Assembly (NCBI GenBank): GCA_029260055.1
Contig: JAJDDX010000263.1
Span: 1-54,982 of the forward strand
Length of the DNA: 54,982 nt
Origin: Phycisphaerae bacterium
GTDB lineage: Bacteria > Planctomycetota > Phycisphaerae > UBA1845
Direction of reading: 5' to 3'
Shown: positions 1 to 54,982 of the stretch, in pieces
Layout of the letters: each line of letters opens with the position of its first letter
How positions within the stretch are numbered: the stretch's first letter is position 1
The notes under the pieces: generated by a model
The model's input: only the letters and a program-made list of their open reading frames with translations
What the model was told of the DNA's origin: nothing
Database searches by the model: none
Translations under genes and position numbers: made by a program

Positions 1-75
1 GTCCTCCGGGCAGGTAACCGATGTCCCATGGCCACCGAGGAGACGACCGCCATCTATTGATCCCATGCCGCGACG

Positions 76-123
76 ATCATCGGCTCCCCCATCTCACCGC
101 TTCGCTAATGAGATGGGCCACCC
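76..123 (-). repeat. REP-like hairpin, family 1, copy a
   Basis: Read on the minus strand the element is GGGTGG, a 9-bp stem CCCATCTCA, a 12-nt loop, the stem TGAGATGGG, then GGAGCCGATG. The GTGG just before the stem occupies the place of the GTAG/GGAG tetranucleotide that RAYT proteins recognise beside REP hairpins in other bacteria. Confidence 0.75.
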
Positions 124-171
124 AACGATCATCGAGCTCGCCCTCTTCTTGTGCTTGAGGCGTTCGGCGCT

Positions 172-255
172 CCGATGGGTGGCCCATGTCCTTCGATGGG
201 TGGCCCATGTCCTCCGATGGGTGGCCCATGTCCTCTGGACATGGGGGAGACGATG
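172..255 (+). repeat. Three 21-bp tandem units running into a REP-like hairpin (copy b)
   Basis: Units 172-192, 193-213 and 214-234 are identical except for the first base of the middle one. Each unit is the left half of a REP element: GGGTGG followed by the stem arm CCCATGTCC. Only the third is completed by a right arm, GGACATGGG (237-245), and the tail GGAGACGATG (246-255). The array therefore looks like repeated copying of the half that contains the putative recognition tetranucleotide. Confidence 0.8.
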
Positions 256-378
256 CTAGATGCTCCGAGCCGGTGTTCCGCCCCGTCCGGACGGGCGACC
301 CGCGTCCTCGGGGCGGGTAGCCGATGTCCCATGGCCACCGAGTAGACGACCGCCATCTAGTGATCCCATGCCGCAACC

Positions 379-426
379 ATCATCGGCTCCCCCATCTCAC
401 CGCTTCGCTAATGAGATGGGCCACCC
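379..426 (-). repeat. REP-like hairpin, family 1, copy c
   Basis: Same stem, loop and flanks as copy a, as part of the 123-bp direct repeat. Stem arms are 391-399 and 412-420 with a 12-nt loop. It lies about 105 bases before the transposase start. Confidence 0.75.
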
Positions 427-477
427 GGGTAGGCATGGCGTTTGACTTGGAGGACGGATAGCCCGTGCCCGCTGGAT

Positions 478-514
478 GGGTGGCTCCTGCCTGCTGGACA
501 TAGGGGAGACGACG
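478..514 (+). repeat. Degenerate REP-like remnant
   Basis: GGGTGG at 478-483 and GGACATAGG GGAGACGACG at 496-514 match the two ends of the family 1 element, but the left stem arm has drifted and no longer pairs well. It lies directly upstream of the transposase gene. Confidence 0.45.
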
Positions 515-530
515 ACATACGTTCCAAACC

Positions 531-1112
531 ATGCCCACCCATCTTCGCAGGCACGACGAACCGGGCGATTCTCACTTCTGGACGATCTCCTGCCTGCGTC
601 GCCTCGCGTTCTTCCATGACGACGGTATGAAACTCGTCGTGGTCGAAGGACTCCGTGTGCTTCAGCAGCGATATGGCGCCTGCCTGATCGGCTACGTCAT
701 CATGCCCGAGCACCTGCATCTGCTCATCTACCCGCACGCGCGCGGAGACGACCAGCCGATTCCGATCTCCACGCTGCTGCACGCATTCAAGAAGCATGTC
801 GGATTCCACGGTAAGCAGCGGCTGCGCGACGTGTGGCGTGCCCGAGGCCAACTCTGGTCGAAGCCGCTCAACACCTGGGCACGCGGCGACAAGCGGGAGC
901 AGAGCATCTGGACTGTCCGTGGATACGACTTCAACGTGCGCAGCGATGAGAAGCTGCGGGAGAAGCTCGACTACTGCCACAAGAACCCGCTGACCAGGGG
1001 CCTTGTCGAGCGGGCCGAGGATTGGCCTTGGAGCAGCTATCGGTTCTACGAATTCGGAGACGAGTCGGTCTTGAAGATGGACTGGGACGGTTGCTGGCCC
1101 ATCATCTGGTGA
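531..1112 (+). CDS. REP-associated tyrosine transposase (RAYT, Y1 HUH nuclease)
   Basis: 193 aa, the usual RAYT size. Established family role: a single-strand endonuclease related to IS200/IS605 transposases that nicks beside REP hairpins and is thought to spread them. Seen: the HUH pair in PEHLHLL (His61, His63), the catalytic tyrosine context KLDYCHKNP (Tyr148) and the family signature DWPWSSY (164-170). No accessory protein or resolvase lies nearby. REP-like hairpins flank the gene on both sides within about 150 bases, the expected setting for a domesticated RAYT. I see no clear Shine-Dalgarno sequence before the ATG. The key residues are intact, so the enzyme may be active. Family assignment is firm; activity is inference. 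Confidence 0.93.
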   Translation: MPTHLRRHDEPGDSHFWTISCLRRLAFFHDDGMKLVVVEGLRVLQQRYGACLIGYVIMPEHLHLLIYPHARGDDQPIPISTLLHAFKKHVGFHGKQRLRDVWRARGQLWSKPLNTWARGDKREQSIWTVRGYDFNVRSDEKLREKLDYCHKNPLTRGLVERAEDWPWSSYRFYEFGDESVLKMDWDGCWPIIW

Positions 1113-1125
1113 TCGGAGACCGCGA

Positions 1126-1175
1126 CCATCATCGGCTCCCCCACCTCACCGCTTCGCTAATGAGGTGGGCCACCC
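1126..1175 (-). repeat. REP-like hairpin, family 1, copy d
   Basis: Stem CCCACCTCA (1140-1148) with TGAGGTGGG (1161-1169) and the same 12-nt loop as copies a and c. The T-to-C change in one arm is matched by A-to-G in the other, so pairing is kept. It lies between the transposase stop and the end of ispG. Confidence 0.75.
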
Positions 1176-1198
1176 ATCAGGACGAACGAGCGACCGCA

Positions 1199-2401
1199 CT
1201 ACGGCTGGACGTTCAGTGGGATCGAGCCGTCTTTGCGCGGCAGCGGATCGGGCGGCGTGATCGTGACGTCGCGGCCGGTCAGCACGACTTCGCCGCTTTC
1301 GACTCGTTTCGAGAACGCCAGCGTCTCGTCGTAAAGGGCATCGAGCATCTCCGCTTCGCTCACCGTCCGCGTCTGCTTGCCCTGTACATAGATGATGCCT
1401 CGCCCTTTGCCGGCGAAGACCGCCACATCCGCGCCCTCCGCCTCGCCGGGCCCATTGACGACGCACCCCATCACCGCGACCTTCACCGGCGTCTTGATCG
1501 TCGCGAGCTTCTGACGCACTTCGGCCACCAGCTTGATCAGATCGATCTCGATGCGGCCACAGGTGGGGCACGCGATCAACTCCGGCTCGAGCCTGTTGCG
1601 CAGCCCGAGCGAGCAGAGCAATTCCTTGGCATCCTCGACCTCGTGGATCGGGTCGGCGGCGTAGGAGATGCGGATGGTGTCGCCGATTCCCATGGCCAGT
1701 AGCGATCCCAGTGCCGCGATCGACCGAATGCGGCCTGTTTCCGGCGGTCCGGCATGCGTCACGCCGAGGTGCAGCGGCAGATCGAATCGCTCGCTCAATG
1801 CGCGGTAGGCGTCGATGACGTAGCCGGCATCGATGCTCTTGGCCGCCAGCACGACATCGTGGAAGTTGTTTTCGTCGAAGATCCGCATGTAGTCCTCGAC
1901 GGTTTGGACCATGAGACGGATCAACTCCGAGCGCGGGTCGGTCTGGATACCGGCCTTCTGAGCGGCTCGCCGGTCGTGATCGGCTCGTTCGACGACGCTT
2001 CCCTCGTTGACACCGACCCGAATCGGCACGCCCCGTTCCCGGCATGCGGCGATCACCCGATCGACCTGTTTGCGGTCTCGGATGTTGCCCGGGTTGAGCC
2101 GAATCTTGTGGACGCCGGCCTCGACGGCCTCCAGGGCCCGTTCGAAGTGATAGTGGACGTCGGCGATGATCGGAACCGGCGACTGGTCGAGGATGCCCGG
2201 AAGAGCGGCCGTATCGCTCTTTTCAGGCACGGCAACCCGCACGAGGTCGCAGCCCGCCTCGGCCAGGCAGCGGATTTGCGCAACCGTGGCGTCGACGTCG
2301 CGTGTATAGGTGGAGGTCATGGACTGGATCGAAATCGGGGCTAAACCGCCGATCGGGACCGAGCCGACTCGCACTTGCCTTGTTTTTTTTCGTGGAATCA
2401 T
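1199..2401 (-). CDS. ispG: 4-hydroxy-3-methylbut-2-en-1-yl diphosphate synthase (IspG/GcpE)
   Basis: Penultimate enzyme of the MEP pathway: it converts methylerythritol cyclodiphosphate to HMBPP using a [4Fe-4S] cluster, in the cytoplasm. At 400 aa this is the compact bacterial type without the inserted domain of plant and chlamydial forms. Seen: N-terminal TIM-barrel with SIQSMTSTYTRD, the block VHKIRLNPGNI, and the cluster ligands Cys278 and Cys281 in CPTCGR, Cys313 in GCVVNGPGE, and Glu320. The ATG start fits the family N-terminus, although I see no strong ribosome site. The gene stands alone, divergent from the envelope set at 2638 and tail to tail with the RAYT region. Confidence 0.97.
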   Translation of the reverse strand: MIPRKKTRQVRVGSVPIGGLAPISIQSMTSTYTRDVDATVAQIRCLAEAGCDLVRVAVPEKSDTAALPGILDQSPVPIIADVHYHFERALEAVEAGVHKIRLNPGNIRDRKQVDRVIAACRERGVPIRVGVNEGSVVERADHDRRAAQKAGIQTDPRSELIRLMVQTVEDYMRIFDENNFHDVVLAAKSIDAGYVIDAYRALSERFDLPLHLGVTHAGPPETGRIRSIAALGSLLAMGIGDTIRISYAADPIHEVEDAKELLCSLGLRNRLEPELIACPTCGRIEIDLIKLVAEVRQKLATIKTPVKVAVMGCVVNGPGEAEGADVAVFAGKGRGIIYVQGKQTRTVSEAEMLDALYDETLAFSKRVESGEVVLTGRDVTITPPDPLPRKDGSIPLNVQP

Positions 2402-2637
2402 GGTCGCTACGCCAGCCGGCCGGTTCCGGGTCCGATCATTCTAGAAACCACGCCTTCGGAGTGTCAAACGAGCCGATTACACCTTGACGCCCCGCCATGG
2501 CGGTGGTTTCCTATAGCGTTGTTCTGGCGCGACCCATCGGTCGCCCGTAGGCGTCCGGCATCGGACATCGCGGCGTGGCGGTGGTCGCTGCCCTTAAGCC
2601 AAGTCTAACTGATTCAGAGGAATAGGGAGGTCTTTGG

Positions 2638-3678
2638 ATGTTGGTCACGAATCGTCGCATCGTATTTGCACTGGGTCTGCTGGCTGTAACGGCTCTTGCC
2701 GGTTGCGGCGGCGGCGAGAAGGCATTTGTCGAGTTCAGCTACGTGGTCGAGCCCACGCGCGGTCTGCCGCCGGGCATGAAGACCATCATCATCCAGCCGG
2801 CGTCTCTGGGCCCGAACACGGACCCGAAGTGGTCCGACCTCGTCGCCGAGGTTATGCAGACTCTGGTCAATGAGGCGCGCATCAACTACGGCGCGGAGGT
2901 GATGGTATCGGATCGTCGCGACACGCAGATCAGCTTTGATGAGGCCGACCTCGCCGCGGCGGGCATGTCGACCGGCCAAGCCGGCAGCGGCGGAGTGCTC
3001 GACGCCGCCCAGGGTGCTATCCTCAGTAACATCAACGTGAAGGTCGAGAAGCACGTCGGCAAGCAGCGGACCATCTCGGGCCTGAGCGGCTCGGCCTACG
3101 GCGGACGCCACTGGGGCGGCGGCGGCGGCAGCGTACGCACGCAGGAGGTCGAAACCGTCACGCGCAACATGACGGTACAGGCATCGTTCAAGCTGCTGGA
3201 CGCGGGCAACAACCGCGTGTGGGAGCACTACACGCCCAAGACTTTCCAGGGCACCGACAAGACCGAGGCGAGCCCGTTCTTCGGATCGAGCCAGACGGAA
3301 GCGGAGCTCACGCCGCAGGACAAGATCATCGGCACGTTGGTCGAGAAGGCCGCCAGGCAGTTCATCTCGCGTCTGGTGCCCTGCACGATCATCGCCGAGG
3401 CAGAGGTCGTCTCCAGCGGCCACGAAGCCAGCGTCAACGGCGTCAAGATGCTTCGCGCCGAGATGTACGCCGAAGCGCTGGGCAACTTCAAGATGGCCTT
3501 AGCCGAGAACCCGGACGACCACTGTTCGTCGTTCGGTGCCGGCGTGGCCTCTGAGGCCACCGGCCAATACGGCAACGCGCTGAAGTACTACAAGCGGGCT
3601 TGCGCGGGAGCGGCTGAGCCGAAATACGTGGTCGCACGCGACCGCGTGAAGGACTACGGCACGCGCGTCCGCAAATAG
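2638..3678 (+). CDS. Outer-envelope lipoprotein, CsgG/LpoB-like with TPR-like C-terminus
   Basis: 346 aa. The N-terminal signal ends in a lipobox LAGC with Cys23 as the lipidated residue. Residues about 30-245 have a CsgG/LpoB-like look: short strands such as MKTIIIQPA, then a helix with LVAEVMQTLVNEA, then a long excursion with a Gly-rich stretch (about 154-165). Residues about 275-330 read as two TPR-like hairpins (YAEALGNFKMALAENP and YGNALKYYKRA). GGGAGG at 2625-2630 supports the ATG. It is followed by an LPP20-repeat protein and a small lipoprotein on the same strand. A role in an envelope assembly or secretion complex is inference from fold resemblance; the exact function is unknown. 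Confidence 0.75.
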   Translation: MLVTNRRIVFALGLLAVTALAGCGGGEKAFVEFSYVVEPTRGLPPGMKTIIIQPASLGPNTDPKWSDLVAEVMQTLVNEARINYGAEVMVSDRRDTQISFDEADLAAAGMSTGQAGSGGVLDAAQGAILSNINVKVEKHVGKQRTISGLSGSAYGGRHWGGGGGSVRTQEVETVTRNMTVQASFKLLDAGNNRVWEHYTPKTFQGTDKTEASPFFGSSQTEAELTPQDKIIGTLVEKAARQFISRLVPCTIIAEAEVVSSGHEASVNGVKMLRAEMYAEALGNFKMALAENPDDHCSSFGAGVASEATGQYGNALKYYKRACAGAAEPKYVVARDRVKDYGTRVRK

Positions 3679-3728
3679 TCGCCACCGCCCCCGGCCGGCA
3701 CGAGCCGCCGATAACGCCATGGAATTGA

Positions 3729-3756
3729 CGCCGGGGCCCAACCTTGGGCCCCGGCG
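3729..3756 (+). terminator. Strong hairpin between the first two envelope genes
   Basis: A perfect 13-bp stem (3729-3741 with 3744-3756) and a 2-nt loop, very GC-rich. No T-run follows, so it may be an RNA-stabilising hairpin or a weak terminator that partly separates the genes at 2638 and 3880. Confidence 0.5.
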
Positions 3757-3879
3757 CGTGTCATATTCGTTGCACGATGTGCGGTTGCGCCCCGTCATGC
3801 GTCTTATTCGGGGCATCGCCGCACGGGTCATCCGACCGGAAGAAGACCCAGGTAGACCAACTTCGAGAGGAACTTCGCG

Positions 3880-5187
3880 ATGGTAAGAAGAATCGGTTTA
3901 TGGGGAATCGTAGCCGGGTGTACGCTCGGCCTCGCATCGACGGCCTTCGCGCAAGACCCGGCAAAGGCCGCGCAGAACAAGCTCCTCGCCAAGCGCGCCG
4001 CGGAAGCGGACTGCTTTCGCAAGCTGGCCGAGACCGTGTACGGCCTGGAGCTCTCGTCCGACACCTACGTTCGCGACTTCGTCACGGAGAGTGACGAGAT
4101 CAGGACGTCCGTCGACGAGTTCGTGAAAGGCGTGCGGCTGGGTACGCCGCTTTACTATGACGACGGTTCCTGCGAGGTGGTAGGCGAGGTGACGGTCGCC
4201 AAACTCGTGACGCATCTCAAGGAACTTCACACGCGCCACTACGACGGCGACGACATCCACGCCACCGACTTCGAGAAGATCACGCAGAAGGTAAAACGAG
4301 ACGTCATCAAGGTGACCGGCATGGGCGCTCCGCGTCCGGAAGTGCCGGCCGGCTTCGAAGACGCGATCGACGGCCTTCCCGACGGGTACACACCCTCACC
4401 GAGCGTGCCGCCGATCTGGAAGACGGTCGGACCACAAGCTCGCCTGATGGCCATTCGGGCGGCCGAAGTGGACGCCATGCGCCGCCTCCTGGAGCGCATC
4501 AAGGGCCTGCGTCTCAACTCGAACACGCTGGTGCGGGACTTCGTGACTGAATCGGACGAGATTCGCACGCACAGTCGCGGCATCGTGATCGGCGCGTCGC
4601 AGGTCAGCCGCTACCTCCACAACGACGAACTCATCGCCGAGGTCACGATGGAAGTCGCGGTCGAGAAGGTATTCACGAAGCTCAAGGAGCTACACAGCGC
4701 CCACTACGACGGCGACGACGTATCCACGACCGACATCGTCAAGGTGCAGAAGTCGATCCGTCGGAAGATGATCCGCGAGACCGGCATGGGCGTCCCGCCG
4801 TCGAAGTTCCTGCAGAAGGCCAAGAGCGCCGGCGTGAACATGCCCGATTGGATGGGACGCGTCATCAGCGCCACCGGCTCGGGCACCGACCCGGCACTGC
4901 CGAGTGCCCAGGGCAAGCTCAAAGCCGCCCGCGCGGCCGAGCAGGACGCGAAGCGACGATTGGCCGAGCAGATCTACGGCCTGACGATCGACTCGAGCAC
5001 GACGGTACAGGACTTCGTCACCGAGCACGACGAGATCGCCTCGCAGGTGCGCGCCGTGCTGACGGGCGCGGTGGTCGGCGACCCCACGTACAACGACGAC
5101 ATGGTCACGATTCAGGTCACCATGCCGGCGGCCGAGGTGTGGGCGATCGTCAATCAGTATTCCATCGTCCTCCAGCGCCGCGGCTAA
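3880..5187 (+). CDS. Exported protein with three LPP20-like domains
   Basis: 435 aa with a signal peptide cleaved near AFA|Q (residues 23-26). Three copies of one domain follow, at about 36-115, 186-272 and 347-428. Each holds an alpha helix with RAAExDxxRRLxExIxGL, then the block DFVTExDEI, then strands ending in a VTM or VTV motif. This is the LPP20 pattern known from the Helicobacter lipoprotein and the N-terminal domain of FlgT. Here the protein has no lipobox, so it is probably periplasmic. GAGAGG at 3865-3870 supports the start. The pairing with a CsgG-like lipoprotein suggests one envelope complex (inference). The three-domain arrangement within one chain is the unusual part. Confidence 0.82.
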   Translation: MVRRIGLWGIVAGCTLGLASTAFAQDPAKAAQNKLLAKRAAEADCFRKLAETVYGLELSSDTYVRDFVTESDEIRTSVDEFVKGVRLGTPLYYDDGSCEVVGEVTVAKLVTHLKELHTRHYDGDDIHATDFEKITQKVKRDVIKVTGMGAPRPEVPAGFEDAIDGLPDGYTPSPSVPPIWKTVGPQARLMAIRAAEVDAMRRLLERIKGLRLNSNTLVRDFVTESDEIRTHSRGIVIGASQVSRYLHNDELIAEVTMEVAVEKVFTKLKELHSAHYDGDDVSTTDIVKVQKSIRRKMIRETGMGVPPSKFLQKAKSAGVNMPDWMGRVISATGSGTDPALPSAQGKLKAARAAEQDAKRRLAEQIYGLTIDSSTTVQDFVTEHDEIASQVRAVLTGAVVGDPTYNDDMVTIQVTMPAAEVWAIVNQYSIVLQRRG

Positions 5188-5238
5188 CTGGATGGCGCAA
5201 TTAACGAAACGAACGTGAATCAAGGGAGATCAAGACCC

Positions 5239-5442
5239 ATGAGATCCATTCGGACACTGATGCTTTGCGGGCTCTGCGCCTTCATCGCGGGGGCGTTGTC
5301 GCTCGGGTGCGACACTACGTCTCACAAGACGGTACGCACGTACGAGTACGACGACACGCCGAAAGAGAAGCGGAGCGAGAGCGACAAGCTCGACTCCGAG
5401 TACAAGATGGAATCGGAAGGTGAGATGAAGGGGCGCGACTAA
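5239..5442 (+). CDS. Small putative lipoprotein
   Basis: 67 aa from the ATG at 5239, chosen because GGGAGA (5224-5229) lies 9 bases before it; an in-frame GTG at 5215 has no such site. A hydrophobic signal (residues 5-23) ends SLGC with Cys24 as likely lipid attachment site, although Ser at -3 is not the ideal lipobox residue. The mature part is about 44 charged residues rich in Glu, Lys, Asp and Ser, probably disordered. It is the last gene before the terminator at 5486. Its role is unknown; context suggests the same envelope complex as the two genes before it. Confidence 0.65.
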   Translation: MRSIRTLMLCGLCAFIAGALSLGCDTTSHKTVRTYEYDDTPKEKRSESDKLDSEYKMESEGEMKGRD

Positions 5443-5475
5443 GAGCCGCGTGACCGCTCGCCGCACAAAGCGGAC

Positions 5476-5533
5476 GAAAACACAGCGCGCCCGTGGGGAT
5501 CAAACGCGATTCTCCACGGGCGCGTTTTCGTTT
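5476..5533. terminator. Bidirectional rho-independent terminator
   Basis: Stem arms 5486-5496 and 5514-5524 (11 bp, CGCGCCCGTGG) are followed by TTTTCGTTT on the plus strand and preceded by an A-rich stretch (5476-5480) that acts as a short T-run on the minus strand. It lies between the convergent genes ending at 5442 and 5554. Confidence 0.85.
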
Positions 5534-5553
5534 ACGCGACCGGCGTCACGCCG

Positions 5554-6168
5554 TCACGCTTCGTAGAACTTGGCCATGAGGAACGTATCGCCGTACGAAC
5601 CGTCGGAAAGCTGCACGTCGCGGCGAAGCCGGCCCTCCTCGACGAAGCCGAGGGACTCATAGAGCCCGATCGCCCGCGTGTTACTCGCGAAAACGGCGAG
5701 CCGCATCTTGCGCAAGCCGATGAGCCGTCCCCACTCGACGAGCCACGTCATCATCGTTCGGCCCACACCTTGGTGCCAGAACGCCTTCAACACCGCCAGC
5801 CCGACCTCCGTGTGATGGGAATGACGCTTGAATTTCAGCGGCGATGCCCCGCCACAGGCAATGATGCGTCCGTCAACGATCGCCACCAGCGCGATCGCCC
5901 CGTGCTTGTCCGTGTGGTCGCGGATGAACTCCCGCTCTTGTTCGAGCGTCATCTGGAATTCGCCCGGCAAGTAGTTCAGGAAGTCGCTCTCGGCGTGGGT
6001 TTGCGGCAGGAACTCGAGCAACTCAGCCGCATCGTCTTCCGTGATCAGCCTCAGTACACACGCCCGGCCGTCCGTAAGCGCGAAGTCGAACGGTAACGAT
6101 GAGCCCATTTTGCTGTCGGAGGTCTGCGCGCGATCCATGGCACGTGAGTCTATCGCGATAGGCGCCAC
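5554..6168 (-). CDS. GNAT-family N-acetyltransferase
   Basis: 204 aa. Transfers an acetyl group from acetyl-CoA to an amine; the closest pattern is RimL/SpeG-like. Seen: the acetyl-CoA pyrophosphate loop HQGVGRTMM (132-140), the helix after it, then Asn163 and Tyr170 in NTRAIGLYESLGF, which is the usual end of the fold. Residues 1-30 are not conserved family sequence, and ATG codons at residue 11 or 21 could be the true start. The gene is downstream of array gene A on the same strand, 83 bases away, but nothing ties its function to the array. The substrate is unknown. Confidence 0.88.
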   Translation of the reverse strand: MAPIAIDSRAMDRAQTSDSKMGSSLPFDFALTDGRACVLRLITEDDAAELLEFLPQTHAESDFLNYLPGEFQMTLEQEREFIRDHTDKHGAIALVAIVDGRIIACGGASPLKFKRHSHHTEVGLAVLKAFWHQGVGRTMMTWLVEWGRLIGLRKMRLAVFASNTRAIGLYESLGFVEEGRLRRDVQLSDGSYGDTFLMAKFYEA

Positions 6169-6251
6169 ACAGAAAGGCTACGGACGACGCGCGCAAGCGA
6201 ACTGCCGCCCTCTCTGACGGCAGCGCCGATGAGCCCCGCTGGATCGCCGCC

Positions 6252-8444
6252 CTACGGGCACTCGCCGAAGTTCATCGGCAACAGGCTTCCACTCCACGCG
6301 GTGAACTCCCCGGCGCCATTGAGGACGTCCACGAGACCCACGATATCCGACGGCCCGCACTGACCATCGTGGTCGACATCGCAACCGTACAGACCCCACG
6401 GGCAGGCCCCCAGACCGTTGATGCAATCGATCTCGGCGATGATGTCCGACGGCGCGGTCTCGATGTCGCCATTCACGTTCCCGGGATGGGAAGTGAACGT
6501 ACCCATAGCACCCGTCCCTATGTAGGTGATGGTCGTGACGGCACCGGTCGTGATCGGCCGCGCAAGGTGAATGATATAGGCGCCGGTTCCGTCGTCCTCG
6601 ACGGACGTGACGCTGTTCGGGGCCCCCGTGTGGTCGGTCTCGCACACATCCCAACAACAGCCGTTCGCTCCACCGGCAGGCGCAAGGACGCGCACCGCGT
6701 CGATCCCCTGCAGTGCCGTGGGATCGCCGAGCGGATGCGGTTGGCGTGCATCGACGACGCCGTCTTCCGGATCGAGGAACACCACGTTACCGGCAGGACA
6801 GCCGAAGGTGCACAGGGCCCGCGCTTCGTCAGCGCAGATCTGATCCCACTCGACCGCGCAGCACCAGCGGTCCTCGTGGCAGACACGATCGCAGCAGGCG
6901 GCACTTCCGCAGCCGGCCGACGTACTCGCCGAGCAGCAATCGCCCTGTCCGGTCTCACATGCGTAGAACGGGCACTGCTGCAAGCCTTGGTCGCAAAACC
7001 GGTCGCGCTGCCACGTCCCACCGGCGGTAAGGCAATCCTCCTCGGTCAGGTTCTCGCACGTGTCCGTCGGAAGGCAACAAGCGAACGTGCCGCACGGCGG
7101 GACAAAGGGATCAGGATCACAAACGGCGCCTTCGATCCATCGGCCCGGCGCACAGGAAAGCTCGGTGGTCTGGGCGCAAGGCGGCGATCCCGGCGGCGGC
7201 GGAATCTGGCAGCACGCTCCGAGAGGCGGGTCGCCCATGCAGAAGACGGTGATCTGGAACGCCGCGTAGGGATTCCCGCTGAACCAGTACAAGTTGCACG
7301 CGTCGGGGCTGGTCGGTTCGTCCCAGAGCGCGTAGAGGTCCTCGCTGGTTCCGATGGTGGGTTCACCCGAGACCACGGGGCCCGTCGCGCCGGTCGACGG
7401 CGTGACCGCCACCCAGAACACCGGGCTCGGAAGCGGCACACCCTCGGCGAACGAGACTCGCGCCGTTTCCACGGAGCCGTCGCCGACGCCCTGGAACGTA
7501 AACGCCGTGCCGGGAATCGCGGCGGCCGCGTCACAGGGGAACCAGAGCTCGATATTCGCACTGAAAGACCCCGCGTTGCCGATCAGGCCTACTTCGTAGC
7601 CGGACAGCACGCAATCGTCCACGAACAACGCCACATCGTCGAGAACCGTCCGGTTCGCACCCCGCGCCACCACGTCGCCCGGCCCGGAATTCAGGTATCC
7701 GAGGAACTGGGTGTCGACCGCCCCATCGCAGTAGAGCTTCGCCGAAAATCCCGCGTGCAAATCGGTCCCACCGAAGCGGGCCTCACATCGCGGAGCGAAG
7801 ACCATGTCGTATACGTCATCCGTAAAGCCGATGTCGGCCTGCGAGCCGACCATCCACCCGGCGCTGGCGCTGGAGAAGCTTGTGCCGACCCAAAGAGCCG
7901 ACCCGACCGGCACCGGCGCCGCAGCCAGATCGACCGTCAGGAGGTGCAGGCCGTCGTCGAGCACGTCCATCGAACCGGCGGTCCCCGGAATGATCTGACC
8001 GCTGTTGCCGGGACACGCGTCGTACAGCGCGAAGTCGACGGTGAACCCCGGCCCGCTTCCGTCTCCGCCGCCGCTGACGAGCACCTCGTAAGCGGCGAGA
8101 TTGCAGCCGCCCACCGCGGTCGTGAAGACATCATCCGCCATCACGAAACCGGCTGGGAGGGTCAGGAGTATCGCCCCGCGCACGTTGCTGTAGACGAGTG
8201 TGCCGGTGGGATCACCGGCGCGCGTGGAACTCGCGCCGTCGGCGTACACGTGCTCGGTAAGCTTCGCGCCGGCCGGCACCGGCGTCAGCACCGCCCCTTC
8301 CGGAAGCTCGCCGGACTCGACCGACGACGCGAGGATCACGTCGGACGGTTCGAGGTTGTCCACGATCGCGGGCTCAGCGGCGGCCGCGGCCGACGCCAGA
8401 ACAGCACACAGGACAAACGAAGGAACAAGCCGTAGGTTGTGCAT
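6252..8444 (-). CDS. Secreted Cys-rich dockerin-like protein, array copy A (shortest)
   Basis: 730 aa, last and most divergent of eight tandem paralogues. Signal peptide 1-22 with an Ala-rich end. Beta-rich module 1 (about 80-240; GGGDGSGPGF and FALYDACP are the family landmarks), module 2 (about 270-405), then Cys-rich repeats: PLGACC, a second unit FACCLP, and the CC-x2-VC-x4-CC-x3-WD-x2-C module. The PPC-like module present in the other seven copies is missing; the Cys-rich part runs straight into DGVVDARQPH and a dockerin-like pair (NVNGDIETAPSDI and DVDHDGQCGPSDI). It ends in GECP. Probably surface-located or secreted and disulphide-bonded; function unknown. GGGGAA lies 7 bases before the ATG. 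Confidence 0.85.
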   Translation of the reverse strand: MHNLRLVPSFVLCAVLASAAAAAEPAIVDNLEPSDVILASSVESGELPEGAVLTPVPAGAKLTEHVYADGASSTRAGDPTGTLVYSNVRGAILLTLPAGFVMADDVFTTAVGGCNLAAYEVLVSGGGDGSGPGFTVDFALYDACPGNSGQIIPGTAGSMDVLDDGLHLLTVDLAAAPVPVGSALWVGTSFSSASAGWMVGSQADIGFTDDVYDMVFAPRCEARFGGTDLHAGFSAKLYCDGAVDTQFLGYLNSGPGDVVARGANRTVLDDVALFVDDCVLSGYEVGLIGNAGSFSANIELWFPCDAAAAIPGTAFTFQGVGDGSVETARVSFAEGVPLPSPVFWVAVTPSTGATGPVVSGEPTIGTSEDLYALWDEPTSPDACNLYWFSGNPYAAFQITVFCMGDPPLGACCQIPPPPGSPPCAQTTELSCAPGRWIEGAVCDPDPFVPPCGTFACCLPTDTCENLTEEDCLTAGGTWQRDRFCDQGLQQCPFYACETGQGDCCSASTSAGCGSAACCDRVCHEDRWCCAVEWDQICADEARALCTFGCPAGNVVFLDPEDGVVDARQPHPLGDPTALQGIDAVRVLAPAGGANGCCWDVCETDHTGAPNSVTSVEDDGTGAYIIHLARPITTGAVTTITYIGTGAMGTFTSHPGNVNGDIETAPSDIIAEIDCINGLGACPWGLYGCDVDHDGQCGPSDIVGLVDVLNGAGEFTAWSGSLLPMNFGECP

Positions 8445-8817
8445 GATTTTTCCCCGAAAGTCGTACGGAGCGATGCATCAGGCGGGAGCCCGCGCAGCCG
8501 CGGTTGCTGCCTTTCCCACGCCCGTGGGAACGCCGCCAACAGCAGCATCGATCGCGCGTACCCACCGCGCACCCCAGTCTAGACCGAGACCGCCACAGAA
8601 TGTAACCGGCGAGCCCGGCAAGAAAGTCCGATGATACGGATTCGCCGCCAAAATGTCAATCTGGGCAACCTGTGCGGCGTAAGGTGGAGGCCGCGCGTGC
8701 CCACCGGGCGAATCACCGCCCGTGTCGGGCTCGCCGCTCCATTCACGAAGGTCCCGCCGCCGCGTGGCATCCCAGACCGCCATGATGGTCCGAGAAATGT
8801 CGCGGTACGGTGCGGAA
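8445..8817. other. Spacer between array copies B and A
   Basis: 373 bases with no supported gene. The one clear structure is a perfect inverted repeat, TTCCCACG at 8513-8520 and CGTGGGAA at 8523-8530, about 70 bases upstream of the copy A start. Its size and position would suit an operator, but no regulator is known. Unlike the other two long array spacers, this one shows no REP-like hairpin by eye. Confidence 0.5.
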
Positions 8818-11511
8818 CTAGGGGCAATCTCCGGTGGCCGTCGGCAACGGCGCAGCCATCCACGGCGCGAACGATCCGGCGCCGTTTAGCAGATCGATCA
8901 AGCCGATGATGTCAGATGGGTCGCACACCCCGCTATGATCGATGTCGCAACTGTAGGTCCCCCACGGCGAGTACGCCGTTGCGTTGAGGACGTCGATGAG
9001 CGAGACGATGTCGGCCGGGTCGGTCGCATCGCTCGCATCGACGTTGCCCGGGTGCGCGGTGAACGCGCCGGAGGTACCGTCGCCGGCATACACGATCCGC
9101 GTGACCGCGCCCGCTGTCATCGCTCGCTCCAAGTGCAAGGTCGACGAGCAATCAGCGTGAGGCTCGACCTGACCTACGCCATTGGCACCGCCCTCCTCAC
9201 ACACCGTCCAGCAGGCGGGTGCCGTTCCGATCGGCCCTTCGATGTGAAGTCGATCGATGCCGCGCAACACATTCGCATCATCCGGCGCGTGGGGTTGCCG
9301 TGCATCGACCACGCCGTCGGGCGGATCTATCCAGTTGATCGATCCGGCGGGACAGGTCGGCGCAGCGGCCGGATCAGGACATGGAGCGGATGCCGGCGAC
9401 GTGATGGTCAAGACATGCTCGCCCGTGCTATCCGACGACTTAGAAGCGAGCAGGATGTAGTAGGTTTCGCCGGGATTGAGACCGTGGGCGCAGATGGCCG
9501 CGCGGAGGTCGCCGCAGTCACCGTCGTCGTTGCACGCGATCGGCGTCAGTGACTCGCAGGCTGCGTGCTCGTTCGAGTGGTCCGACGCTCGCATCAACTG
9601 AAGCAGGGAATCGGAAGCGCTGTCGTCGGCCGTTCCGCAGGTGTCGATGCGCGCCGTGGTGTGTGTGGCCATAAACTTCGCCCATATCCCGCCGTAGCCG
9701 AAGTTGCCGGCACCGGCCGGATGACAGCAGAATCTCTCGTTGCCCCACGTTTGGTCGTGCTCGTTCGACAGATAGGAGGTGCTGTTGGCGCCGACTTCGA
9801 TCGCGCCATAGCCCGGTTCATCAGACCAGCAGTCGGCGTACGAAACCGGCGTGCTTCCGCCGCAGTAGTTTCCGATCGCGCCGCGGACGCAGTTCCAATC
9901 CCACTCCACCTCGCAGCAGTAGGGATCGATATCGCACACGGCGTCACAGCAGTCCGATGTCATGCAACCGGGCGTGTCGTGCGGTACGTCGCACGCCCCG
10001 TCGGCATATCGACAGGGCCAGTGGACGCAGTGTTGCCCGCTGTCGCCGCAGAAGTATTCCGGCCGCCACGCGGCCGGGTTGCCTACATCGTCGACGATCG
10101 CCTCGCACTCGTCCCGGGTCAGATTGAAGCAGGCTTCGCCGCCGGGTCCTTGCGGCGGCGTGCAACAGGCAGCCGTCCCGCATGGCGGATCGAAGGCGGC
10201 AGGATCGTCGCACGTCGCGCCGCGCAACCATCTCCGTTCGCGTCCGTCTGGGCTGCAAATGAGCTCGGTCGTTTCCCGACAGGTTCCGAGGCCGTCTTTC
10301 AGTTCGCAGCACGCACCGATCGGCGTCGACCCGAGACAGTAGACGTTGACCGCCAAGCCTGCCCAAGGGGTGCCGCTGAACCAGGTGAACGAACACCCTC
10401 CGCCGTCTGCCCATGCGATCAGATCGTCGGTGTGGCCTATCGTTGCTTCACCGGAGACGATCGCCGACGCGTTCGGATTGAATCTGTACGCCATCCAGAA
10501 GGAATCGCTACCACCCAAGTCAACGCCATCAGGAAACTCGACGCGCGCAAACATCGGCGAGCCGTCAGCCACGAACTGAGTCGCCCCCTGTGTGCCTTCG
10601 ATCGTGTTCGCTGTGCCGCACAGCGACTGTAGCTCGGCCGTCATCGTAACCGCGCCGCCGCCCGCGGCCACGGCGCCGATCTCGTAGCTGGTCATGATGC
10701 AGTCATCGACGACCAACTCTATGTCGTCCATGGCCCACTGCACGGCCCCCGGAGACCACGGCATCCCGTTCAGGTTGTTGTTGAGGTAGGCCGGGAACTC
10801 GGTCTCGAAGGGCGGCTCGCACCAGACGCGGGCGTGGAACCCGGCATAGACTGCGGTGCCGCCAAACCGCGCGGCACACTGCACGAAAACGAAGTCATAC
10901 ACGTCCGCGGTGAAGCCAATCTCTGCGGGCGTGCCGAACACCCAGCCCGCCGACGGCGAGTCGACCGAAACGGCGAGCCAGACTGTCTTGCCACCGGCCA
11001 CGGGAGCGGCCGACAAGTCAATCACGATGGCGTGCAAGCCGTCGTGATCGACGGTCACCGACCCACCCGCGCCGGGTATGACCTCCCCACCGCCATGGGG
11101 GCATCGATCGTACAAATCGAAAGTCACCGTGAAGCCCGGGACACCGCCGTCGCCCATGCCGGCGACCATGATCTCGTACGCGGTGATGTCGCATCCACCG
11201 ATCGCCGCGGTCATCAGATCGTCGGCCACGACAACGTTGGGAATACCCAGCGCGAGGTAGATCTCCGGCGGAGGCGTGTTGGAGTAGGCCAGATTCTCGT
11301 CAGAGAGCTCACCCGCGAGCATCCGCTGCTGCCCCGTGGATGGATCGTAGTAGTGCCTTTGGATGGGCAGGTTCGGAGGAAGCTGAACGACGGTCGCCTT
11401 CGACTCCGCGCCGGCGCCTTCCGCAACGTCGTGTGCCTGTCCGGCGGCAGCAGGCATCGCTACCGCGCAGATAAGAGCGACAGCGAGAATGGCCACGTGC
11501 AGCGACCGCAT
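8818..11511 (-). CDS. Secreted Cys-rich dockerin-like protein, array copy B
   Basis: 897 aa from the ATG at 11511. The open frame runs 67 codons further upstream, but that part only translates palindromic repeats, while MRSLHVAILAVALI at 11511 is a clean signal peptide. AGGG directly abuts this ATG, so the ribosome site is poor. Order: two beta-rich modules, Cys-rich repeats (GACCEL, AACCTPP, CCDAVCDIDPYCC), one PPC-like module (WAKFMATHTTARIDTC to HVLTITSPA), DGVVDARQPH, dockerin-like pair, end GDCP. It lacks the DCPxGQxC insert seen in copies C to H. Probably exported; function unknown. Confidence 0.85.
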   Translation of the reverse strand: MRSLHVAILAVALICAVAMPAAAGQAHDVAEGAGAESKATVVQLPPNLPIQRHYYDPSTGQQRMLAGELSDENLAYSNTPPPEIYLALGIPNVVVADDLMTAAIGGCDITAYEIMVAGMGDGGVPGFTVTFDLYDRCPHGGGEVIPGAGGSVTVDHDGLHAIVIDLSAAPVAGGKTVWLAVSVDSPSAGWVFGTPAEIGFTADVYDFVFVQCAARFGGTAVYAGFHARVWCEPPFETEFPAYLNNNLNGMPWSPGAVQWAMDDIELVVDDCIMTSYEIGAVAAGGGAVTMTAELQSLCGTANTIEGTQGATQFVADGSPMFARVEFPDGVDLGGSDSFWMAYRFNPNASAIVSGEATIGHTDDLIAWADGGGCSFTWFSGTPWAGLAVNVYCLGSTPIGACCELKDGLGTCRETTELICSPDGRERRWLRGATCDDPAAFDPPCGTAACCTPPQGPGGEACFNLTRDECEAIVDDVGNPAAWRPEYFCGDSGQHCVHWPCRYADGACDVPHDTPGCMTSDCCDAVCDIDPYCCEVEWDWNCVRGAIGNYCGGSTPVSYADCWSDEPGYGAIEVGANSTSYLSNEHDQTWGNERFCCHPAGAGNFGYGGIWAKFMATHTTARIDTCGTADDSASDSLLQLMRASDHSNEHAACESLTPIACNDDGDCGDLRAAICAHGLNPGETYYILLASKSSDSTGEHVLTITSPASAPCPDPAAAPTCPAGSINWIDPPDGVVDARQPHAPDDANVLRGIDRLHIEGPIGTAPACWTVCEEGGANGVGQVEPHADCSSTLHLERAMTAGAVTRIVYAGDGTSGAFTAHPGNVDASDATDPADIVSLIDVLNATAYSPWGTYSCDIDHSGVCDPSDIIGLIDLLNGAGSFAPWMAAPLPTATGDCP

Positions 11512-11561
11512 CCCTGAGACGCGGGCTTTCGACCGGGACCTGGGGTTGCGAAACGGGGTGC

Positions 11562-11678
11562 CACGGGTGGCTTGTCCACCCGTGTCTTGCACTCGCTGCG
11601 TACGTCTCTGCACTGGCCGGCCAGCAGCCAATGGTACCCGGCGCATTCGCACTGGCTGGCAAGCAGCCAGTGGCACCC
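11562..11678. repeat. REP-like hairpins, family 2, cluster of three upstream of copy B
   Basis: Hairpin 1: arms 11562-11570 and 11576-11584 (CACGGGTGG/CCACCCGTG, loop CTTGT) preceded by GGGGTGC. Hairpin 3: arms 11650-11658 and 11664-11672 (CACTGGCTG/CAGCCAGTG) in the opposite direction, followed by GCACCC. Between them, about 11610-11638, a third copy pairs through two G-U wobbles. The common plan is GGGTGC, 9-bp stem, CTTGY loop, stem. The stems differ completely but each pairs perfectly. The repeats enlarge this spacer to 305 bases (11512-11816), which otherwise holds nothing I recognise. Confidence 0.7.
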
Positions 11679-11816
11679 AGGGCGTACCTGACCCACTCTT
11701 GTACCCCAGCATGACAGGTCTCCTATAGACTAGCGTCGGGCTCGCGACCCCGCCGCGCGCCCGCCGTCCTTACTGAAAGCCGAAGGCCGCTGCAGCGTGC
11801 GCGGCGCGGCCGAGGC

Positions 11817-14645
11817 TCATGGACACCCTCCCGTCACCGGCGGCAGCGGCGTACCCATCCACGACGTAAACGCGTTGGCTCCGTTGAGCAAATCGATCAC
11901 GCCGATGATGTCGGACGGGCCGCACGTGCCACCATGGTCGACATCGCAACTGTAGAGGCCCCACGGCGGCACTCGCACTTGATTGAGCATGTCTATCAGC
12001 GAAATGATATCGCCCGGATCGGTCGCATCGCTCGCGTCGACGTTGCCCGGATGCGCCGTGAACGCTCCGGGGTTGCCATCACCCGCGTAGACGATGTGCG
12101 TGACCGCCCCGGCTGTGATCGGTCGGGCCAGGTGCAGCGTCGAACCGCAAATCGCGCTGGGCTCGACCATAAGCACCGCGTTGGTGCCGGTGTCGTCGCA
12201 AAGCGTCCAGCAATCCGGCGTCGTGCCGATTGGGCCGCCGACGGAGAGTTGGTCGATGCCCCGCAGCGCGTTTGCGTCGTGCGGCGCGTGCGGCTGCCGC
12301 GCATCCACCACGCCGTCGGGCGGGTCTATCCAATCGATCTCGCCGGCCGGGCAATGGGGCGGACCGCCCGGCGTCGGGCACGGACCGGATGCGGGCGAAG
12401 TGACCGTCGCCAGATAGTGGCCCGCGGTGGCCGGCGTGGCTGAAGCCATCAGGACATAGTACGTTTCCCCGATCACCAGGTTGTACAGACAGACGGAGGC
12501 ATGACCGGCCTCGCATCCGCCGTCCGTGCCGCAGCCGATCGGGATCAGCGAGTTGCAGGCGGCCTCGGGGCCGGCGTGATTGAGCGCTTTGAACACTTGG
12601 AGAATCGAATTCGTCGCGTTGCCGGCGATGGCTGAGCAAGTATGGACGCGAGCGGAGGTCTCACTCGCTACGAACTTCGCCCACACACCGCCGGTGCCCG
12701 GAAGACCCGCGCCTTCGGGATGGCAGCAGAGTTCCTCGTGCGGCCCGGGTGTGGCTGTCTCGTTGATCATCGGCACCGAGCCGTTCGCATCGCAGGTCTG
12801 ACCGGGTGGGCAGTCCGCGTGAGTAGCACACGGCGCACCGCCGCCGCTGCACTCGTTCATCATGACCGCGCCCGATCCGGGCAGCGGGCCGTAGCAGTCG
12901 TCGTTGGCGGGCGGCTGAATCGAGCAGCCATCCGGGCCCAAGGCTCGCTCGGCACATCCTTCGTCCCACTGAACCGCGCAGCAGAAGGGGTCCTGGTCAC
13001 AGATGCGATCACAGCACGACGGTGAATTGCAGCCCGGCGTGCCGTTGGGAACCGCACAGGCGCCCTCTGCGTGGCGGCAGACCCAATGGATGCAATCCTG
13101 ACCCGGATCACCGCAAAACAGCTCGGACTGCCAGACGGCCGGGTTGCCTTGGTCGTCGACGATTGACTCGCACTCCGCCTGCGACATGTCGCGGCATCCC
13201 TCGCCCATCGGCGCATTGGGTGGTGTGCAGCAAGCCGCAAGATTGCACGGTGGACCGGCGGGCCCGTCGCACAGCGTTCGGGGAAGCCAGTGCTTCCCGG
13301 GACCCTGGCACTCGACCGCCGTGGTTTCCGTGCAGGTCTGCGGCCCGGGATTGGTTCCGTCGCAGCATGCGCCCATCGGGCGCGGGCCCAGGCACCGAAT
13401 CGCGATCGGAAGCCCGACATGTTCGTTGAAGACCGAGATCAGCAAGCAGCCACCCGGAACCGTTTGCAGACGAAAGCGAGAATCGGTGAAACCCAGTTCC
13501 GCTTCGCCCGCGATCAAGTGGGTCGAGGACTCGTCGTAGCGAAACCCGACGAAAAACGAGGTGCCGCCGCCCAGATCGATGCCGCCGGGATACTCGAAGC
13601 GAAGCAGCGTGGAAGCGCCCGCGTTGTCCAGCGCGCCGGATCGCCGGGTCCCTTGAACGGCGGTACTGGGCCCACAGAACCGGCGGACCTCGGTTGACAG
13701 CTTCGTCGGCAGGCTGAGGTGGCCCCGCCCTGCTACTTCGAGGCTGCTGAGGATGCAGTCGTCCATGACCAACTCGACATCATCGAGGTACCAGAGATCG
13801 GGCTGCGCACCGTACGTCCCATCGCCGACGTTTTCGTTCGAATAGGCGAGGAACTCGGTGTCGAACGGCGGGGCGCACCAGACGCGGGCTCCGAAGCCGG
13901 CGTGTAGCGTGGTCCCTTCGAAACTCGCCGTACACGGCGTGAACACCGCATCGTAGACATCCTCGGTCAGACCTATGTCCGCCGCCGTCCCGAGGAGCCA
14001 GCCGGGTCCGGCGCGGCTGAAGCTCACACCGATCCAGAACCTGTTGCCCAGCGAGATCGGGCTGCCGCGCAGATCGACGAGAATGTGTGAGACCCCGTCA
14101 TTGTCGACCGTAACCGTGCCCGCGGTGCCGGGGATGACCTGGCCGCCGTCGCTCGGGCAGGAGTCGTACAGCGCGAAGTCCACGCCGAACCCGAGGCCCG
14201 TCCCGTCGCCGCCGCCCGTCACCTGCACTTCGTACGCACTGATGTTGCAGCCGCCGGCTGCGATGGTCCTGATGTCATCGGCGACGCGCACACCCGCCAG
14301 AAGCGGCAGGAAGGTGGTCGGCGGCGGCGTGTTGGCGTAGACCAGATTGTCGTCGCCGAGGCCGCCGCCGGCCTGACGATGTTCACCCGTCGTGGGGTTG
14401 AAGTAGTGCCGCTGGATCGGCACGCCGGGCGGCAACTCCGCGACACGCACTTCGGCCGCGTCATTTGTCGTCTGCCCCGCTGCCGGCATCTGAAGCGCGA
14501 GGGCGATCACGCCGGCAGTGACCAGAAGGTTCGCCGTCGACATCCCCATCATGCCGGTGTCGGTGTTGATACGACCACCGCGCAGAGCGATGGCGCGTTG
14601 CGATGGAATCCCGTTTGAAACGCTTCTTTCTTTCCGCCTCTTCAT
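11817..14645 (-). CDS. Secreted Cys-rich dockerin-like protein, array copy C
   Basis: 942 aa from the ATG at 14645, chosen because GGGAG lies 7 bases upstream and because it leaves a 108-base spacer to copy D, matching other spacers in the array. A long basic n-region precedes the hydrophobic signal ANLLVTAGVIALAL. Modules in order: beta-rich 1 and 2, Cys-rich repeats (GACCDG, AACCTPP, SCCDRICDQDPFCC), an insert with CATHADCPPGQTC, one PPC-like module (WAKFVASETSARVHTC), DGVVDARQPH, then a dockerin-like pair with CDVDHGGTCGPSDI, ending GGCP. Exported surface or secreted protein by inference; no catalytic motif seen. Confidence 0.85.
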   Translation of the reverse strand: MKRRKERSVSNGIPSQRAIALRGGRINTDTGMMGMSTANLLVTAGVIALALQMPAAGQTTNDAAEVRVAELPPGVPIQRHYFNPTTGEHRQAGGGLGDDNLVYANTPPPTTFLPLLAGVRVADDIRTIAAGGCNISAYEVQVTGGGDGTGLGFGVDFALYDSCPSDGGQVIPGTAGTVTVDNDGVSHILVDLRGSPISLGNRFWIGVSFSRAGPGWLLGTAADIGLTEDVYDAVFTPCTASFEGTTLHAGFGARVWCAPPFDTEFLAYSNENVGDGTYGAQPDLWYLDDVELVMDDCILSSLEVAGRGHLSLPTKLSTEVRRFCGPSTAVQGTRRSGALDNAGASTLLRFEYPGGIDLGGGTSFFVGFRYDESSTHLIAGEAELGFTDSRFRLQTVPGGCLLISVFNEHVGLPIAIRCLGPRPMGACCDGTNPGPQTCTETTAVECQGPGKHWLPRTLCDGPAGPPCNLAACCTPPNAPMGEGCRDMSQAECESIVDDQGNPAVWQSELFCGDPGQDCIHWVCRHAEGACAVPNGTPGCNSPSCCDRICDQDPFCCAVQWDEGCAERALGPDGCSIQPPANDDCYGPLPGSGAVMMNECSGGGAPCATHADCPPGQTCDANGSVPMINETATPGPHEELCCHPEGAGLPGTGGVWAKFVASETSARVHTCSAIAGNATNSILQVFKALNHAGPEAACNSLIPIGCGTDGGCEAGHASVCLYNLVIGETYYVLMASATPATAGHYLATVTSPASGPCPTPGGPPHCPAGEIDWIDPPDGVVDARQPHAPHDANALRGIDQLSVGGPIGTTPDCWTLCDDTGTNAVLMVEPSAICGSTLHLARPITAGAVTHIVYAGDGNPGAFTAHPGNVDASDATDPGDIISLIDMLNQVRVPPWGLYSCDVDHGGTCGPSDIIGVIDLLNGANAFTSWMGTPLPPVTGGCP

Positions 14646-14753
14646 GACAGTGCTCCCGTCCAACCTCGGCTCCGACGTACGCGACCGCTCGCGCGTCGAC
14701 CTTGCATCCGCCGCACCATCAGTGACCTCGATGTGCGTCAAACCGCCCGCAGA

Positions 14754-17543
14754 TCAGGGGCAGCCCCCAACCGGCGAGGGTAGCTCTGTATCGAACCACG
14801 GCGCAAACGCCCCGGCTCCGTTGAGCAAGTCGATCACGCCGATGATGTCGGCCGGGTCGCACGCCCCGCTGTGATCGATATCACAACTGTACCACAACCA
14901 CGGTGGCTCCTGCGCTTGATTCAGGGCATCAATGAGTGAAATAATGTCGCCCGCGTCGGTCAATCCGTCCGCGTTCACATTGCCCGGATGGGCTGTAAAC
15001 GACGCCATGTCGCCGTTACCCTCATACAGGACCCGGGTAACGGCACTGGGTGTCATGGGCTGCTGCATGTGAAGAGTCGATGTGCAATCCGCATGGGGTA
15101 CGACCGAAACGACTGCATTCGCACGGGTATCGTCGCACACCGTCCAGCAATCCGCATCGGTGCCGACCGGCGCCTCGACGACCAGCCGGTCGATGCCCCG
15201 CGGCGCGCCGGCGTCGTGCAAGTCGTGCGGTTGTCGCGCGTCGACCACGCCGTTGGGCGGGTCTATCCACTCGACCGATCCGGCCGGGCACGTCGGAGCA
15301 GTGCCGGGCTCGGGGCACGGCGCGGCGGCGGGTGAAGTGATCCGCAGACGATAACGACCCGACGTAGACGATGTCTTCCCGGCCAACAGCACGTAGTAGG
15401 TCTCGCCGACGGTCAAGTCGTGAAGGCAAACGGAAGCCTGGCCGTCTTGGCAATCGCCCTGGTCATTGCAGGCGATCGGCACGAGCGAGCCGCAGGCCGC
15501 CTCTTCGCTCGACGGGTCGAGCGCGCGGAACACCTGGATGAGCGAATCCGTGGCGTGGAAGTCGATCGTTGAACAGGTGTCAAGCCGCGCAGTGGTCTCA
15601 GTCGCCGTGAACTTCGCCCAAGAGCCGTCGCTGGCGGTCGCGCCCGTGCCGTCCGGATGGCAACAGAATCCTTCGTTCGTCTCGACCGGGTAGTCGCGGC
15701 GCAACGTGCGCACGCCGGTGGCGTCGCACGTTCCGCCACTCCAGCAGTCGGAGTCCGCCTGACAGGGGCGGTCGCTGTGGCTGCACGTGTTCAGCGAGAC
15801 CGCGCCTTTGTCGGGATCGGGGTCCCAGCAGCGGTCGTAGCTGGACGATGATTCATAACACCCAGTGCGGCCCAGCGCAAGATCGACGCACGCGGAATCC
15901 CACTCGATGTAACAGCAGAAGTCGTCTTGTCGACAGACGGTGTCGCAGCAGTAAGCTGAATTGCACCCGATCCCGGCGTGCGGCACGTCACACGCGCCAT
16001 CCCTGAATCGGCATGTCCAGAGCACGCAGTGTTGAGCGCTGACACCGCAAAACTGCCCCGGCTGCCACACGGCCGCGTGGCCCTCGGCGTCTTCGATCGC
16101 TTCGCATTCCTGCCGCGTCAAATCGAAGCAGCCCTCGTCGTCGGACTCGGTGGGCGGCACACAGCAGGCGGCAGTCCCGCACGGCGGATCGAAGGCAGTC
16201 GGATCGTCACACGTCGAGCCCTGAGCCCATCGCCCGCCACTGTACACGCAGGGCAGAAGCGGCGTCTGTGTACACGTAAAGGGGCCATCGTTACTCAACT
16301 CGCAGCAGGCGCCCATCGGCGCCGTACCGAGGCAGTGAACGTTGATCGCGAATCCGGCAAAAGGGATGCCGCCGAACGAAAAGATGTCGCAGGTCTGGTC
16401 ATCATTCAAAAGACCGAAGAGATCATCGGTGGACCCTATCTGTGGATAGCCGGCGACGATCGCCTGGGCATTTCTGTCGAACTTGTACGCCATCCAGAAC
16501 GAGGCACCGGCACCAAGATCGACACCACCAGGGAACTCGAACCGAGCCAGCCTTGGCCCGCCATCGGCAAAGAAGGTCGACGTACCTTGCGTACCGGCGA
16601 TGACCGTGCCGGGCTCACATTCGCTACGCATCTCCGCCGTGACCGTCACGTTCTCATTGCCCGTGCCGACGGCGCCGATCTCGTAACTACTCAGAACGCA
16701 GTCATCAACGAGCAACTCAACGTCGTCCATGAGCCACTCGTCGGCACCGGAGCTCCACGGCATACCCCTCAGATCGGGGTTGAAGTAGGCAATGAATTCG
16801 CGCGTAAACGGCGGCTCGCACCAGACGCGCGCGTGAAAGCCGGCGTACGGGTCGGGCACATGAAAACCAAAACGTCCACATTGATTGAACATGAAATCGT
16901 AGAAGTTCCCGGTGTAACCCATGTCAGCCGGCGTGCCGACCACCCAGCCCGCCCAAGCCGAATCGACCGTCACGCCGAGCCAGAACGTCTGGCCGATGTC
17001 GATCGGTGTGGTCGACAGATCAACGACGATGACATGAAGGCCGTCATCATCGACCACCAGTGAGCCGCCCGCGCCGGGTATGACTACTCCTCCACCGTGG
17101 GGGCAGCGATCGAATAGATCGAAGGTCACCGTGAAGCCCGGACCGGTGCCGTCACCGCCGCCTGCGACCATAATCTCGTAGGCGCTCACACCGCAGCCGC
17201 CGACCGCCACCGTCCTGATGTCGTCCGCTATCCGAATGTCCGGCAGGCCGAGCGCGAGATAGACATTCGGCGGCGGCGTGTTGGAGTAGACGAGGTCTTC
17301 GGCGGGCAGGCCGCCGACCAGCGCACGATGCTCCCCCGTGGCCGGGTTGACGTAGTGCCGCGTTACCGGCACATCCGGCGCGATGGCCACGACGCGCTCG
17401 GTCGATTCGTCACCGTCCGATTCGAGCGGGCCCGGCTCCGCGGCCTGCGCCACCGTTACGACAACGAGCAGCGTAGTCGCACACACAACAGACGCACGAT
17501 GGTGCCAACCTCGCCGCGCGGCGCGGCGAGAAGCCACGAACAC
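14754..17543 (-). CDS. Secreted Cys-rich dockerin-like protein, array copy D
   Basis: 929 aa from a GTG at 17543, which has AGAGGG 6 bases upstream (17550-17555) and is followed by a usable signal peptide (SVVCATTLLVVVTVAQAAE). The frame is open for another 118 codons, but those translate inverted repeats and a REP hairpin, so I reject the longer start. Modules: two beta-rich, Cys-rich repeats (GACCEL, AACCVPP, YCCDTVCRQDDFCC), an insert with CQADSDCWSGGTC, PPC-like module (WAKFTATETTARLDTC), NGVVDARQPH, dockerin-like pair and end GGCP. Function unknown. Confidence 0.8.
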   Translation of the reverse strand: MFVASRRAARRGWHHRASVVCATTLLVVVTVAQAAEPGPLESDGDESTERVVAIAPDVPVTRHYVNPATGEHRALVGGLPAEDLVYSNTPPPNVYLALGLPDIRIADDIRTVAVGGCGVSAYEIMVAGGGDGTGPGFTVTFDLFDRCPHGGGVVIPGAGGSLVVDDDGLHVIVVDLSTTPIDIGQTFWLGVTVDSAWAGWVVGTPADMGYTGNFYDFMFNQCGRFGFHVPDPYAGFHARVWCEPPFTREFIAYFNPDLRGMPWSSGADEWLMDDVELLVDDCVLSSYEIGAVGTGNENVTVTAEMRSECEPGTVIAGTQGTSTFFADGGPRLARFEFPGGVDLGAGASFWMAYKFDRNAQAIVAGYPQIGSTDDLFGLLNDDQTCDIFSFGGIPFAGFAINVHCLGTAPMGACCELSNDGPFTCTQTPLLPCVYSGGRWAQGSTCDDPTAFDPPCGTAACCVPPTESDDEGCFDLTRQECEAIEDAEGHAAVWQPGQFCGVSAQHCVLWTCRFRDGACDVPHAGIGCNSAYCCDTVCRQDDFCCYIEWDSACVDLALGRTGCYESSSSYDRCWDPDPDKGAVSLNTCSHSDRPCQADSDCWSGGTCDATGVRTLRRDYPVETNEGFCCHPDGTGATASDGSWAKFTATETTARLDTCSTIDFHATDSLIQVFRALDPSSEEAACGSLVPIACNDQGDCQDGQASVCLHDLTVGETYYVLLAGKTSSTSGRYRLRITSPAAAPCPEPGTAPTCPAGSVEWIDPPNGVVDARQPHDLHDAGAPRGIDRLVVEAPVGTDADCWTVCDDTRANAVVSVVPHADCTSTLHMQQPMTPSAVTRVLYEGNGDMASFTAHPGNVNADGLTDAGDIISLIDALNQAQEPPWLWYSCDIDHSGACDPADIIGVIDLLNGAGAFAPWFDTELPSPVGGCP

Positions 17544-17549
17544 CTCACG

Positions 17550-17555
17550 CCCTCT
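17550..17555 (-). promoter_or_regulatory. Ribosome binding site that sets the copy D start
   Basis: AGAGGG on the minus strand, 6 bases before the GTG at 17543. It favours this start over the ATG at 17897, whose leader would be repeat-derived. Confidence 0.55.
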
Positions 17556-17607
17556 TGGGTTCGCCGTTCGAACGTCGTGTAGCGCCTCGGAAAGAACGCG
17601 ACACTCA

Positions 17608-17675
17608 GAGCCGCGACCGTGAGGGAGCGGACCCAGTGGCGCTCGTGGCAAACCGCTCCCTGACGGTCGCGGCTC
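17608..17675. repeat. 23-nt inverted repeat upstream of copy D
   Basis: Arms 17608-17630 (starts GAGCCGCGACCGTGAGGG) and 17653-17675 pair at 22 of 23 positions around a 22-nt loop. It has the look of a dispersed intergenic repeat rather than a terminator, since no T-run follows. Similar GAGCCGCGACCGT repeats seem familiar from planctomycete genomes, but I cannot check this here. Confidence 0.75.
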
Positions 17676-17713
17676 GGAGCACCAACGTCGCAGCTTTGGT
17701 GAACCACCAGGCC

Positions 17714-17829
17714 GGGTGGCCCACCTCCTCCGGAGGTGGGGGAGGCGATGATCACCATCCGTTGGCCAATCGCGGGGCTCCAGCACGCCTGGCATCGTCT
17801 CCCCCATGTCCCAAGGACATGGGCCACCC
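17714..17829. repeat. Convergent pair of family 1 REP-like hairpins (BIME-like)
   Basis: Forward copy: GGGTGG 17714-17719, stem 17720-17728/17732-17740 (CCCACCTCC), tail GGAGGCGATG. Reverse copy: 17793-17829, stem CCCATGTCC 17803-17811/17815-17823, ending CCACCC. These are the elements seen around the RAYT gene 16 kb away, with different but fully paired stems. They lie between array copies E and D and bring that spacer (17544-17932) to 389 bases. I see no gene in the spacer. Confidence 0.8.
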
Positions 17830-17932
17830 GCCACCCGCCGGAACGGCGTACGGCAATGCTGCGACTTCATCGATGCGCTACAGTCGTTCGATTGCACGGG
17901 AGCACCTCCGATTCGCCCGAGCCCCTGAGCGG

Positions 17933-20900
17933 CTACGGACAGTCACCCATCGTATCAGGAAGGACCACTCCATACCAAGGATCAAATGCAGCCGCCCCAT
18001 TGAGCAGGTCTAGCAGCCCCACGATGTCGGCAGGCTCGAGTGCGCCGCTGTGATCGATGTCCGCCTGCCATTCGTCGCAGGCAATGGTCGCCACGCCATT
18101 GATGCAGTCGATCAGCGAGATCATGTCCGAGGGATCAGTGACTCGGTCACTGTTGACGTCACCGGGCAATGAGCCGATGCAACTCGAGTTCGCGCCTTCG
18201 ATTAACGCGGCACAAAGCCACTGCCCCGGCGTGATCGGTCGATCGAATTGGAGCGTGGCACTTGCGCCACTGACCGTCACATGCACGATGGTCAGCGTGG
18301 GATCGGACACGGCGTAGGCGTCCGGCGTGTCCGGCAGCATAACGGGAGCCACGCCCAGGAAATAGAGCGTGATCGAATCCCAGCCCCGCCGCGCGCCGGC
18401 ATCGCTTGGTTCGTGCGGCTGACGGGCGTCAATGGCCAGGTTCGGCGGTGTGCTTCCGGTAAGAACCCAATCCGCTTGACACTCATCCGGAATGCCGTCG
18501 TCGTCACAGTCCTGGCTTGCGCCGCTTGCGATGTCGTCGAGATCCGGAATGCCGTTCCGGTTGCAGTCGGGTGCGATACTGCCGACATTCAGCGTACCGA
18601 TGAATTCGTCGCCATCCCGCACGCCAACGCGGATGAGATAGGACTGCAACTCGTCCACTGCGAAAGTGATCTCAGCGCCGAGGCCGCACACGCCACCCGC
18701 GTTGTCATCGCAGATGATCCGGCGGTCGACGGTCGCCGGGCACTCGTTGTCGGCGTAAGCGATCAGGATAGTGTCCTGATCCGGCTCGGCGCAGGTATCC
18801 ATGGTAACGATACCGGTTGCCGTGGCCGTGAAGACGTACCACACGTCGCCGGTCATGCCCGGCGCGCATGTCTCCGTCGGGCAATCGAGCGTCGCACCGA
18901 TCGTGTCGAACGTGTTGACGACGCCGGCGCCGATCGCATAGCCGCATGTGTCGTTGTCCGGCACGCTGCCCGCGCCGGTGCACGGGTCCATGGCCGGCGA
19001 GGTGACGCGGACACGATAGGTACCCTTGGTGTCCGCCCCTTTCGAATCGACCAGCACATAGTAGGTATCGCCAATGACAAGGCCCTCGAGACAAACAGCC
19101 GCTTGGCCGTCCAAGCAGCTCGTCCATTCGCTGTCGTCGTTGCACCCGATCGGCACGAGCGAACTGCACGCAGCCTCTTCGGAGGTTTGATCGGTCGCTT
19201 TGAACACCTGAAGCAGTCCGTCGGTGGCCGGGGCCATGTTGGCACCGCAGGTGTCGACTCGCGCCGTCGTTTCGGTCGCCTTGAACTTCGCCCAGACGCC
19301 GCCGTAGCCCGTCGTGCCGGCCCCGTTCGGATGACAGCAGAAGCCCTCGTCGGGGCTGCTGGTAGCCCGGTCGTTGCTCAGGTCCATGCGGCCGTCCGCG
19401 AGGCACTGCTGACCCTGCGGGCAATCCGACGAGTTGGCCACGTCGAAGCACTGATCGTGGTTACCACCGTCGCAGTGGAAGTTCAAACACTGCTGGCCGC
19501 CCGGGCAGGGCGGGTCGTTGGGGCCACCGCAATCGGCACCGCCGCACTCGTTCAGCATGACGGCGCCGGCACCTGCAACCGGGCTGTAACAGTCATCGTT
19601 GGCGACCGGGATCGAATCCCCACAGGTGAGGAGTGCGCGGGTGACACACGTGCTGTCCCACCCAACATTGCAGCAGAACGAGTCCTGGTCGCAGACGGCG
19701 TCGCAACACGACGGCACATTGCAGCCGTTGCCTGGGTGAATGATGTCGCACGGCCCCTCGGCGAAGCGGCAGACCCAGCTAATGCAGTCTTGCGGCCCTA
19801 CGCCGCAGAACTCGCCCGGCTGCCACACGGCCGGGTTGCCGTCGGCGTCCTGGTTGTCCGGCTGCGCGCACTCCTCCTCGGGCATGTTCCTGCACGTTTC
19901 GCCATAGGGCGAGTACGGCGGCAAGCAGCAGGCAGCGGTACCGCAAGGCGGATCGAAGGCGTTCGGATCGTCGCAATCGCCATCCAGGACCCAGCGCAGG
20001 TCCCCCCATGCGCAACTCGCCTGTTGCGTGTGACGGCAGAACTCTCCGCCGGGCTCATGAATGTCGCAGCACGCGCCTTGGGGCGTCGGGCCGAGGCAGT
20101 TGACGTTGATGGCGAACCCCGCATAGGGATTGCCCTGGAACCAGAAGAAGTCGCATCCGCCCGACTCGTTCAGCAATCCGAAGAGGTCGTCCGTGAACCC
20201 GAGTACAGCCTGCCCCGACACGATGGCCGACGCGGCCCGGTCGAACTTGTAGGCCATCCAGAACATGTTATCAGTGCCCAGATCAACACCGCCCGGAATG
20301 TTGAAGCGCACCCAGGCGGGCGCGCCATCCGCCGGGAACTGTGCCTCCCACTGTGTGCCTGGTATGACATGGCTTGCGCCGCAAGACCGCTGCAACTCAG
20401 CCGTCATCGTCACGTTCCCGCCGCCCGTGCCGACCGCACCGATCTCAAAGCTGCTGAGGACACAGCCATTGGTGGTGAGCCACACGTCATCCATCAGCCA
20501 TTGCCCCGCGTCCAGGTCGAACTGCATGCCCGTCACGTCGGAGTTGATGTAAGCCGGGAACTCGGTGTCGAAGGGCGGCTCGCACCAGACGCGGGCATAG
20601 AAGCCCTCGTACAGCGGCGTGCCGTGGAAATGGGCGCGGCACGGAACATACGGGAAGTCGTACACGGGGCGCGTGTAGCCGACGTCGGCCGGCGTACCGA
20701 AGACCCAGCCGGCGGTTTCCGAATCGACCGAAACGCTGATCCAAAAAGACTGCTCGACGGTGACCGGCGCGGCCGTCAGATCCACGAAGACGGTATGCAG
20801 GCCGTCGTGGCCGGTCGTGACCGAGCCGCCCGTGCCGGGAATCAACTGCCCGCCACCGTGCGGGCAATCGTCATAGAGGGCGAAGGTCGTCGTGAAGCCG

Positions 20901-21328
20901 GGTCCGGTGCCGTCGCCGCCACCTGCCACCTGAATCTCGTACGCCCGGACGCCGCACCCGCCGATCGCGACCGTGGTGATATCGTCGGCAATGGGGATGT
21001 CCGGGATGCCGAGCGCGAGAAACCACGCTGGCGGCGGCGTGTTGGAGTAGACGGGGTCCTCGTTGGGCAACCCCGTGGCAAGCACACGATGTTCGCCCGC
21101 CGATGGGTTGTAGTAATGGTGATCGACCGGCACACCAGCCGGGAGCTGACGCACGTATTCGGCGGAGCCGGTAGCGAGGGGTCCCCCGGCCCCGTCGTTC
21201 TCCGCGGCCATCGCCGCCATCGCGCTACATGCGACGCTGAAGGCAACGACGATAGCCGCGGCCGGCCGCGCGCCGCGCTCGTGTTCTCCGCTACGTGTCC
21301 CCGCCTGGCCACTCGTGCGAACCGTCAT
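17933..21328 (-). CDS. Secreted Cys-rich dockerin-like protein, array copy E (longest)
   Basis: 1131 aa; AAGGAGG at 21335-21341 supports the ATG. Signal peptide 1-42. Beta-rich module 1 about 95-260, module 2 about 270-415, Cys-rich repeats 418-570 (GACC 418-421, AACC 465-468, CC-VC-CC-WD-C module 541-569), two DCPxGQQC-type inserts 600-645, PPC-like module 1 at about 660-780, a second PPC-like module 790-915 (DNDTCGYAIG to GTLNV), a calcium-binding pair DCNRNGIPD (921) and DCDDDGIPDEC (940), DARQPH 967-972, and a dockerin-like pair 1056-1110 with canonical GDVNSDRVTDPSD. It ends GDCP. Only copies E and F have the second PPC module and the DCN repeats. Probably a large surface or secreted protein; function unknown. 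Confidence 0.87.
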   Translation of the reverse strand: MTVRTSGQAGTRSGEHERGARPAAAIVVAFSVACSAMAAMAAENDGAGGPLATGSAEYVRQLPAGVPVDHHYYNPSAGEHRVLATGLPNEDPVYSNTPPPAWFLALGIPDIPIADDITTVAIGGCGVRAYEIQVAGGGDGTGPGFTTTFALYDDCPHGGGQLIPGTGGSVTTGHDGLHTVFVDLTAAPVTVEQSFWISVSVDSETAGWVFGTPADVGYTRPVYDFPYVPCRAHFHGTPLYEGFYARVWCEPPFDTEFPAYINSDVTGMQFDLDAGQWLMDDVWLTTNGCVLSSFEIGAVGTGGGNVTMTAELQRSCGASHVIPGTQWEAQFPADGAPAWVRFNIPGGVDLGTDNMFWMAYKFDRAASAIVSGQAVLGFTDDLFGLLNESGGCDFFWFQGNPYAGFAINVNCLGPTPQGACCDIHEPGGEFCRHTQQASCAWGDLRWVLDGDCDDPNAFDPPCGTAACCLPPYSPYGETCRNMPEEECAQPDNQDADGNPAVWQPGEFCGVGPQDCISWVCRFAEGPCDIIHPGNGCNVPSCCDAVCDQDSFCCNVGWDSTCVTRALLTCGDSIPVANDDCYSPVAGAGAVMLNECGGADCGGPNDPPCPGGQQCLNFHCDGGNHDQCFDVANSSDCPQGQQCLADGRMDLSNDRATSSPDEGFCCHPNGAGTTGYGGVWAKFKATETTARVDTCGANMAPATDGLLQVFKATDQTSEEAACSSLVPIGCNDDSEWTSCLDGQAAVCLEGLVIGDTYYVLVDSKGADTKGTYRVRVTSPAMDPCTGAGSVPDNDTCGYAIGAGVVNTFDTIGATLDCPTETCAPGMTGDVWYVFTATATGIVTMDTCAEPDQDTILIAYADNECPATVDRRIICDDNAGGVCGLGAEITFAVDELQSYLIRVGVRDGDEFIGTLNVGSIAPDCNRNGIPDLDDIASGASQDCDDDGIPDECQADWVLTGSTPPNLAIDARQPHEPSDAGARRGWDSITLYFLGVAPVMLPDTPDAYAVSDPTLTIVHVTVSGASATLQFDRPITPGQWLCAALIEGANSSCIGSLPGDVNSDRVTDPSDMISLIDCINGVATIACDEWQADIDHSGALEPADIVGLLDLLNGAAAFDPWYGVVLPDTMGDCP

Positions 21329-21436
21329 GACTTGCCTCCTTGACCGTGCTCGGCCACACGCACGTTACCCCACCGCGCGTTGAGCGGTCGATCGTGGATT
21401 CGAATCTGAGGCTGAGGCGTAAAGCGACCTCAGCGA

Positions 21437-24400
21437 CTACGGACAACCTCCTGCTGCCGTCGGCAGCTCAGCGCCGAGCCACGATGCGAACGCGTTGGCA
21501 CCGTTGAGAAGATCGATCAGTCGGATGATGTCGGACGGATCGCACCCACCGCCACGATCGATGTCCGTCTGCCAAGCCTCGCAGGGAATGGCGGACACCT
21601 CGTTGATACAGTCTATGAGTGAAATGATGTCCGCGGGGTCCGTGACTCTGTCGCCACTCACGTCGCCCGGTAGTGAGCCGATGCAAACCGACTCGCCTGT
21701 CTCGTTGTATGTGATACAGGTCCACTGCCCCGGTGTGATCTGCCGATCGAACTGAAGCGTGGCCGTGTACTCCGCAACCGTCACACCCACGATGGTCAAC
21801 GTGGGATCGGAGAGGGCGTACGCGTCGGCCGCGGCGGACGGTAGCATGCCCCCGCACGTGAATTGGAGCGCTATCGAATCCCATCCCTGCAAAGCACCCG
21901 CATCGTTCGGCAAGTGCGGCTGACGCGCATCGACCGCACACGTCGGCGGTGTGCTTTCCGCGAGGATGCAGCACTCATCCGGGATGCCATCGCCGTTGGC
22001 ATCGATAGAAAAGCCCCATGTGATGTCGCACTCGTCGGGCCACCCGTTGTCGTTGCAGTCGTGGCTTGTCCCGTCGGCGATGTCGTCAACATCCGGAATG
22101 CCGTTCTCGTTGCAGTCCAGCGCCACGTCGCTGATCGAAAGCGTGCCGGTGAACTCGTCACCGTTGCGAGCGGCTAGACGCACGTGATAGCGTTCGAGTT
22201 CATCGACGCTGAAGGTTATGGAAGAACCGACACCGCACGCCCCGCCCGCGTCGTCGTTGCAGACGATCCAGCCGTCGGTCGTTGTGGGGCAATCGCCGCC
22301 GTCGTACGCGATCAGGATGGTGTCCTGATCCGGTTGCCCGCAGGTATCGATCGTGACGATGCCGTTGCCGAGCCCCACGTATTCGAACCACACGTCGCCG
22401 GTCATGTCCGGCGCGCATGAGTCCATCGGGCACTCGACCGCCGCGTTGGTCAGATCGAACGTCGTCGTGCCTATGACTTGGGTTGCCAAGTCGCATGTGT
22501 CGTTATCCGGCACCTGGTCCGGATCCGCGCATGGCTCAGCCGCCGGCGACTCGACGCTGACCCGGTAGTAACCCTTCGTACCCGCCGTCTTCGAATCGAG
22601 AAGGACGTAGTAGGTCTCGCCGATGGTCAGATCGTAGAGGCAGATCGACGCCTGGCCCTCATCGAGGCAGCCGCCGTCGTCGTTGCACCTGATCGGCACG
22701 AGCGAACTGCACGCCGCTTCCGGCGAACTGTGGTCCGTGGCACGGAACACCTGCAGGAGCGCGTCGGTGGCCGGCTCGTTATTCGCCGCGCAGGTATGCA
22801 CGCGTGCGGAGGTCTCGGTGGCCGTGAACTTCGCCCAGATACCGCCGTAACCGGTCATCCCCGCTCCGTCTGGATGACAACAGAAGCCCTCGCCGGAGCT
22901 GACCGTGGCCCGGTCGTTCGTCATGGTCGTAGCGCCGTCGGCAAGGCACTGCTGACCCAGTGGGCAATCCGCGTCGGCAAAGCACTGGTCATGGTTGTCG
23001 GAGCACTCGTTGAGCATAATGGCGCCGGCACCTGGGACCGGGCTGTAGCAGTCATCGTTGGCGACCGGAAACGAGTCGCCGCAGTAGGCGTGAGCCCGGG
23101 CGACGCACGTGCTGTCCCATCCGAATAGGCAGCAGAACGGGTCCTGATCGCAAACAACATCGCAACACGTCGGCACGTTGCAGCCGAGGCTCGGATGGAC
23201 CAAATCGCACGGTCCTTCGGCGAAGCGGCAGACCCAGCTAATGCAGTCTTGTTGCCCCTCGTAGCAGAACTGACCTGGCTGCCAGACAGCCGGGTTGCCG
23301 GCTCCGTCCTGGTTGTCCGGATCGCCGCACTCGGCCTCGGACATGTCGCGGCAGGTTTCACCAAACGGCGAGTAGGGCGGCAAGCAGCAGGCAGCGCTAC
23401 CGCAAGGCGGATCGAAGGCGTGCGGATCGGCGCAGTCGCCCCCCTCGGCCCATCGCTGCAACGGCCCGAGGCACCGGGCCTCGGCGGTCTGTCGACACAG
23501 CTCACCGCCCGGCGCGTTCGAATCGCAGCACGCGCCCTGCGGCGGGCTCCCTAAGCAGTTGATGTTGATGGGAAATCCCCAGCCGATGTCCCACCACATC
23601 GTGCAGTTGCCTGCGTTGTCTTGCTCACCAAGCATTTCCTCCGTGAAGCCGAGCCAGGCCGGCCCAGTGACGATCGTGCTGGCGCCGCGGTCGAACTTGT
23701 ACGCCAGAAAGAAGGAGGCGCCACCTCCCAGATCCACGCCTCCGGGAAAGACGAAGCGCGCCAGCGACGGCGAGCCGTCGGCGAAGAACTGCGCCTCAGC
23801 TTGTGTACCCTCAACGAGAGGGTTGGAACCATAGACACAGGACCGCTGCAACTGAGCCGTGATCGTCACGTCAACGTCACCGGTTCCGACCGCGCCGATC
23901 TCGTAGCTGCTGAGGATGCAGTCGTCGACGATCAACTCCACGTCGTCCACTGCCCAATACCCTGCTCCGACTGACCACTGGTCCCCGGTCAAGTCATCGT
24001 TGATGTACGCCGGAAACTCGGCGGTGTACGGTGGCTCGCACCAGACGCGGGCGTGAAAGCCGGCGTAGAGGTTGGTGCCGCCAAATCGAGCGTGGCACGG
24101 CTCGAACATGAAGTCGTATACGTTGCGCGTGTAGCCGACATCAGCGGGCGTGCCGAGCACCCAGCCGGCAGAACCCGAATCGAACGACACACCGATCCAG
24201 AAAGAACGATCCACGGCGACCGGCACGTCGCTGAGATCGACGACGATGTATTGCATCGCGTCGTTGCCCGTCGTGATCGAGCCTTCCGTCCCGGGAATCA
24301 CCTGGCCGCCGCCGCCGGGGCAATCGTCATAGAGCGCGAAGGTCGCCGTGAAGCCCGGCCCGCTTCCGTCACCACCGCCTGAGACCAGAATCTCGTACGC

Positions 24401-24772
24401 GCTGATGCTGCATCCGTTGACGGCGGCCGTCTGGATGTCGTCAGCCACGAGAATGTCGGGCAGGCCGAGCGCCAGGTACACGTCGGGCGGCGGCATGTTG
24501 GAGTAGACGGGCTCCTCGAGAGGAGGTTCCGCGGCCATCGTGCGATGCTCGCCGGTGGATGGGTTGTAGTAGTGGTGTTCGACCGGCACGCCGGCCGGAA
24601 GCTGACGCACCTGCTTCGCGGACGCGATGTCGACGGGTACCCCTACACCGTCGTCTCCCGCCGCCGCACTGCACGCAACACTCGAGAAAGCGGCGATCAC
24701 CGCTGCCGCTCGCAAACCGTGCCCGTGTCTCGCTCTACGTTCCCCCACGTTGCCACTCGCATAGACCGTCAT
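21437..24772 (-). CDS. Secreted Cys-rich dockerin-like protein, array copy F
   Basis: 1111 aa; AAGGAGG at 24779-24785. Nearest relative of copy E: the same MTV start, the same ribosome site context, the same second PPC-like module (DNDTCDLATQ), and the same switch from the DPPDGVVDARQPH form to the PPTCAVDARQPH form. It differs from E by a third DCN/DGIPD-type repeat (DCNENGIPD, DCNDNGWPDEC, DANGDGIPDEC) and by one DCPLGQQC insert instead of two. Dockerin-like pair GDVSGDRVTDPAD and DIDRGGGCDPSD; ends GGCP. E and F look like the most recent duplication in the array. Exported; function unknown. Confidence 0.87.
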   Translation of the reverse strand: MTVYASGNVGERRARHGHGLRAAAVIAAFSSVACSAAAGDDGVGVPVDIASAKQVRQLPAGVPVEHHYYNPSTGEHRTMAAEPPLEEPVYSNMPPPDVYLALGLPDILVADDIQTAAVNGCSISAYEILVSGGGDGSGPGFTATFALYDDCPGGGGQVIPGTEGSITTGNDAMQYIVVDLSDVPVAVDRSFWIGVSFDSGSAGWVLGTPADVGYTRNVYDFMFEPCHARFGGTNLYAGFHARVWCEPPYTAEFPAYINDDLTGDQWSVGAGYWAVDDVELIVDDCILSSYEIGAVGTGDVDVTITAQLQRSCVYGSNPLVEGTQAEAQFFADGSPSLARFVFPGGVDLGGGASFFLAYKFDRGASTIVTGPAWLGFTEEMLGEQDNAGNCTMWWDIGWGFPININCLGSPPQGACCDSNAPGGELCRQTAEARCLGPLQRWAEGGDCADPHAFDPPCGSAACCLPPYSPFGETCRDMSEAECGDPDNQDGAGNPAVWQPGQFCYEGQQDCISWVCRFAEGPCDLVHPSLGCNVPTCCDVVCDQDPFCCLFGWDSTCVARAHAYCGDSFPVANDDCYSPVPGAGAIMLNECSDNHDQCFADADCPLGQQCLADGATTMTNDRATVSSGEGFCCHPDGAGMTGYGGIWAKFTATETSARVHTCAANNEPATDALLQVFRATDHSSPEAACSSLVPIRCNDDGGCLDEGQASICLYDLTIGETYYVLLDSKTAGTKGYYRVSVESPAAEPCADPDQVPDNDTCDLATQVIGTTTFDLTNAAVECPMDSCAPDMTGDVWFEYVGLGNGIVTIDTCGQPDQDTILIAYDGGDCPTTTDGWIVCNDDAGGACGVGSSITFSVDELERYHVRLAARNGDEFTGTLSISDVALDCNENGIPDVDDIADGTSHDCNDNGWPDECDITWGFSIDANGDGIPDECCILAESTPPTCAVDARQPHLPNDAGALQGWDSIALQFTCGGMLPSAAADAYALSDPTLTIVGVTVAEYTATLQFDRQITPGQWTCITYNETGESVCIGSLPGDVSGDRVTDPADIISLIDCINEVSAIPCEAWQTDIDRGGGCDPSDIIRLIDLLNGANAFASWLGAELPTAAGGCP

Positions 24773-24882
24773 GACTTACCTCCTTGAAAGAAGTCCAGCC
24801 GGCGGCGCGGTACCCCACTCGCAGGCCCGCCGGCGGTCACAATTCGCATCAGCGAGACCGAGGCGCGTAGTTGCCTCGATCC

Positions 24883-27657
24883 TTACGGACAATCGCCCGT
24901 GGCGGCGGGCAGCGGTGTCCCGAACCACGGCTCGAACGCACTTGCTCCGTTGAGTAGATCGATCAGCATGATGATGTCGGATGGATCGCAAATGCCGCTG
25001 TGATCCATGTCGCAACTGTAAAGACCCCACGGCGGTTGATGCACCTCGTTGAGCATGTCGATCAGCGAGATGATGTCGCCTGGGTCGGTCGCGACGTCCG
25101 CGTCGGCGTTGCCCGGATGCGCCGTAAGCGACGCCATCGCACCGGTTCCCGAATAGACCACCCTCGTCACGGCCCCGGCTGTGATGGGCCGGTCGAAGCG
25201 CAGCGTCGATGTGCAATCCCGGTGCGGCTCGACCGAGGCAATGGCGTTCGTGCCGACCTCGTCGCAGAGGGTCCAGCAGGTCGGATCGGCTTCGATCGGC
25301 GCGCGCACGTGCAGGCGGTCGATGCCGGATAGTCGGCCGGCGTGGTTCGCGTCATGTGGCTGGCGCGCGTCCACAACGCCGTCGGGCGGATCGAGCCAGT
25401 CGACCGTGCCGGCCGGGCATGTCGGCTGCCCTCCCGGATCGGGGCACAAGGGAGGAGCCGGGGATTCGAGCGTGAGGCGGTACAGTCCGTGCGTTTCCGG
25501 CGATGCCGACGCCAGCAAGACGTAGTAGGTTTCGCCGATGGTCAGGTCATGCAGGCAGACCGCGGCCTGACCGGCGGCGCATCCGCCGTCATCGATGCAA
25601 CCGATCGGCACGAGCGAGTTGCACGCGGCCTCGTCGGTCGAATGATCCAACGCACGGAAGACCTGGATCAGTGAGTCGGTCGCCGCTGGGTCGCCCGTCA
25701 AACAGGTATCGACCCGCGCGGACGTGTGCGTGGCGGTGAACTTGGCCCACACGCCTCCGGTCGCGGGGAGCGCGGGTCCATCGGGGTGACAGCAGAACGC
25801 CTCAGTCTCTTCCGTCGTCGCGGTCCCGTTCCACAGGTCCGTGGCGCCGTTTGCCGCACAGGTGTCGCCGGCCTGGCAGTCTCCGTCGGTTTCGCAGCGC
25901 TCGCCGGTGACGGCACAGTGGTTGAGCGACAGGGCGCCCCGTAGCGGATCTGGGTCATGGCAATCGTCGTAGCTCAGGTCGAGGTCGCGGCAGCCCATCG
26001 GGGCGACGACCCACTCGATGCAGATGCTGTCCCATTCGACCTCGCAGCAGTAGGGGTCCTGCCCGCAAACTAGCTCACAACAATCGGGTGATGAGCATCC
26101 GGGTGTGCCGTTCGGCAGCTCGCAGGCGCCCGTGGCGTATTGGCATGCCCACCGCACACAACCTTGTTCGGGATCGCCGCAGAAAGACGGCGCCTGCCAG
26201 ACCCCGGGGTTCCCCTGGTCGTCAACGATCGCTTCGCACACCGACCGCGCCAGGTCAAGGCAAACTTCGCCCATCGGTGCGCTCGGCGGCGTGCAGCAAG
26301 CAGCGAGATCGCACGGCGGACCGGCGGGGTCCGCGGCGTTGCAGGACGCCCCTTGCACCCAGGATTTGTGAGGGCCGATGCAGCTCGGCGCCGTCGTCTC
26401 GCCACAGGCGGGTACATTTGAGTCGGTTCGGTCGCAGCAGGCGCCGAGGGGCGAAGAGCCCAGGCAACGGACAGTCACGGCCATGCCGACGTAGTACCCC
26501 GGAAGAGAACTGACCAGGCACTCGTCGGTCTCATCGATAACGACGCCGTAGTACTCCCCGGTATAGCCCAGTTCGGCCTCGCCGGCGAGTGGCGTGCCGG
26601 CATCGCGGTCGAAGCTGTATGCCAGCCAGAACTCCGCCCCACCGCCCAGGTCGATACCGCCTGGGAAATCGAAACGCACGAAGGAAGGCGTCCCGTCCGC
26701 CACGAACGTCGCCGTGCTGCGCGTGCCCGGGATGGCGGCGCCCGACCCACAGGTGTGGAACAACTCGGTCGTTACGACTGTGATGCCTCCTCCGGTGCCC
26801 ACCACACCGAATTCAAAGCTGCTGAGCACGCAGTCGCTGACGACCAGCTCGAAGTCGTCCGCCCACCAAAACCCGGCAGGTAGAACCCAAACGTCTCCGT
26901 CGAGTTCCGTGTTGGCGTAGACAAGATACTCGGTCTCGAACGGCGGCTCGCACCAGACGCGGGCGTGGAAGCCCGCGTAGAGATCGGTCCCCGAAAAACG
27001 AGCGGCGCAAGGCGAATACACCATGTCGTAGACGTTGTCCGTATAGCCCGTATCCGCGTGCCGACCGAAGATCCATCCGGGTTCCTGCCGATCAAACGAA
27101 GCACCGATCCAGAAGCGATTGCCGGTCGAGACAGGTGATGACGACAGGTCGACAAAAATGAAGTGAAGGCCGTCATGGTCCGTCGCCACCGAACCCTGCG
27201 TGCCGGGGATCGGTTCCCCTCCGCCGTTCGGGCAGCCGTCGTAGATGGCGAAATCGACGGTGAAGCCGGGGCCACTGCCGTCACCGCCGCCGGCGACACC
27301 GATTTCAAAACCGTTGATGCTGCAACCGTCGATGGCGACCGTCAGGATGTCGTCGGCGATCCGGATATTCGGAGGCAAGGCGAGGAACACGTCCGGCGAC
27401 GGCGTGTTTGAATAGACGAGGTTCTCACCGCCGCGGTCGCCCGCGCGCAGGCGATGCTCGCCCGAACCGGGGTCGTAGTAGTGCCGCTCTATCAGAGCCC
27501 CGGCCGGCACCTCGGTGACTGTCGCCGGGGGTTCGATTTCGGGTGCTCCGATCGCGGTGGACACCGCACAGCCCACGGCCAGCGTAAGGGTGATCAACCA
27601 ATCGGACCTTCCCTTCCGGAGGCTGCACGCCGCGATTCCACTACGATGTCCAGCCAT
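24883..27657 (-). CDS. Secreted Cys-rich dockerin-like protein, array copy G
   Basis: 924 aa; GGGAG at 27665-27669 precedes the ATG by 7 bases. Signal peptide with WLITLTLAVGCAVSTAIGA. Modules: two beta-rich, Cys-rich repeats (GACCDR, AACCTPP, DCCELVCGQDPYCC), an insert CETDGDCQAGDTC, one PPC-like module (WAKFTATHTSARVDTC), DGVVDARQPH, dockerin-like pair with CDMDHSGICDPSDI, end GDCP. Spacers on both sides are exactly 110 bases. Function unknown; surface or secreted location inferred from the signal peptide and dense cysteines. Confidence 0.86.
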   Translation of the reverse strand: MAGHRSGIAACSLRKGRSDWLITLTLAVGCAVSTAIGAPEIEPPATVTEVPAGALIERHYYDPGSGEHRLRAGDRGGENLVYSNTPSPDVFLALPPNIRIADDILTVAIDGCSINGFEIGVAGGGDGSGPGFTVDFAIYDGCPNGGGEPIPGTQGSVATDHDGLHFIFVDLSSSPVSTGNRFWIGASFDRQEPGWIFGRHADTGYTDNVYDMVYSPCAARFSGTDLYAGFHARVWCEPPFETEYLVYANTELDGDVWVLPAGFWWADDFELVVSDCVLSSFEFGVVGTGGGITVVTTELFHTCGSGAAIPGTRSTATFVADGTPSFVRFDFPGGIDLGGGAEFWLAYSFDRDAGTPLAGEAELGYTGEYYGVVIDETDECLVSSLPGYYVGMAVTVRCLGSSPLGACCDRTDSNVPACGETTAPSCIGPHKSWVQGASCNAADPAGPPCDLAACCTPPSAPMGEVCLDLARSVCEAIVDDQGNPGVWQAPSFCGDPEQGCVRWACQYATGACELPNGTPGCSSPDCCELVCGQDPYCCEVEWDSICIEWVVAPMGCRDLDLSYDDCHDPDPLRGALSLNHCAVTGERCETDGDCQAGDTCAANGATDLWNGTATTEETEAFCCHPDGPALPATGGVWAKFTATHTSARVDTCLTGDPAATDSLIQVFRALDHSTDEAACNSLVPIGCIDDGGCAAGQAAVCLHDLTIGETYYVLLASASPETHGLYRLTLESPAPPLCPDPGGQPTCPAGTVDWLDPPDGVVDARQPHDANHAGRLSGIDRLHVRAPIEADPTCWTLCDEVGTNAIASVEPHRDCTSTLRFDRPITAGAVTRVVYSGTGAMASLTAHPGNADADVATDPGDIISLIDMLNEVHQPPWGLYSCDMDHSGICDPSDIIMLIDLLNGASAFEPWFGTPLPAATGDCP

Positions 27658-27767
27658 TTTTCGACTCCCGACTCGAACGGGACGCCCGGCAGCCGGCGCT
27701 ACCCCGCGCCGAACGAGCGCCTGATCGTGGACTCATCCGTGACGCCGACGCGCGACCGCGTCGCGTT

Positions 27768-30524
27768 TTAGGGACAACCTCCCGTGGCAGTGGGCAGTTC
27801 GGTCCCGAACCACGGTTCGAACTCGCCCGCACCGTTGAGAAGGTCAATGACGCCGATGATGTCCGACGGATCGCAGACACCACTGTCATCCATGTCGCAA
27901 CTGTAAAGACCCCATGGCGCTGGATTCACTTCGTTGAGTACGTCGATCAGCGCGATGATGTCGCTCGGATCGGTCGCACCGTTCGCGTCGACGTTACCCG
28001 GATGCGCCGTAAACGAGGCGGGTGTACCGTCGCCGGTATAGACGACCCTGGTCACCACCGCGGCTGTGATCGCCCGGTCGAAGTGCAGCGTCGATGTGCA
28101 GTCGCGGTGCGGCTCGACCGAAGCGATTCCGTTGCCGCCGTCGTCACAGAGCGTCCAGCAATCCCTATGCGTGCCGACGGGTCCGAGCACGGTAACGGCA
28201 TCAATACCGCGCAGCCGGTTCACGTCGTACATGTCATGTGGCTGGCGGGCGTCCACCACGCCGTCGGGCGGATCGAGCCAGTCTATCGACCCGGCCGGGC
28301 ACCCGGGCAGGTTCCCTCCTGACAGGCAAGGCTGATTGTCGTAGGAATAGAGGCTTACGAGATAATGCCCGGCGGAATCCGCTGACTTTGACGCCAGCAA
28401 CACATAGTAGGTTTCGCCAACCGTCAGGTCGTACAGAAAGACCTTCGCTTGCCCGGCGTTCGAGCAGTCGAAGTCGTCGTTGCAGCCGATAGGAATCAGC
28501 GAGTTGCAGGCTGCTTCTTCACTCGAGTGATCCGACGCGCGGAAAACCTGAATCAGCGCGTCGGAGGCGTTGTCGTCTTGGGTGGAGCAGCTCGATACTT
28601 GTGCGCAGACGCCCGTGGCCGTGAACTTCGCCCACACGCCTCCGAATGCGGGCGTGCCAGGCCCGTCCGGGTGGCAGCAGAAGCCCTCCTCCGCGCCGCT
28701 GGTGGCCCCGGTGTTTCTCAGCTCCACGCCCCCGTCTGCCTGGCAGCGCTGACCGGCCGGACAGTCCGCGTCGCTTGCGCACTGCTCTCGGCTGACGGAG
28801 CATTCGTTCAGCATGAACGCGCCCGTGTACGGGTCCGGGTCATAGCAGTCGTCGGTGGAGGCAGGCAGGTTGATACAGCCACTCGGGCTGAGGGCTCGCT
28901 CTGCGCAAGTGCTGTCCCATTCGAACGTGCAGCAGAACGAATCCTGGTCGCAAATCCTGTCGCAGCAACTCGGGATATTACAGCCCGGTGTGCCGTTCGA
29001 CACATCGCATACCCCCTCGGCGTGTCGGCAAACCCACCGGATGCAATCCTGGCCCGGACTACCGCAGTATTGCAGCTCCTGCCACTCGGACGGATTGCCC
29101 TGCTCGTCGACCATGGCCTCGCAATCCTGTTGAGGCAACTCGACACAGGTCTCGCCATAGGGTGAGTTCGGCGGGGTGCAGCACCCCCCTACGTCGCATG
29201 GAGCGCCGTCCGGTTCGCACACGGTGCCCTGCACCCACAGTTTGAGCGGACCGAGGCACTGATACGGAATGGTCTCGCTGCACGTGATGGAGCCGGGAAC
29301 GGACCTGTCGCAGCAGGCACCTACCGGCACTTGACCGCGGCAGTAGACGTTGATCGCCAAGCCCGCATGGGGATCACCACCGAACATGAACAGGTCGCAA
29401 CCCTGGCCATCGTCGCTCTGAACTGCGAACGAGTCCTCCGTGAAACCGACAGTGGCGCGCCCCGAGAAGATAACGTCCGCAGCGCGATCGAACTTGAATG
29501 CCACCCAATACTGATTGCCCGGTCCTAGGTTCACGGGCGCCGAAGGTACGAACTCGACGAAGGAGCGTCCGCCATAGGCTCCGAACTGCTCCGTGGCTCG
29601 CGTGCCCTCGACCGCGAACGCCGGTTCGCATTGCGTGCGAAGTTCCGCGGTGACGGTGATGCCTCCGCCGCCGGTAGCCGTGGCGGCGATCTCGTAGCGG
29701 CCCAGGAGGCAGTCATCGACGATCAATTGGATGTCGTCCATGATCCACCGCTCCGCGGCTCCCGGGTATGTCATGCCTGTCAGGTCGTTGTTGACGTACG
29801 CGGCGAATTCGACGTCAAATGGCTGCTCACACGCCACGCGGGCGTCGAAACCGGCATATAGCCCGGTCCCCGCGAAGCTCGCCGTACACGACGTGTACGG
29901 AATATCGTAGATGTCATCCGTAAAGCCGACTTCCGCCGGCGTCCCTACGAGCCAACCCGGCCCCGCGCGGTCAAAGCTCACACCGATCCAGAAGGTCGCG
30001 TTCACGTAGACGGGATTGGCGTCCAAATCCACGATGATGCCGACAATTCCGTCGTGCGTGGATGTGAACGAACCCTCGGTGCCGGGCACCATCTGGCCAC
30101 CGCCGCTTGGACAGCCGTCGTAGATGGCGAAGTTGGTCGTGAACCCACTGCCGCCGCCGTCACCGCCGCCCGCCACTTTGATCTCGTAGTAGTTGACGTT
30201 GCAGCCTGATACCGCGATCGTCGTGATGTCATCGGCGATCAGCAGGTTCGCCACGGGAACGGGAATATAGGCGACCGGAGGAGGCTCATTGACGTAGACC
30301 AGATCAAGCGGAGGCAAGCCGGCGGCGACAAGCCGATGCTCACCGGTGCCAGGGTGGTAGTAATGCCGCTCCGCCAGCGCCCCTGGGGGAATCGGCACAG
30401 CCTCCGCCGCCCACATCGCGTCACTCGAGACATTGCCATCCGCCCCATTCATCTCCTCTACTGCCACACTAGTGACACTGCACGAAAGGAACACCATCCA
30501 CCCGAAGTGTACGCTCGCTGCCAT
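27768..30524 (-). CDS. Secreted Cys-rich dockerin-like protein, array copy H (first in transcription order)
   Basis: 918 aa from the ATG at 30524, which has GGAGG at 30531-30535; an upstream ATG at 30581 adds 19 residues before the signal peptide and has no such site. Modules: two beta-rich (module 1 with GGGDGGGSGF), Cys-rich repeats (GACCDR, GCCTPP, SCCDRICDQDSFCC), insert CASDADCPAGQRC, PPC-like module in which the usual TSARVDTC is CAQVSSC, DGVVDARQPH, dockerin-like pair with CDMDDSGVCDPSDI, end GGCP. It is the promoter-proximal gene of the array and lies about 180 bases after a putative promoter. Confidence 0.86.
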   Translation of the reverse strand: MAASVHFGWMVFLSCSVTSVAVEEMNGADGNVSSDAMWAAEAVPIPPGALAERHYYHPGTGEHRLVAAGLPPLDLVYVNEPPPVAYIPVPVANLLIADDITTIAVSGCNVNYYEIKVAGGGDGGGSGFTTNFAIYDGCPSGGGQMVPGTEGSFTSTHDGIVGIIVDLDANPVYVNATFWIGVSFDRAGPGWLVGTPAEVGFTDDIYDIPYTSCTASFAGTGLYAGFDARVACEQPFDVEFAAYVNNDLTGMTYPGAAERWIMDDIQLIVDDCLLGRYEIAATATGGGGITVTAELRTQCEPAFAVEGTRATEQFGAYGGRSFVEFVPSAPVNLGPGNQYWVAFKFDRAADVIFSGRATVGFTEDSFAVQSDDGQGCDLFMFGGDPHAGLAINVYCRGQVPVGACCDRSVPGSITCSETIPYQCLGPLKLWVQGTVCEPDGAPCDVGGCCTPPNSPYGETCVELPQQDCEAMVDEQGNPSEWQELQYCGSPGQDCIRWVCRHAEGVCDVSNGTPGCNIPSCCDRICDQDSFCCTFEWDSTCAERALSPSGCINLPASTDDCYDPDPYTGAFMLNECSVSREQCASDADCPAGQRCQADGGVELRNTGATSGAEEGFCCHPDGPGTPAFGGVWAKFTATGVCAQVSSCSTQDDNASDALIQVFRASDHSSEEAACNSLIPIGCNDDFDCSNAGQAKVFLYDLTVGETYYVLLASKSADSAGHYLVSLYSYDNQPCLSGGNLPGCPAGSIDWLDPPDGVVDARQPHDMYDVNRLRGIDAVTVLGPVGTHRDCWTLCDDGGNGIASVEPHRDCTSTLHFDRAITAAVVTRVVYTGDGTPASFTAHPGNVDANGATDPSDIIALIDVLNEVNPAPWGLYSCDMDDSGVCDPSDIIGVIDLLNGAGEFEPWFGTELPTATGGCP

Positions 30525-30581
30525 CACTCGCCTCCACGTCGCTCTCGAGACCTGATTGACGCCAATCCCCGGATTGCACAA

Positions 30582-30850
30582 GTAACGCGAAATGCGTTGT
30601 CATTTGCGCGCCGGGACCGCTGAGCCGTCTCCCCCGATTGCGGCGTCTGCGATGTGCCCCGAAATGTACCCCGGGCATTGTTGCGCCGCAGACCGCCCCA
30701 GTCCCATAAACACTATAGGCGCTTGTTATCAGACAGATCAAGAATGGATTCAATTCTGGGGTTGGAAGCGGACGCGCGTCATTCGTCGAGACGGGCGAGG
30801 TAGGCCCGGGCGCGACCGGGCAGCCGGCCACACCAGCTCGACCGAAGCCC
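30582..30850. other. Upstream region of the eight-gene array
   Basis: No supported gene. It is less GC-rich than its surroundings around 30700-30760, where the putative array promoter lies. Confidence 0.5.
30712..30741 (-). promoter_or_regulatory. Putative sigma70-type promoter of the array
   Basis: On the minus strand TTGATC (30741-30736) and TATAGT (30717-30712) are 18 bases apart, a good match to -35/-10 elements in an unusually AT-rich spot. Transcription would begin near 30705 and leave a leader of about 180 nt before copy H. Confidence 0.45.
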
Positions 30851-30853
30851 GGT

Positions 30854-30895
30854 AAAAAAAGAGATACCGGACGGCCGAAGCTGTCCGGTATCTCT
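30854..30895 (-). terminator. Rho-independent terminator (minus strand)
   Basis: Stem 30860-30872 with 30883-30895 (13 bp, GAGATACCGGAC core), 10-nt loop, then seven T on the minus strand (30860-30854). It ends transcription coming from lpxA or from the candidate small RNA and insulates the array. Confidence 0.9.
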
Positions 30896-30977
30896 CGGAG
30901 GGGAAAGAAGCGTCTTGAAACGCGTTGTTCTCTCACTTTAACGGGCGAGGCGCGACCGAACCGTGCCTTATCGCCAC
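30854..30977 (-). ncRNA. Candidate small RNA, about 120 nt
   Basis: A promoter-like pair (TTGCCT at 31012-31007, AATAAT at 30989-30984, 17-base spacer) points into a stretch ending in a perfect 13-bp terminator hairpin and seven T. In between, read on the minus strand, are a small hairpin (GCG TTTCAAGA CGC) and an unpaired TTTCCCCTCC tract complementary to Shine-Dalgarno sequences. No open frame of note fits. The alternative is that this is simply the 3' end of the lpxA transcript, whose stop is about 250 bases upstream. No known RNA family is recognised. Confidence 0.4.
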
Positions 30978-30983
30978 CAATAT

Positions 30984-31012
30984 ATTATTGGCACCTGAGC
31001 CGCTCCAGGCAA
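30984..31012 (-). promoter_or_regulatory. Putative promoter of the candidate small RNA
   Basis: TTGCCT, 17 bases, AATAAT on the minus strand. The -10 lies inside the perfect palindrome CCAATATATTATTGG (30977-30991), which could also be a protein-binding site. Confidence 0.4.
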
Positions 31013-31145
31013 TGCGGTTTTTGCGCCATATTGCGTATCTGACACGAAACGACGATCGCCCAGCCCGCCACGAAGCCGCCTGCACCCGATAAAACCGGCC
31101 ACTTCGGCGGAGTATTCCCCATTCGCCGAAAATGAGGCGTTACGA

Positions 31146-31925
31146 TCAGCTTCTCGCACGCCCGGCGAAGCCTCGCTGGCTGTCGCGTTGGACGAACGCG
31201 AGGATGCGCTTTGCCGGCTCGGAGTCCGCCTCGCACGCCAGCCGGGCCACCGCGTCGGCAAAGGGCTCATGCCGGAAGAAGAGTGTGCGATAAGCCTGGC
31301 GAAGAGAAAGCATCTCCTCGGGGGTCATTCCCGCGCGCCGCAAGCCTACCTTGTTTAGCCCAACGACTTTGCCGTCCGCGTCGACCATGGCGTAGGGCGG
31401 GATATCCTGCGATACGCGAGCGTTGCCGTGGACCATCACCCGGCTCCCCACGTGAACGAACTGGTGCACGCCCGCACCGCCTCCGAAGACGGCGTCATCG
31501 CCGACCTCGACATGGCCTGCCAGCATCACATTGTTGATCAGCGTCACGCGGTCACCAATTCGACAGTTATGCGCGACGTGCGAACCACTCAGCAGGAAGC
31601 AACCCTCGCCAACGGCCGTTTCCGACTCCGGGATCGTCCCGCGGTGTATCGTCACGTATTCACGGAGCACGCAGTTGGCGCCGACCCGACAGTAGGTCCG
31701 CTCGCCCGTGTATCCCGTATCCTGAGGTTCGTGCCCGACGATGACACCCGGATGAAGTACGCACGCCTCGCCGATCTCCGTCCACCCGGTCAGAAAGACG
31801 TTGTGATAGAGCCGGCAGCCCGCGCCGATGCGCACGTGGCCCTCGATCACACAGTACGGGCCGATCTCGACGCTGTCGTCGACTTCGGCCTTCGGATCGA
31901 TGATTGCGGTAGGGTGAATCTTCAC
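31146..31925 (-). CDS. lpxA: Acyl-ACP:UDP-N-acetylglucosamine O-acyltransferase (LpxA)
   Basis: 259 aa, normal length. Catalyses the first step of lipid A synthesis, attaching a hydroxyacyl chain to UDP-GlcNAc in the cytoplasm. Seen: left-handed beta-helix hexapeptide repeats from residue 2 (IHPTAIIDPKAEVDDSVEIG), GSHVAHNC with the catalytic base His119 (E. coli His125) and His116, then NNVMLAGHVEVGD, HQFVHVGS and GLNKVGLRRAG, and a helical C-terminal part with LRQAYRTLFF. Co-directional with the uracil-DNA glycosylase 21 bases upstream and probably cotranscribed. No lpxD, lpxB or fabZ lies beside it, unlike the proteobacterial cluster. Confidence 0.95.
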   Translation of the reverse strand: MKIHPTAIIDPKAEVDDSVEIGPYCVIEGHVRIGAGCRLYHNVFLTGWTEIGEACVLHPGVIVGHEPQDTGYTGERTYCRVGANCVLREYVTIHRGTIPESETAVGEGCFLLSGSHVAHNCRIGDRVTLINNVMLAGHVEVGDDAVFGGGAGVHQFVHVGSRVMVHGNARVSQDIPPYAMVDADGKVVGLNKVGLRRAGMTPEEMLSLRQAYRTLFFRHEPFADAVARLACEADSEPAKRILAFVQRDSQRGFAGRARS

Positions 31926-31946
31926 GGGTATTCCCTAGTGAGCATG

Positions 31947-32705
31947 TCAGGCCTGCCCCGACTGAGGCAACCCGAGCCGCTCCATGACCAATTGGATGTC
32001 GTCCCAAGTCTTCCGCTTCTCGCCGGGACTCCGAAGCAGGTAGGCCGGGTGATACGTGGGCATCAGCGGAATCGACGGCCCCACGCCGGTGGTACCCGAG
32101 ACGAAGTACTCGTGGAATCGGCCACGCAGCTTACCTATCGACTGAGCCGTATTGAGCAACGTCTTCGCCGCCGGCGAACCGAGCGCGATCATGACCTCGG
32201 GCTGAATGATCGCGATCTGCTCCTGCAAATAGGGACCGCACGCCAGAATCTCGTCCGCCGAGGGGTCGCGGTTATTCGGCGGCCGGCACTTGAGCACGTT
32301 GCAGATGAATACGTCGTCCCGGCTGATCCCCATGCCGGCAACGATCATCTTAGTCAGAAGCTGGCCGGCCTTACCCACGAACGCCAGGCCCTGCTTGTCC
32401 TCTTCGTAGCCGGGCGCCTCTCCGACGAAGACGAGCCTCGCGCCGGCGCTGCCCTGACCGAACACCGTTCGTGTGCGCGTCTGGCACAGATCGCACTTCT
32501 TGCAGGCCTTGACCTGCTGCTCATTCAGAGCCTGAAGCCGCTCCGCCTTGCCGCCGGTGTCAGCGGGGCCTGCCGCGGCGCCGGCCCGCGGTCTGCCGCC
32601 CGCCGGCGCGGGCGGCAGCATGGGCACAGCCCGCGCGCCCAGGAGCCGATCGCTCATGAGCTGCTGCCGCAACGCCGCACGCACATTGACTGAATCCGTG
32701 GCCAA
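31947..32705 (-). CDS. Family 4 uracil-DNA glycosylase (iron-sulphur type)
   Basis: 252 aa. Removes uracil from DNA in base-excision repair. Seen: motif 1 GEAPGYEED (95-103), motif NVLKCRPPNNRDP, and motif 3 MPTYHPAYLLR (215-225). Four-Cys iron-sulphur pattern: Cys68 and Cys71 in ACKKC, then Cys140 and Cys156 (spacing 15); Cys74 is also close. Residues 1-60 are a Pro/Ala/Gly-rich N-terminal extension, common in this family and probably flexible. Upstream of lpxA and divergent from the hydrolase at 32802. Confidence 0.94.
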   Translation of the reverse strand: MATDSVNVRAALRQQLMSDRLLGARAVPMLPPAPAGGRPRAGAAAGPADTGGKAERLQALNEQQVKACKKCDLCQTRTRTVFGQGSAGARLVFVGEAPGYEEDKQGLAFVGKAGQLLTKMIVAGMGISRDDVFICNVLKCRPPNNRDPSADEILACGPYLQEQIAIIQPEVMIALGSPAAKTLLNTAQSIGKLRGRFHEYFVSGTTGVGPSIPLMPTYHPAYLLRSPGEKRKTWDDIQLVMERLGLPQSGQA

Positions 32706-32801
32706 ACGCTTCCTCCTGTCTGCCGCGCGGTCTCGATCGCTCCGAACCGAGCCGAAGCCGCCACCGAATATCGCGTGAAGTCATCCCGGGTTCAAGCTAC
32801 G

Positions 32802-33647
32802 ATGCCGCCAATGGCTGATTTCGTTGAAATCTCGTTGGAACTGGCGGACGGATACACCGGCTACGCCCGCTACTGGGCTCCGGACGAGCCGCGCGGAGCG
32901 GTGCTCTATCATCACGGGATCCAATCCCACTGCGGCTGGTACGAAACCTCAGCCAGGCGGCTCGCGGAGGCTGGTTTCGCCGTCCTCCAGGTCGACCGGC
33001 GGGGTAGCGGGCGGAATCAGCAGGATCGCGGCCACGCCGAGTCGGTGGATCAGTTGATCGGCGACGCGGCGGCCGCCCGTGACGAGCTATTCCGCCGATC
33101 CGGTTTCACCAAGTATCACGTCGTCGGCGTGAGCTGGGGCGGCAAGCTCGCAGCAGCCGCCCACGTCATGCATCCCGAGAACGCCCTGAGCCTCTCGCTC
33201 GTGACGCCTGGCCTGTTCCCCATGATCGGCGTCTCCCGCGGTGCGGCCGCCAAGATCGGCTTCGCCATGCTCTACGAGCCCCACAAGCGCTTCGACATCC
33301 CGCTCAACGACGCGGAGCTCTTCACCACGACGCCGCAATGGCAGGAGTTCTTCCGCACGGACGAACCCACGCTCCGACAGTGTACAGCCGGTTTTTATCT
33401 TGCATCTCGGCGAATGGACCGCGTCTTCGCCAAGCTGACCAAGGCTCCGCCCGTCCCGATCCACCTGTTCCTCGCCGGCGATGAGCGGATCGTCGACAAC
33501 GAAAAGACCGCCGCCTTCATCCGCGATCTTCATTGGCCGAACTGCCGGATCACGAAGTACGACACCGCCCGCCACTCGCTGGAGTTCGAAGGCGATCCGG
33601 AGATCTACTTCCGCGATCTAGTAGCGTTTGTCGCCGAGCGTAGCTAA
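32802..33647 (+). CDS. Alpha/beta hydrolase, serine aminopeptidase S33 / monoacylglycerol lipase type
   Basis: 281 aa from the ATG at 32802; a GTG at 32775 and an ATG at 32811 are other in-frame starts, none with a good ribosome site. Seen: the oxyanion-side motif YHHGIQSH, the nucleophile elbow GVSWGGK (Ser111 with this start), the acid in LAGDERIVD (Asp227) and the base in TARHSLEFE (His258), in the normal order for a lysophospholipase or monoglyceride lipase. No signal peptide, so cytoplasmic. A lipid ester is the likely substrate by family; this is not proven. It reads away from the glycosylase and toward the six-gene family. Confidence 0.85.
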   Translation: MPPMADFVEISLELADGYTGYARYWAPDEPRGAVLYHHGIQSHCGWYETSARRLAEAGFAVLQVDRRGSGRNQQDRGHAESVDQLIGDAAAARDELFRRSGFTKYHVVGVSWGGKLAAAAHVMHPENALSLSLVTPGLFPMIGVSRGAAAKIGFAMLYEPHKRFDIPLNDAELFTTTPQWQEFFRTDEPTLRQCTAGFYLASRRMDRVFAKLTKAPPVPIHLFLAGDERIVDNEKTAAFIRDLHWPNCRITKYDTARHSLEFEGDPEIYFRDLVAFVAERS

Positions 33648-33723
33648 CCGCCCCTCAGCCATATCGCGTGTTAACAGATCGCCCGTATGACCGTCCCATT
33701 GGTAAAGGGGATTCCGCGCCGTG

Positions 33724-35151
33724 ATGCAGCCCAAACCACTCCGTCGAAGATGGCTCAAGCTTCTCGCCGGTGTACCTGCGCTGATACTGGTCACCATCGG
33801 GTTACTCCACGTCGCGGGCCGCGCCGGCACGGGCAAATGGAACCGCTACGCGGACAAGCTCCGCGAAGACGGCATGCCGCTTACGTATGCCGAGATCGCG
33901 CAGCAACAACGCGCCGTATCCGAGGGGCCGACCGTCGCCGGACGAATCATCGAACTGTCCGACGCTTTGCCGCAGCCTCCGCAGGGATCGGAAGAGCCGC
34001 TCTCGTGGACCTGGGGCGGCAGAGCACTCACCCCGGATACCTTCGCGGGTATCACCGAGCACTCGGTGGACTCGACGCGCGAGTACCTTGCGGCACGCCA
34101 GGGGCTTCTGGATGACCTTGCGGCACTGCGCGATCGGCCACCCGGCCGGTTTCCGGCGCCTACGGATGCCAATTCCGTCGTCTTCGCTAATCCGTGGCTC
34201 TACGCGTCGCTGCGCGCAGTCAGACTCCTGCGCGTTCAGGCTGTCATGTCACTCGTTGACGGAGATCTCGCTCGCGCGATCGATATCGTGCGGTTGCAGC
34301 GCCGCATCAGCGAGGCTCTGGACGAGCACCCCATGATCATCTCGCGCCTGGCGCAAGCCAACGTTGACCGCCTCATGCTGTGCAACATTGAGAACATATT
34401 GGGCACAGCAACGCTGCGCGGCGAACAGCTCGGCGCATTGGAAGAGGATATCGAAAGTCGCATGAACGCCGCCACGATGAAATGGGCGCTCTATGGCGAG
34501 CGGGCCGGTTGGGTGGCCGTGTGCGACCAACTCGTGGCCGGCAAGGAGCCGTTCTGCTGTGTCATTTCAGGCCCAGCGACCGTGACGAGTGTGTTTGGCA
34601 CACTCGTGCCCGATATCGCCCCAACCTGGTTGGTGCGTAAGAATCAGATGCTCGGGACGGAGATGTGGACTCGCTTGATCGATGTCCACGATGACTCGGT
34701 GGCGGCGTTGGGCGCGGCGCGCCGCATCGACCGGGAGTCTGCGGCTACAGGCACGGTGCATTTCATCGCCAAAGCGTGGTTACCGAATATGGTCGGGATA
34801 TGCGTAAACCATACAAATAGCGTAGCACATCTACGCTGCGCGTACTCGGCGCTGGGCGCCGAGCGCTTTCGGATGGCCAAAGGTCGCCTCCCCGAGTCGA
34901 TCGAAGAACTGGTGCCGGAGTTCCTCAGCATGGTACCGGCAGACCCACTTGACGGTCAGCCGATGCGCTTTGCCGTCACGGACCAAGGTATCGTGATCTA
35001 CTCGGTAGGTGAGGACCTTCTTGACGACCGCGGCGACATCGTCCGCCCGAGCCGGCAAACTGACGCGCCGGACGTGGGGTTTCGACTCCTTCGGCCCGAG
35101 CACCGCGGCTTGGTCTTGCTCGCCGAGACGCCGCCGGCGGAGGATGATTGA
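33724..35151 (+). CDS. Single-pass membrane protein, six-gene family, copy 1
   Basis: 475 aa. One transmembrane helix near the N-terminus (about 13-33, LLAGVPALILVTIGLLHVAG) after a basic RRR leader, so most of the protein should be outside the cytoplasm. Just after it comes the family block KWNRYADKLREDGMPLTY. A helical middle contains TMKWALYGERA and LVRKNQM. The C-terminus has LGAERFRMAKGRLPESIEEL, DPLDGQPMRF, IVIYSVGEDLLDDRGDI and a closing PEHRGLVLL. Function unknown; no catalytic motif seen. ATG at 33724 chosen over the adjacent GTG at 33721. First of six tandem paralogues. Confidence 0.8.
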   Translation: MQPKPLRRRWLKLLAGVPALILVTIGLLHVAGRAGTGKWNRYADKLREDGMPLTYAEIAQQQRAVSEGPTVAGRIIELSDALPQPPQGSEEPLSWTWGGRALTPDTFAGITEHSVDSTREYLAARQGLLDDLAALRDRPPGRFPAPTDANSVVFANPWLYASLRAVRLLRVQAVMSLVDGDLARAIDIVRLQRRISEALDEHPMIISRLAQANVDRLMLCNIENILGTATLRGEQLGALEEDIESRMNAATMKWALYGERAGWVAVCDQLVAGKEPFCCVISGPATVTSVFGTLVPDIAPTWLVRKNQMLGTEMWTRLIDVHDDSVAALGAARRIDRESAATGTVHFIAKAWLPNMVGICVNHTNSVAHLRCAYSALGAERFRMAKGRLPESIEELVPEFLSMVPADPLDGQPMRFAVTDQGIVIYSVGEDLLDDRGDIVRPSRQTDAPDVGFRLLRPEHRGLVLLAETPPAEDD

Positions 35152-35254
35152 CGAAGCTCCGGTGCATGCGGAGGATCTTTGAATCGCGGTCGACCGCCCA
35201 GCCCGATTGCGGCGTACGACCGAACTCGACTGACCCCAACCTCGTGGAGGTGCG

Positions 35255-36661
35255 ATGACATCTGAGCGGAACGACGGTCTGCCTTGGTGGATCAAGCTTG
35301 TCGGCAGCGTCGCAGCTCTCATGCTGCTGACCATCGGCCTGTTCTACTTCCTCGGCCACGCGGGCACCGGCAAGTGGAAGCGCTACGGGGAGACGCTCCG
35401 CGCCGGCGGCATGCCGCTGACGTTTGATGACATCGCCGCACAGCAGGCTGAGGTCCCGGACGGCCCAAACGTCGCGGACACCATCCTCGGGATCGCCGAC
35501 GCTTTGAACGGGCTCGGAACGGAAAGGTCAGACGACAACGTGTGGATCTTCGACCGCAGCGTGTCGACCGTGGATGCATTCACGGACATCCCGCAATATA
35601 CGATCGAGCCGACTCGCGGATTCCTGGCCGACCATGTTGAAGTACTGGACGCGTTGGCGGCGTTTCGGGAGTTGCCGGCCGGACATTTCGTCATGCCGCG
35701 GGATTCCAACGCCGCATACTTCCAGCTTCCGGAGTTCAGCCTCGTGCGTAAGGCCGACAAGCTCCTGCGCGTAGACGGCCTCATGCAACTGGTCGACAAA
35801 GACCTGGCCGGCGCAGTCGAGACCGTGCGGCTGCAACGTCGCATTAGCGAAGCGCTCGATCAGCACCCTACGATCATCGGGCGTCTGGTTCAGATCGCCG
35901 GCGACGCGCTGATCGCAGCAGCCATCGAGGATATCCTCAAAGCGGAGTCGCCCGACCTGGAGGCGATCGAGGCGATGGAACAGGACCTCGACAACAGATT
36001 GGCCGCAGCCACGATGAAGTGGGGCATGCTCGGCGAACGAGCGTTCATCGTCGCCGTATTCGACGATATGGCCGCCGGCAACACGCAGTCGCCGGCGTAC
36101 ATTCAGGTAAACACCGGGGTGCCGCCCTGGATACCGGTGTGGCTCGTGCGCCAGAACCAGATGCGCGCGGCGGAGATGCTGACATGGCTGGTCGACGCGG
36201 GGGACGACCCGGCCGCTCTCATGAAAGCGGCGAACCGCATCGACCGGGAGATGCCGACCGCTCCGGCAAGTCATTTTCTGGTCAAGATGATGATGCCGAG
36301 CCTCTCCCGCGCCTGTGTGCTGCACCTCAGATGTCGCGCCCGGCTTAGTGCCGCAAGGGTGGCGTTGGCGGCTGAGCGATTCCGAATCGCTAATGGCCGG
36401 TTCCCTGCTTCCCTGGACGAACTCGTACCGTCGCTGCTCCACGAGGTCCCACTCGATCCGTTCGACGGGAAGCCTCTGCGCCTCGCCACCACGGACGAAG
36501 GGATCGTCATCTACTCGGTGGACTTCAACGGCGTCGACGACGGCGGCGACCTTCAACGTGCGAAGAAAACGCACGACCCGCCGGACACCGGATGTCGACT
36601 CGTCATGCCCGAGCATCGGGGGATTGTACTGATCGACACGCCGCCGCCTGACGACGATTGA
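35255..36661 (+). CDS. Single-pass membrane protein, six-gene family, copy 2
   Basis: 468 aa with GGAGG 4 bases before the ATG. Same plan as its neighbours: WWIKLVGSVAALMLLTIGLF membrane helix, KWKRYGETLRAGGMPLTF, middle block TMKWGMLGERA, C-terminal AAERFRIANGRFPASLDEL, DPFDGKPLRL and IVIYSVDFNGVDDGGDL, ending TPPPDDD. 103 bases from copy 1. Function unknown. Confidence 0.8.
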   Translation: MTSERNDGLPWWIKLVGSVAALMLLTIGLFYFLGHAGTGKWKRYGETLRAGGMPLTFDDIAAQQAEVPDGPNVADTILGIADALNGLGTERSDDNVWIFDRSVSTVDAFTDIPQYTIEPTRGFLADHVEVLDALAAFRELPAGHFVMPRDSNAAYFQLPEFSLVRKADKLLRVDGLMQLVDKDLAGAVETVRLQRRISEALDQHPTIIGRLVQIAGDALIAAAIEDILKAESPDLEAIEAMEQDLDNRLAAATMKWGMLGERAFIVAVFDDMAAGNTQSPAYIQVNTGVPPWIPVWLVRQNQMRAAEMLTWLVDAGDDPAALMKAANRIDREMPTAPASHFLVKMMMPSLSRACVLHLRCRARLSAARVALAAERFRIANGRFPASLDELVPSLLHEVPLDPFDGKPLRLATTDEGIVIYSVDFNGVDDGGDLQRAKKTHDPPDTGCRLVMPEHRGIVLIDTPPPDDD

Positions 36662-36694
36662 CGGCACAACGACTCCCACTGAAGATGGGCCGCT

Positions 36695-38185
36695 GTGCCA
36701 AGTTCACACCGACATCCCGACGGCATCGGCCGTCCTGACGACTCCCCTCGGTCGCAGCCTGCTGAAGATCGCGTCGCCACCGCACCGAAACGTCGGCTCC
36801 CACTGTCGATCAAGGTACTTCTTGGTGTCGTGGCGCTCGTGTCGCTGGCGTCCGGGGTCATCTACTTGCTCGGGATCTCCGCCACGGCAACGTGGGAGCG
36901 CTACGCCGACACGCTGCGCGACGGCGGCCAGCCGCTGACTTATCAGGAGATTGCGGAGCGCGAGACACAATTCCCACACGGACCAACGTTAGCGAGCGCG
37001 GTGACCGGAATGGAGTCGCGATTGCTCGCGCTGGCAAGCGCGGAGACGACCCGATCGGTCTGGATCTTCGACAGCAATCTTCCGGACCTTGATACCTATG
37101 CGGGCATACCGCGGCGAACCGTCGGACCGACGAGGGCCCTTGTGGCCCGGAGTCGCGATCTGCTGGACACGCTCCCGGCGCTCGCGGTTCTCCCTGCCGG
37201 CCACGTGCCGAGATCAGACGAGGCGAATCTGTTTGAGTTCGCCCTTCCCGCTCTGACGCATGTGCGCAATGCCACCAAGCTCTTGCGCATCGAGGCCATC
37301 TTGGCTCTCATGGACGGGAACCCGGCCGTGGCTGTCATGGCGGTTCATTTGCAGCGCCGGCTGAACGAAACGGTTGACGAGCATCCGACCATGATCGGAA
37401 GGTTGGTACAGTGCGCCAACAACGACGTCATAGTGAGCACAATCGAGGATACGCTACGCTTGGCCACGGTCGACGCGCGGGCACTCGAAGCGCTCAGCGA
37501 AGACGTAGATGACCGGCTCCGCGCGGCGACCATGAAATGGGCGCTGCTCGGCGAGCGAGCACAGTGGATCGAATTGTGTGACCAGATGGCCACGGGCGAG
37601 TTGCCCTACGACGCGATTCCAGGAACCGGGAACCAGGCGCCGACTACCATCGGGCTCCCTACCTGCGTCGTTCGATGGAGTGAAGTGCGCGGCGCGGAGC
37701 TGTTGACCACGCTCATCGATGCACACGAAGAGCCCGCGGTCCTTATCGAAGCAGCCAGGCAGATGGCGCTCGACGTGAGGAACGCGCCGGCGACACTGGC
37801 ACTGCTTGAGCCCCTGATGGCGGACCTGACGAACGCCTGTATCATCCACGCACGCCGCGCAGCCAGGCTGAGAGGCGCTCGAGCCGCCCTGGCCGCCGAG
37901 CGGTTTCGACTCGCCAACGATCGGCTTCCCGGCTCGATCGAGGAGTTGGCACCGCAGTACCTCGACGCGATCCCAACAGACCCGTTTGACGGCCAGCCGC
38001 TGCGTTTGGCAACCACCGAGCAAGGCATCGTCATCTATTCACTCGGTGAGAACGGACAGGATGACGGTGGCGACGTGGCCCGAACTCCGGAAGTGCGCAG
38101 TCCGCCGGACGAGGGGTTCCGGCTGGTGCGACCCGAGCATCGAGGCATCGTGCTGCTGGATGACCCGCCGCCTGATGACGGTTGA
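36695..38185 (+). CDS. Single-pass membrane protein, six-gene family, copy 3
   Basis: 496 aa from a GTG; it has an extra polar N-terminal stretch of about 30 residues before the membrane helix (VLLGVVALVSLASGVIYLLG). Then TWERYADTLRDGGQPLTY, middle TMKWALLGERA, C-terminal AAERFRLANDRLPGSIEEL, DPFDGQPLRL, IVIYSLGENGQDDGGDV, and PEHRGIVLLDDPPPDDG. It begins only 33 bases after copy 2. A later start is possible but no in-frame ATG is well placed. Function unknown. Confidence 0.78.
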   Translation: MPSSHRHPDGIGRPDDSPRSQPAEDRVATAPKRRLPLSIKVLLGVVALVSLASGVIYLLGISATATWERYADTLRDGGQPLTYQEIAERETQFPHGPTLASAVTGMESRLLALASAETTRSVWIFDSNLPDLDTYAGIPRRTVGPTRALVARSRDLLDTLPALAVLPAGHVPRSDEANLFEFALPALTHVRNATKLLRIEAILALMDGNPAVAVMAVHLQRRLNETVDEHPTMIGRLVQCANNDVIVSTIEDTLRLATVDARALEALSEDVDDRLRAATMKWALLGERAQWIELCDQMATGELPYDAIPGTGNQAPTTIGLPTCVVRWSEVRGAELLTTLIDAHEEPAVLIEAARQMALDVRNAPATLALLEPLMADLTNACIIHARRAARLRGARAALAAERFRLANDRLPGSIEELAPQYLDAIPTDPFDGQPLRLATTEQGIVIYSLGENGQDDGGDVARTPEVRSPPDEGFRLVRPEHRGIVLLDDPPPDDG

Positions 38186-38279
38186 TTGACGCCAAGCCTA
38201 CTCCCACTCAACATGAGCCACACTGTGCCGTGATAACGGCAATACGCCTCGACAGTGTCCGAACAAGAGGAGCTTCGGA

Positions 38280-39713
38280 TTGGCAACTTCGGGAACGAAC
38301 GACACCGTCGACCACAAACTCCGGATTCCCTGGTGGGTAAAGCTGCCGATCATCCTCGCAGCCTTCGCACTCGGAGCCGCCGGCACGCTTCACTTCCTCG
38401 GCAGCTCCGCAACGGCGAAGTGGGAGCGCTATGCCGACAAGCTCCGCGACGGCGGCATGCCGCTGACGTACGAGGAGATTGACCAGCAGCGGACGACATA
38501 TGCCGACGACGAGAACTCAGCCAACCTGATCCTCGAACTCGGGCCGCTTCTCGACGAGGCCCCTCAGGAGACGATTGACCTCGAGATTCTCGTCTTCGAC
38601 TGGATGCGTGAAGGGCAGGACGTCCTCTCCGGCATCGCTGGGCCCGGAATCGAACAATCAAGAGCGCTGATCGCGGACTACCGGGAACTCTTCGACAAAC
38701 TCGAGCGTATTCGCGCCATGCCTGGCGGGCGGTTCGCGTGGCAGGGCTTCGAAAACCCGCTAAACGGCATCGGGCACGGGGTCGGTTATGTGCTCGAGCT
38801 GAGGAAACTGCTGCACGTCAGGTTACTCGTGGTGTTGGTCGACCGAGATACCGAAGCGGCGACCGACACGCTCCACCTGTTGGCCAAGGTCGCCGAGTCC
38901 CTCGACGAGGTTCCCGACTCGCTTTCGCGTCACGTACAAGCGCGGGTACAGACGACCCTTGCGTCGGACATCGAACAAACGCTCCGGGCCGGCGTCCTCG
39001 CCGAGTCCGACCTTCAGAGCCTGTCGGTGATGCTGAACGACCGGCAAGCCGCCACGACGATGAAATGGGCGCTACTCGGTGACCGCGCATTTGCAATGAC
39101 CCTCTTCGATGTCTTGGCCGACGGTGGAGCCACATGGATGCCGGATTACTCCGGCCGCGCATCGATCTTCGCTCCGGTGGCTCCGAACTTCTTGCCGGTG
39201 TGGCAGGTCCGCCGCGGTCAGATGCTCGCCGCTGATCTCATGACGAAAGTGGTCGAGGTCGGAGGCGATCCTCTAGCTCTGCTGGAGGCTGCGAGAGAAT
39301 ATGAGCGGCAGGCGGACATCGCCCCGCCCACCGCCCTGGTCAGCTACTTCCCGCTTTCACCCACGTGCGAACTCCACCAAGCCGATCTGGCACAGTTGCG
39401 GTGTGCGGCGCTCGGCGTGGCGGCTGAGCGGTTTCGGCTAGAAAGCGAACGGTTTCCGGCTTCTCTCGATGAACTCGTGCCGGCGTACCTCGAGGCGCTG
39501 CCGGCCGATCCGTTTAACGGCGAGCCGATGCGGCTGGCCGCAACGGAGCAGGGGATCGTCATCTACTCGGTGTACGAGAACCTGTCTGACGATGGCGGTG
39601 ATATCGCGCAGTCGGAAGCACGACCAGACCCTCTCGATGTCGGCTTCCGATTGGTCGAACCCGAGCATCGCGGGATCGTGCTGATCGACCTCCCGTCGCC
39701 GGATGAGGATTGA
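38280..39713 (+). CDS. Single-pass membrane protein, six-gene family, copy 4
   Basis: 477 aa from a TTG start, supported by AGAGGAG at 38266-38272 with 7-base spacing. Membrane helix LPIILAAFALGAAGTLHFLG, then KWERYADKLRDGGMPLTY, middle TMKWALLGDRA, C-terminal AAERFRLESERFPASLDEL, DPFNGEPMRL, IVIYSVYENLSDDGGDI and PEHRGIVLIDLPSPDED. The region around residues 70-130 differs from copies 1-3 and resembles copy 5 (YADDENSANLI against VPDEENSASLV), so 4 and 5 look like closest relatives. Function unknown. Confidence 0.8.
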   Translation: MATSGTNDTVDHKLRIPWWVKLPIILAAFALGAAGTLHFLGSSATAKWERYADKLRDGGMPLTYEEIDQQRTTYADDENSANLILELGPLLDEAPQETIDLEILVFDWMREGQDVLSGIAGPGIEQSRALIADYRELFDKLERIRAMPGGRFAWQGFENPLNGIGHGVGYVLELRKLLHVRLLVVLVDRDTEAATDTLHLLAKVAESLDEVPDSLSRHVQARVQTTLASDIEQTLRAGVLAESDLQSLSVMLNDRQAATTMKWALLGDRAFAMTLFDVLADGGATWMPDYSGRASIFAPVAPNFLPVWQVRRGQMLAADLMTKVVEVGGDPLALLEAAREYERQADIAPPTALVSYFPLSPTCELHQADLAQLRCAALGVAAERFRLESERFPASLDELVPAYLEALPADPFNGEPMRLAATEQGIVIYSVYENLSDDGGDIAQSEARPDPLDVGFRLVEPEHRGIVLIDLPSPDED

Positions 39714-39825
39714 CGGCGCCCCAACTCCCCTTGAGGATGTGCCATTCGATTCCGCGCGGAGCGTAGTCAGAACGCGGCGGCTCCGCGCCCGATGATTATG
39801 CGGTGAGCAAGCGGCCCGAAGTCAG

Positions 39826-41250
39826 ATGACAGACGAAAACACTCGCAGGTTCCCCTGGTGGATCAAGCTTCCGATCGGTATCGGGGTCATTGTGCTCGTG
39901 GTCGCGGGCGTGATTCATTTCCTAGGCCTGTCCGCCACCGCCCGATGGGAGCGCTATGCCGCCAAGCTCCGCGAAGACGGTACACCCCTGGACTATATGG
40001 AGATCGAGCGGGCGCGGGCCGCGGTGCCGGACGAAGAGAACTCTGCGTCGTTGGTAGCGAGCTTGGTACCCCTGATTCCCGAGATCACGATGTGGGATGT
40101 CGATCCGGGCGTCTTCGTGTTCGGCGAGATGGAGGATGGGGACGACTTCTTCACCGGGATCGCCCGATCACGAATCGAACCATCACGAGCTTTCCTCGAA
40201 CAGCACGAAAAGTTAATCGAGGCGATCCTGCCGCTCTCTGACATGCCGAACGGACGGTACGGACTCGTCTTCGGTGGGCCGATGGACTGGGGCACCCCGG
40301 ATCTCACAGAGTACCGCACACTGGCCAAACTGCTCTACCTCCTGAGCTATGTGGAGTTGATCGACGGGGAGTTGGAAGAGGCGCCGGACACAGCGGTTCT
40401 CGTCATGCGACTCGCCGCGGCGCTCGACGATCAGCCGTCAACGATAGGGCACCTCGTGCGGTTGGCCTCGGACCACCTTGCGCTCCGCATTCTAATGAAC
40501 GCGCTGCGCGTCGGTGAGCTGCCCCCCGAAGATATCGAGCACGTCGAATACGAATTGAGCGAGCGACACGCCACCTTGACGATGCGTTGGGCCCTGTTGA
40601 GTGAGCGTGCGATCTTCGCCGCCGTCTGCGAATCCCTGGCCGCCAGGCAAGTCGGGCTGACGGAGATATTGCAGGGGAAGGCCGCGAACGCGATTGGCGT
40701 GTCGGTGCAGCAAGAACTGCCGGTGTGGCAAGTGCGCCGCAATCAGATGTTTGCGGTTGAGCTGCTGACGCGATTGCTCGACAGGTCGGATCAAACTCGG
40801 GAGCTATACGACACGGCTCGGGCGATCGACCGGGAACGAGCCTCCGCTCCGGAGACGTACTTGTTAGCGAAGATCCTCCTGCCGTCTCTTGCGCGGGTGT
40901 GCTTCTTGCACTGCCGGCTACGGGCGGAGCTACGATGCGCGATCACCGCGCTGGCGGCCGAGCGTTTCCGCATGGACAGCGGCCGGTTCCCCACGTCCCT
41001 GGACGACCTTGTCCCCGACTTCATCGACGAGATTCCGCTCGACCCGTTCGGCACAGGCCCTGTGCGCCTGGCCGAAACGGACGAAGGCGTCGTGGTCTAC
41101 TCGATCGGCACCGATCCGGAAGACGAGAACGGGCTGGATGCTCGGTTGGACGATCCCGGCAATGACGCCGAGATCGGGTTCTGGTTGGTGAACATCGAGC
41201 GTCGCGGCATCGTGCTGATCGACCTCCCACCGCCGGATAAGGAGGATTGA
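39826..41250 (+). CDS. Single-pass membrane protein, six-gene family, copy 5
   Basis: 474 aa from an ATG. WWIKLPIGIGVIVLVVAGVI helix, RWERYAAKLREDGTPLDY, middle TMRWALLSERA, C-terminal AAERFRMDSGRFPTSLDDL, DPFGTGPVRL, VVVYSIGTDPEDENG. The ending is the most diverged: the PEHRG block is replaced by NIERRGIVLIDLPPPDKED and the DDGGD motif is absent. 112 bases from copy 4. Function unknown. Confidence 0.8.
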   Translation: MTDENTRRFPWWIKLPIGIGVIVLVVAGVIHFLGLSATARWERYAAKLREDGTPLDYMEIERARAAVPDEENSASLVASLVPLIPEITMWDVDPGVFVFGEMEDGDDFFTGIARSRIEPSRAFLEQHEKLIEAILPLSDMPNGRYGLVFGGPMDWGTPDLTEYRTLAKLLYLLSYVELIDGELEEAPDTAVLVMRLAAALDDQPSTIGHLVRLASDHLALRILMNALRVGELPPEDIEHVEYELSERHATLTMRWALLSERAIFAAVCESLAARQVGLTEILQGKAANAIGVSVQQELPVWQVRRNQMFAVELLTRLLDRSDQTRELYDTARAIDRERASAPETYLLAKILLPSLARVCFLHCRLRAELRCAITALAAERFRMDSGRFPTSLDDLVPDFIDEIPLDPFGTGPVRLAETDEGVVVYSIGTDPEDENGLDARLDDPGNDAEIGFWLVNIERRGIVLIDLPPPDKED

Positions 41251-41290
41251 CGGGGGTATAATGATCTGAGGGAAGCCGACAGGAGGCGTC

Positions 41291-42727
41291 ATGTTTATCA
41301 AACGCAAGAAGCGGTTCTCCTGGCGAGCCAAGCTCATCGGCGCCGTTGCCCTAGTACTGGTTCCGTGCGGTGTGGTCTACGTGCTCGGGGTGTTCGCCAC
41401 GCACAAGTGGGAGCGCTACGCCGAGAAGATTCGCGAAGGCGGCATGCCGCTGACCTATGAGGAGGTCCTGAAGCATCAGAGCGAACTCCCGGACGGGCCC
41501 ACAGCCGCCGATGTGATCGCCGAGCAATGCGAGGCGTTGCGCGACCTCCGCAGGTCCGAGAGAGGTAGTCGTCTCTTGTTCTTCGACGCGAGACTACCGA
41601 CCGTGGACCTGACCGTTGGCATCCCGGAGTATTCGATCGAGCCGACGCGCGAGTTGCTCTCCCGGAATCAGGAGCTGCTAGATGAGCTTCTTGCCGTTGC
41701 GGACTTGCCGGCTGGTCGCCTTCCTGCGCCACGCACGAGCATCCGGACGTCGTCTCAGTTTGTATGGGAGACGGTGGCGGCACAAAACGCCGTCATGCTC
41801 CTCCAGAACCATGCCGTGATGAGTATCGCGAGCGGCGACCCCACCGAAGCGGCACGATCCGTGCGGTCACAACTGCGAGTAGTCGAGACGTTTGACGAGT
41901 ACCCGACGCATTCCAGCCAACTCAGACAGTTCGGTGCATGGTACAGGACCCTGCCGTCGATCGAGGGCATGCTGCATGCGATGCAGCTCGACGCCCCAAC
42001 TATCGAGACTCTATCGATCGAAATCGAGAGCCGTCGGCGCGCGTCGACGTTGAAGTGGGTGTTGCTGGGGCAAAGGGCCTGGTGGGTGGAGACGTGCGAA
42101 CAGCTTCTGAACGGCGACCTCAAGCTGTCGACGTTCCACCACGGGCCGGCGCCCCCGTGGGAATGGACTCCGACCTGGCTATTTCGGCGTGACCAACTGC
42201 GTGGAGCGGAGATCTTCACCCAGTTTCTCGAGATGGGCGACGACATACCGAGAATGCTGAACGTAGCTCAGCAGGCGGATCGCAAAGCCAATCCCTCTCT
42301 CGCCGACTGGCCCCTTCTGGTGATCGGCTCCATGGGGATGTCTGACGCGGTCACGTTCCACGCGTGGAACGTCGCCCAGCTTCGCAGCACGCATGCCGGG
42401 TTGGCGGTTGAGCGGTTTCGCATGGCGACCGGGCGGTTCCCCGACTCGCTCGACGCGTTGGTGCCCGAGTATCTCGACGCGGTCCCGGTTGATCCGTTCG
42501 ACGGAAAACCGTTGCGCTTGGCCACTACTGAAAAGGGGATCGTCATCTACTCGGTGTTCGACAACCTGATCGACGACGGTGGCGATGTGGCTCAGACCGA
42601 GAAACGAGCCCGGACGCCGGATATCGGGTTCCGGCTGGCTCGCCCCGAGCATCGGGGGATCGTGCTACTGGATGACCCGCCGCCGGAGCCGTACCCGTCG
42701 CGCGGCCCACACGGCGAAAGCGACTGA
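41291..42727 (+). CDS. Single-pass membrane protein, six-gene family, copy 6
   Basis: 478 aa; AGGAGG lies 4 bases before the ATG. Helix LIGAVALVLVPCGVVYVLGV, then KWERYAEKIREGGMPLTY, middle TLKWVLLGQRA, C-terminal AVERFRMATGRFPDSLDAL, DPFDGKPLRL, IVIYSVFDNLIDDGGDV, PEHRGIVLLDDPPPEP and a short extra tail. Its stop is 5 bases from the stop of the convergent beta-helix gene, with no room for a terminator between them. Function unknown. Confidence 0.8.
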   Translation: MFIKRKKRFSWRAKLIGAVALVLVPCGVVYVLGVFATHKWERYAEKIREGGMPLTYEEVLKHQSELPDGPTAADVIAEQCEALRDLRRSERGSRLLFFDARLPTVDLTVGIPEYSIEPTRELLSRNQELLDELLAVADLPAGRLPAPRTSIRTSSQFVWETVAAQNAVMLLQNHAVMSIASGDPTEAARSVRSQLRVVETFDEYPTHSSQLRQFGAWYRTLPSIEGMLHAMQLDAPTIETLSIEIESRRRASTLKWVLLGQRAWWVETCEQLLNGDLKLSTFHHGPAPPWEWTPTWLFRRDQLRGAEIFTQFLEMGDDIPRMLNVAQQADRKANPSLADWPLLVIGSMGMSDAVTFHAWNVAQLRSTHAGLAVERFRMATGRFPDSLDALVPEYLDAVPVDPFDGKPLRLATTEKGIVIYSVFDNLIDDGGDVAQTEKRARTPDIGFRLARPEHRGIVLLDDPPPEPYPSRGPHGESD

Positions 42728-42732
42728 TCCGT

Positions 42733-44631
42733 TCACTCCGGCCTTGGGCCAGTGACGATCGCCATCCAGGCCGCGTAGTCGGCGATGCTCACGTCTCCGT
42801 CATCGTCAAAGTCGAAGCTGCACAAGCACGCGGCGCGCAGCGAGAGGTCAAGGTCGGCCGCCCCGAAGCACATCTGCAGGGATGCCGCGTCGGCAAGGTC
42901 GATACTCGCGCTGTCGTCAAAGTCGCCGATCGGCTGAATCCGGTCGGACTCGTAAGCGCCCATGTCGACGCGGCAACTCTGGAGCCGCGGATTCCCCGCC
43001 AGATCGACCGCATCGGGCGCAAACTCGGCAGCCGGGTCGCCACGGTTGATGCAGGGCGATTCGGCGGCGAGCCGAAGGTCGTCGTCCAGCGTGCCCGCCA
43101 CGCCGTCCGGTCCCAGCGGATCGACGAAAAGCGGATTAACGTCGATGTTGCCCACTCCGGGGAGTTCCTCCCAGGATCCTTCGATGCAAGAATGGCGCAT
43201 CGCCCGGACGACTGACTCCGAAACCTGCGCATACGTTCCGGAAACCCATTCGGACGTGTTGCCCCATAGGATGGAATCGACCACGTCCGTACGATGCGCG
43301 TAAAGACCACCGACAGTCTGAGCCGAGTTCTGACTGAAAGTGCAGTTGAGAAAGGTGGTACGAGCGGTTTCCCCGCCGATGACAAAAGCGCCGCCGCCAT
43401 ACTGGAGCGCCGTGTTGCCGTTGAACACGCAGTTCGTCAGCACGGCGCCCGTGTTGATGCCGCCGAAACCGCCGGCACCACCGTACGATGAGTTGCCGCT
43501 GAGAATGCAGCTTTCAAGCCTCGGGGCTCCGGAGTTCACGTGAATCGCACCGCCGTCGGGGTAACAGAGTCGTCTCCCGTCCGCAGATGTACCGCTTCGC
43601 GCGGACGGATCGGCCACTGCGTTGCGGACAAAGACGCAGTTCGAAATCGTCGGGCTTCCGTCTCGAATGTACATCGCGCCACCGGAGCCGGCGGCTGTGT
43701 TGCCAACGAATACGCAGTTCGAAGCCGTCGGACTACTGTCTCGAATGTACATTCCCCCGCCGGAACCCGCTGCCGAATTGCCATCGAAGACACAGCTTGA
43801 AACAGTCGGGCTACCATCTCGGATGTACATCCCGCCGCCGGCCCGGGCGGCTGTATTGCCGATGAAGGCGCAGTTCGAAACGGTCGGATCCCCGCCTCGG
43901 ATGTCCATGCCCCCACCGACTGCGACGTCAGAAGCGTCGGCATTCCCACCTTCGATCGTGAACCCGTCCAGCACCGTCCCTGCGCCCGCCTCGATGGCCA
44001 GCACCACGTGCAGGCTGCTGTGGCGGACGTCGGGTTCGAAAGCGGGCACGTCAGAGACCGAACAGACGGACGCGGCCGTATCTACACACTCCTGATCCCA
44101 GGGTGCCTCGCAACACTTGGAGAGGAACCAGCAGACCACGACCTCGCAGCGCCAATCGCCACACCCGGGCGCGTCGTGGGGCACGAGGCAAGGATTCGTG
44201 GTCGGCCCGAACTCACGCTCGTCGATGCGCCCACTCAAGACGGTCTCATGGATTCGCGGGTCTCGTAGGTCGGGGCCGGGAGCTGTCACGCCGGCGTATC
44301 CTCCGAGCAGTCGGACGCCGTCGACCAACTCGAATGAGGCGTACCGATCCCCGGCGGCGACGTACGCACCGGCGTCCGGTGTGTACACGCCTTGTGCCAC
44401 GCGGATTTCACTGACGACCCCTGGAAAACGCAACGCCTCCGCCAGCGCATCCTGAAGATGGATGTAAGCATCGGTCCAACTCCCGCCACTGTCGCTGCCG
44501 GCGGCCTTGGCATCGACATAGCGGACACCTTGGGGATCGCCCGCCGCAGAGGCCGCTGCGTAAGGCATCGTGAGTGCGGTTAGCGCGAATACCGACAGGA
44601 CCGCTGGCGGAGCGAGACGTCGAGTCTGCAT
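42733..44631 (-). CDS. Secreted right-handed beta-helix protein with inserted Cys-rich module and dockerin-like tail
   Basis: 632 aa from the ATG at 44631, where GAGGAGG (44638-44644) sits 6 bases upstream and a signal peptide follows (LSVFALTALTMPYAAASAAG); the frame opens 19 codons earlier. After RYVDAKAAGSDSGGSWTDAY, typical of pectin-lyase-like secreted proteins, residues about 147-190 hold a Cys-rich module (PHDAPGC, CC, WDQEC) homologous to that of the eight-gene array. Then come 26-residue repeats with GGGMYIRDGSPT, the ending NPLFVDPLGPDG and AGNPRL typical of such helices, and a dockerin-like pair DFDDSASIDLADAAS and FDFDDDGDVSIADYAAW. No catalytic residues are evident, so it may be a binding or structural protein. 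Confidence 0.88.
   Translation of the reverse strand: MQTRRLAPPAVLSVFALTALTMPYAAASAAGDPQGVRYVDAKAAGSDSGGSWTDAYIHLQDALAEALRFPGVVSEIRVAQGVYTPDAGAYVAAGDRYASFELVDGVRLLGGYAGVTAPGPDLRDPRIHETVLSGRIDEREFGPTTNPCLVPHDAPGCGDWRCEVVVCWFLSKCCEAPWDQECVDTAASVCSVSDVPAFEPDVRHSSLHVVLAIEAGAGTVLDGFTIEGGNADASDVAVGGGMDIRGGDPTVSNCAFIGNTAARAGGGMYIRDGSPTVSSCVFDGNSAAGSGGGMYIRDSSPTASNCVFVGNTAAGSGGAMYIRDGSPTISNCVFVRNAVADPSARSGTSADGRRLCYPDGGAIHVNSGAPRLESCILSGNSSYGGAGGFGGINTGAVLTNCVFNGNTALQYGGGAFVIGGETARTTFLNCTFSQNSAQTVGGLYAHRTDVVDSILWGNTSEWVSGTYAQVSESVVRAMRHSCIEGSWEELPGVGNIDVNPLFVDPLGPDGVAGTLDDDLRLAAESPCINRGDPAAEFAPDAVDLAGNPRLQSCRVDMGAYESDRIQPIGDFDDSASIDLADAASLQMCFGAADLDLSLRAACLCSFDFDDDGDVSIADYAAWMAIVTGPRPE
43606..43917 (-). 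repeat. Four in-frame 78-bp repeats of the beta-helix
   Basis: Four consecutive 26-codon units begin GGGMDIR, GGGMYIR, GGGMYIR and GGAMYIR; each adds one or two helix coils (PTVSNCxFxGNTA). Such repeats can expand or contract by slippage or recombination. Confidence 0.8.
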
Positions 44632-45149
44632 AAACGGCCTCCTCGTGCGCGCGGACCTTCCGCGCGGTGATTCGGTGGACGGACGCATAGCGCGCGGATC
44701 AGCGGTAATGGCCGCTCCGCGCGAAGACGAGAGGACGCAGTCGCGCCCGGTCGGGCGCTGCGTCGGATGCTTTCAGTAGGTAGGACACCGGAGGCCACCC
44801 GACGGCGGAAGAAATTGTGGGGCGGTGCACCGGCGTGCGCCCCCCGCCGGGCTGGCAACGAGCCGGCAGCGCCGGTTCCGGGTCCGTTGCCTCCGCGCCG
44901 AGCACCGCTCGAGAGCGGTGGCACACCGGAGGTGGCTTGTCGTGCCTACATCGGGGCCAAGCCCGACGCTATTGGTCGGTTCAGCATGCTCCATCCCGGT
45001 GAGGCGCCGGGTTCAGCGGTGCTCGTACTTGGCCGTATCTCGGCTGCGCCTGTGAAAACTTGACACTTTGGGTCGCCTTCGCGACCATCGCCGATCTCGG
45101 CTTTTTTTCGGGTTGGCCGGCCCGACCGCCTACGCTTGGACCCCGTGAT
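44632..45149. other. Repeat-rich divergent intergenic region
   Basis: 518 bases between the divergent beta-helix and plsC genes, with no supported gene. It holds a ribosome site at 44638-44644; a hairpin CACCGCTC/GAGCGGTG (44903-44910/44913-44920) followed by GCACACC, resembling family 2 REP-like elements; ACACCGGAGG twice near 44790 and 44923; and, close to plsC, a small hairpin (45071-45086) and GCCGATCTCGGC with seven T (45090-45108), which could be a weak terminator or attenuator. Confidence 0.5.
44638..44644 (-). promoter_or_regulatory. Ribosome binding site that sets the beta-helix gene start
   Basis: GAGGAGG on the minus strand, 6 bases before the ATG at 44631. It excludes the upstream ATG at 44688. 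Confidence 0.75.
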
Positions 45150-45908
45150 ATGCTTCGAGCCCTCGTTACCTTGATCGCGTCATCCCTGGTCGTGCTCGTC
45201 CTGGGCTCGTTCGCGCTGGTCGCGGGGCTGGTCTATCCCGCACGGTGGGTGATCGCGTTCGTGTCCCTCCAGTGGGCTCGGACGATCATCTTCTGTGCCG
45301 GAGTCGACCTGACGGTCCTGGGGGCGCACCGCCTGGCGCCCGGCAAGTCCTACTTTTTCATCGGAAACCACGAAAGCGGCCTGGATATCCCGATCCTCGT
45401 CCACGCTTGCCGGGGCCACGTGCGTTTCATGGCGAAGGATTCGCTGTTTCGGATTCCGGTGTTCGGATGGCTCATGACGAGGTACCAGTTCGTCGCGGTG
45501 GACCGCTCCCGGCCCCGGGCCACGCTTAGAAACCTCGACCGCGTGCTCGGTAAAATGCGTAATAACCCCGTTTCACTAGCGGTCTTTCCCGAGGGCACAC
45601 GCTCTCGTGACGGCAAGCTGTTGCCGTTTCGGCGCGGCGCGATCAAGATAGGGCAACGTAGCGGGCTCGACATTGTACCCTTCTGTATCGACGGGTCCGC
45701 CGCGGTGAACCACCCGGACGTATTCCGGGCGGTGCCGGGGCCGGTGCGTCTGGAATTCATGACGCCGATCCCGGCCGCCGACGTGGCGTTGATGTCACCG
45801 GGCGAACTTCACGACCGGGTCCGGGAAGCCGTCGAGCGTGGATTGGAAGGCGGCCCGGCCTCGCTGAGAAGCGAGATGCCGGCCACGGTCGCCCTGGAGA
45901 GAACGTAG
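45150..45908 (+). CDS. plsC: 1-acyl-sn-glycerol-3-phosphate acyltransferase (PlsC family)
   Basis: 252 aa from the ATG at 45150; a TTG at 45060 would add residues with no family match. Transfers an acyl chain to a lysophosphatidate-type acceptor at the inner membrane. Seen: N-terminal membrane segment (LVTLIASSLVVLVLGSFALV), the catalytic NHESGLD (NHx4D), the block FVAVDRSRP, and FPEGTRSRDG for acceptor binding. It begins the lipid operon: the next gene starts 2 bases after its stop. A second PlsC domain lies in that next protein, so the two may act on different positions or acceptors (inference). Confidence 0.92.
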   Translation: MLRALVTLIASSLVVLVLGSFALVAGLVYPARWVIAFVSLQWARTIIFCAGVDLTVLGAHRLAPGKSYFFIGNHESGLDIPILVHACRGHVRFMAKDSLFRIPVFGWLMTRYQFVAVDRSRPRATLRNLDRVLGKMRNNPVSLAVFPEGTRSRDGKLLPFRRGAIKIGQRSGLDIVPFCIDGSAAVNHPDVFRAVPGPVRLEFMTPIPAADVALMSPGELHDRVREAVERGLEGGPASLRSEMPATVALERT

Positions 45909-45909
45909 C

Positions 45910-48900
45910 GTGCCCCACGACACGGGCCATACGACGGATCGCATTCGCGATCGTCTGGCGGGCCAACACCTGCTGGTGACCGGTTCGACCGGTTTCCTCG
46001 CCAAGGCGTTCATCGAAAAGCTGCTGCGCAGTGTCGACACCATTGGCAGCATTCACTTGTTGGTTCGCCCGCGTCCGGGCAGCAATACGCCCCAGCAGCG
46101 CGTCTTTCGCGACGTGCTGGGATCGCGCGCGTTCGATCGACTTCGGGCGCAGCTCGGCGATGGCTTTCATCGACTCTGCGAAGAAAAGATTCACGTCGTC
46201 GGCGGAGACCTGACGCACGAGCATCTCGGCGTCGAGCCCGACGCTTACGAAGCGCTGACCAAGAAGATCACGCTCGTGGTCAACAGCGCGGCCACGGTGA
46301 CGTTTGACGAACAATTGGACCTGGCGGTCCAGCTCAACACGCTCGGTCCCCTGCGGTTGCTCCAGTTCGCTCGGGATTGCGGCGACGTCCCGTTCCTGCA
46401 CGTATCGACTTGCTATGTGTGCGGAACGAGGCAGGGCGTGGTGGCGGAGGACTTCAGCGCGCCGGAATCGGCATGCGAGAAACTGCCCCGATGCAAGGAC
46501 ACGGGAAAGTTCGACCTCGATGCGCTGGTCGATTCCACGCTGACCGAGGCAACTGCGATCAAGGAAAAGCTGGGCTCGGGCACCGAGGCCTGTCGCCGTG
46601 AGTTGATTGAAGCCGGCATGCGGACCGCCCGATCCTTCGGCTGGAACGATACGTACACGTTTACGAAGTGGATCGGCGAGCAGCTACTCATTCGCGAGCG
46701 TGCCCCGGTCCCGGTCGTGGTCTTCCGCCCGGCGATCATCGAAGGCAGCTATGACGAGCCCGCACCGGGGTGGATCGACGGGCTTCGCATGGCCGACCCG
46801 ATCATCGTGGCCTACGGCAAGGGCAAGCTGAACGAGTTCCCCGCCCTACCCGACGTGGCGCTGGACATGATTCCGGTCGACTTCGTCGCGAATGCGATGA
46901 TCGCAACGCTGCCGGCAGGGCGCAAGACGCAGGACTCCGTACCGGTTTACCATTGTGCGTCGAGCGGCCGACACCCCGCCTTCCTGCGCGACATGCGCAA
47001 GCCGCTGGAGCGAGCCTTTCGCAAGCGCCCCATGCTCGACGACGACGGCCGGCCGATCGACCCGGGACGTCTCGAACTCGTCGAGAAGACGGAATTCGTC
47101 ACGCGGTGGCGTCGTCGGCAGCGGCGTCTGGCCCGCTTGCAGAAGCTGTATAAGCGCCTCGGGATTACCGGCCGGAGATTCCGGAAGCTCTCGGCGCTAT
47201 CGCGACAGATCGAGCAGGTGGTCTACTTCGCCAAGATCTACTCACCCTATACCCACCTGGACTGCCGCTTTGCCGACGACGGCCTGGTCAACGTGGCCGA
47301 GCAGTTGCATCCGGAAGACAAGAAGCTCTTCCCCTTCGATGTCGAGGTGATCGATTGGGCCGACTACCTGATCAACCGGCACGTACCGGGGTTGCGATCG
47401 TATGTTCTGGGAACCGGCTCCGAGCCGAGCGCGCGGCTTCGCGCCACCGAGGACTTTGGCGAAATCGACGGTGAAGCGCTCTCCGACGCGCTGCAGGCCA
47501 ATGACGTGTTCGAGGTGTTCCGGCGGTCGGCCGAGCGGTTCAAGAGCAAGCCCGCGCTGCAGATACGCCGTCACTCGCGTTGGATCCGATACAGCTACGA
47601 GGACGCCCTTCGTGCAACCGGCGCGATCATGCTCCGCTTCCTCGAACGGGGCCTGGAGCCCGGCGACTGCGTCGCGATCTGCGGCGAAAGCTCGCCGGAG
47701 TGGGGCCTGGTTCACCTGGCGATCATGCGGGCGGGCATGACGGCTGTGCCGCTCGATCCGCAGATCCCCGCCGACGAGGCATGGGCGGCGGCACGGTTCG
47801 TGAGCGCCAAACTGATGTGCGCCACGCAAGCTACTACGTCCAGACTCGAGCAGAGTCGCGGCAATGAGGACGCGCCGCTGGTGACCATGCGGGAGCCTTT
47901 CGTGCCACCGCCCGGGGCATCGCGTGACGCGGTGCCCGACCCGGTGGCCACCGACGGCACGGCACCGGCCTCAATCCTGTTCACGTCCGGTACCACGGTC
48001 GCACCCAAAGCGGTGCCGCTTACGCACCGGAACCTGATCGCTAACGCGCAGGCCCTGCTTCAAGTGCATCGAATCCATCCTTCCGACGAATTGCTCTCCG
48101 TGCTGCCTATGTATCACGCATTCGAGTTCACGGGAGGTTTTCTCGTGCCGCTCGTCGGCGGCGCGACGATCCCCTACCTCGCGGACATGAGGGGGCCCGA
48201 AATCCGTTCGGCCATGAAGGCCACCGGTACGACGGTCATGCTCGTCGTGCCGCGCCTGCTTCGCAGCTTCTACGACGCTATCGAAAACCAGATCGCCGCG
48301 TCGGGACTTCTCAAGCGCGGGGCCTTCAAGATGCTGGGCGCCGGCTCGGCGATGACCGGGCGACGATTCGCACGCGGCTTTCATTCTGCCGTACACAAGG
48401 AATTCGGTGGTCGGCTGCGGATGTTCGTGTGTGGCGGCTCACGGCTCGAGCCGGATCTTTTCGACTCCTTCGCGGCCCTGGGCTTTCCGGTGTACGAGGG
48501 CTACGGCCTGACCGAGACCTCCCCGGTGCTCGCAGTCAACCCGCACGGATCGAGTCGGCCGGGTTCGGTGGGCAAGGTGCTGCCGAATGTCGAGTTGGAG
48601 ATACGCAACCAAACGCTCGAGGGCATCGGCGAGATATGGGCGTCCGGTCCGAGCGTCATGTCGGGCTACCTGAACAACCCGAAGGCCAGCGCCGAGGTCA
48701 TCGTCGACGGCTGGTTCGACACGGGCGATCTGGGCCGGTGTGATTCGGATGGGTATCTCCACATCACGGGCAGGTCCAAGGACCTCATCGTGACCGGCGC
48801 CGGCAAGAACGTTTACCCGGACGAAGTCGAGTGGCGGTACCGCGATTTGCCGTTCGTCAAGGAACTCTGCGTGTTCGGGATGGATGCGGAGGACGGCATC

Positions 48901-50157
48901 GGTGATGCGATACACGCCGTGGCCGTCATCGACGAGGCCGCCCCCGGCGGGATGGACCGATCCTCCATCGAACGCGAGATTCGAATGGCCGCCGAGTCGG
49001 TCTCGGAGAATCTGCCGAGCCACCAGCGCATCAGTGCCTTGCACTTCTGGGATCAGGAGCTTCCCAAGACCTCGACCCTCAAAGCCAAGCGAGGCGTGAT
49101 CCGCGATCTGATTCGAGCCACACGCACCTCATCGGGTTCGGCGTTACACGTCGAAACGAAAGAGCCATCGCGGGAGGAGCTATCCGCACCCGTCGACGAC
49201 GGTGTGGCTTTTCGTGCCCTGCGGGAGGTGCTCGCGAGAGTAACGAGACGGCCCGAGGCGGACATCCGTCGCGACACCCACCTTCTGCTCGACCTGGGCG
49301 TCGACAGCATCGGCAAGCTCGATTTGCTCGGTGAGATCGAGGCGAAATTCGGTATGCAGATCGACGACGAGCAGGGCGCGAAGATCGCTCGGGTGTCCGA
49401 TCTGATCACGGTCGTCGGGACGCGGCGGCCGATTCTCGGCGGCAAGAAGGATCCGGCGGCGTGGAAGAAGCGCATCGCAGCCGAGACCGCCGCCAACACG
49501 AACGGCCAACTGGCCGCCCCGCTCATGCCCGTTCGTTGGCTGCTCCGTGGAGGCGTGAGTCTGTTCCTCAAGACGTACGTGCGTGTGCGCGCGGTGGGTC
49601 GCGAGAACATACCACGGAGCGGCGCGTTCATTCTCGCACCGAATCACTCGTCGCACCTCGATTCGCCCAGCGTCATGCGCGCCGTCGCCGGCAAACGTCG
49701 CGTGTGGGTCGCGGGCGCGGAGGATTACTTCTTCAACACCCGTTTGAAGCGTTTCCTGTTTGGCAAGGTGCTCGATACGATCGCCTTCGACCGCAAGGCC
49801 GACGGTATTCAGGGTCTGAGGCGTTGCGGCGACGCGCTGAGCCGCGGGGACGGGCTGCTCATCTTCCCGGAGGGCACGCGTTCAACGACGGGCGAGTTGC
49901 AGCCGTTCAAGATCGGCGTGGCGGTCCTGGCGATCGAGCGAAGTGTACCGATCGTACCGGTCCACATCGATCACGCCTACGACCTGCTACCCAAGGGAAG
50001 ACGAATCGTCCGGCCCGGAGCGGTGACGGTACGATTCGGCAAGCCGGTTACACCACCGGCGCCCGAGGAACTCGACGATCACTACGCCGCCTTCAAGGAG
50101 GTGGCGAGCCAGGTCGAGTCCGCGGTTGTGGCCATGACAGACGAGGCTACCGACTGA
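45910..50157 (+). CDS. Multifunctional fatty-acyl reductase / acyl ligase / acyl carrier / PlsC fusion, ElbD-like
   Basis: 1415 aa from a GTG, four domains. (1) Residues 17-400: fatty-acyl-CoA/ACP reductase of the extended SDR type, with TGSTGFL (24-30), STCYVCG, and the YxxxK pair Tyr249/Lys253. (2) About 530-1070: AMP-forming acyl ligase with ILFTSGTT (689-696), YEGYGLTET (862-870), GWFDTGDLG (934-942), GRSKDLI and KNVYPDEVE. (3) About 1095-1170: acyl carrier domain with DLGVDSIGKLD, Ser1133 for phosphopantetheine. (4) About 1208-1405: PlsC with NHSSHLD (1245-1251) and FPEGTRS (1319-1325). All core motifs look intact. This set recalls ElbD, the multifunctional ether-lipid enzyme of Myxococcus xanthus (from memory). 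A role in alkyl-ether or other fatty-alcohol-derived lipids is inference. Confidence 0.9.
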   Translation: MPHDTGHTTDRIRDRLAGQHLLVTGSTGFLAKAFIEKLLRSVDTIGSIHLLVRPRPGSNTPQQRVFRDVLGSRAFDRLRAQLGDGFHRLCEEKIHVVGGDLTHEHLGVEPDAYEALTKKITLVVNSAATVTFDEQLDLAVQLNTLGPLRLLQFARDCGDVPFLHVSTCYVCGTRQGVVAEDFSAPESACEKLPRCKDTGKFDLDALVDSTLTEATAIKEKLGSGTEACRRELIEAGMRTARSFGWNDTYTFTKWIGEQLLIRERAPVPVVVFRPAIIEGSYDEPAPGWIDGLRMADPIIVAYGKGKLNEFPALPDVALDMIPVDFVANAMIATLPAGRKTQDSVPVYHCASSGRHPAFLRDMRKPLERAFRKRPMLDDDGRPIDPGRLELVEKTEFVTRWRRRQRRLARLQKLYKRLGITGRRFRKLSALSRQIEQVVYFAKIYSPYTHLDCRFADDGLVNVAEQLHPEDKKLFPFDVEVIDWADYLINRHVPGLRSYVLGTGSEPSARLRATEDFGEIDGEALSDALQANDVFEVFRRSAERFKSKPALQIRRHSRWIRYSYEDALRATGAIMLRFLERGLEPGDCVAICGESSPEWGLVHLAIMRAGMTAVPLDPQIPADEAWAAARFVSAKLMCATQATTSRLEQSRGNEDAPLVTMREPFVPPPGASRDAVPDPVATDGTAPASILFTSGTTVAPKAVPLTHRNLIANAQALLQVHRIHPSDELLSVLPMYHAFEFTGGFLVPLVGGATIPYLADMRGPEIRSAMKATGTTVMLVVPRLLRSFYDAIENQIAASGLLKRGAFKMLGAGSAMTGRRFARGFHSAVHKEFGGRLRMFVCGGSRLEPDLFDSFAALGFPVYEGYGLTETSPVLAVNPHGSSRPGSVGKVLPNVELEIRNQTLEGIGEIWASGPSVMSGYLNNPKASAEVIVDGWFDTGDLGRCDSDGYLHITGRSKDLIVTGAGKNVYPDEVEWRYRDLPFVKELCVFGMDAEDGIGDAIHAVAVIDEAAPGGMDRSSIEREIRMAAESVSENLPSHQRISALHFWDQELPKTSTLKAKRGVIRDLIRATRTSSGSALHVETKEPSREELSAPVDDGVAFRALREVLARVTRRPEADIRRDTHLLLDLGVDSIGKLDLLGEIEAKFGMQIDDEQGAKIARVSDLITVVGTRRPILGGKKDPAAWKKRIAAETAANTNGQLAAPLMPVRWLLRGGVSLFLKTYVRVRAVGRENIPRSGAFILAPNHSSHLDSPSVMRAVAGKRRVWVAGAEDYFFNTRLKRFLFGKVLDTIAFDRKADGIQGLRRCGDALSRGDGLLIFPEGTRSTTGELQPFKIGVAVLAIERSVPIVPVHIDHAYDLLPKGRRIVRPGAVTVRFGKPVTPPAPEELDDHYAAFKEVASQVESAVVAMTDEATD

Positions 50158-50876
50158 TGGCTGAGTCCGCTGAGCGCCCCGATAACCGAGCCGCCACGTT
50201 CTTCGACGTGGACGGCACCCTCGTCGAGACGACGATCGCCCACTACTACGCCTTCTTCCGGCGCAGCCGCATGCCCGCGCTGTTGAGCCGGTTGTGGTTC
50301 GCCTGGTACGTCGCCAAGTGCGGCTACTACATGGTGCTCGACAAGATCAACCGCAGCCGCATGAACATCGTGTTCTACCGCAGCTATCGCGGGCTCCCGG
50401 CCGCCGAGACCAAAACCGACTCGATCGGCTGCTACGAGGCCGTCATGAAGCCTCGCCGTTACGCGGAAGCGGCGCAGTGCGTCGAGCAGCACCGCCGGGC
50501 CGGCCGCAAAATCGTGCTCGTCACGGGTTCGATCGACTTCATCGTGGCCCCGCTGGCTGAGGAAATCGGTGCGGACCACGTGCTGGCACCTGTGCTCGTC
50601 GAGTCCGATGGGGCGTTCACCGGCGAACTAAACGGCCCACCCATCGGCGAGGAGGAGAAGGCACGGCAGATACGGGCGTTCGCCGCGCGCAACGGCATCG
50701 ACCTGTCCGCGTCTTTCGGCTACGGCGACAGCATAGCCGATCTGCCGATGTTGGAGGCTGTCGGCCACCCCGCGGTGGTCAACCCGGACAAGGCGCTCGG
50801 CGCCGTCGCGGCTGCGCGCGGCTGGCCAATTCACAACTGGACGGTCGAGTCACGGCGCGAGGACGACGGGCGATGA
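50157..50876 (+). CDS. HAD-superfamily hydrolase, subfamily IB (phosphatase)
   Basis: 239 aa. Its ATG shares one base with the stop of the fusion gene (TGATG). Seen: motif I FFDVDGTL with nucleophile Asp17 and acid Asp19, motif II VTGS (Ser125), Lys168 in the motif III region, and motif IV GYGDSIAD (Asp191, Asp195). This is the serine-phosphatase-like IB group, which often accompanies or is fused to PlsC enzymes. In this operon it probably dephosphorylates a lipid or glycerol-phosphate intermediate (inference). No signal peptide; the helix around 40-60 (LLSRLWFAWYVAKCGYYMVL) could contact the membrane. Confidence 0.9.
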   Translation: MAESAERPDNRAATFFDVDGTLVETTIAHYYAFFRRSRMPALLSRLWFAWYVAKCGYYMVLDKINRSRMNIVFYRSYRGLPAAETKTDSIGCYEAVMKPRRYAEAAQCVEQHRRAGRKIVLVTGSIDFIVAPLAEEIGADHVLAPVLVESDGAFTGELNGPPIGEEEKARQIRAFAARNGIDLSASFGYGDSIADLPMLEAVGHPAVVNPDKALGAVAAARGWPIHNWTVESRREDDGR

Positions 50877-52111
50877 AAGCACTGCAATATCGCAAGAGCG
50901 TGCCGCGGTATCTCACGTTGAAGCTGCTCGGGCGCAAGTTCAAGGGGCTCTACACCAGCGCTGTCTCTCCCGTGACACTGCGTGACATCGACGAACCGAA
51001 GCTCCCCACGTCGCAATGGGCGCGCATCGCCCCTCGGCTCGCCGGGATTTGCGGCTCCGACCTGTCGACCTACTGCGCCAAAGGCAGTCCCTACCTGGCA
51101 CCGGTCACGTCCATGCCCTTTGTCATGGGGCATGAGGTCGTCGGGACCGTTGCCGAAGTCGGCGACGATGCCACAGACTTGTCAATCGGCGATCGCGTGG
51201 TGCTGCATCCGGCTCTCGGGTGCAAGGCCCGGGGCATCGACCCACCCTGTGATGCCTGCGGCAACGGTCGCGACGCCCTCTGTCGGAACGTCTGTCGCGG
51301 CGACATTTCCGCGGGCATTCAGACCGGCTTCTGCCGCGACACCGGCGGCGGCTTCTCCGAAGGCTTCGTCGCCCACAGATCACAGATCCATCGTGTCCCC
51401 GACGATGTCGACGATCGGTCGGCTGTCCTCATCGAACCGTTCGCCTGCGCGATTCACGGCGCACTGCGCGCCGAGCTTTCGAAGGATGACACGGCGTTTG
51501 TGATCGGGTGCGGTTCGATTGGCCTGCTGACGATCGCCGCACTGCGCGCGACCGGATGCGAATCGCGCATCGTCGCCGCCGCAAAACACGAACATCAGAA
51601 GGAATTGGCGCTGGCACTGGGAGCTGACGAGTTGGTCGCGTCGCACGGATCAACGAGCGAGCGCTACGCCCAGTGGGCCAAGACCCTCGACGCCGATATC
51701 CTCCGAGGCGACCTGGGCAAACCCGCGGTCATGGGCGGCGCGTCGGCGGTGTTCGACTGCGTGGCCTCGTCGCGCTCGATTGACGACTCGCTTCGGTTTA
51801 CGAAAAGCGGCGGGACTTTCGTGCTGGTCGGCATGCCGGGCACGCCATTCGGCGTCGACTGGACGCCGATGTGGTTCAAGGAACTGTCCGTGCATGCCGC
51901 TTACGCGTACGGGCCCGAGCGGTACGCCGACGGCAAGCACGAGACGTTCGACATCGCCTTGCAGCTCATTCGGTCGTGGGGGCCGAAACTCGCGAAGCTG
52001 GTCGGAGACCCCTTCGACCTGAAAGACCATCGTGCCGCGTTCGCATCGGCGCTGGGAACCGGCAGGAGCCGCACCGCAAAGACCGTATTCGGCCTGAACG
52101 GTGCGACATAG
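50873..52111 (+). CDS. Zinc-dependent alcohol dehydrogenase (MDR family)
   Basis: 412 aa; the ATG overlaps the HAD stop by 4 bases (ATGA). Seen: catalytic zinc ligands Cys60 in GICGSDL and His87-Glu88 in GHEVVG, a structural-zinc-like Cys cluster CDACGNGRDALCRNVC (126-141), and the Rossmann motif GCGSIG (212-217). The N-terminal 30 residues are longer than usual, with RYLTLKLLGRKFKG. In the operon it could interconvert a long-chain alcohol and aldehyde or oxidise a polyol intermediate; the substrate is not visible from sequence. Translational coupling to the HAD gene argues for a shared pathway. Confidence 0.9.
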   Translation: MKALQYRKSVPRYLTLKLLGRKFKGLYTSAVSPVTLRDIDEPKLPTSQWARIAPRLAGICGSDLSTYCAKGSPYLAPVTSMPFVMGHEVVGTVAEVGDDATDLSIGDRVVLHPALGCKARGIDPPCDACGNGRDALCRNVCRGDISAGIQTGFCRDTGGGFSEGFVAHRSQIHRVPDDVDDRSAVLIEPFACAIHGALRAELSKDDTAFVIGCGSIGLLTIAALRATGCESRIVAAAKHEHQKELALALGADELVASHGSTSERYAQWAKTLDADILRGDLGKPAVMGGASAVFDCVASSRSIDDSLRFTKSGGTFVLVGMPGTPFGVDWTPMWFKELSVHAAYAYGPERYADGKHETFDIALQLIRSWGPKLAKLVGDPFDLKDHRAAFASALGTGRSRTAKTVFGLNGAT

Positions 52112-52135
52112 TGCTCTGTCAAGCGACCGTTTGAT

Positions 52136-52224
52136 GGGTGGCATGGGCAAGCGCTAGCTTGCCCGTGTTCCTCGATAGCCAACGTGCACGGGCAAATCCC
52201 GGCGCGCCGGGACCCATGCCACCC
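52136..52224. repeat. BIME-like nested palindrome between ADH and DAG kinase genes
   Basis: Outer arms GGGTGGCATGGG (52136-52147) and CCCATGCCACCC (52213-52224) are perfectly complementary. Inside are a hairpin GGGCAAGC/GCTTGCCC (52145-52152/52157-52164) and a perfect 16-base palindrome TCCCGGCGCGCCGGGA (52197-52212). Like family 1 it starts with GGGTGG. It splits an otherwise tight operon and may weaken expression of the last gene. The rest of the 220-base gap (52112-52331) shows nothing else. Confidence 0.7.
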
Positions 52225-52331
52225 GTCAGATCAGCTCTGACGGAAAAGTAGATGGTGTCCAAGCGTCACGGGTGAGGCGCGGGCAACTTGCAGCGAAGGA
52301 AGTGTCGCCAAGGCAAAGACGGGCCGACTTG

Positions 52332-53285
52332 ATGAGTCAGGCATCCGACATCCTGATCGTCGTGAATCCGACCTCGGGCCGGGGACGCGGGCAGCGCGCC
52401 GCCGAAGCGGTGGCGGCCGACTTGCACAAGCGTGGCGCCGATGCCGTCATCCGCCATACGACCGCCATGGGAGACGCGGAGCAGGTCGCCCGCGAAGTGA
52501 GCCTGGACCCAGCGCAGCGTCCCCGCTGCATCGTCGCGTGCGGCGGCGATGGAACCATGCAGGAAATCGCCAACGCGCTCGCCTCGCTGAAGGCGGAACT
52601 GGCGGACGATTGCCCGGTGATGGGGCTGGCGCCGGCCGGGCGCTGCAACGATTTCGCCCGCGTGCTGGGCGTCACGCCCAATCCGGGCGTCATCGCCGGT
52701 ATCCTCGCCGACGGTGAACCTCGCGCGATCGATCTGGGGCGGGTCAACGGGCGCTACTTCTGCACCGTCGCGACGGTGGGTGTCGACGCCGACATCTCCA
52801 GCTACGTCGACAAGATGGGTGTGCCGCTGACCGGAACCGCTGCCTACCTCTACGGTACGCTGTGCGTCTTGCGACGCTATCGGGGAAGGCACTTGCGAAT
52901 CGAAGGCGATTTCGGCGTGATCGAACAGCCTGTCTTTGTCGCGTCGAGCGCGAACACATCCTCCTACGGTGGTGCTATTCCGATCGCGCCAGAGGCTGTA
53001 CCGGACGATGGAAAGCTCGACCTCTGCCTGATCGACGACATCTCGAGGCTTCGATCGCTAACCATGTTTCCGCGCGTGTTGTTCGGGCGCCATTGTTTGC
53101 AGCGCGAGGTGCGTTTCCTGCGCACATCGCGTATGAACATCCAGTCGGACAAACCAGCAGAACTCTGGGCGGACGGCGAACGCATCGGATGCACCCCAGC
53201 CACCATCGAAGTCGCCCCGGCCGCGGTTCGTGTCATGCTTCCGCGTGATTCGAACGTCGGATCAAACGGCGCGGCTAAGACCTGA
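52332..53285 (+). CDS. Diacylglycerol kinase catalytic-family lipid kinase
   Basis: 317 aa from the ATG at 52332; a GTG at 52272 would add 20 residues without family match. ATP-dependent phosphorylation of a diacyl- or related glycerol (DAGK/YegS type). Seen: VVNPTSGRGRG (10-20), the ATP loop GGDGT (71-75) followed by MQEIANAL, and a C-terminal lobe with SYGGAIPIAPEAVPDDGKLDL and WADGE. The usual PLGTGNDFAR is here PAGRCNDFAR (101-110), an unusual change next to the active site. Last gene of the lipid operon by direction, after a repeat-filled gap; it could phosphorylate the neutral lipid made by the genes before it (inference). Confidence 0.9.
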   Translation: MSQASDILIVVNPTSGRGRGQRAAEAVAADLHKRGADAVIRHTTAMGDAEQVAREVSLDPAQRPRCIVACGGDGTMQEIANALASLKAELADDCPVMGLAPAGRCNDFARVLGVTPNPGVIAGILADGEPRAIDLGRVNGRYFCTVATVGVDADISSYVDKMGVPLTGTAAYLYGTLCVLRRYRGRHLRIEGDFGVIEQPVFVASSANTSSYGGAIPIAPEAVPDDGKLDLCLIDDISRLRSLTMFPRVLFGRHCLQREVRFLRTSRMNIQSDKPAELWADGERIGCTPATIEVAPAAVRVMLPRDSNVGSNGAAKT

Positions 53286-53321
53286 TTCACCCACCGATTC
53301 GGCGATTCCTCGAGACCGGCG

Positions 53322-54779
53322 TCAGAAGGGCGTGCACCAACGCAACACCGCCACGCCAAAGCCTATCGCCACGATCGCCGGGAAGATGAGGTACTGAAAC
53401 ACACCCGTATAGATCAGAATGATAAACAGCAGAATCCCGAACGAACGCAATCGTGAGTAGATCGGGCCGAAGGTGCGTGGAAACAGATGTTCGAGGACCC
53501 ATGACCCGTCCAGTGGCGGGATCGGAATCAGATTGAAGAACGCGAGCAGCGTGTTGATCAGGAAGCTGAGCTTGAGGACCGTGAGCACGGCGCCTATCAC
53601 TTTCGCACCTGCGACTCCCTCCACCGTCACCCCATCAAAGAAGTCGAAGGTCGAGTAATTCGCCACGGTTGCGCTCGGGGCGACGGCTTCAAGGATGTAC
53701 GCCCCACCGAGCAAGAGGATCAGCGACGCGGACGCCATGAGCAAGTTGGACCCGGGGCCGGCAAGGGATACGAGTATGTGCGCCCGACGCCATCGCGGCA
53801 GCCCTTCCATCTGGACCGGGACCGGCCGGGCCCAGCCGAACACCGCCTGCCCCGCCATGAAGAGTATCAGTGGCAAAAGCAACGTGCCGATGGGGTCGAT
53901 GTGCGCGAGCGGGCTGAGCGTGACTCGACCCAGGCGCCGCGCCAAGTCGTCGCCCAACCACCATGCCGTGATCGCGTGTGCCGCTTCGTGAACGCTGAGC
54001 GACATGAGGATGACGAGCAGCCCCGCCGCAATCATCCCCCAATTGTGCTCCTGCTCGAGCACCGATTGCGCCACCACCGATGACGCCTTCGCTTCCTTCT
54101 GAGTGACCGGTCTCCGCACCTCCTCGTCACCTCGGTATACGCCGTCGGCCGCGTCACGCGCGCCGGAATCGCCGTCGAACAGCCAGAGCGTGGCCGGAAT
54201 CGACACCACCAATCCGGCGATCAGAAAGATGAACGCCGCCGTGCAAACGGCCCGCGAATGGTCCCACGCGCGCGCGCGGCGCACGCGCTTGCGGTGGAGG
54301 ATCAGCAAAACGACCGTGGCGATGGCAGGTGGAATACCAATGATCGGCACGAAGGCGCAGGCCGAGGTGATCAGAGCCCACACCGCCAGCGACGACACCT
54401 TGGGCCACAGCAACGGCCCGCGATCCGGGGCAGCGTCCTCCGTGGCCGGCGCCTCGTCGGCCTGTTTCGCGTCCAACGCCCCGAGACGTCGAATGAGCGA
54501 CTCCGCCTGCTGCGACGAAACCACAAAGCCGATCTCCTGCTCGAACGTCGAAAAGCGTACGATGTAGCCGCTACCGTGCGCCGCCACGTAAATGTCGGAC
54601 GGCCAACGCGATGCGGGGAATTCCGTCCGCTCGTCTCCGCGGCTGAGCATGATCCGCTCGGGCTCGACGGAGACTCCCCAGGCCTGACCGGCTGCGTCCG
54701 TCCACACTGCATCCGCGCCGGTGCGAGCCGAGTCGTCGCCGGAAGCTTGGGGCTGGTCGCCGTTTTCGTTACTGTCCAT
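53322..54779 (-). CDS. Membrane M50-family metalloprotease (site-2 protease type)
   Basis: 485 aa from the ATG at 54779; the frame opens 47 codons earlier, but that part overlaps lptB. Intramembrane zinc protease of the short M50B type. Seen: a polar N-terminal part (to about 120), two membrane helices (about 125-160 and 178-203), then the core with the zinc motif HEAAH (264-268), SPLAHIDPIGTLLLP, FGWARPVPV, SLAGPGSNLL, and NLIPIPPLDG (416-425) with the third ligand Asp424. The N-terminal 250 residues, including a PH-like segment SVEPERIMLSRGDERTEFPA, are an addition to the roughly 220-residue core. It follows lptB by 19 bases on the same strand. Substrate unknown. Confidence 0.9.
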   Translation of the reverse strand: MDSNENGDQPQASGDDSARTGADAVWTDAAGQAWGVSVEPERIMLSRGDERTEFPASRWPSDIYVAAHGSGYIVRFSTFEQEIGFVVSSQQAESLIRRLGALDAKQADEAPATEDAAPDRGPLLWPKVSSLAVWALITSACAFVPIIGIPPAIATVVLLILHRKRVRRARAWDHSRAVCTAAFIFLIAGLVVSIPATLWLFDGDSGARDAADGVYRGDEEVRRPVTQKEAKASSVVAQSVLEQEHNWGMIAAGLLVILMSLSVHEAAHAITAWWLGDDLARRLGRVTLSPLAHIDPIGTLLLPLILFMAGQAVFGWARPVPVQMEGLPRWRRAHILVSLAGPGSNLLMASASLILLLGGAYILEAVAPSATVANYSTFDFFDGVTVEGVAGAKVIGAVLTVLKLSFLINTLLAFFNLIPIPPLDGSWVLEHLFPRTFGPIYSRLRSFGILLFIILIYTGVFQYLIFPAIVAIGFGVAVLRWCTPF

Positions 54780-54798
54780 TCGCTGGGCCTGGGGGGTG

Positions 54799-54982
54799 TT
54801 ACGCCTCGATCGGGGTGTCGAATTCTTCCGCGCGGAAGCTGCTTCCGAGGTAGGTCTTGCGCACCAGTTCGTTTCGCACGATCTCCGGAGGCGTGCCCTC
54901 AGCCAATTTGCGCCCGTCATGGACGATGTAGCTTCGGTCCGTCACCCGGAGGGTCTCGCGCACGTTGGGGTCGGTCAGGAGG
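54799..54982 (-). CDS. lptB: LPS export ABC transporter ATP-binding protein LptB, C-terminal part
   Basis: The last 60 codons are in the window and end in TAA (54801-54799); the rest lies beyond the right edge, so no start is visible. Seen: LLTDPNVRETLRVTDRSYIV, which matches the H-loop region of LptB (LITDHNVRETL) but with Pro where the switch His normally is; then HDGRKLAEGTPPEI and VRKTYLGSSF. LptB powers LPS extraction from the inner membrane together with LptFG. With lpxA in the same window it supports a lipid A outer membrane. The missing His is notable and described under findings. Confidence 0.85.
   Translation of the reverse strand, partial: LLTDPNVRETLRVTDRSYIVHDGRKLAEGTPPEIVRNELVRKTYLGSSFRAEEFDTPIEA

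Follow-up and report, generated by a model that had tools for sequence, protein, structure and literature searches.

What do the eight large, cysteine-rich proteins encoded in tandem in this stretch of DNA do, and how might they be kept at the cell that makes them? We analyzed the window (the whole stretch of 54,982 nucleotides), for which a preliminary description had recognized eight minus-strand paralogues of 730–1131 amino acids. This gene content was borne out, with the array occupying positions 6252–30581 and the lengths being those of the longest open reading frames. The longest reading of gene 8 starts at a TTG (30581), and the end previously placed at 30524 is an internal ATG; the true starts of P0003 and P0004 probably lie further in than the longest frames. 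The genes and their modules are listed in Table 1.

Table 1 Genes of the array and the modules of their products.
Feature	Position	Strand	Remark
Gene 1 (P0001)	6252..8444	-	730 aa; export-like N-terminus, A, B, Cys, tail; lacks PPC-like module
Gene 2 (P0002)	8818..11712	-	964 aa
Gene 3 (P0003)	11817..14741	-	974 aa; start codon uncertain
Gene 4 (P0004)	14754..17897	-	1047 aa; start codon uncertain
Gene 5 (P0005)	17933..21328	-	1131 aa; by eye, second PPC-like stretch and DCxxxGIPD repeats ahead of tail
Gene 6 (P0006)	21437..24772	-	1111 aa; by eye, second PPC-like stretch and DCxxxGIPD repeats, as gene 5
Gene 7 (P0007)	24883..27657	-	924 aa; chosen for structure modeling
Gene 8 (P0008)	27768..30581	-	937 aa; likely start ATG at 30524
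Gene 1 A+B	7236..8288	-	
Gene 2 A+B	10333..11391	-	
Gene 3 A+B	13389..14444	-	
Gene 4 A+B	16329..17393	-	
Gene 5 A+B	20093..21154	-	
Gene 6 A+B	23552..24610	-	
Gene 7 A+B	26461..27519	-	model m2c5d65c37b1e, mean pLDDT 85.2
Gene 8 A+B	29337..30401	-	
Gene 1 Cys-rich module	6822..7232	-	
Gene 2 Cys-rich module	9871..10329	-	
Gene 3 Cys-rich module	12936..13385	-	
Gene 4 Cys-rich module	15870..16325	-	
Gene 5 Cys-rich module	19628..20089	-	
Gene 6 Cys-rich module	23087..23548	-	
Gene 7 Cys-rich module	26002..26457	-	
Gene 8 Cys-rich module	28887..29333	-	
Gene 2 PPC/collagen-binding-domain-like module	9373..9873	-	
Gene 3 PPC-like module	12372..12938	-	
Gene 4 PPC-like module	15309..15872	-	
Gene 5 PPC-like module	18974..19630	-	
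Gene 6 PPC-like module	22523..23089	-	
Gene 7 PPC-like module	25438..26004	-	modeled; ColH/ColG fold match
Gene 8 PPC-like module	28320..28889	-	
Gene 1 DARQPH Ig-like + dockerin tail	6255..6773	-	position 9 in both loops not a ligand residue
Gene 2 tail	8821..9327	-	
Gene 3 tail	11820..12326	-	
Gene 4 tail	14757..15263	-	
Gene 5 tail	17936..18451	-	
Gene 6 tail	21440..21952	-	
Gene 7 tail	24886..25392	-	modeled: helix behind each loop
Gene 8 tail	27771..28274	-	

Within the contig, the array is flanked by GcpE and GNAT genes (1199–6168) on one side and, as judged by eye, by uracil-DNA-glycosylase-like and LpxA-like reading frames (31146–32705) on the other. An assembly artefact was rejected because of these flanking genes and because the DNA repeats between copies are only 60–81% identical. 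Elsewhere in the window, an M50 peptidase is encoded at 53322–54920. Pairwise protein identity among the paralogues is 40–64%, genes 5 and 6 being the closest (64%). All 28 paralogue pairs have dN/dS values of 0.21–0.40, with dS between 0.88 and 1.89; the variable cell-surface or matrix system proposed earlier may still apply, but the differences between copies reflect old divergence under purifying selection. Recent gene conversion within the array found no support: a copy's nearest neighbor changes somewhat from module to module, and no module pS falls below 0.43 (genes 5 and 6); the one hint of conversion lies in the tails of genes 7 and 8 (pS 0.44 vs. 0.61 over the whole). Between positions 17500 and 33000, neither promoter-like sites (2 found vs. 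2.9 in shuffles) nor terminator-like sites (11 vs. 8.4, s.d. 3.2) rose above chance.

The proteins share one module order, consisting of an export-like N-terminus, modules A and B, a Cys-rich module, a module resembling PPC/collagen-binding domains, and an Ig-like/dockerin tail. The PPC-like module is present in seven of the eight, gene 1 being the exception. The signal peptides read in all eight correspond to export-like N-termini, judged by eye and hydropathy, and export from the cell is a probable reading. The DARQPH block and terminal CP are present in every copy, as reported, and the two other sequence landmarks are less uniform: GGGDGxGPGF is exact in five copies, with one or two changes in the rest, and ARVWCEPPF is exact in four, with one or two changes in the others and seven in gene 1. 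Cysteine makes up 5.0–5.8% of residues, compared with 0.4–1.3% in a neighboring six-gene array. The last 60 residues contain no membrane segment in any of the eight (Kyte-Doolittle maximum 0.83–1.24). Pfam scanning assigned no family at E ≤ 0.1 to any array protein, SLH/S-layer domains included, and together with NCBIfam it agreed with the preliminary description in detecting no known glycoside hydrolase, protease, or cohesin domain. A whole-protein search of P0006 against the PDB gave no meaningful match. The general portrait of a disulfide-rich, dockerin-tailed, locally expanded, exported-looking family stands.

Modules A and B, previously described as two beta-rich modules, are predicted jelly-rolls, and comparison with hhalign shows the two to be homologous (probability 98.9%, E 1.2e-17). 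Neither they nor the Cys-rich module match a family in Pfam or NCBIfam, and up to E 10 an A+B profile searched against PDB sequences hit nothing but prefoldin (two matches, best E 1.1). The A/B model, chiefly through B, superimposes on the lectin-like domain of Cwp84, an S-layer protease of C. difficile (Z 13.0, rmsd 2.8 Å over 139 residues), and phage baseplate and capsid proteins rank equal to Cwp84 among the matches. Resemblance to carbohydrate-binding modules is weaker, with Z 8.5 for the BT0996 CBM and Z 7.0–7.5 for CBM36/22/61, and Z 7–8 for CBMs falls inside the background stated by the fold-comparison tool. Foldseek rankings had low TM-scores on the query and served as leads only. In Cwp84, too, a jelly-roll sits on an exported protease; A/B differs in forming a tandem pair, in sharing only 6% identity, and in showing no sequence homology to it in the profile search. 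No carbohydrate ligand is proven for the Cwp84 domain, whose function the authors leave open in the part of their report drawn on here (PMC4089489). Glycans or glycoproteins are candidate ligands of A/B. By sequence entropy, B (1.36) is more variable than A (1.03–1.07); within each module, strands and loops are alike in entropy, and hypervariable binding loops were accordingly rejected. The modeled PPC-like module resembles the collagen-binding domains of ColH (Z 10.1, rmsd 2.5 Å, 109 residues) and ColG (Z 9.3, 95 residues), a predicted common fold that does not imply collagen binding. It also resembles the receptor-binding domain of C. perfringens enterotoxin (Z 6.2–6.6), taken as a like fold. 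This module has no Pfam match in the window proteins and no meaningful profile match in PDB sequences.

The tail is not confined to the array. It was found at 31 places of the same genome, among them two subtilases (L135 and L021; Peptidase_S8 E 3.7e-57 and 6.1e-55) and one FG-GAP protein, as identified with Pfam. Array tails and the other tails of the genome align as one family, which by sequence is recognizably dockerin, weakly so in the array itself. Of 25 tails from this genome, 19 matched Dockerin_1 at E ≤ 0.1 (best 1.2e-6). In the array, 4/8 tails reached E ≤ 1, the best with 0.015, and no score came close to the cut-off. For three further carriers the scores were 21.6, 21.1, and 17.9, with the cut-off at 22.9. 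The best PDB sequence match of the tail is the X-module/dockerin pair of CipA (E 5.7e-4 when 25 tails are used, 0.002 when only those of the array are). The Ig-like part found fold matches at only Z 4.7–6.3. The dockerin-like calcium-binding pair noted earlier is present as two 12-residue loops in all eight tails: position 12 is Asp in 16/16 loops, and positions 1, 3, 5, 9, and 12 are all Asp, Asn, Ser, or Glu in 12 of them. In the remaining four, which include both loops of gene 1, position 5 or 9 is not occupied by a ligand residue. Modeling of gene 7 places one helix behind each loop (residues 460–469 and 493–502), at modest confidence. Because at least seven tail carriers among the 25 aligned (L014, L015, L019, and L021–L024) end without the terminal CP, it was rejected as a general sorting motif and is regarded as a subfamily trait.

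Potential partners for these tails exist in the same genome, which has six matches to cohesin PF00963. Scores are low: five proteins reach 24.6–38.7 bits, where the cut-off is 24.1, and the sixth, scanned at full length, reaches 21.8. Each protein has a single Pfam-detectable cohesin stretch, one of them (L130) being cut by a contig end. HYR and cohesin occur together in three of the six, and one of these three (L128:11825-13852) also has Dockerin_1 above the cut-off. Across genomes, cohesin is present in 17/20 with strong tails vs. 7/16 others (p = 0.014), at a tail threshold of E ≤ 1e-20 that was picked after seeing the data. Counting only cohesins above the Pfam cut-off gives p = 0.038, and counting any tail at E ≤ 0.001 gives 23/31 vs. 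1/5 (p = 0.034); all these p values are optimistic because the genomes are related. Individual genomes depart from the trend: no cohesin match accompanies the 43 tail matches of G026, the two of G018, or the one of G028, and G022 lacks a tail but has 12 cohesin matches.

The A/B family is narrowly distributed. Six further A+B proteins are encoded on five other contigs of the genome, and the family occurs in 23/35 genomes of one bacterial family and 3/24 from the rest of the order. Elsewhere in the phylum, no kin were found in 148 sampled genomes, among the first-look candidates listed and scored (at most 13 per genome). Plasmid sequences searched with gene 7 only gave no match, none of 52 pattern matches in viral contigs was confirmed, and 146 pattern matches in a wider contig collection yielded two loci, both in one MAG. 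A mostly open-access literature search found no description of the family. Copies cluster by genome, with 13 label changes for 50 proteins from 13 genomes (minimum in 200 shuffles, 28), and form a single cluster in 8/10 multi-copy genomes. Many relatives seem to have multiplied the family separately, and concerted evolution could be an alternative source of this clustering. The branch separating the array from the other six own-genome copies has a support of 71/97; a local tandem origin is therefore likely but not firm. The deepest branch is gene 1.

We tentatively favor, at slightly less than even confidence, the view that the array proteins are diversified, adhesin-like ligand-binding subunits, attached by non-covalent docking to a scaffold outside the cell that bears cohesins. 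The eight genes would encode exported, disulfide-stabilized, non-enzymatic proteins, in which the tandem jelly-rolls and the PPC-like module present binding faces and the Cys-rich module acts as a rigid spacer. The Ig-like/dockerin unit would retain each protein outside the cell through calcium-dependent, non-covalent docking to the exported cohesin proteins of the same cell. Different binding heads and same-tailed enzymes such as the subtilases could thereby plug into one extracellular assembly, and the diverged copies may recognize different ligands. If the tails do bind own-genome cohesins, these bacteria would possess an assembly outside the cell that serves adhesion or capture.

PPC and collagen-binding domains often accompany secreted peptidases, which lends some weight to the strongest competitor, a reading we consider rather unlikely. 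It retains the docking step and gives the eight proteins, instead of an adhesin function, an accessory role as substrate-binding subunits in a 'planctosome'-type complex for extracellular proteolysis. The tailed subtilases and the HYR+cohesin proteins are consistent with such a complex, as is the fusion of module A to M43 peptidases (L121, E 4.7e-7; L123, E 1.7e-7). However, no peptidase gene was recognized in or directly beside the array, the eight subunits have no known catalytic domain, and the planctosome is itself only hypothetical. An elaboration of the favored reading appears doubtful: lineage-specific, non-enzymatic paired jelly-roll heads, plugged into HYR-cohesin scaffolds through the Ig-dockerin unit, may form an interchangeable extracellular matrix for adhesion in uncultured planctomycetes, the heads being amplified separately in different genera, more diverse in B, and alternatively fixed via exosortase.

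A more doubtful proposal makes the tail a signal for sorting or secretion, comparable to the C-terminal domains of T9SS or exosortase substrates and read by an outer-membrane apparatus and not by cohesins. It draws on the weakness of the array tails as dockerins, on the cohesin-free genome with 43 tails, and on the position of the tail, which almost every profiled carrier has at its C-terminus or close to it. Other C-termini take this place in some family members: the own-genome A+B paralogue L117 ends in the exosortase-substrate motif IPTL-CTERM (23.0 bits vs. a Pfam cut-off of 20.8) where array proteins have the tail, and a similar motif closes L175 of a relative. IPTL-CTERM has 56 matches in the own genome, and exosortase five. 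A second dockerin-like C-terminus ('DOCK2') was recognized by regular expression only, as C-terminus classes were in general, and some assigned to 'other' (L123, L124) are cut by contig ends. Two observations speak against a terminal signal. In L133 (854 aa), the unit lies near the N-terminus (residues 71–236), ahead of a Cys module, and the retention of all five calcium-ligand positions in most array loops would be superfluous for a pure signal.

We regard as improbable a structural coat, in which the proteins assemble with each other as an S-layer-like or sheath set; tandem genes for disulfide- and beta-rich products with export-like N-termini, and a nearest A/B fold from an S-layer-associated protein, would suit it, but the divergence of the eight copies, their varying module number, and their dockerin tail agree better with display than with a single lattice, and the Pfam scans found no S-layer domain. 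Least probable is an enzyme activity hidden in one or more modules, for which one could cite the highly conserved Gly/Asp loop of module A (VAGGGDGSGPGF in gene 7), the N-terminal part of a polyvinyl-alcohol esterase among the A/B fold matches (Z 9.5–9.7), and the fact that modules without a family match make a missing catalytic domain no proof of absence. Against it, the jelly-roll is a common fold, and module A is found by itself on clear enzymes (M43), in the manner of an accessory module.

The preliminary description matched the array to no described system, a statement that needs revision given the cohesins, the HYR+cohesin proteins, and the tailed subtilases of this genome. Like the cellulosome, this genome has cohesins, and the tail profile aligns across the X-module and dockerin of CipA. 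Unlike cellulosomal enzymes, the eight proteins have no Pfam family and hence no glycoside hydrolase, and a scaffoldin with several cohesins has no counterpart among the six cohesin proteins. No plant cell wall hydrolase was seen at the 12 of 31 tail places that were scanned with Pfam (the eight of the array and four others); the rest were viewed by eye. Exosortase/IPTL-CTERM proteins are present in the same genome and in the A/B family, but the array proteins differ from them in having no C-terminal membrane segment. The swap between dockerin tail and IPTL-CTERM within one family and genome offers a natural experiment on how proteins are fixed outside the cell. This genome also comes close to the planctosome, a hypothetical cohesin-dockerin complex of freshwater planctomycetes (Nemodlikiaceae; PMC6461901). 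The portion of that account considered here mentions neither A/B jelly-roll proteins nor a tandem family. Its dockerin-bearing peptidases are M12B/M14; the peptidases seen here are S8 with the tail and M43 with module A. The planctosome-type anchor (LTD + P-domain + cohesin) in that portion was not found in this assembly of 500 contigs, in which LTD matches lie on contigs C1, C251, and C416 (C416 below cut-off) and cohesins on different ones (C160, C468, C146, C281, and C346). Both systems, as far as that portion goes, combine cohesin and dockerin without sign of cellulose degradation and have HYR+cohesin proteins and dockerin-tailed peptidases, and the planctosome adaptor (cohesin + HYR + dockerin) has a counterpart here in L128:11825-13852. 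With a protein module outside Pfam and NCBIfam coverage, the array suggests a testable extension of non-cellulosomal cohesin-dockerin systems, in which many binding subunits would take the place of enzymes.

The eight array genes (genes 1–8, products P0001–P0008) bear out the tandem minus-strand paralogues claimed in the preliminary description. With boundaries defined by module profiles, the order is A (~190 aa), B (~165 aa), a Cys-rich module (~150 aa) with 21 invariant cysteines, a PPC-like module and the C-terminal DARQPH tail; gene 1 lacks the PPC-like module found in the seven others (7/8), and a further PPC-like stretch can be seen by eye in genes 5 and 6. A and B each hold four cysteines invariant across the eight proteins and are homologous to one another (hhalign 98.9%, E 1.2e-17). 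Cysteine content is 5.0–5.8%, versus 0.4–1.3% in the adjoining six-gene array. All eight proteins have an export-like N-terminal segment, as judged by eye, which is the top hydropathy peak in seven (an internal stretch is higher in P0008), and hydropathy revealed a C-terminal membrane segment in none (0/8). The array is real and coherent, and it stands out both for its scale and for its module.

Features of the window and of other own-genome loci (L-numbers)
Feature	Position	Strand	Basis or remark
Eight-gene array, ORFs of 730–1131 aa	6252–30581	minus	ORF calling and translation
Second tandem array, six ORFs of 468–496 aa	33721–42727	+	31–47% identical
Beta-helix protein (PF13229)	42733–44688	-	Pfam
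Apparent lipid cluster	45060–53285	+	domain scan
M43 (pappalysin-type) peptidase with module A	L121:7720–10113	+	Pfam
M43 (pappalysin-type) peptidase with module A	L123:2–1969	-	Pfam
Gene with DARQPH-dockerin unit near the N-terminus	L133:3737–6298	+	module profiles
Two cohesin+HYR proteins, ~3 kb apart	L128:1671–13852	+	

A Pfam scan at E ≤ 0.1 gave zero families in the eight proteins, the sole NCBIfam match was a Cys-rich repeat in P0008, below cut-off, and A+B of ten members returned, at E ≤ 10, just two unrelated NCBIfam names, one member each. A gene 7 A+B model built from ten sequences (mean pLDDT 85.2, pTM 0.70) best matched the lectin-like domain of the C. difficile S-layer protease Cwp84 (Z 13.0, rmsd 2.8 Å over 139 residues, 6% identity, model range 133–353), a domain without a proven ligand in the available text of PMC4089489. 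Other matches were a phage phi812 baseplate protein (Z 12.9), a PBCV-1 capsid protein (Z 11.3), polyvinyl-alcohol esterase and a PHR domain (both Z 9.7), the BT0996 CBM (Z 8.5) and CBM36/22/61 (Z 7.0–7.5). These matches, most of which span B, with A modelled in tandem with B only, point to a jelly roll of common type. The PPC-like module resembles ColH (Z 10.1, 109 residues), ColG (Z 9.3, 95 residues) and CorA (Z 9.2, 127 residues, rmsd 3.9), and GBD_T9SS_assoc matched two related own-genome proteins, L127 (E 3.1e-8, over cut-off) and L117 (E 6.6e-5, below cut-off).

The tail reads as an Ig-like part followed by a dockerin unit. Against the CipA X-module/dockerin pair, a profile built from the eight array tails scores E 0.002, and one built from 25 tails of the own genome scores E 5.7e-4. 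Those 25 are every array copy plus 17 of 23 other tail places; the remaining six were partial or not picked. Dockerin_1 was found in 19/25 of these tails (E ≤ 0.1, best 1.2e-6) and weakly among the array tails (4/8 at E ≤ 1, best 0.015). Two 12-residue loops occur in every array tail, with all five Ca-ligand positions occupied in 12 of the 16 loops, and the gene 7 model from the Cys module onward (mean pLDDT 65.6, pTM 0.46) places helices behind both. Structure matches to the Ig-like part reach only Z 4.7–6.3, and Big_5 matched one own-genome tail (E 0.0086). Dockerin kinship thus finds good support in the wider tail family; full dockerin function in the array tails has less behind it, and calling the first part Ig-like is tentative.

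The module assignments and the tail's relation to dockerins come from computation; that the proteins are exported, what they bind, where they sit and what they dock to is inferred. Most likely, the array proteins would be exported and then folded with disulphides, A, B and the PPC-like module would bind outside ligands, and the dockerin tail would fix each protein non-covalently to cohesin-bearing exported proteins. Among the strongest rivals is that the array proteins serve proteolysis; since docking is common to this reading and the main one, their odds are not exclusive. In the own genome 14 proteins carry A+B and five more carry module A alone (20 profile matches in all, one protein being split in two). 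Module A alone is fused to M43 peptidases in L121 and L123 and, by eye, likewise in L048/L124, and to FG-GAP repeats in L120 and L122. Tails lie in 31 own-genome places (32 by profile search). Among the carriers, Pfam identifies two subtilases (L135, L021), the FG-GAP protein L136 and the GBD protein L127, and beta-helix-like proteins (L015, L022) were recognised by eye; the Cys module matches 37 places.

Equally among the strongest rivals, the tail would be read by sorting machinery. Unlike a terminal signal, however, the unit in L133 lies near the N-terminus (residues 71–236 of 854) and is followed by a Cys module; the DARQPH-dockerin unit is not always C-terminal. In the A+B paralogue L117 the tail is replaced by IPTL-CTERM (23.0 bits, cut-off 20.8). 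The own genome has 56 IPTL-CTERM and five exosortase matches, a large set running parallel to the dockerin-tail set.

Docking to cohesins can be compared with genome content. Among 36 family genomes, own included, cohesin (E ≤ 0.001) occurs in 17/20 whose tail is strong, the best match having E ≤ 1e-20 (a threshold set after seeing the data), versus 7/16 others (Fisher p = 0.014; p = 0.038 on dropping G017, one of the 17, which falls below the cohesin cut-off). With any tail at E ≤ 0.001 the counts are 23/31 versus 1/5 (p = 0.034); these p values are optimistic because the genomes are related. Counting against co-occurrence are G026, G018 and G028, with 43, 2 and 1 tails and no cohesin match, and G022, with 12 cohesin matches and zero tails. 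Either cohesins or dockerins went unrecognised in G026 and G022, or a tail does not always have a cohesin as its partner. The own genome (7.63 Mb, 500 contigs, completeness 100, contamination 4.84; the window is its contig C183) has six cohesin PF00963 matches, all over cut-off in the genome search; on rescanning the proteins, 5/6 exceeded it, 3/6 had HYR and 3/6 had Dockerin_1 over cut-off. The L128 pair is a candidate scaffold locus. Its larger protein (2352 aa) also has a beta-helix, and its cohesin is below cut-off in the whole-protein scan.

A+B profile matches occur in 27 of 60 genomes (the own genome, 23/35 of the same family and 3/24 from the rest of the order) and, among matches listed, in 0/148 other genomes sampled elsewhere in the phylum. 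The only named genome with A+B is the MAG Planctomycetota bacterium CSMAG_2921, with two loci and the same module order as the array. A C-terminus survey covered 60 stretches (part of the relatives' A+B matches), the own copies and loci L087/L088. Its 83 A- or B-bearing proteins divide into 36 with the tail, 8 with another dockerin-like end (regular expression), 1 IPTL-like, 10 cut by the stretch end and 28 other, including L117 despite its Pfam IPTL-CTERM. The 50 A+B proteins in the tree comprise 30 tail, 4 other dockerin-like, 1 IPTL-like, 10 other and 5 cut. Copies cluster by genome: the 13 genomes give 13 label changes, against 28 in the lowest of 200 shuffles. There is a single cluster in 8/10 multi-copy genomes, one outlier in G013 and two G021 copies apart. 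The 14 own-genome copies form one group (support 100/97), and the eight array copies lie on one side of a branch from the other six with support of only 71/97. This clustering fits separate expansions, and concerted evolution within genomes is a possible source of it. Array proteins are 40–64% identical pairwise, between-copy DNA repeats are 60–81% identical, and dN/dS is 0.21–0.40 across all 28 gene pairs (dS 0.88–1.89). The copies are old paralogues under selection rather than an assembly fault.

Two unrelated tandem families adjoin each other in the window. In the six-ORF array the proteins show, by eye, a membrane segment at the N-terminus; they share a conserved DPFxGxPxRxAxT block close to the C-terminal end and have no Pfam match at E ≤ 0.01. 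The neighbouring beta-helix protein has, by eye, one CC..WD..C stretch as in the array Cys-rich module and an EF-hand-like C-terminal end. The apparent lipid cluster encodes an acyltransferase, a HAD phosphatase, an alcohol dehydrogenase, a YegS/DAGK-type lipid kinase and a 1415-aa protein that joins a NAD_binding_4/Sterile part (fatty-acyl-reductase-like) to AMP-binding, PP-binding and acyltransferase domains.

A close comparison is the planctosome, a hypothetical planctomycete complex. As far as the available text of PMC6461901 goes, it is proposed to use cohesin and dockerin without cellulose breakdown, with an adaptor of dockerin, HYR and cohesin, an anchor that combines LTD/P-domain and cohesin, and peptidases of types M12B and M14 attached by a cohesin-dockerin link. 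The own genome shares an adaptor-like part, the LTD/P-domain and cohesin anchor was not found there, and that text has no counterpart of the eight array proteins; a planctosome-like way of working is therefore plausible, and membership is not established. The array belongs to an already known kind, that of non-cellulosomal cohesin-dockerin systems and modular secreted binding proteins.
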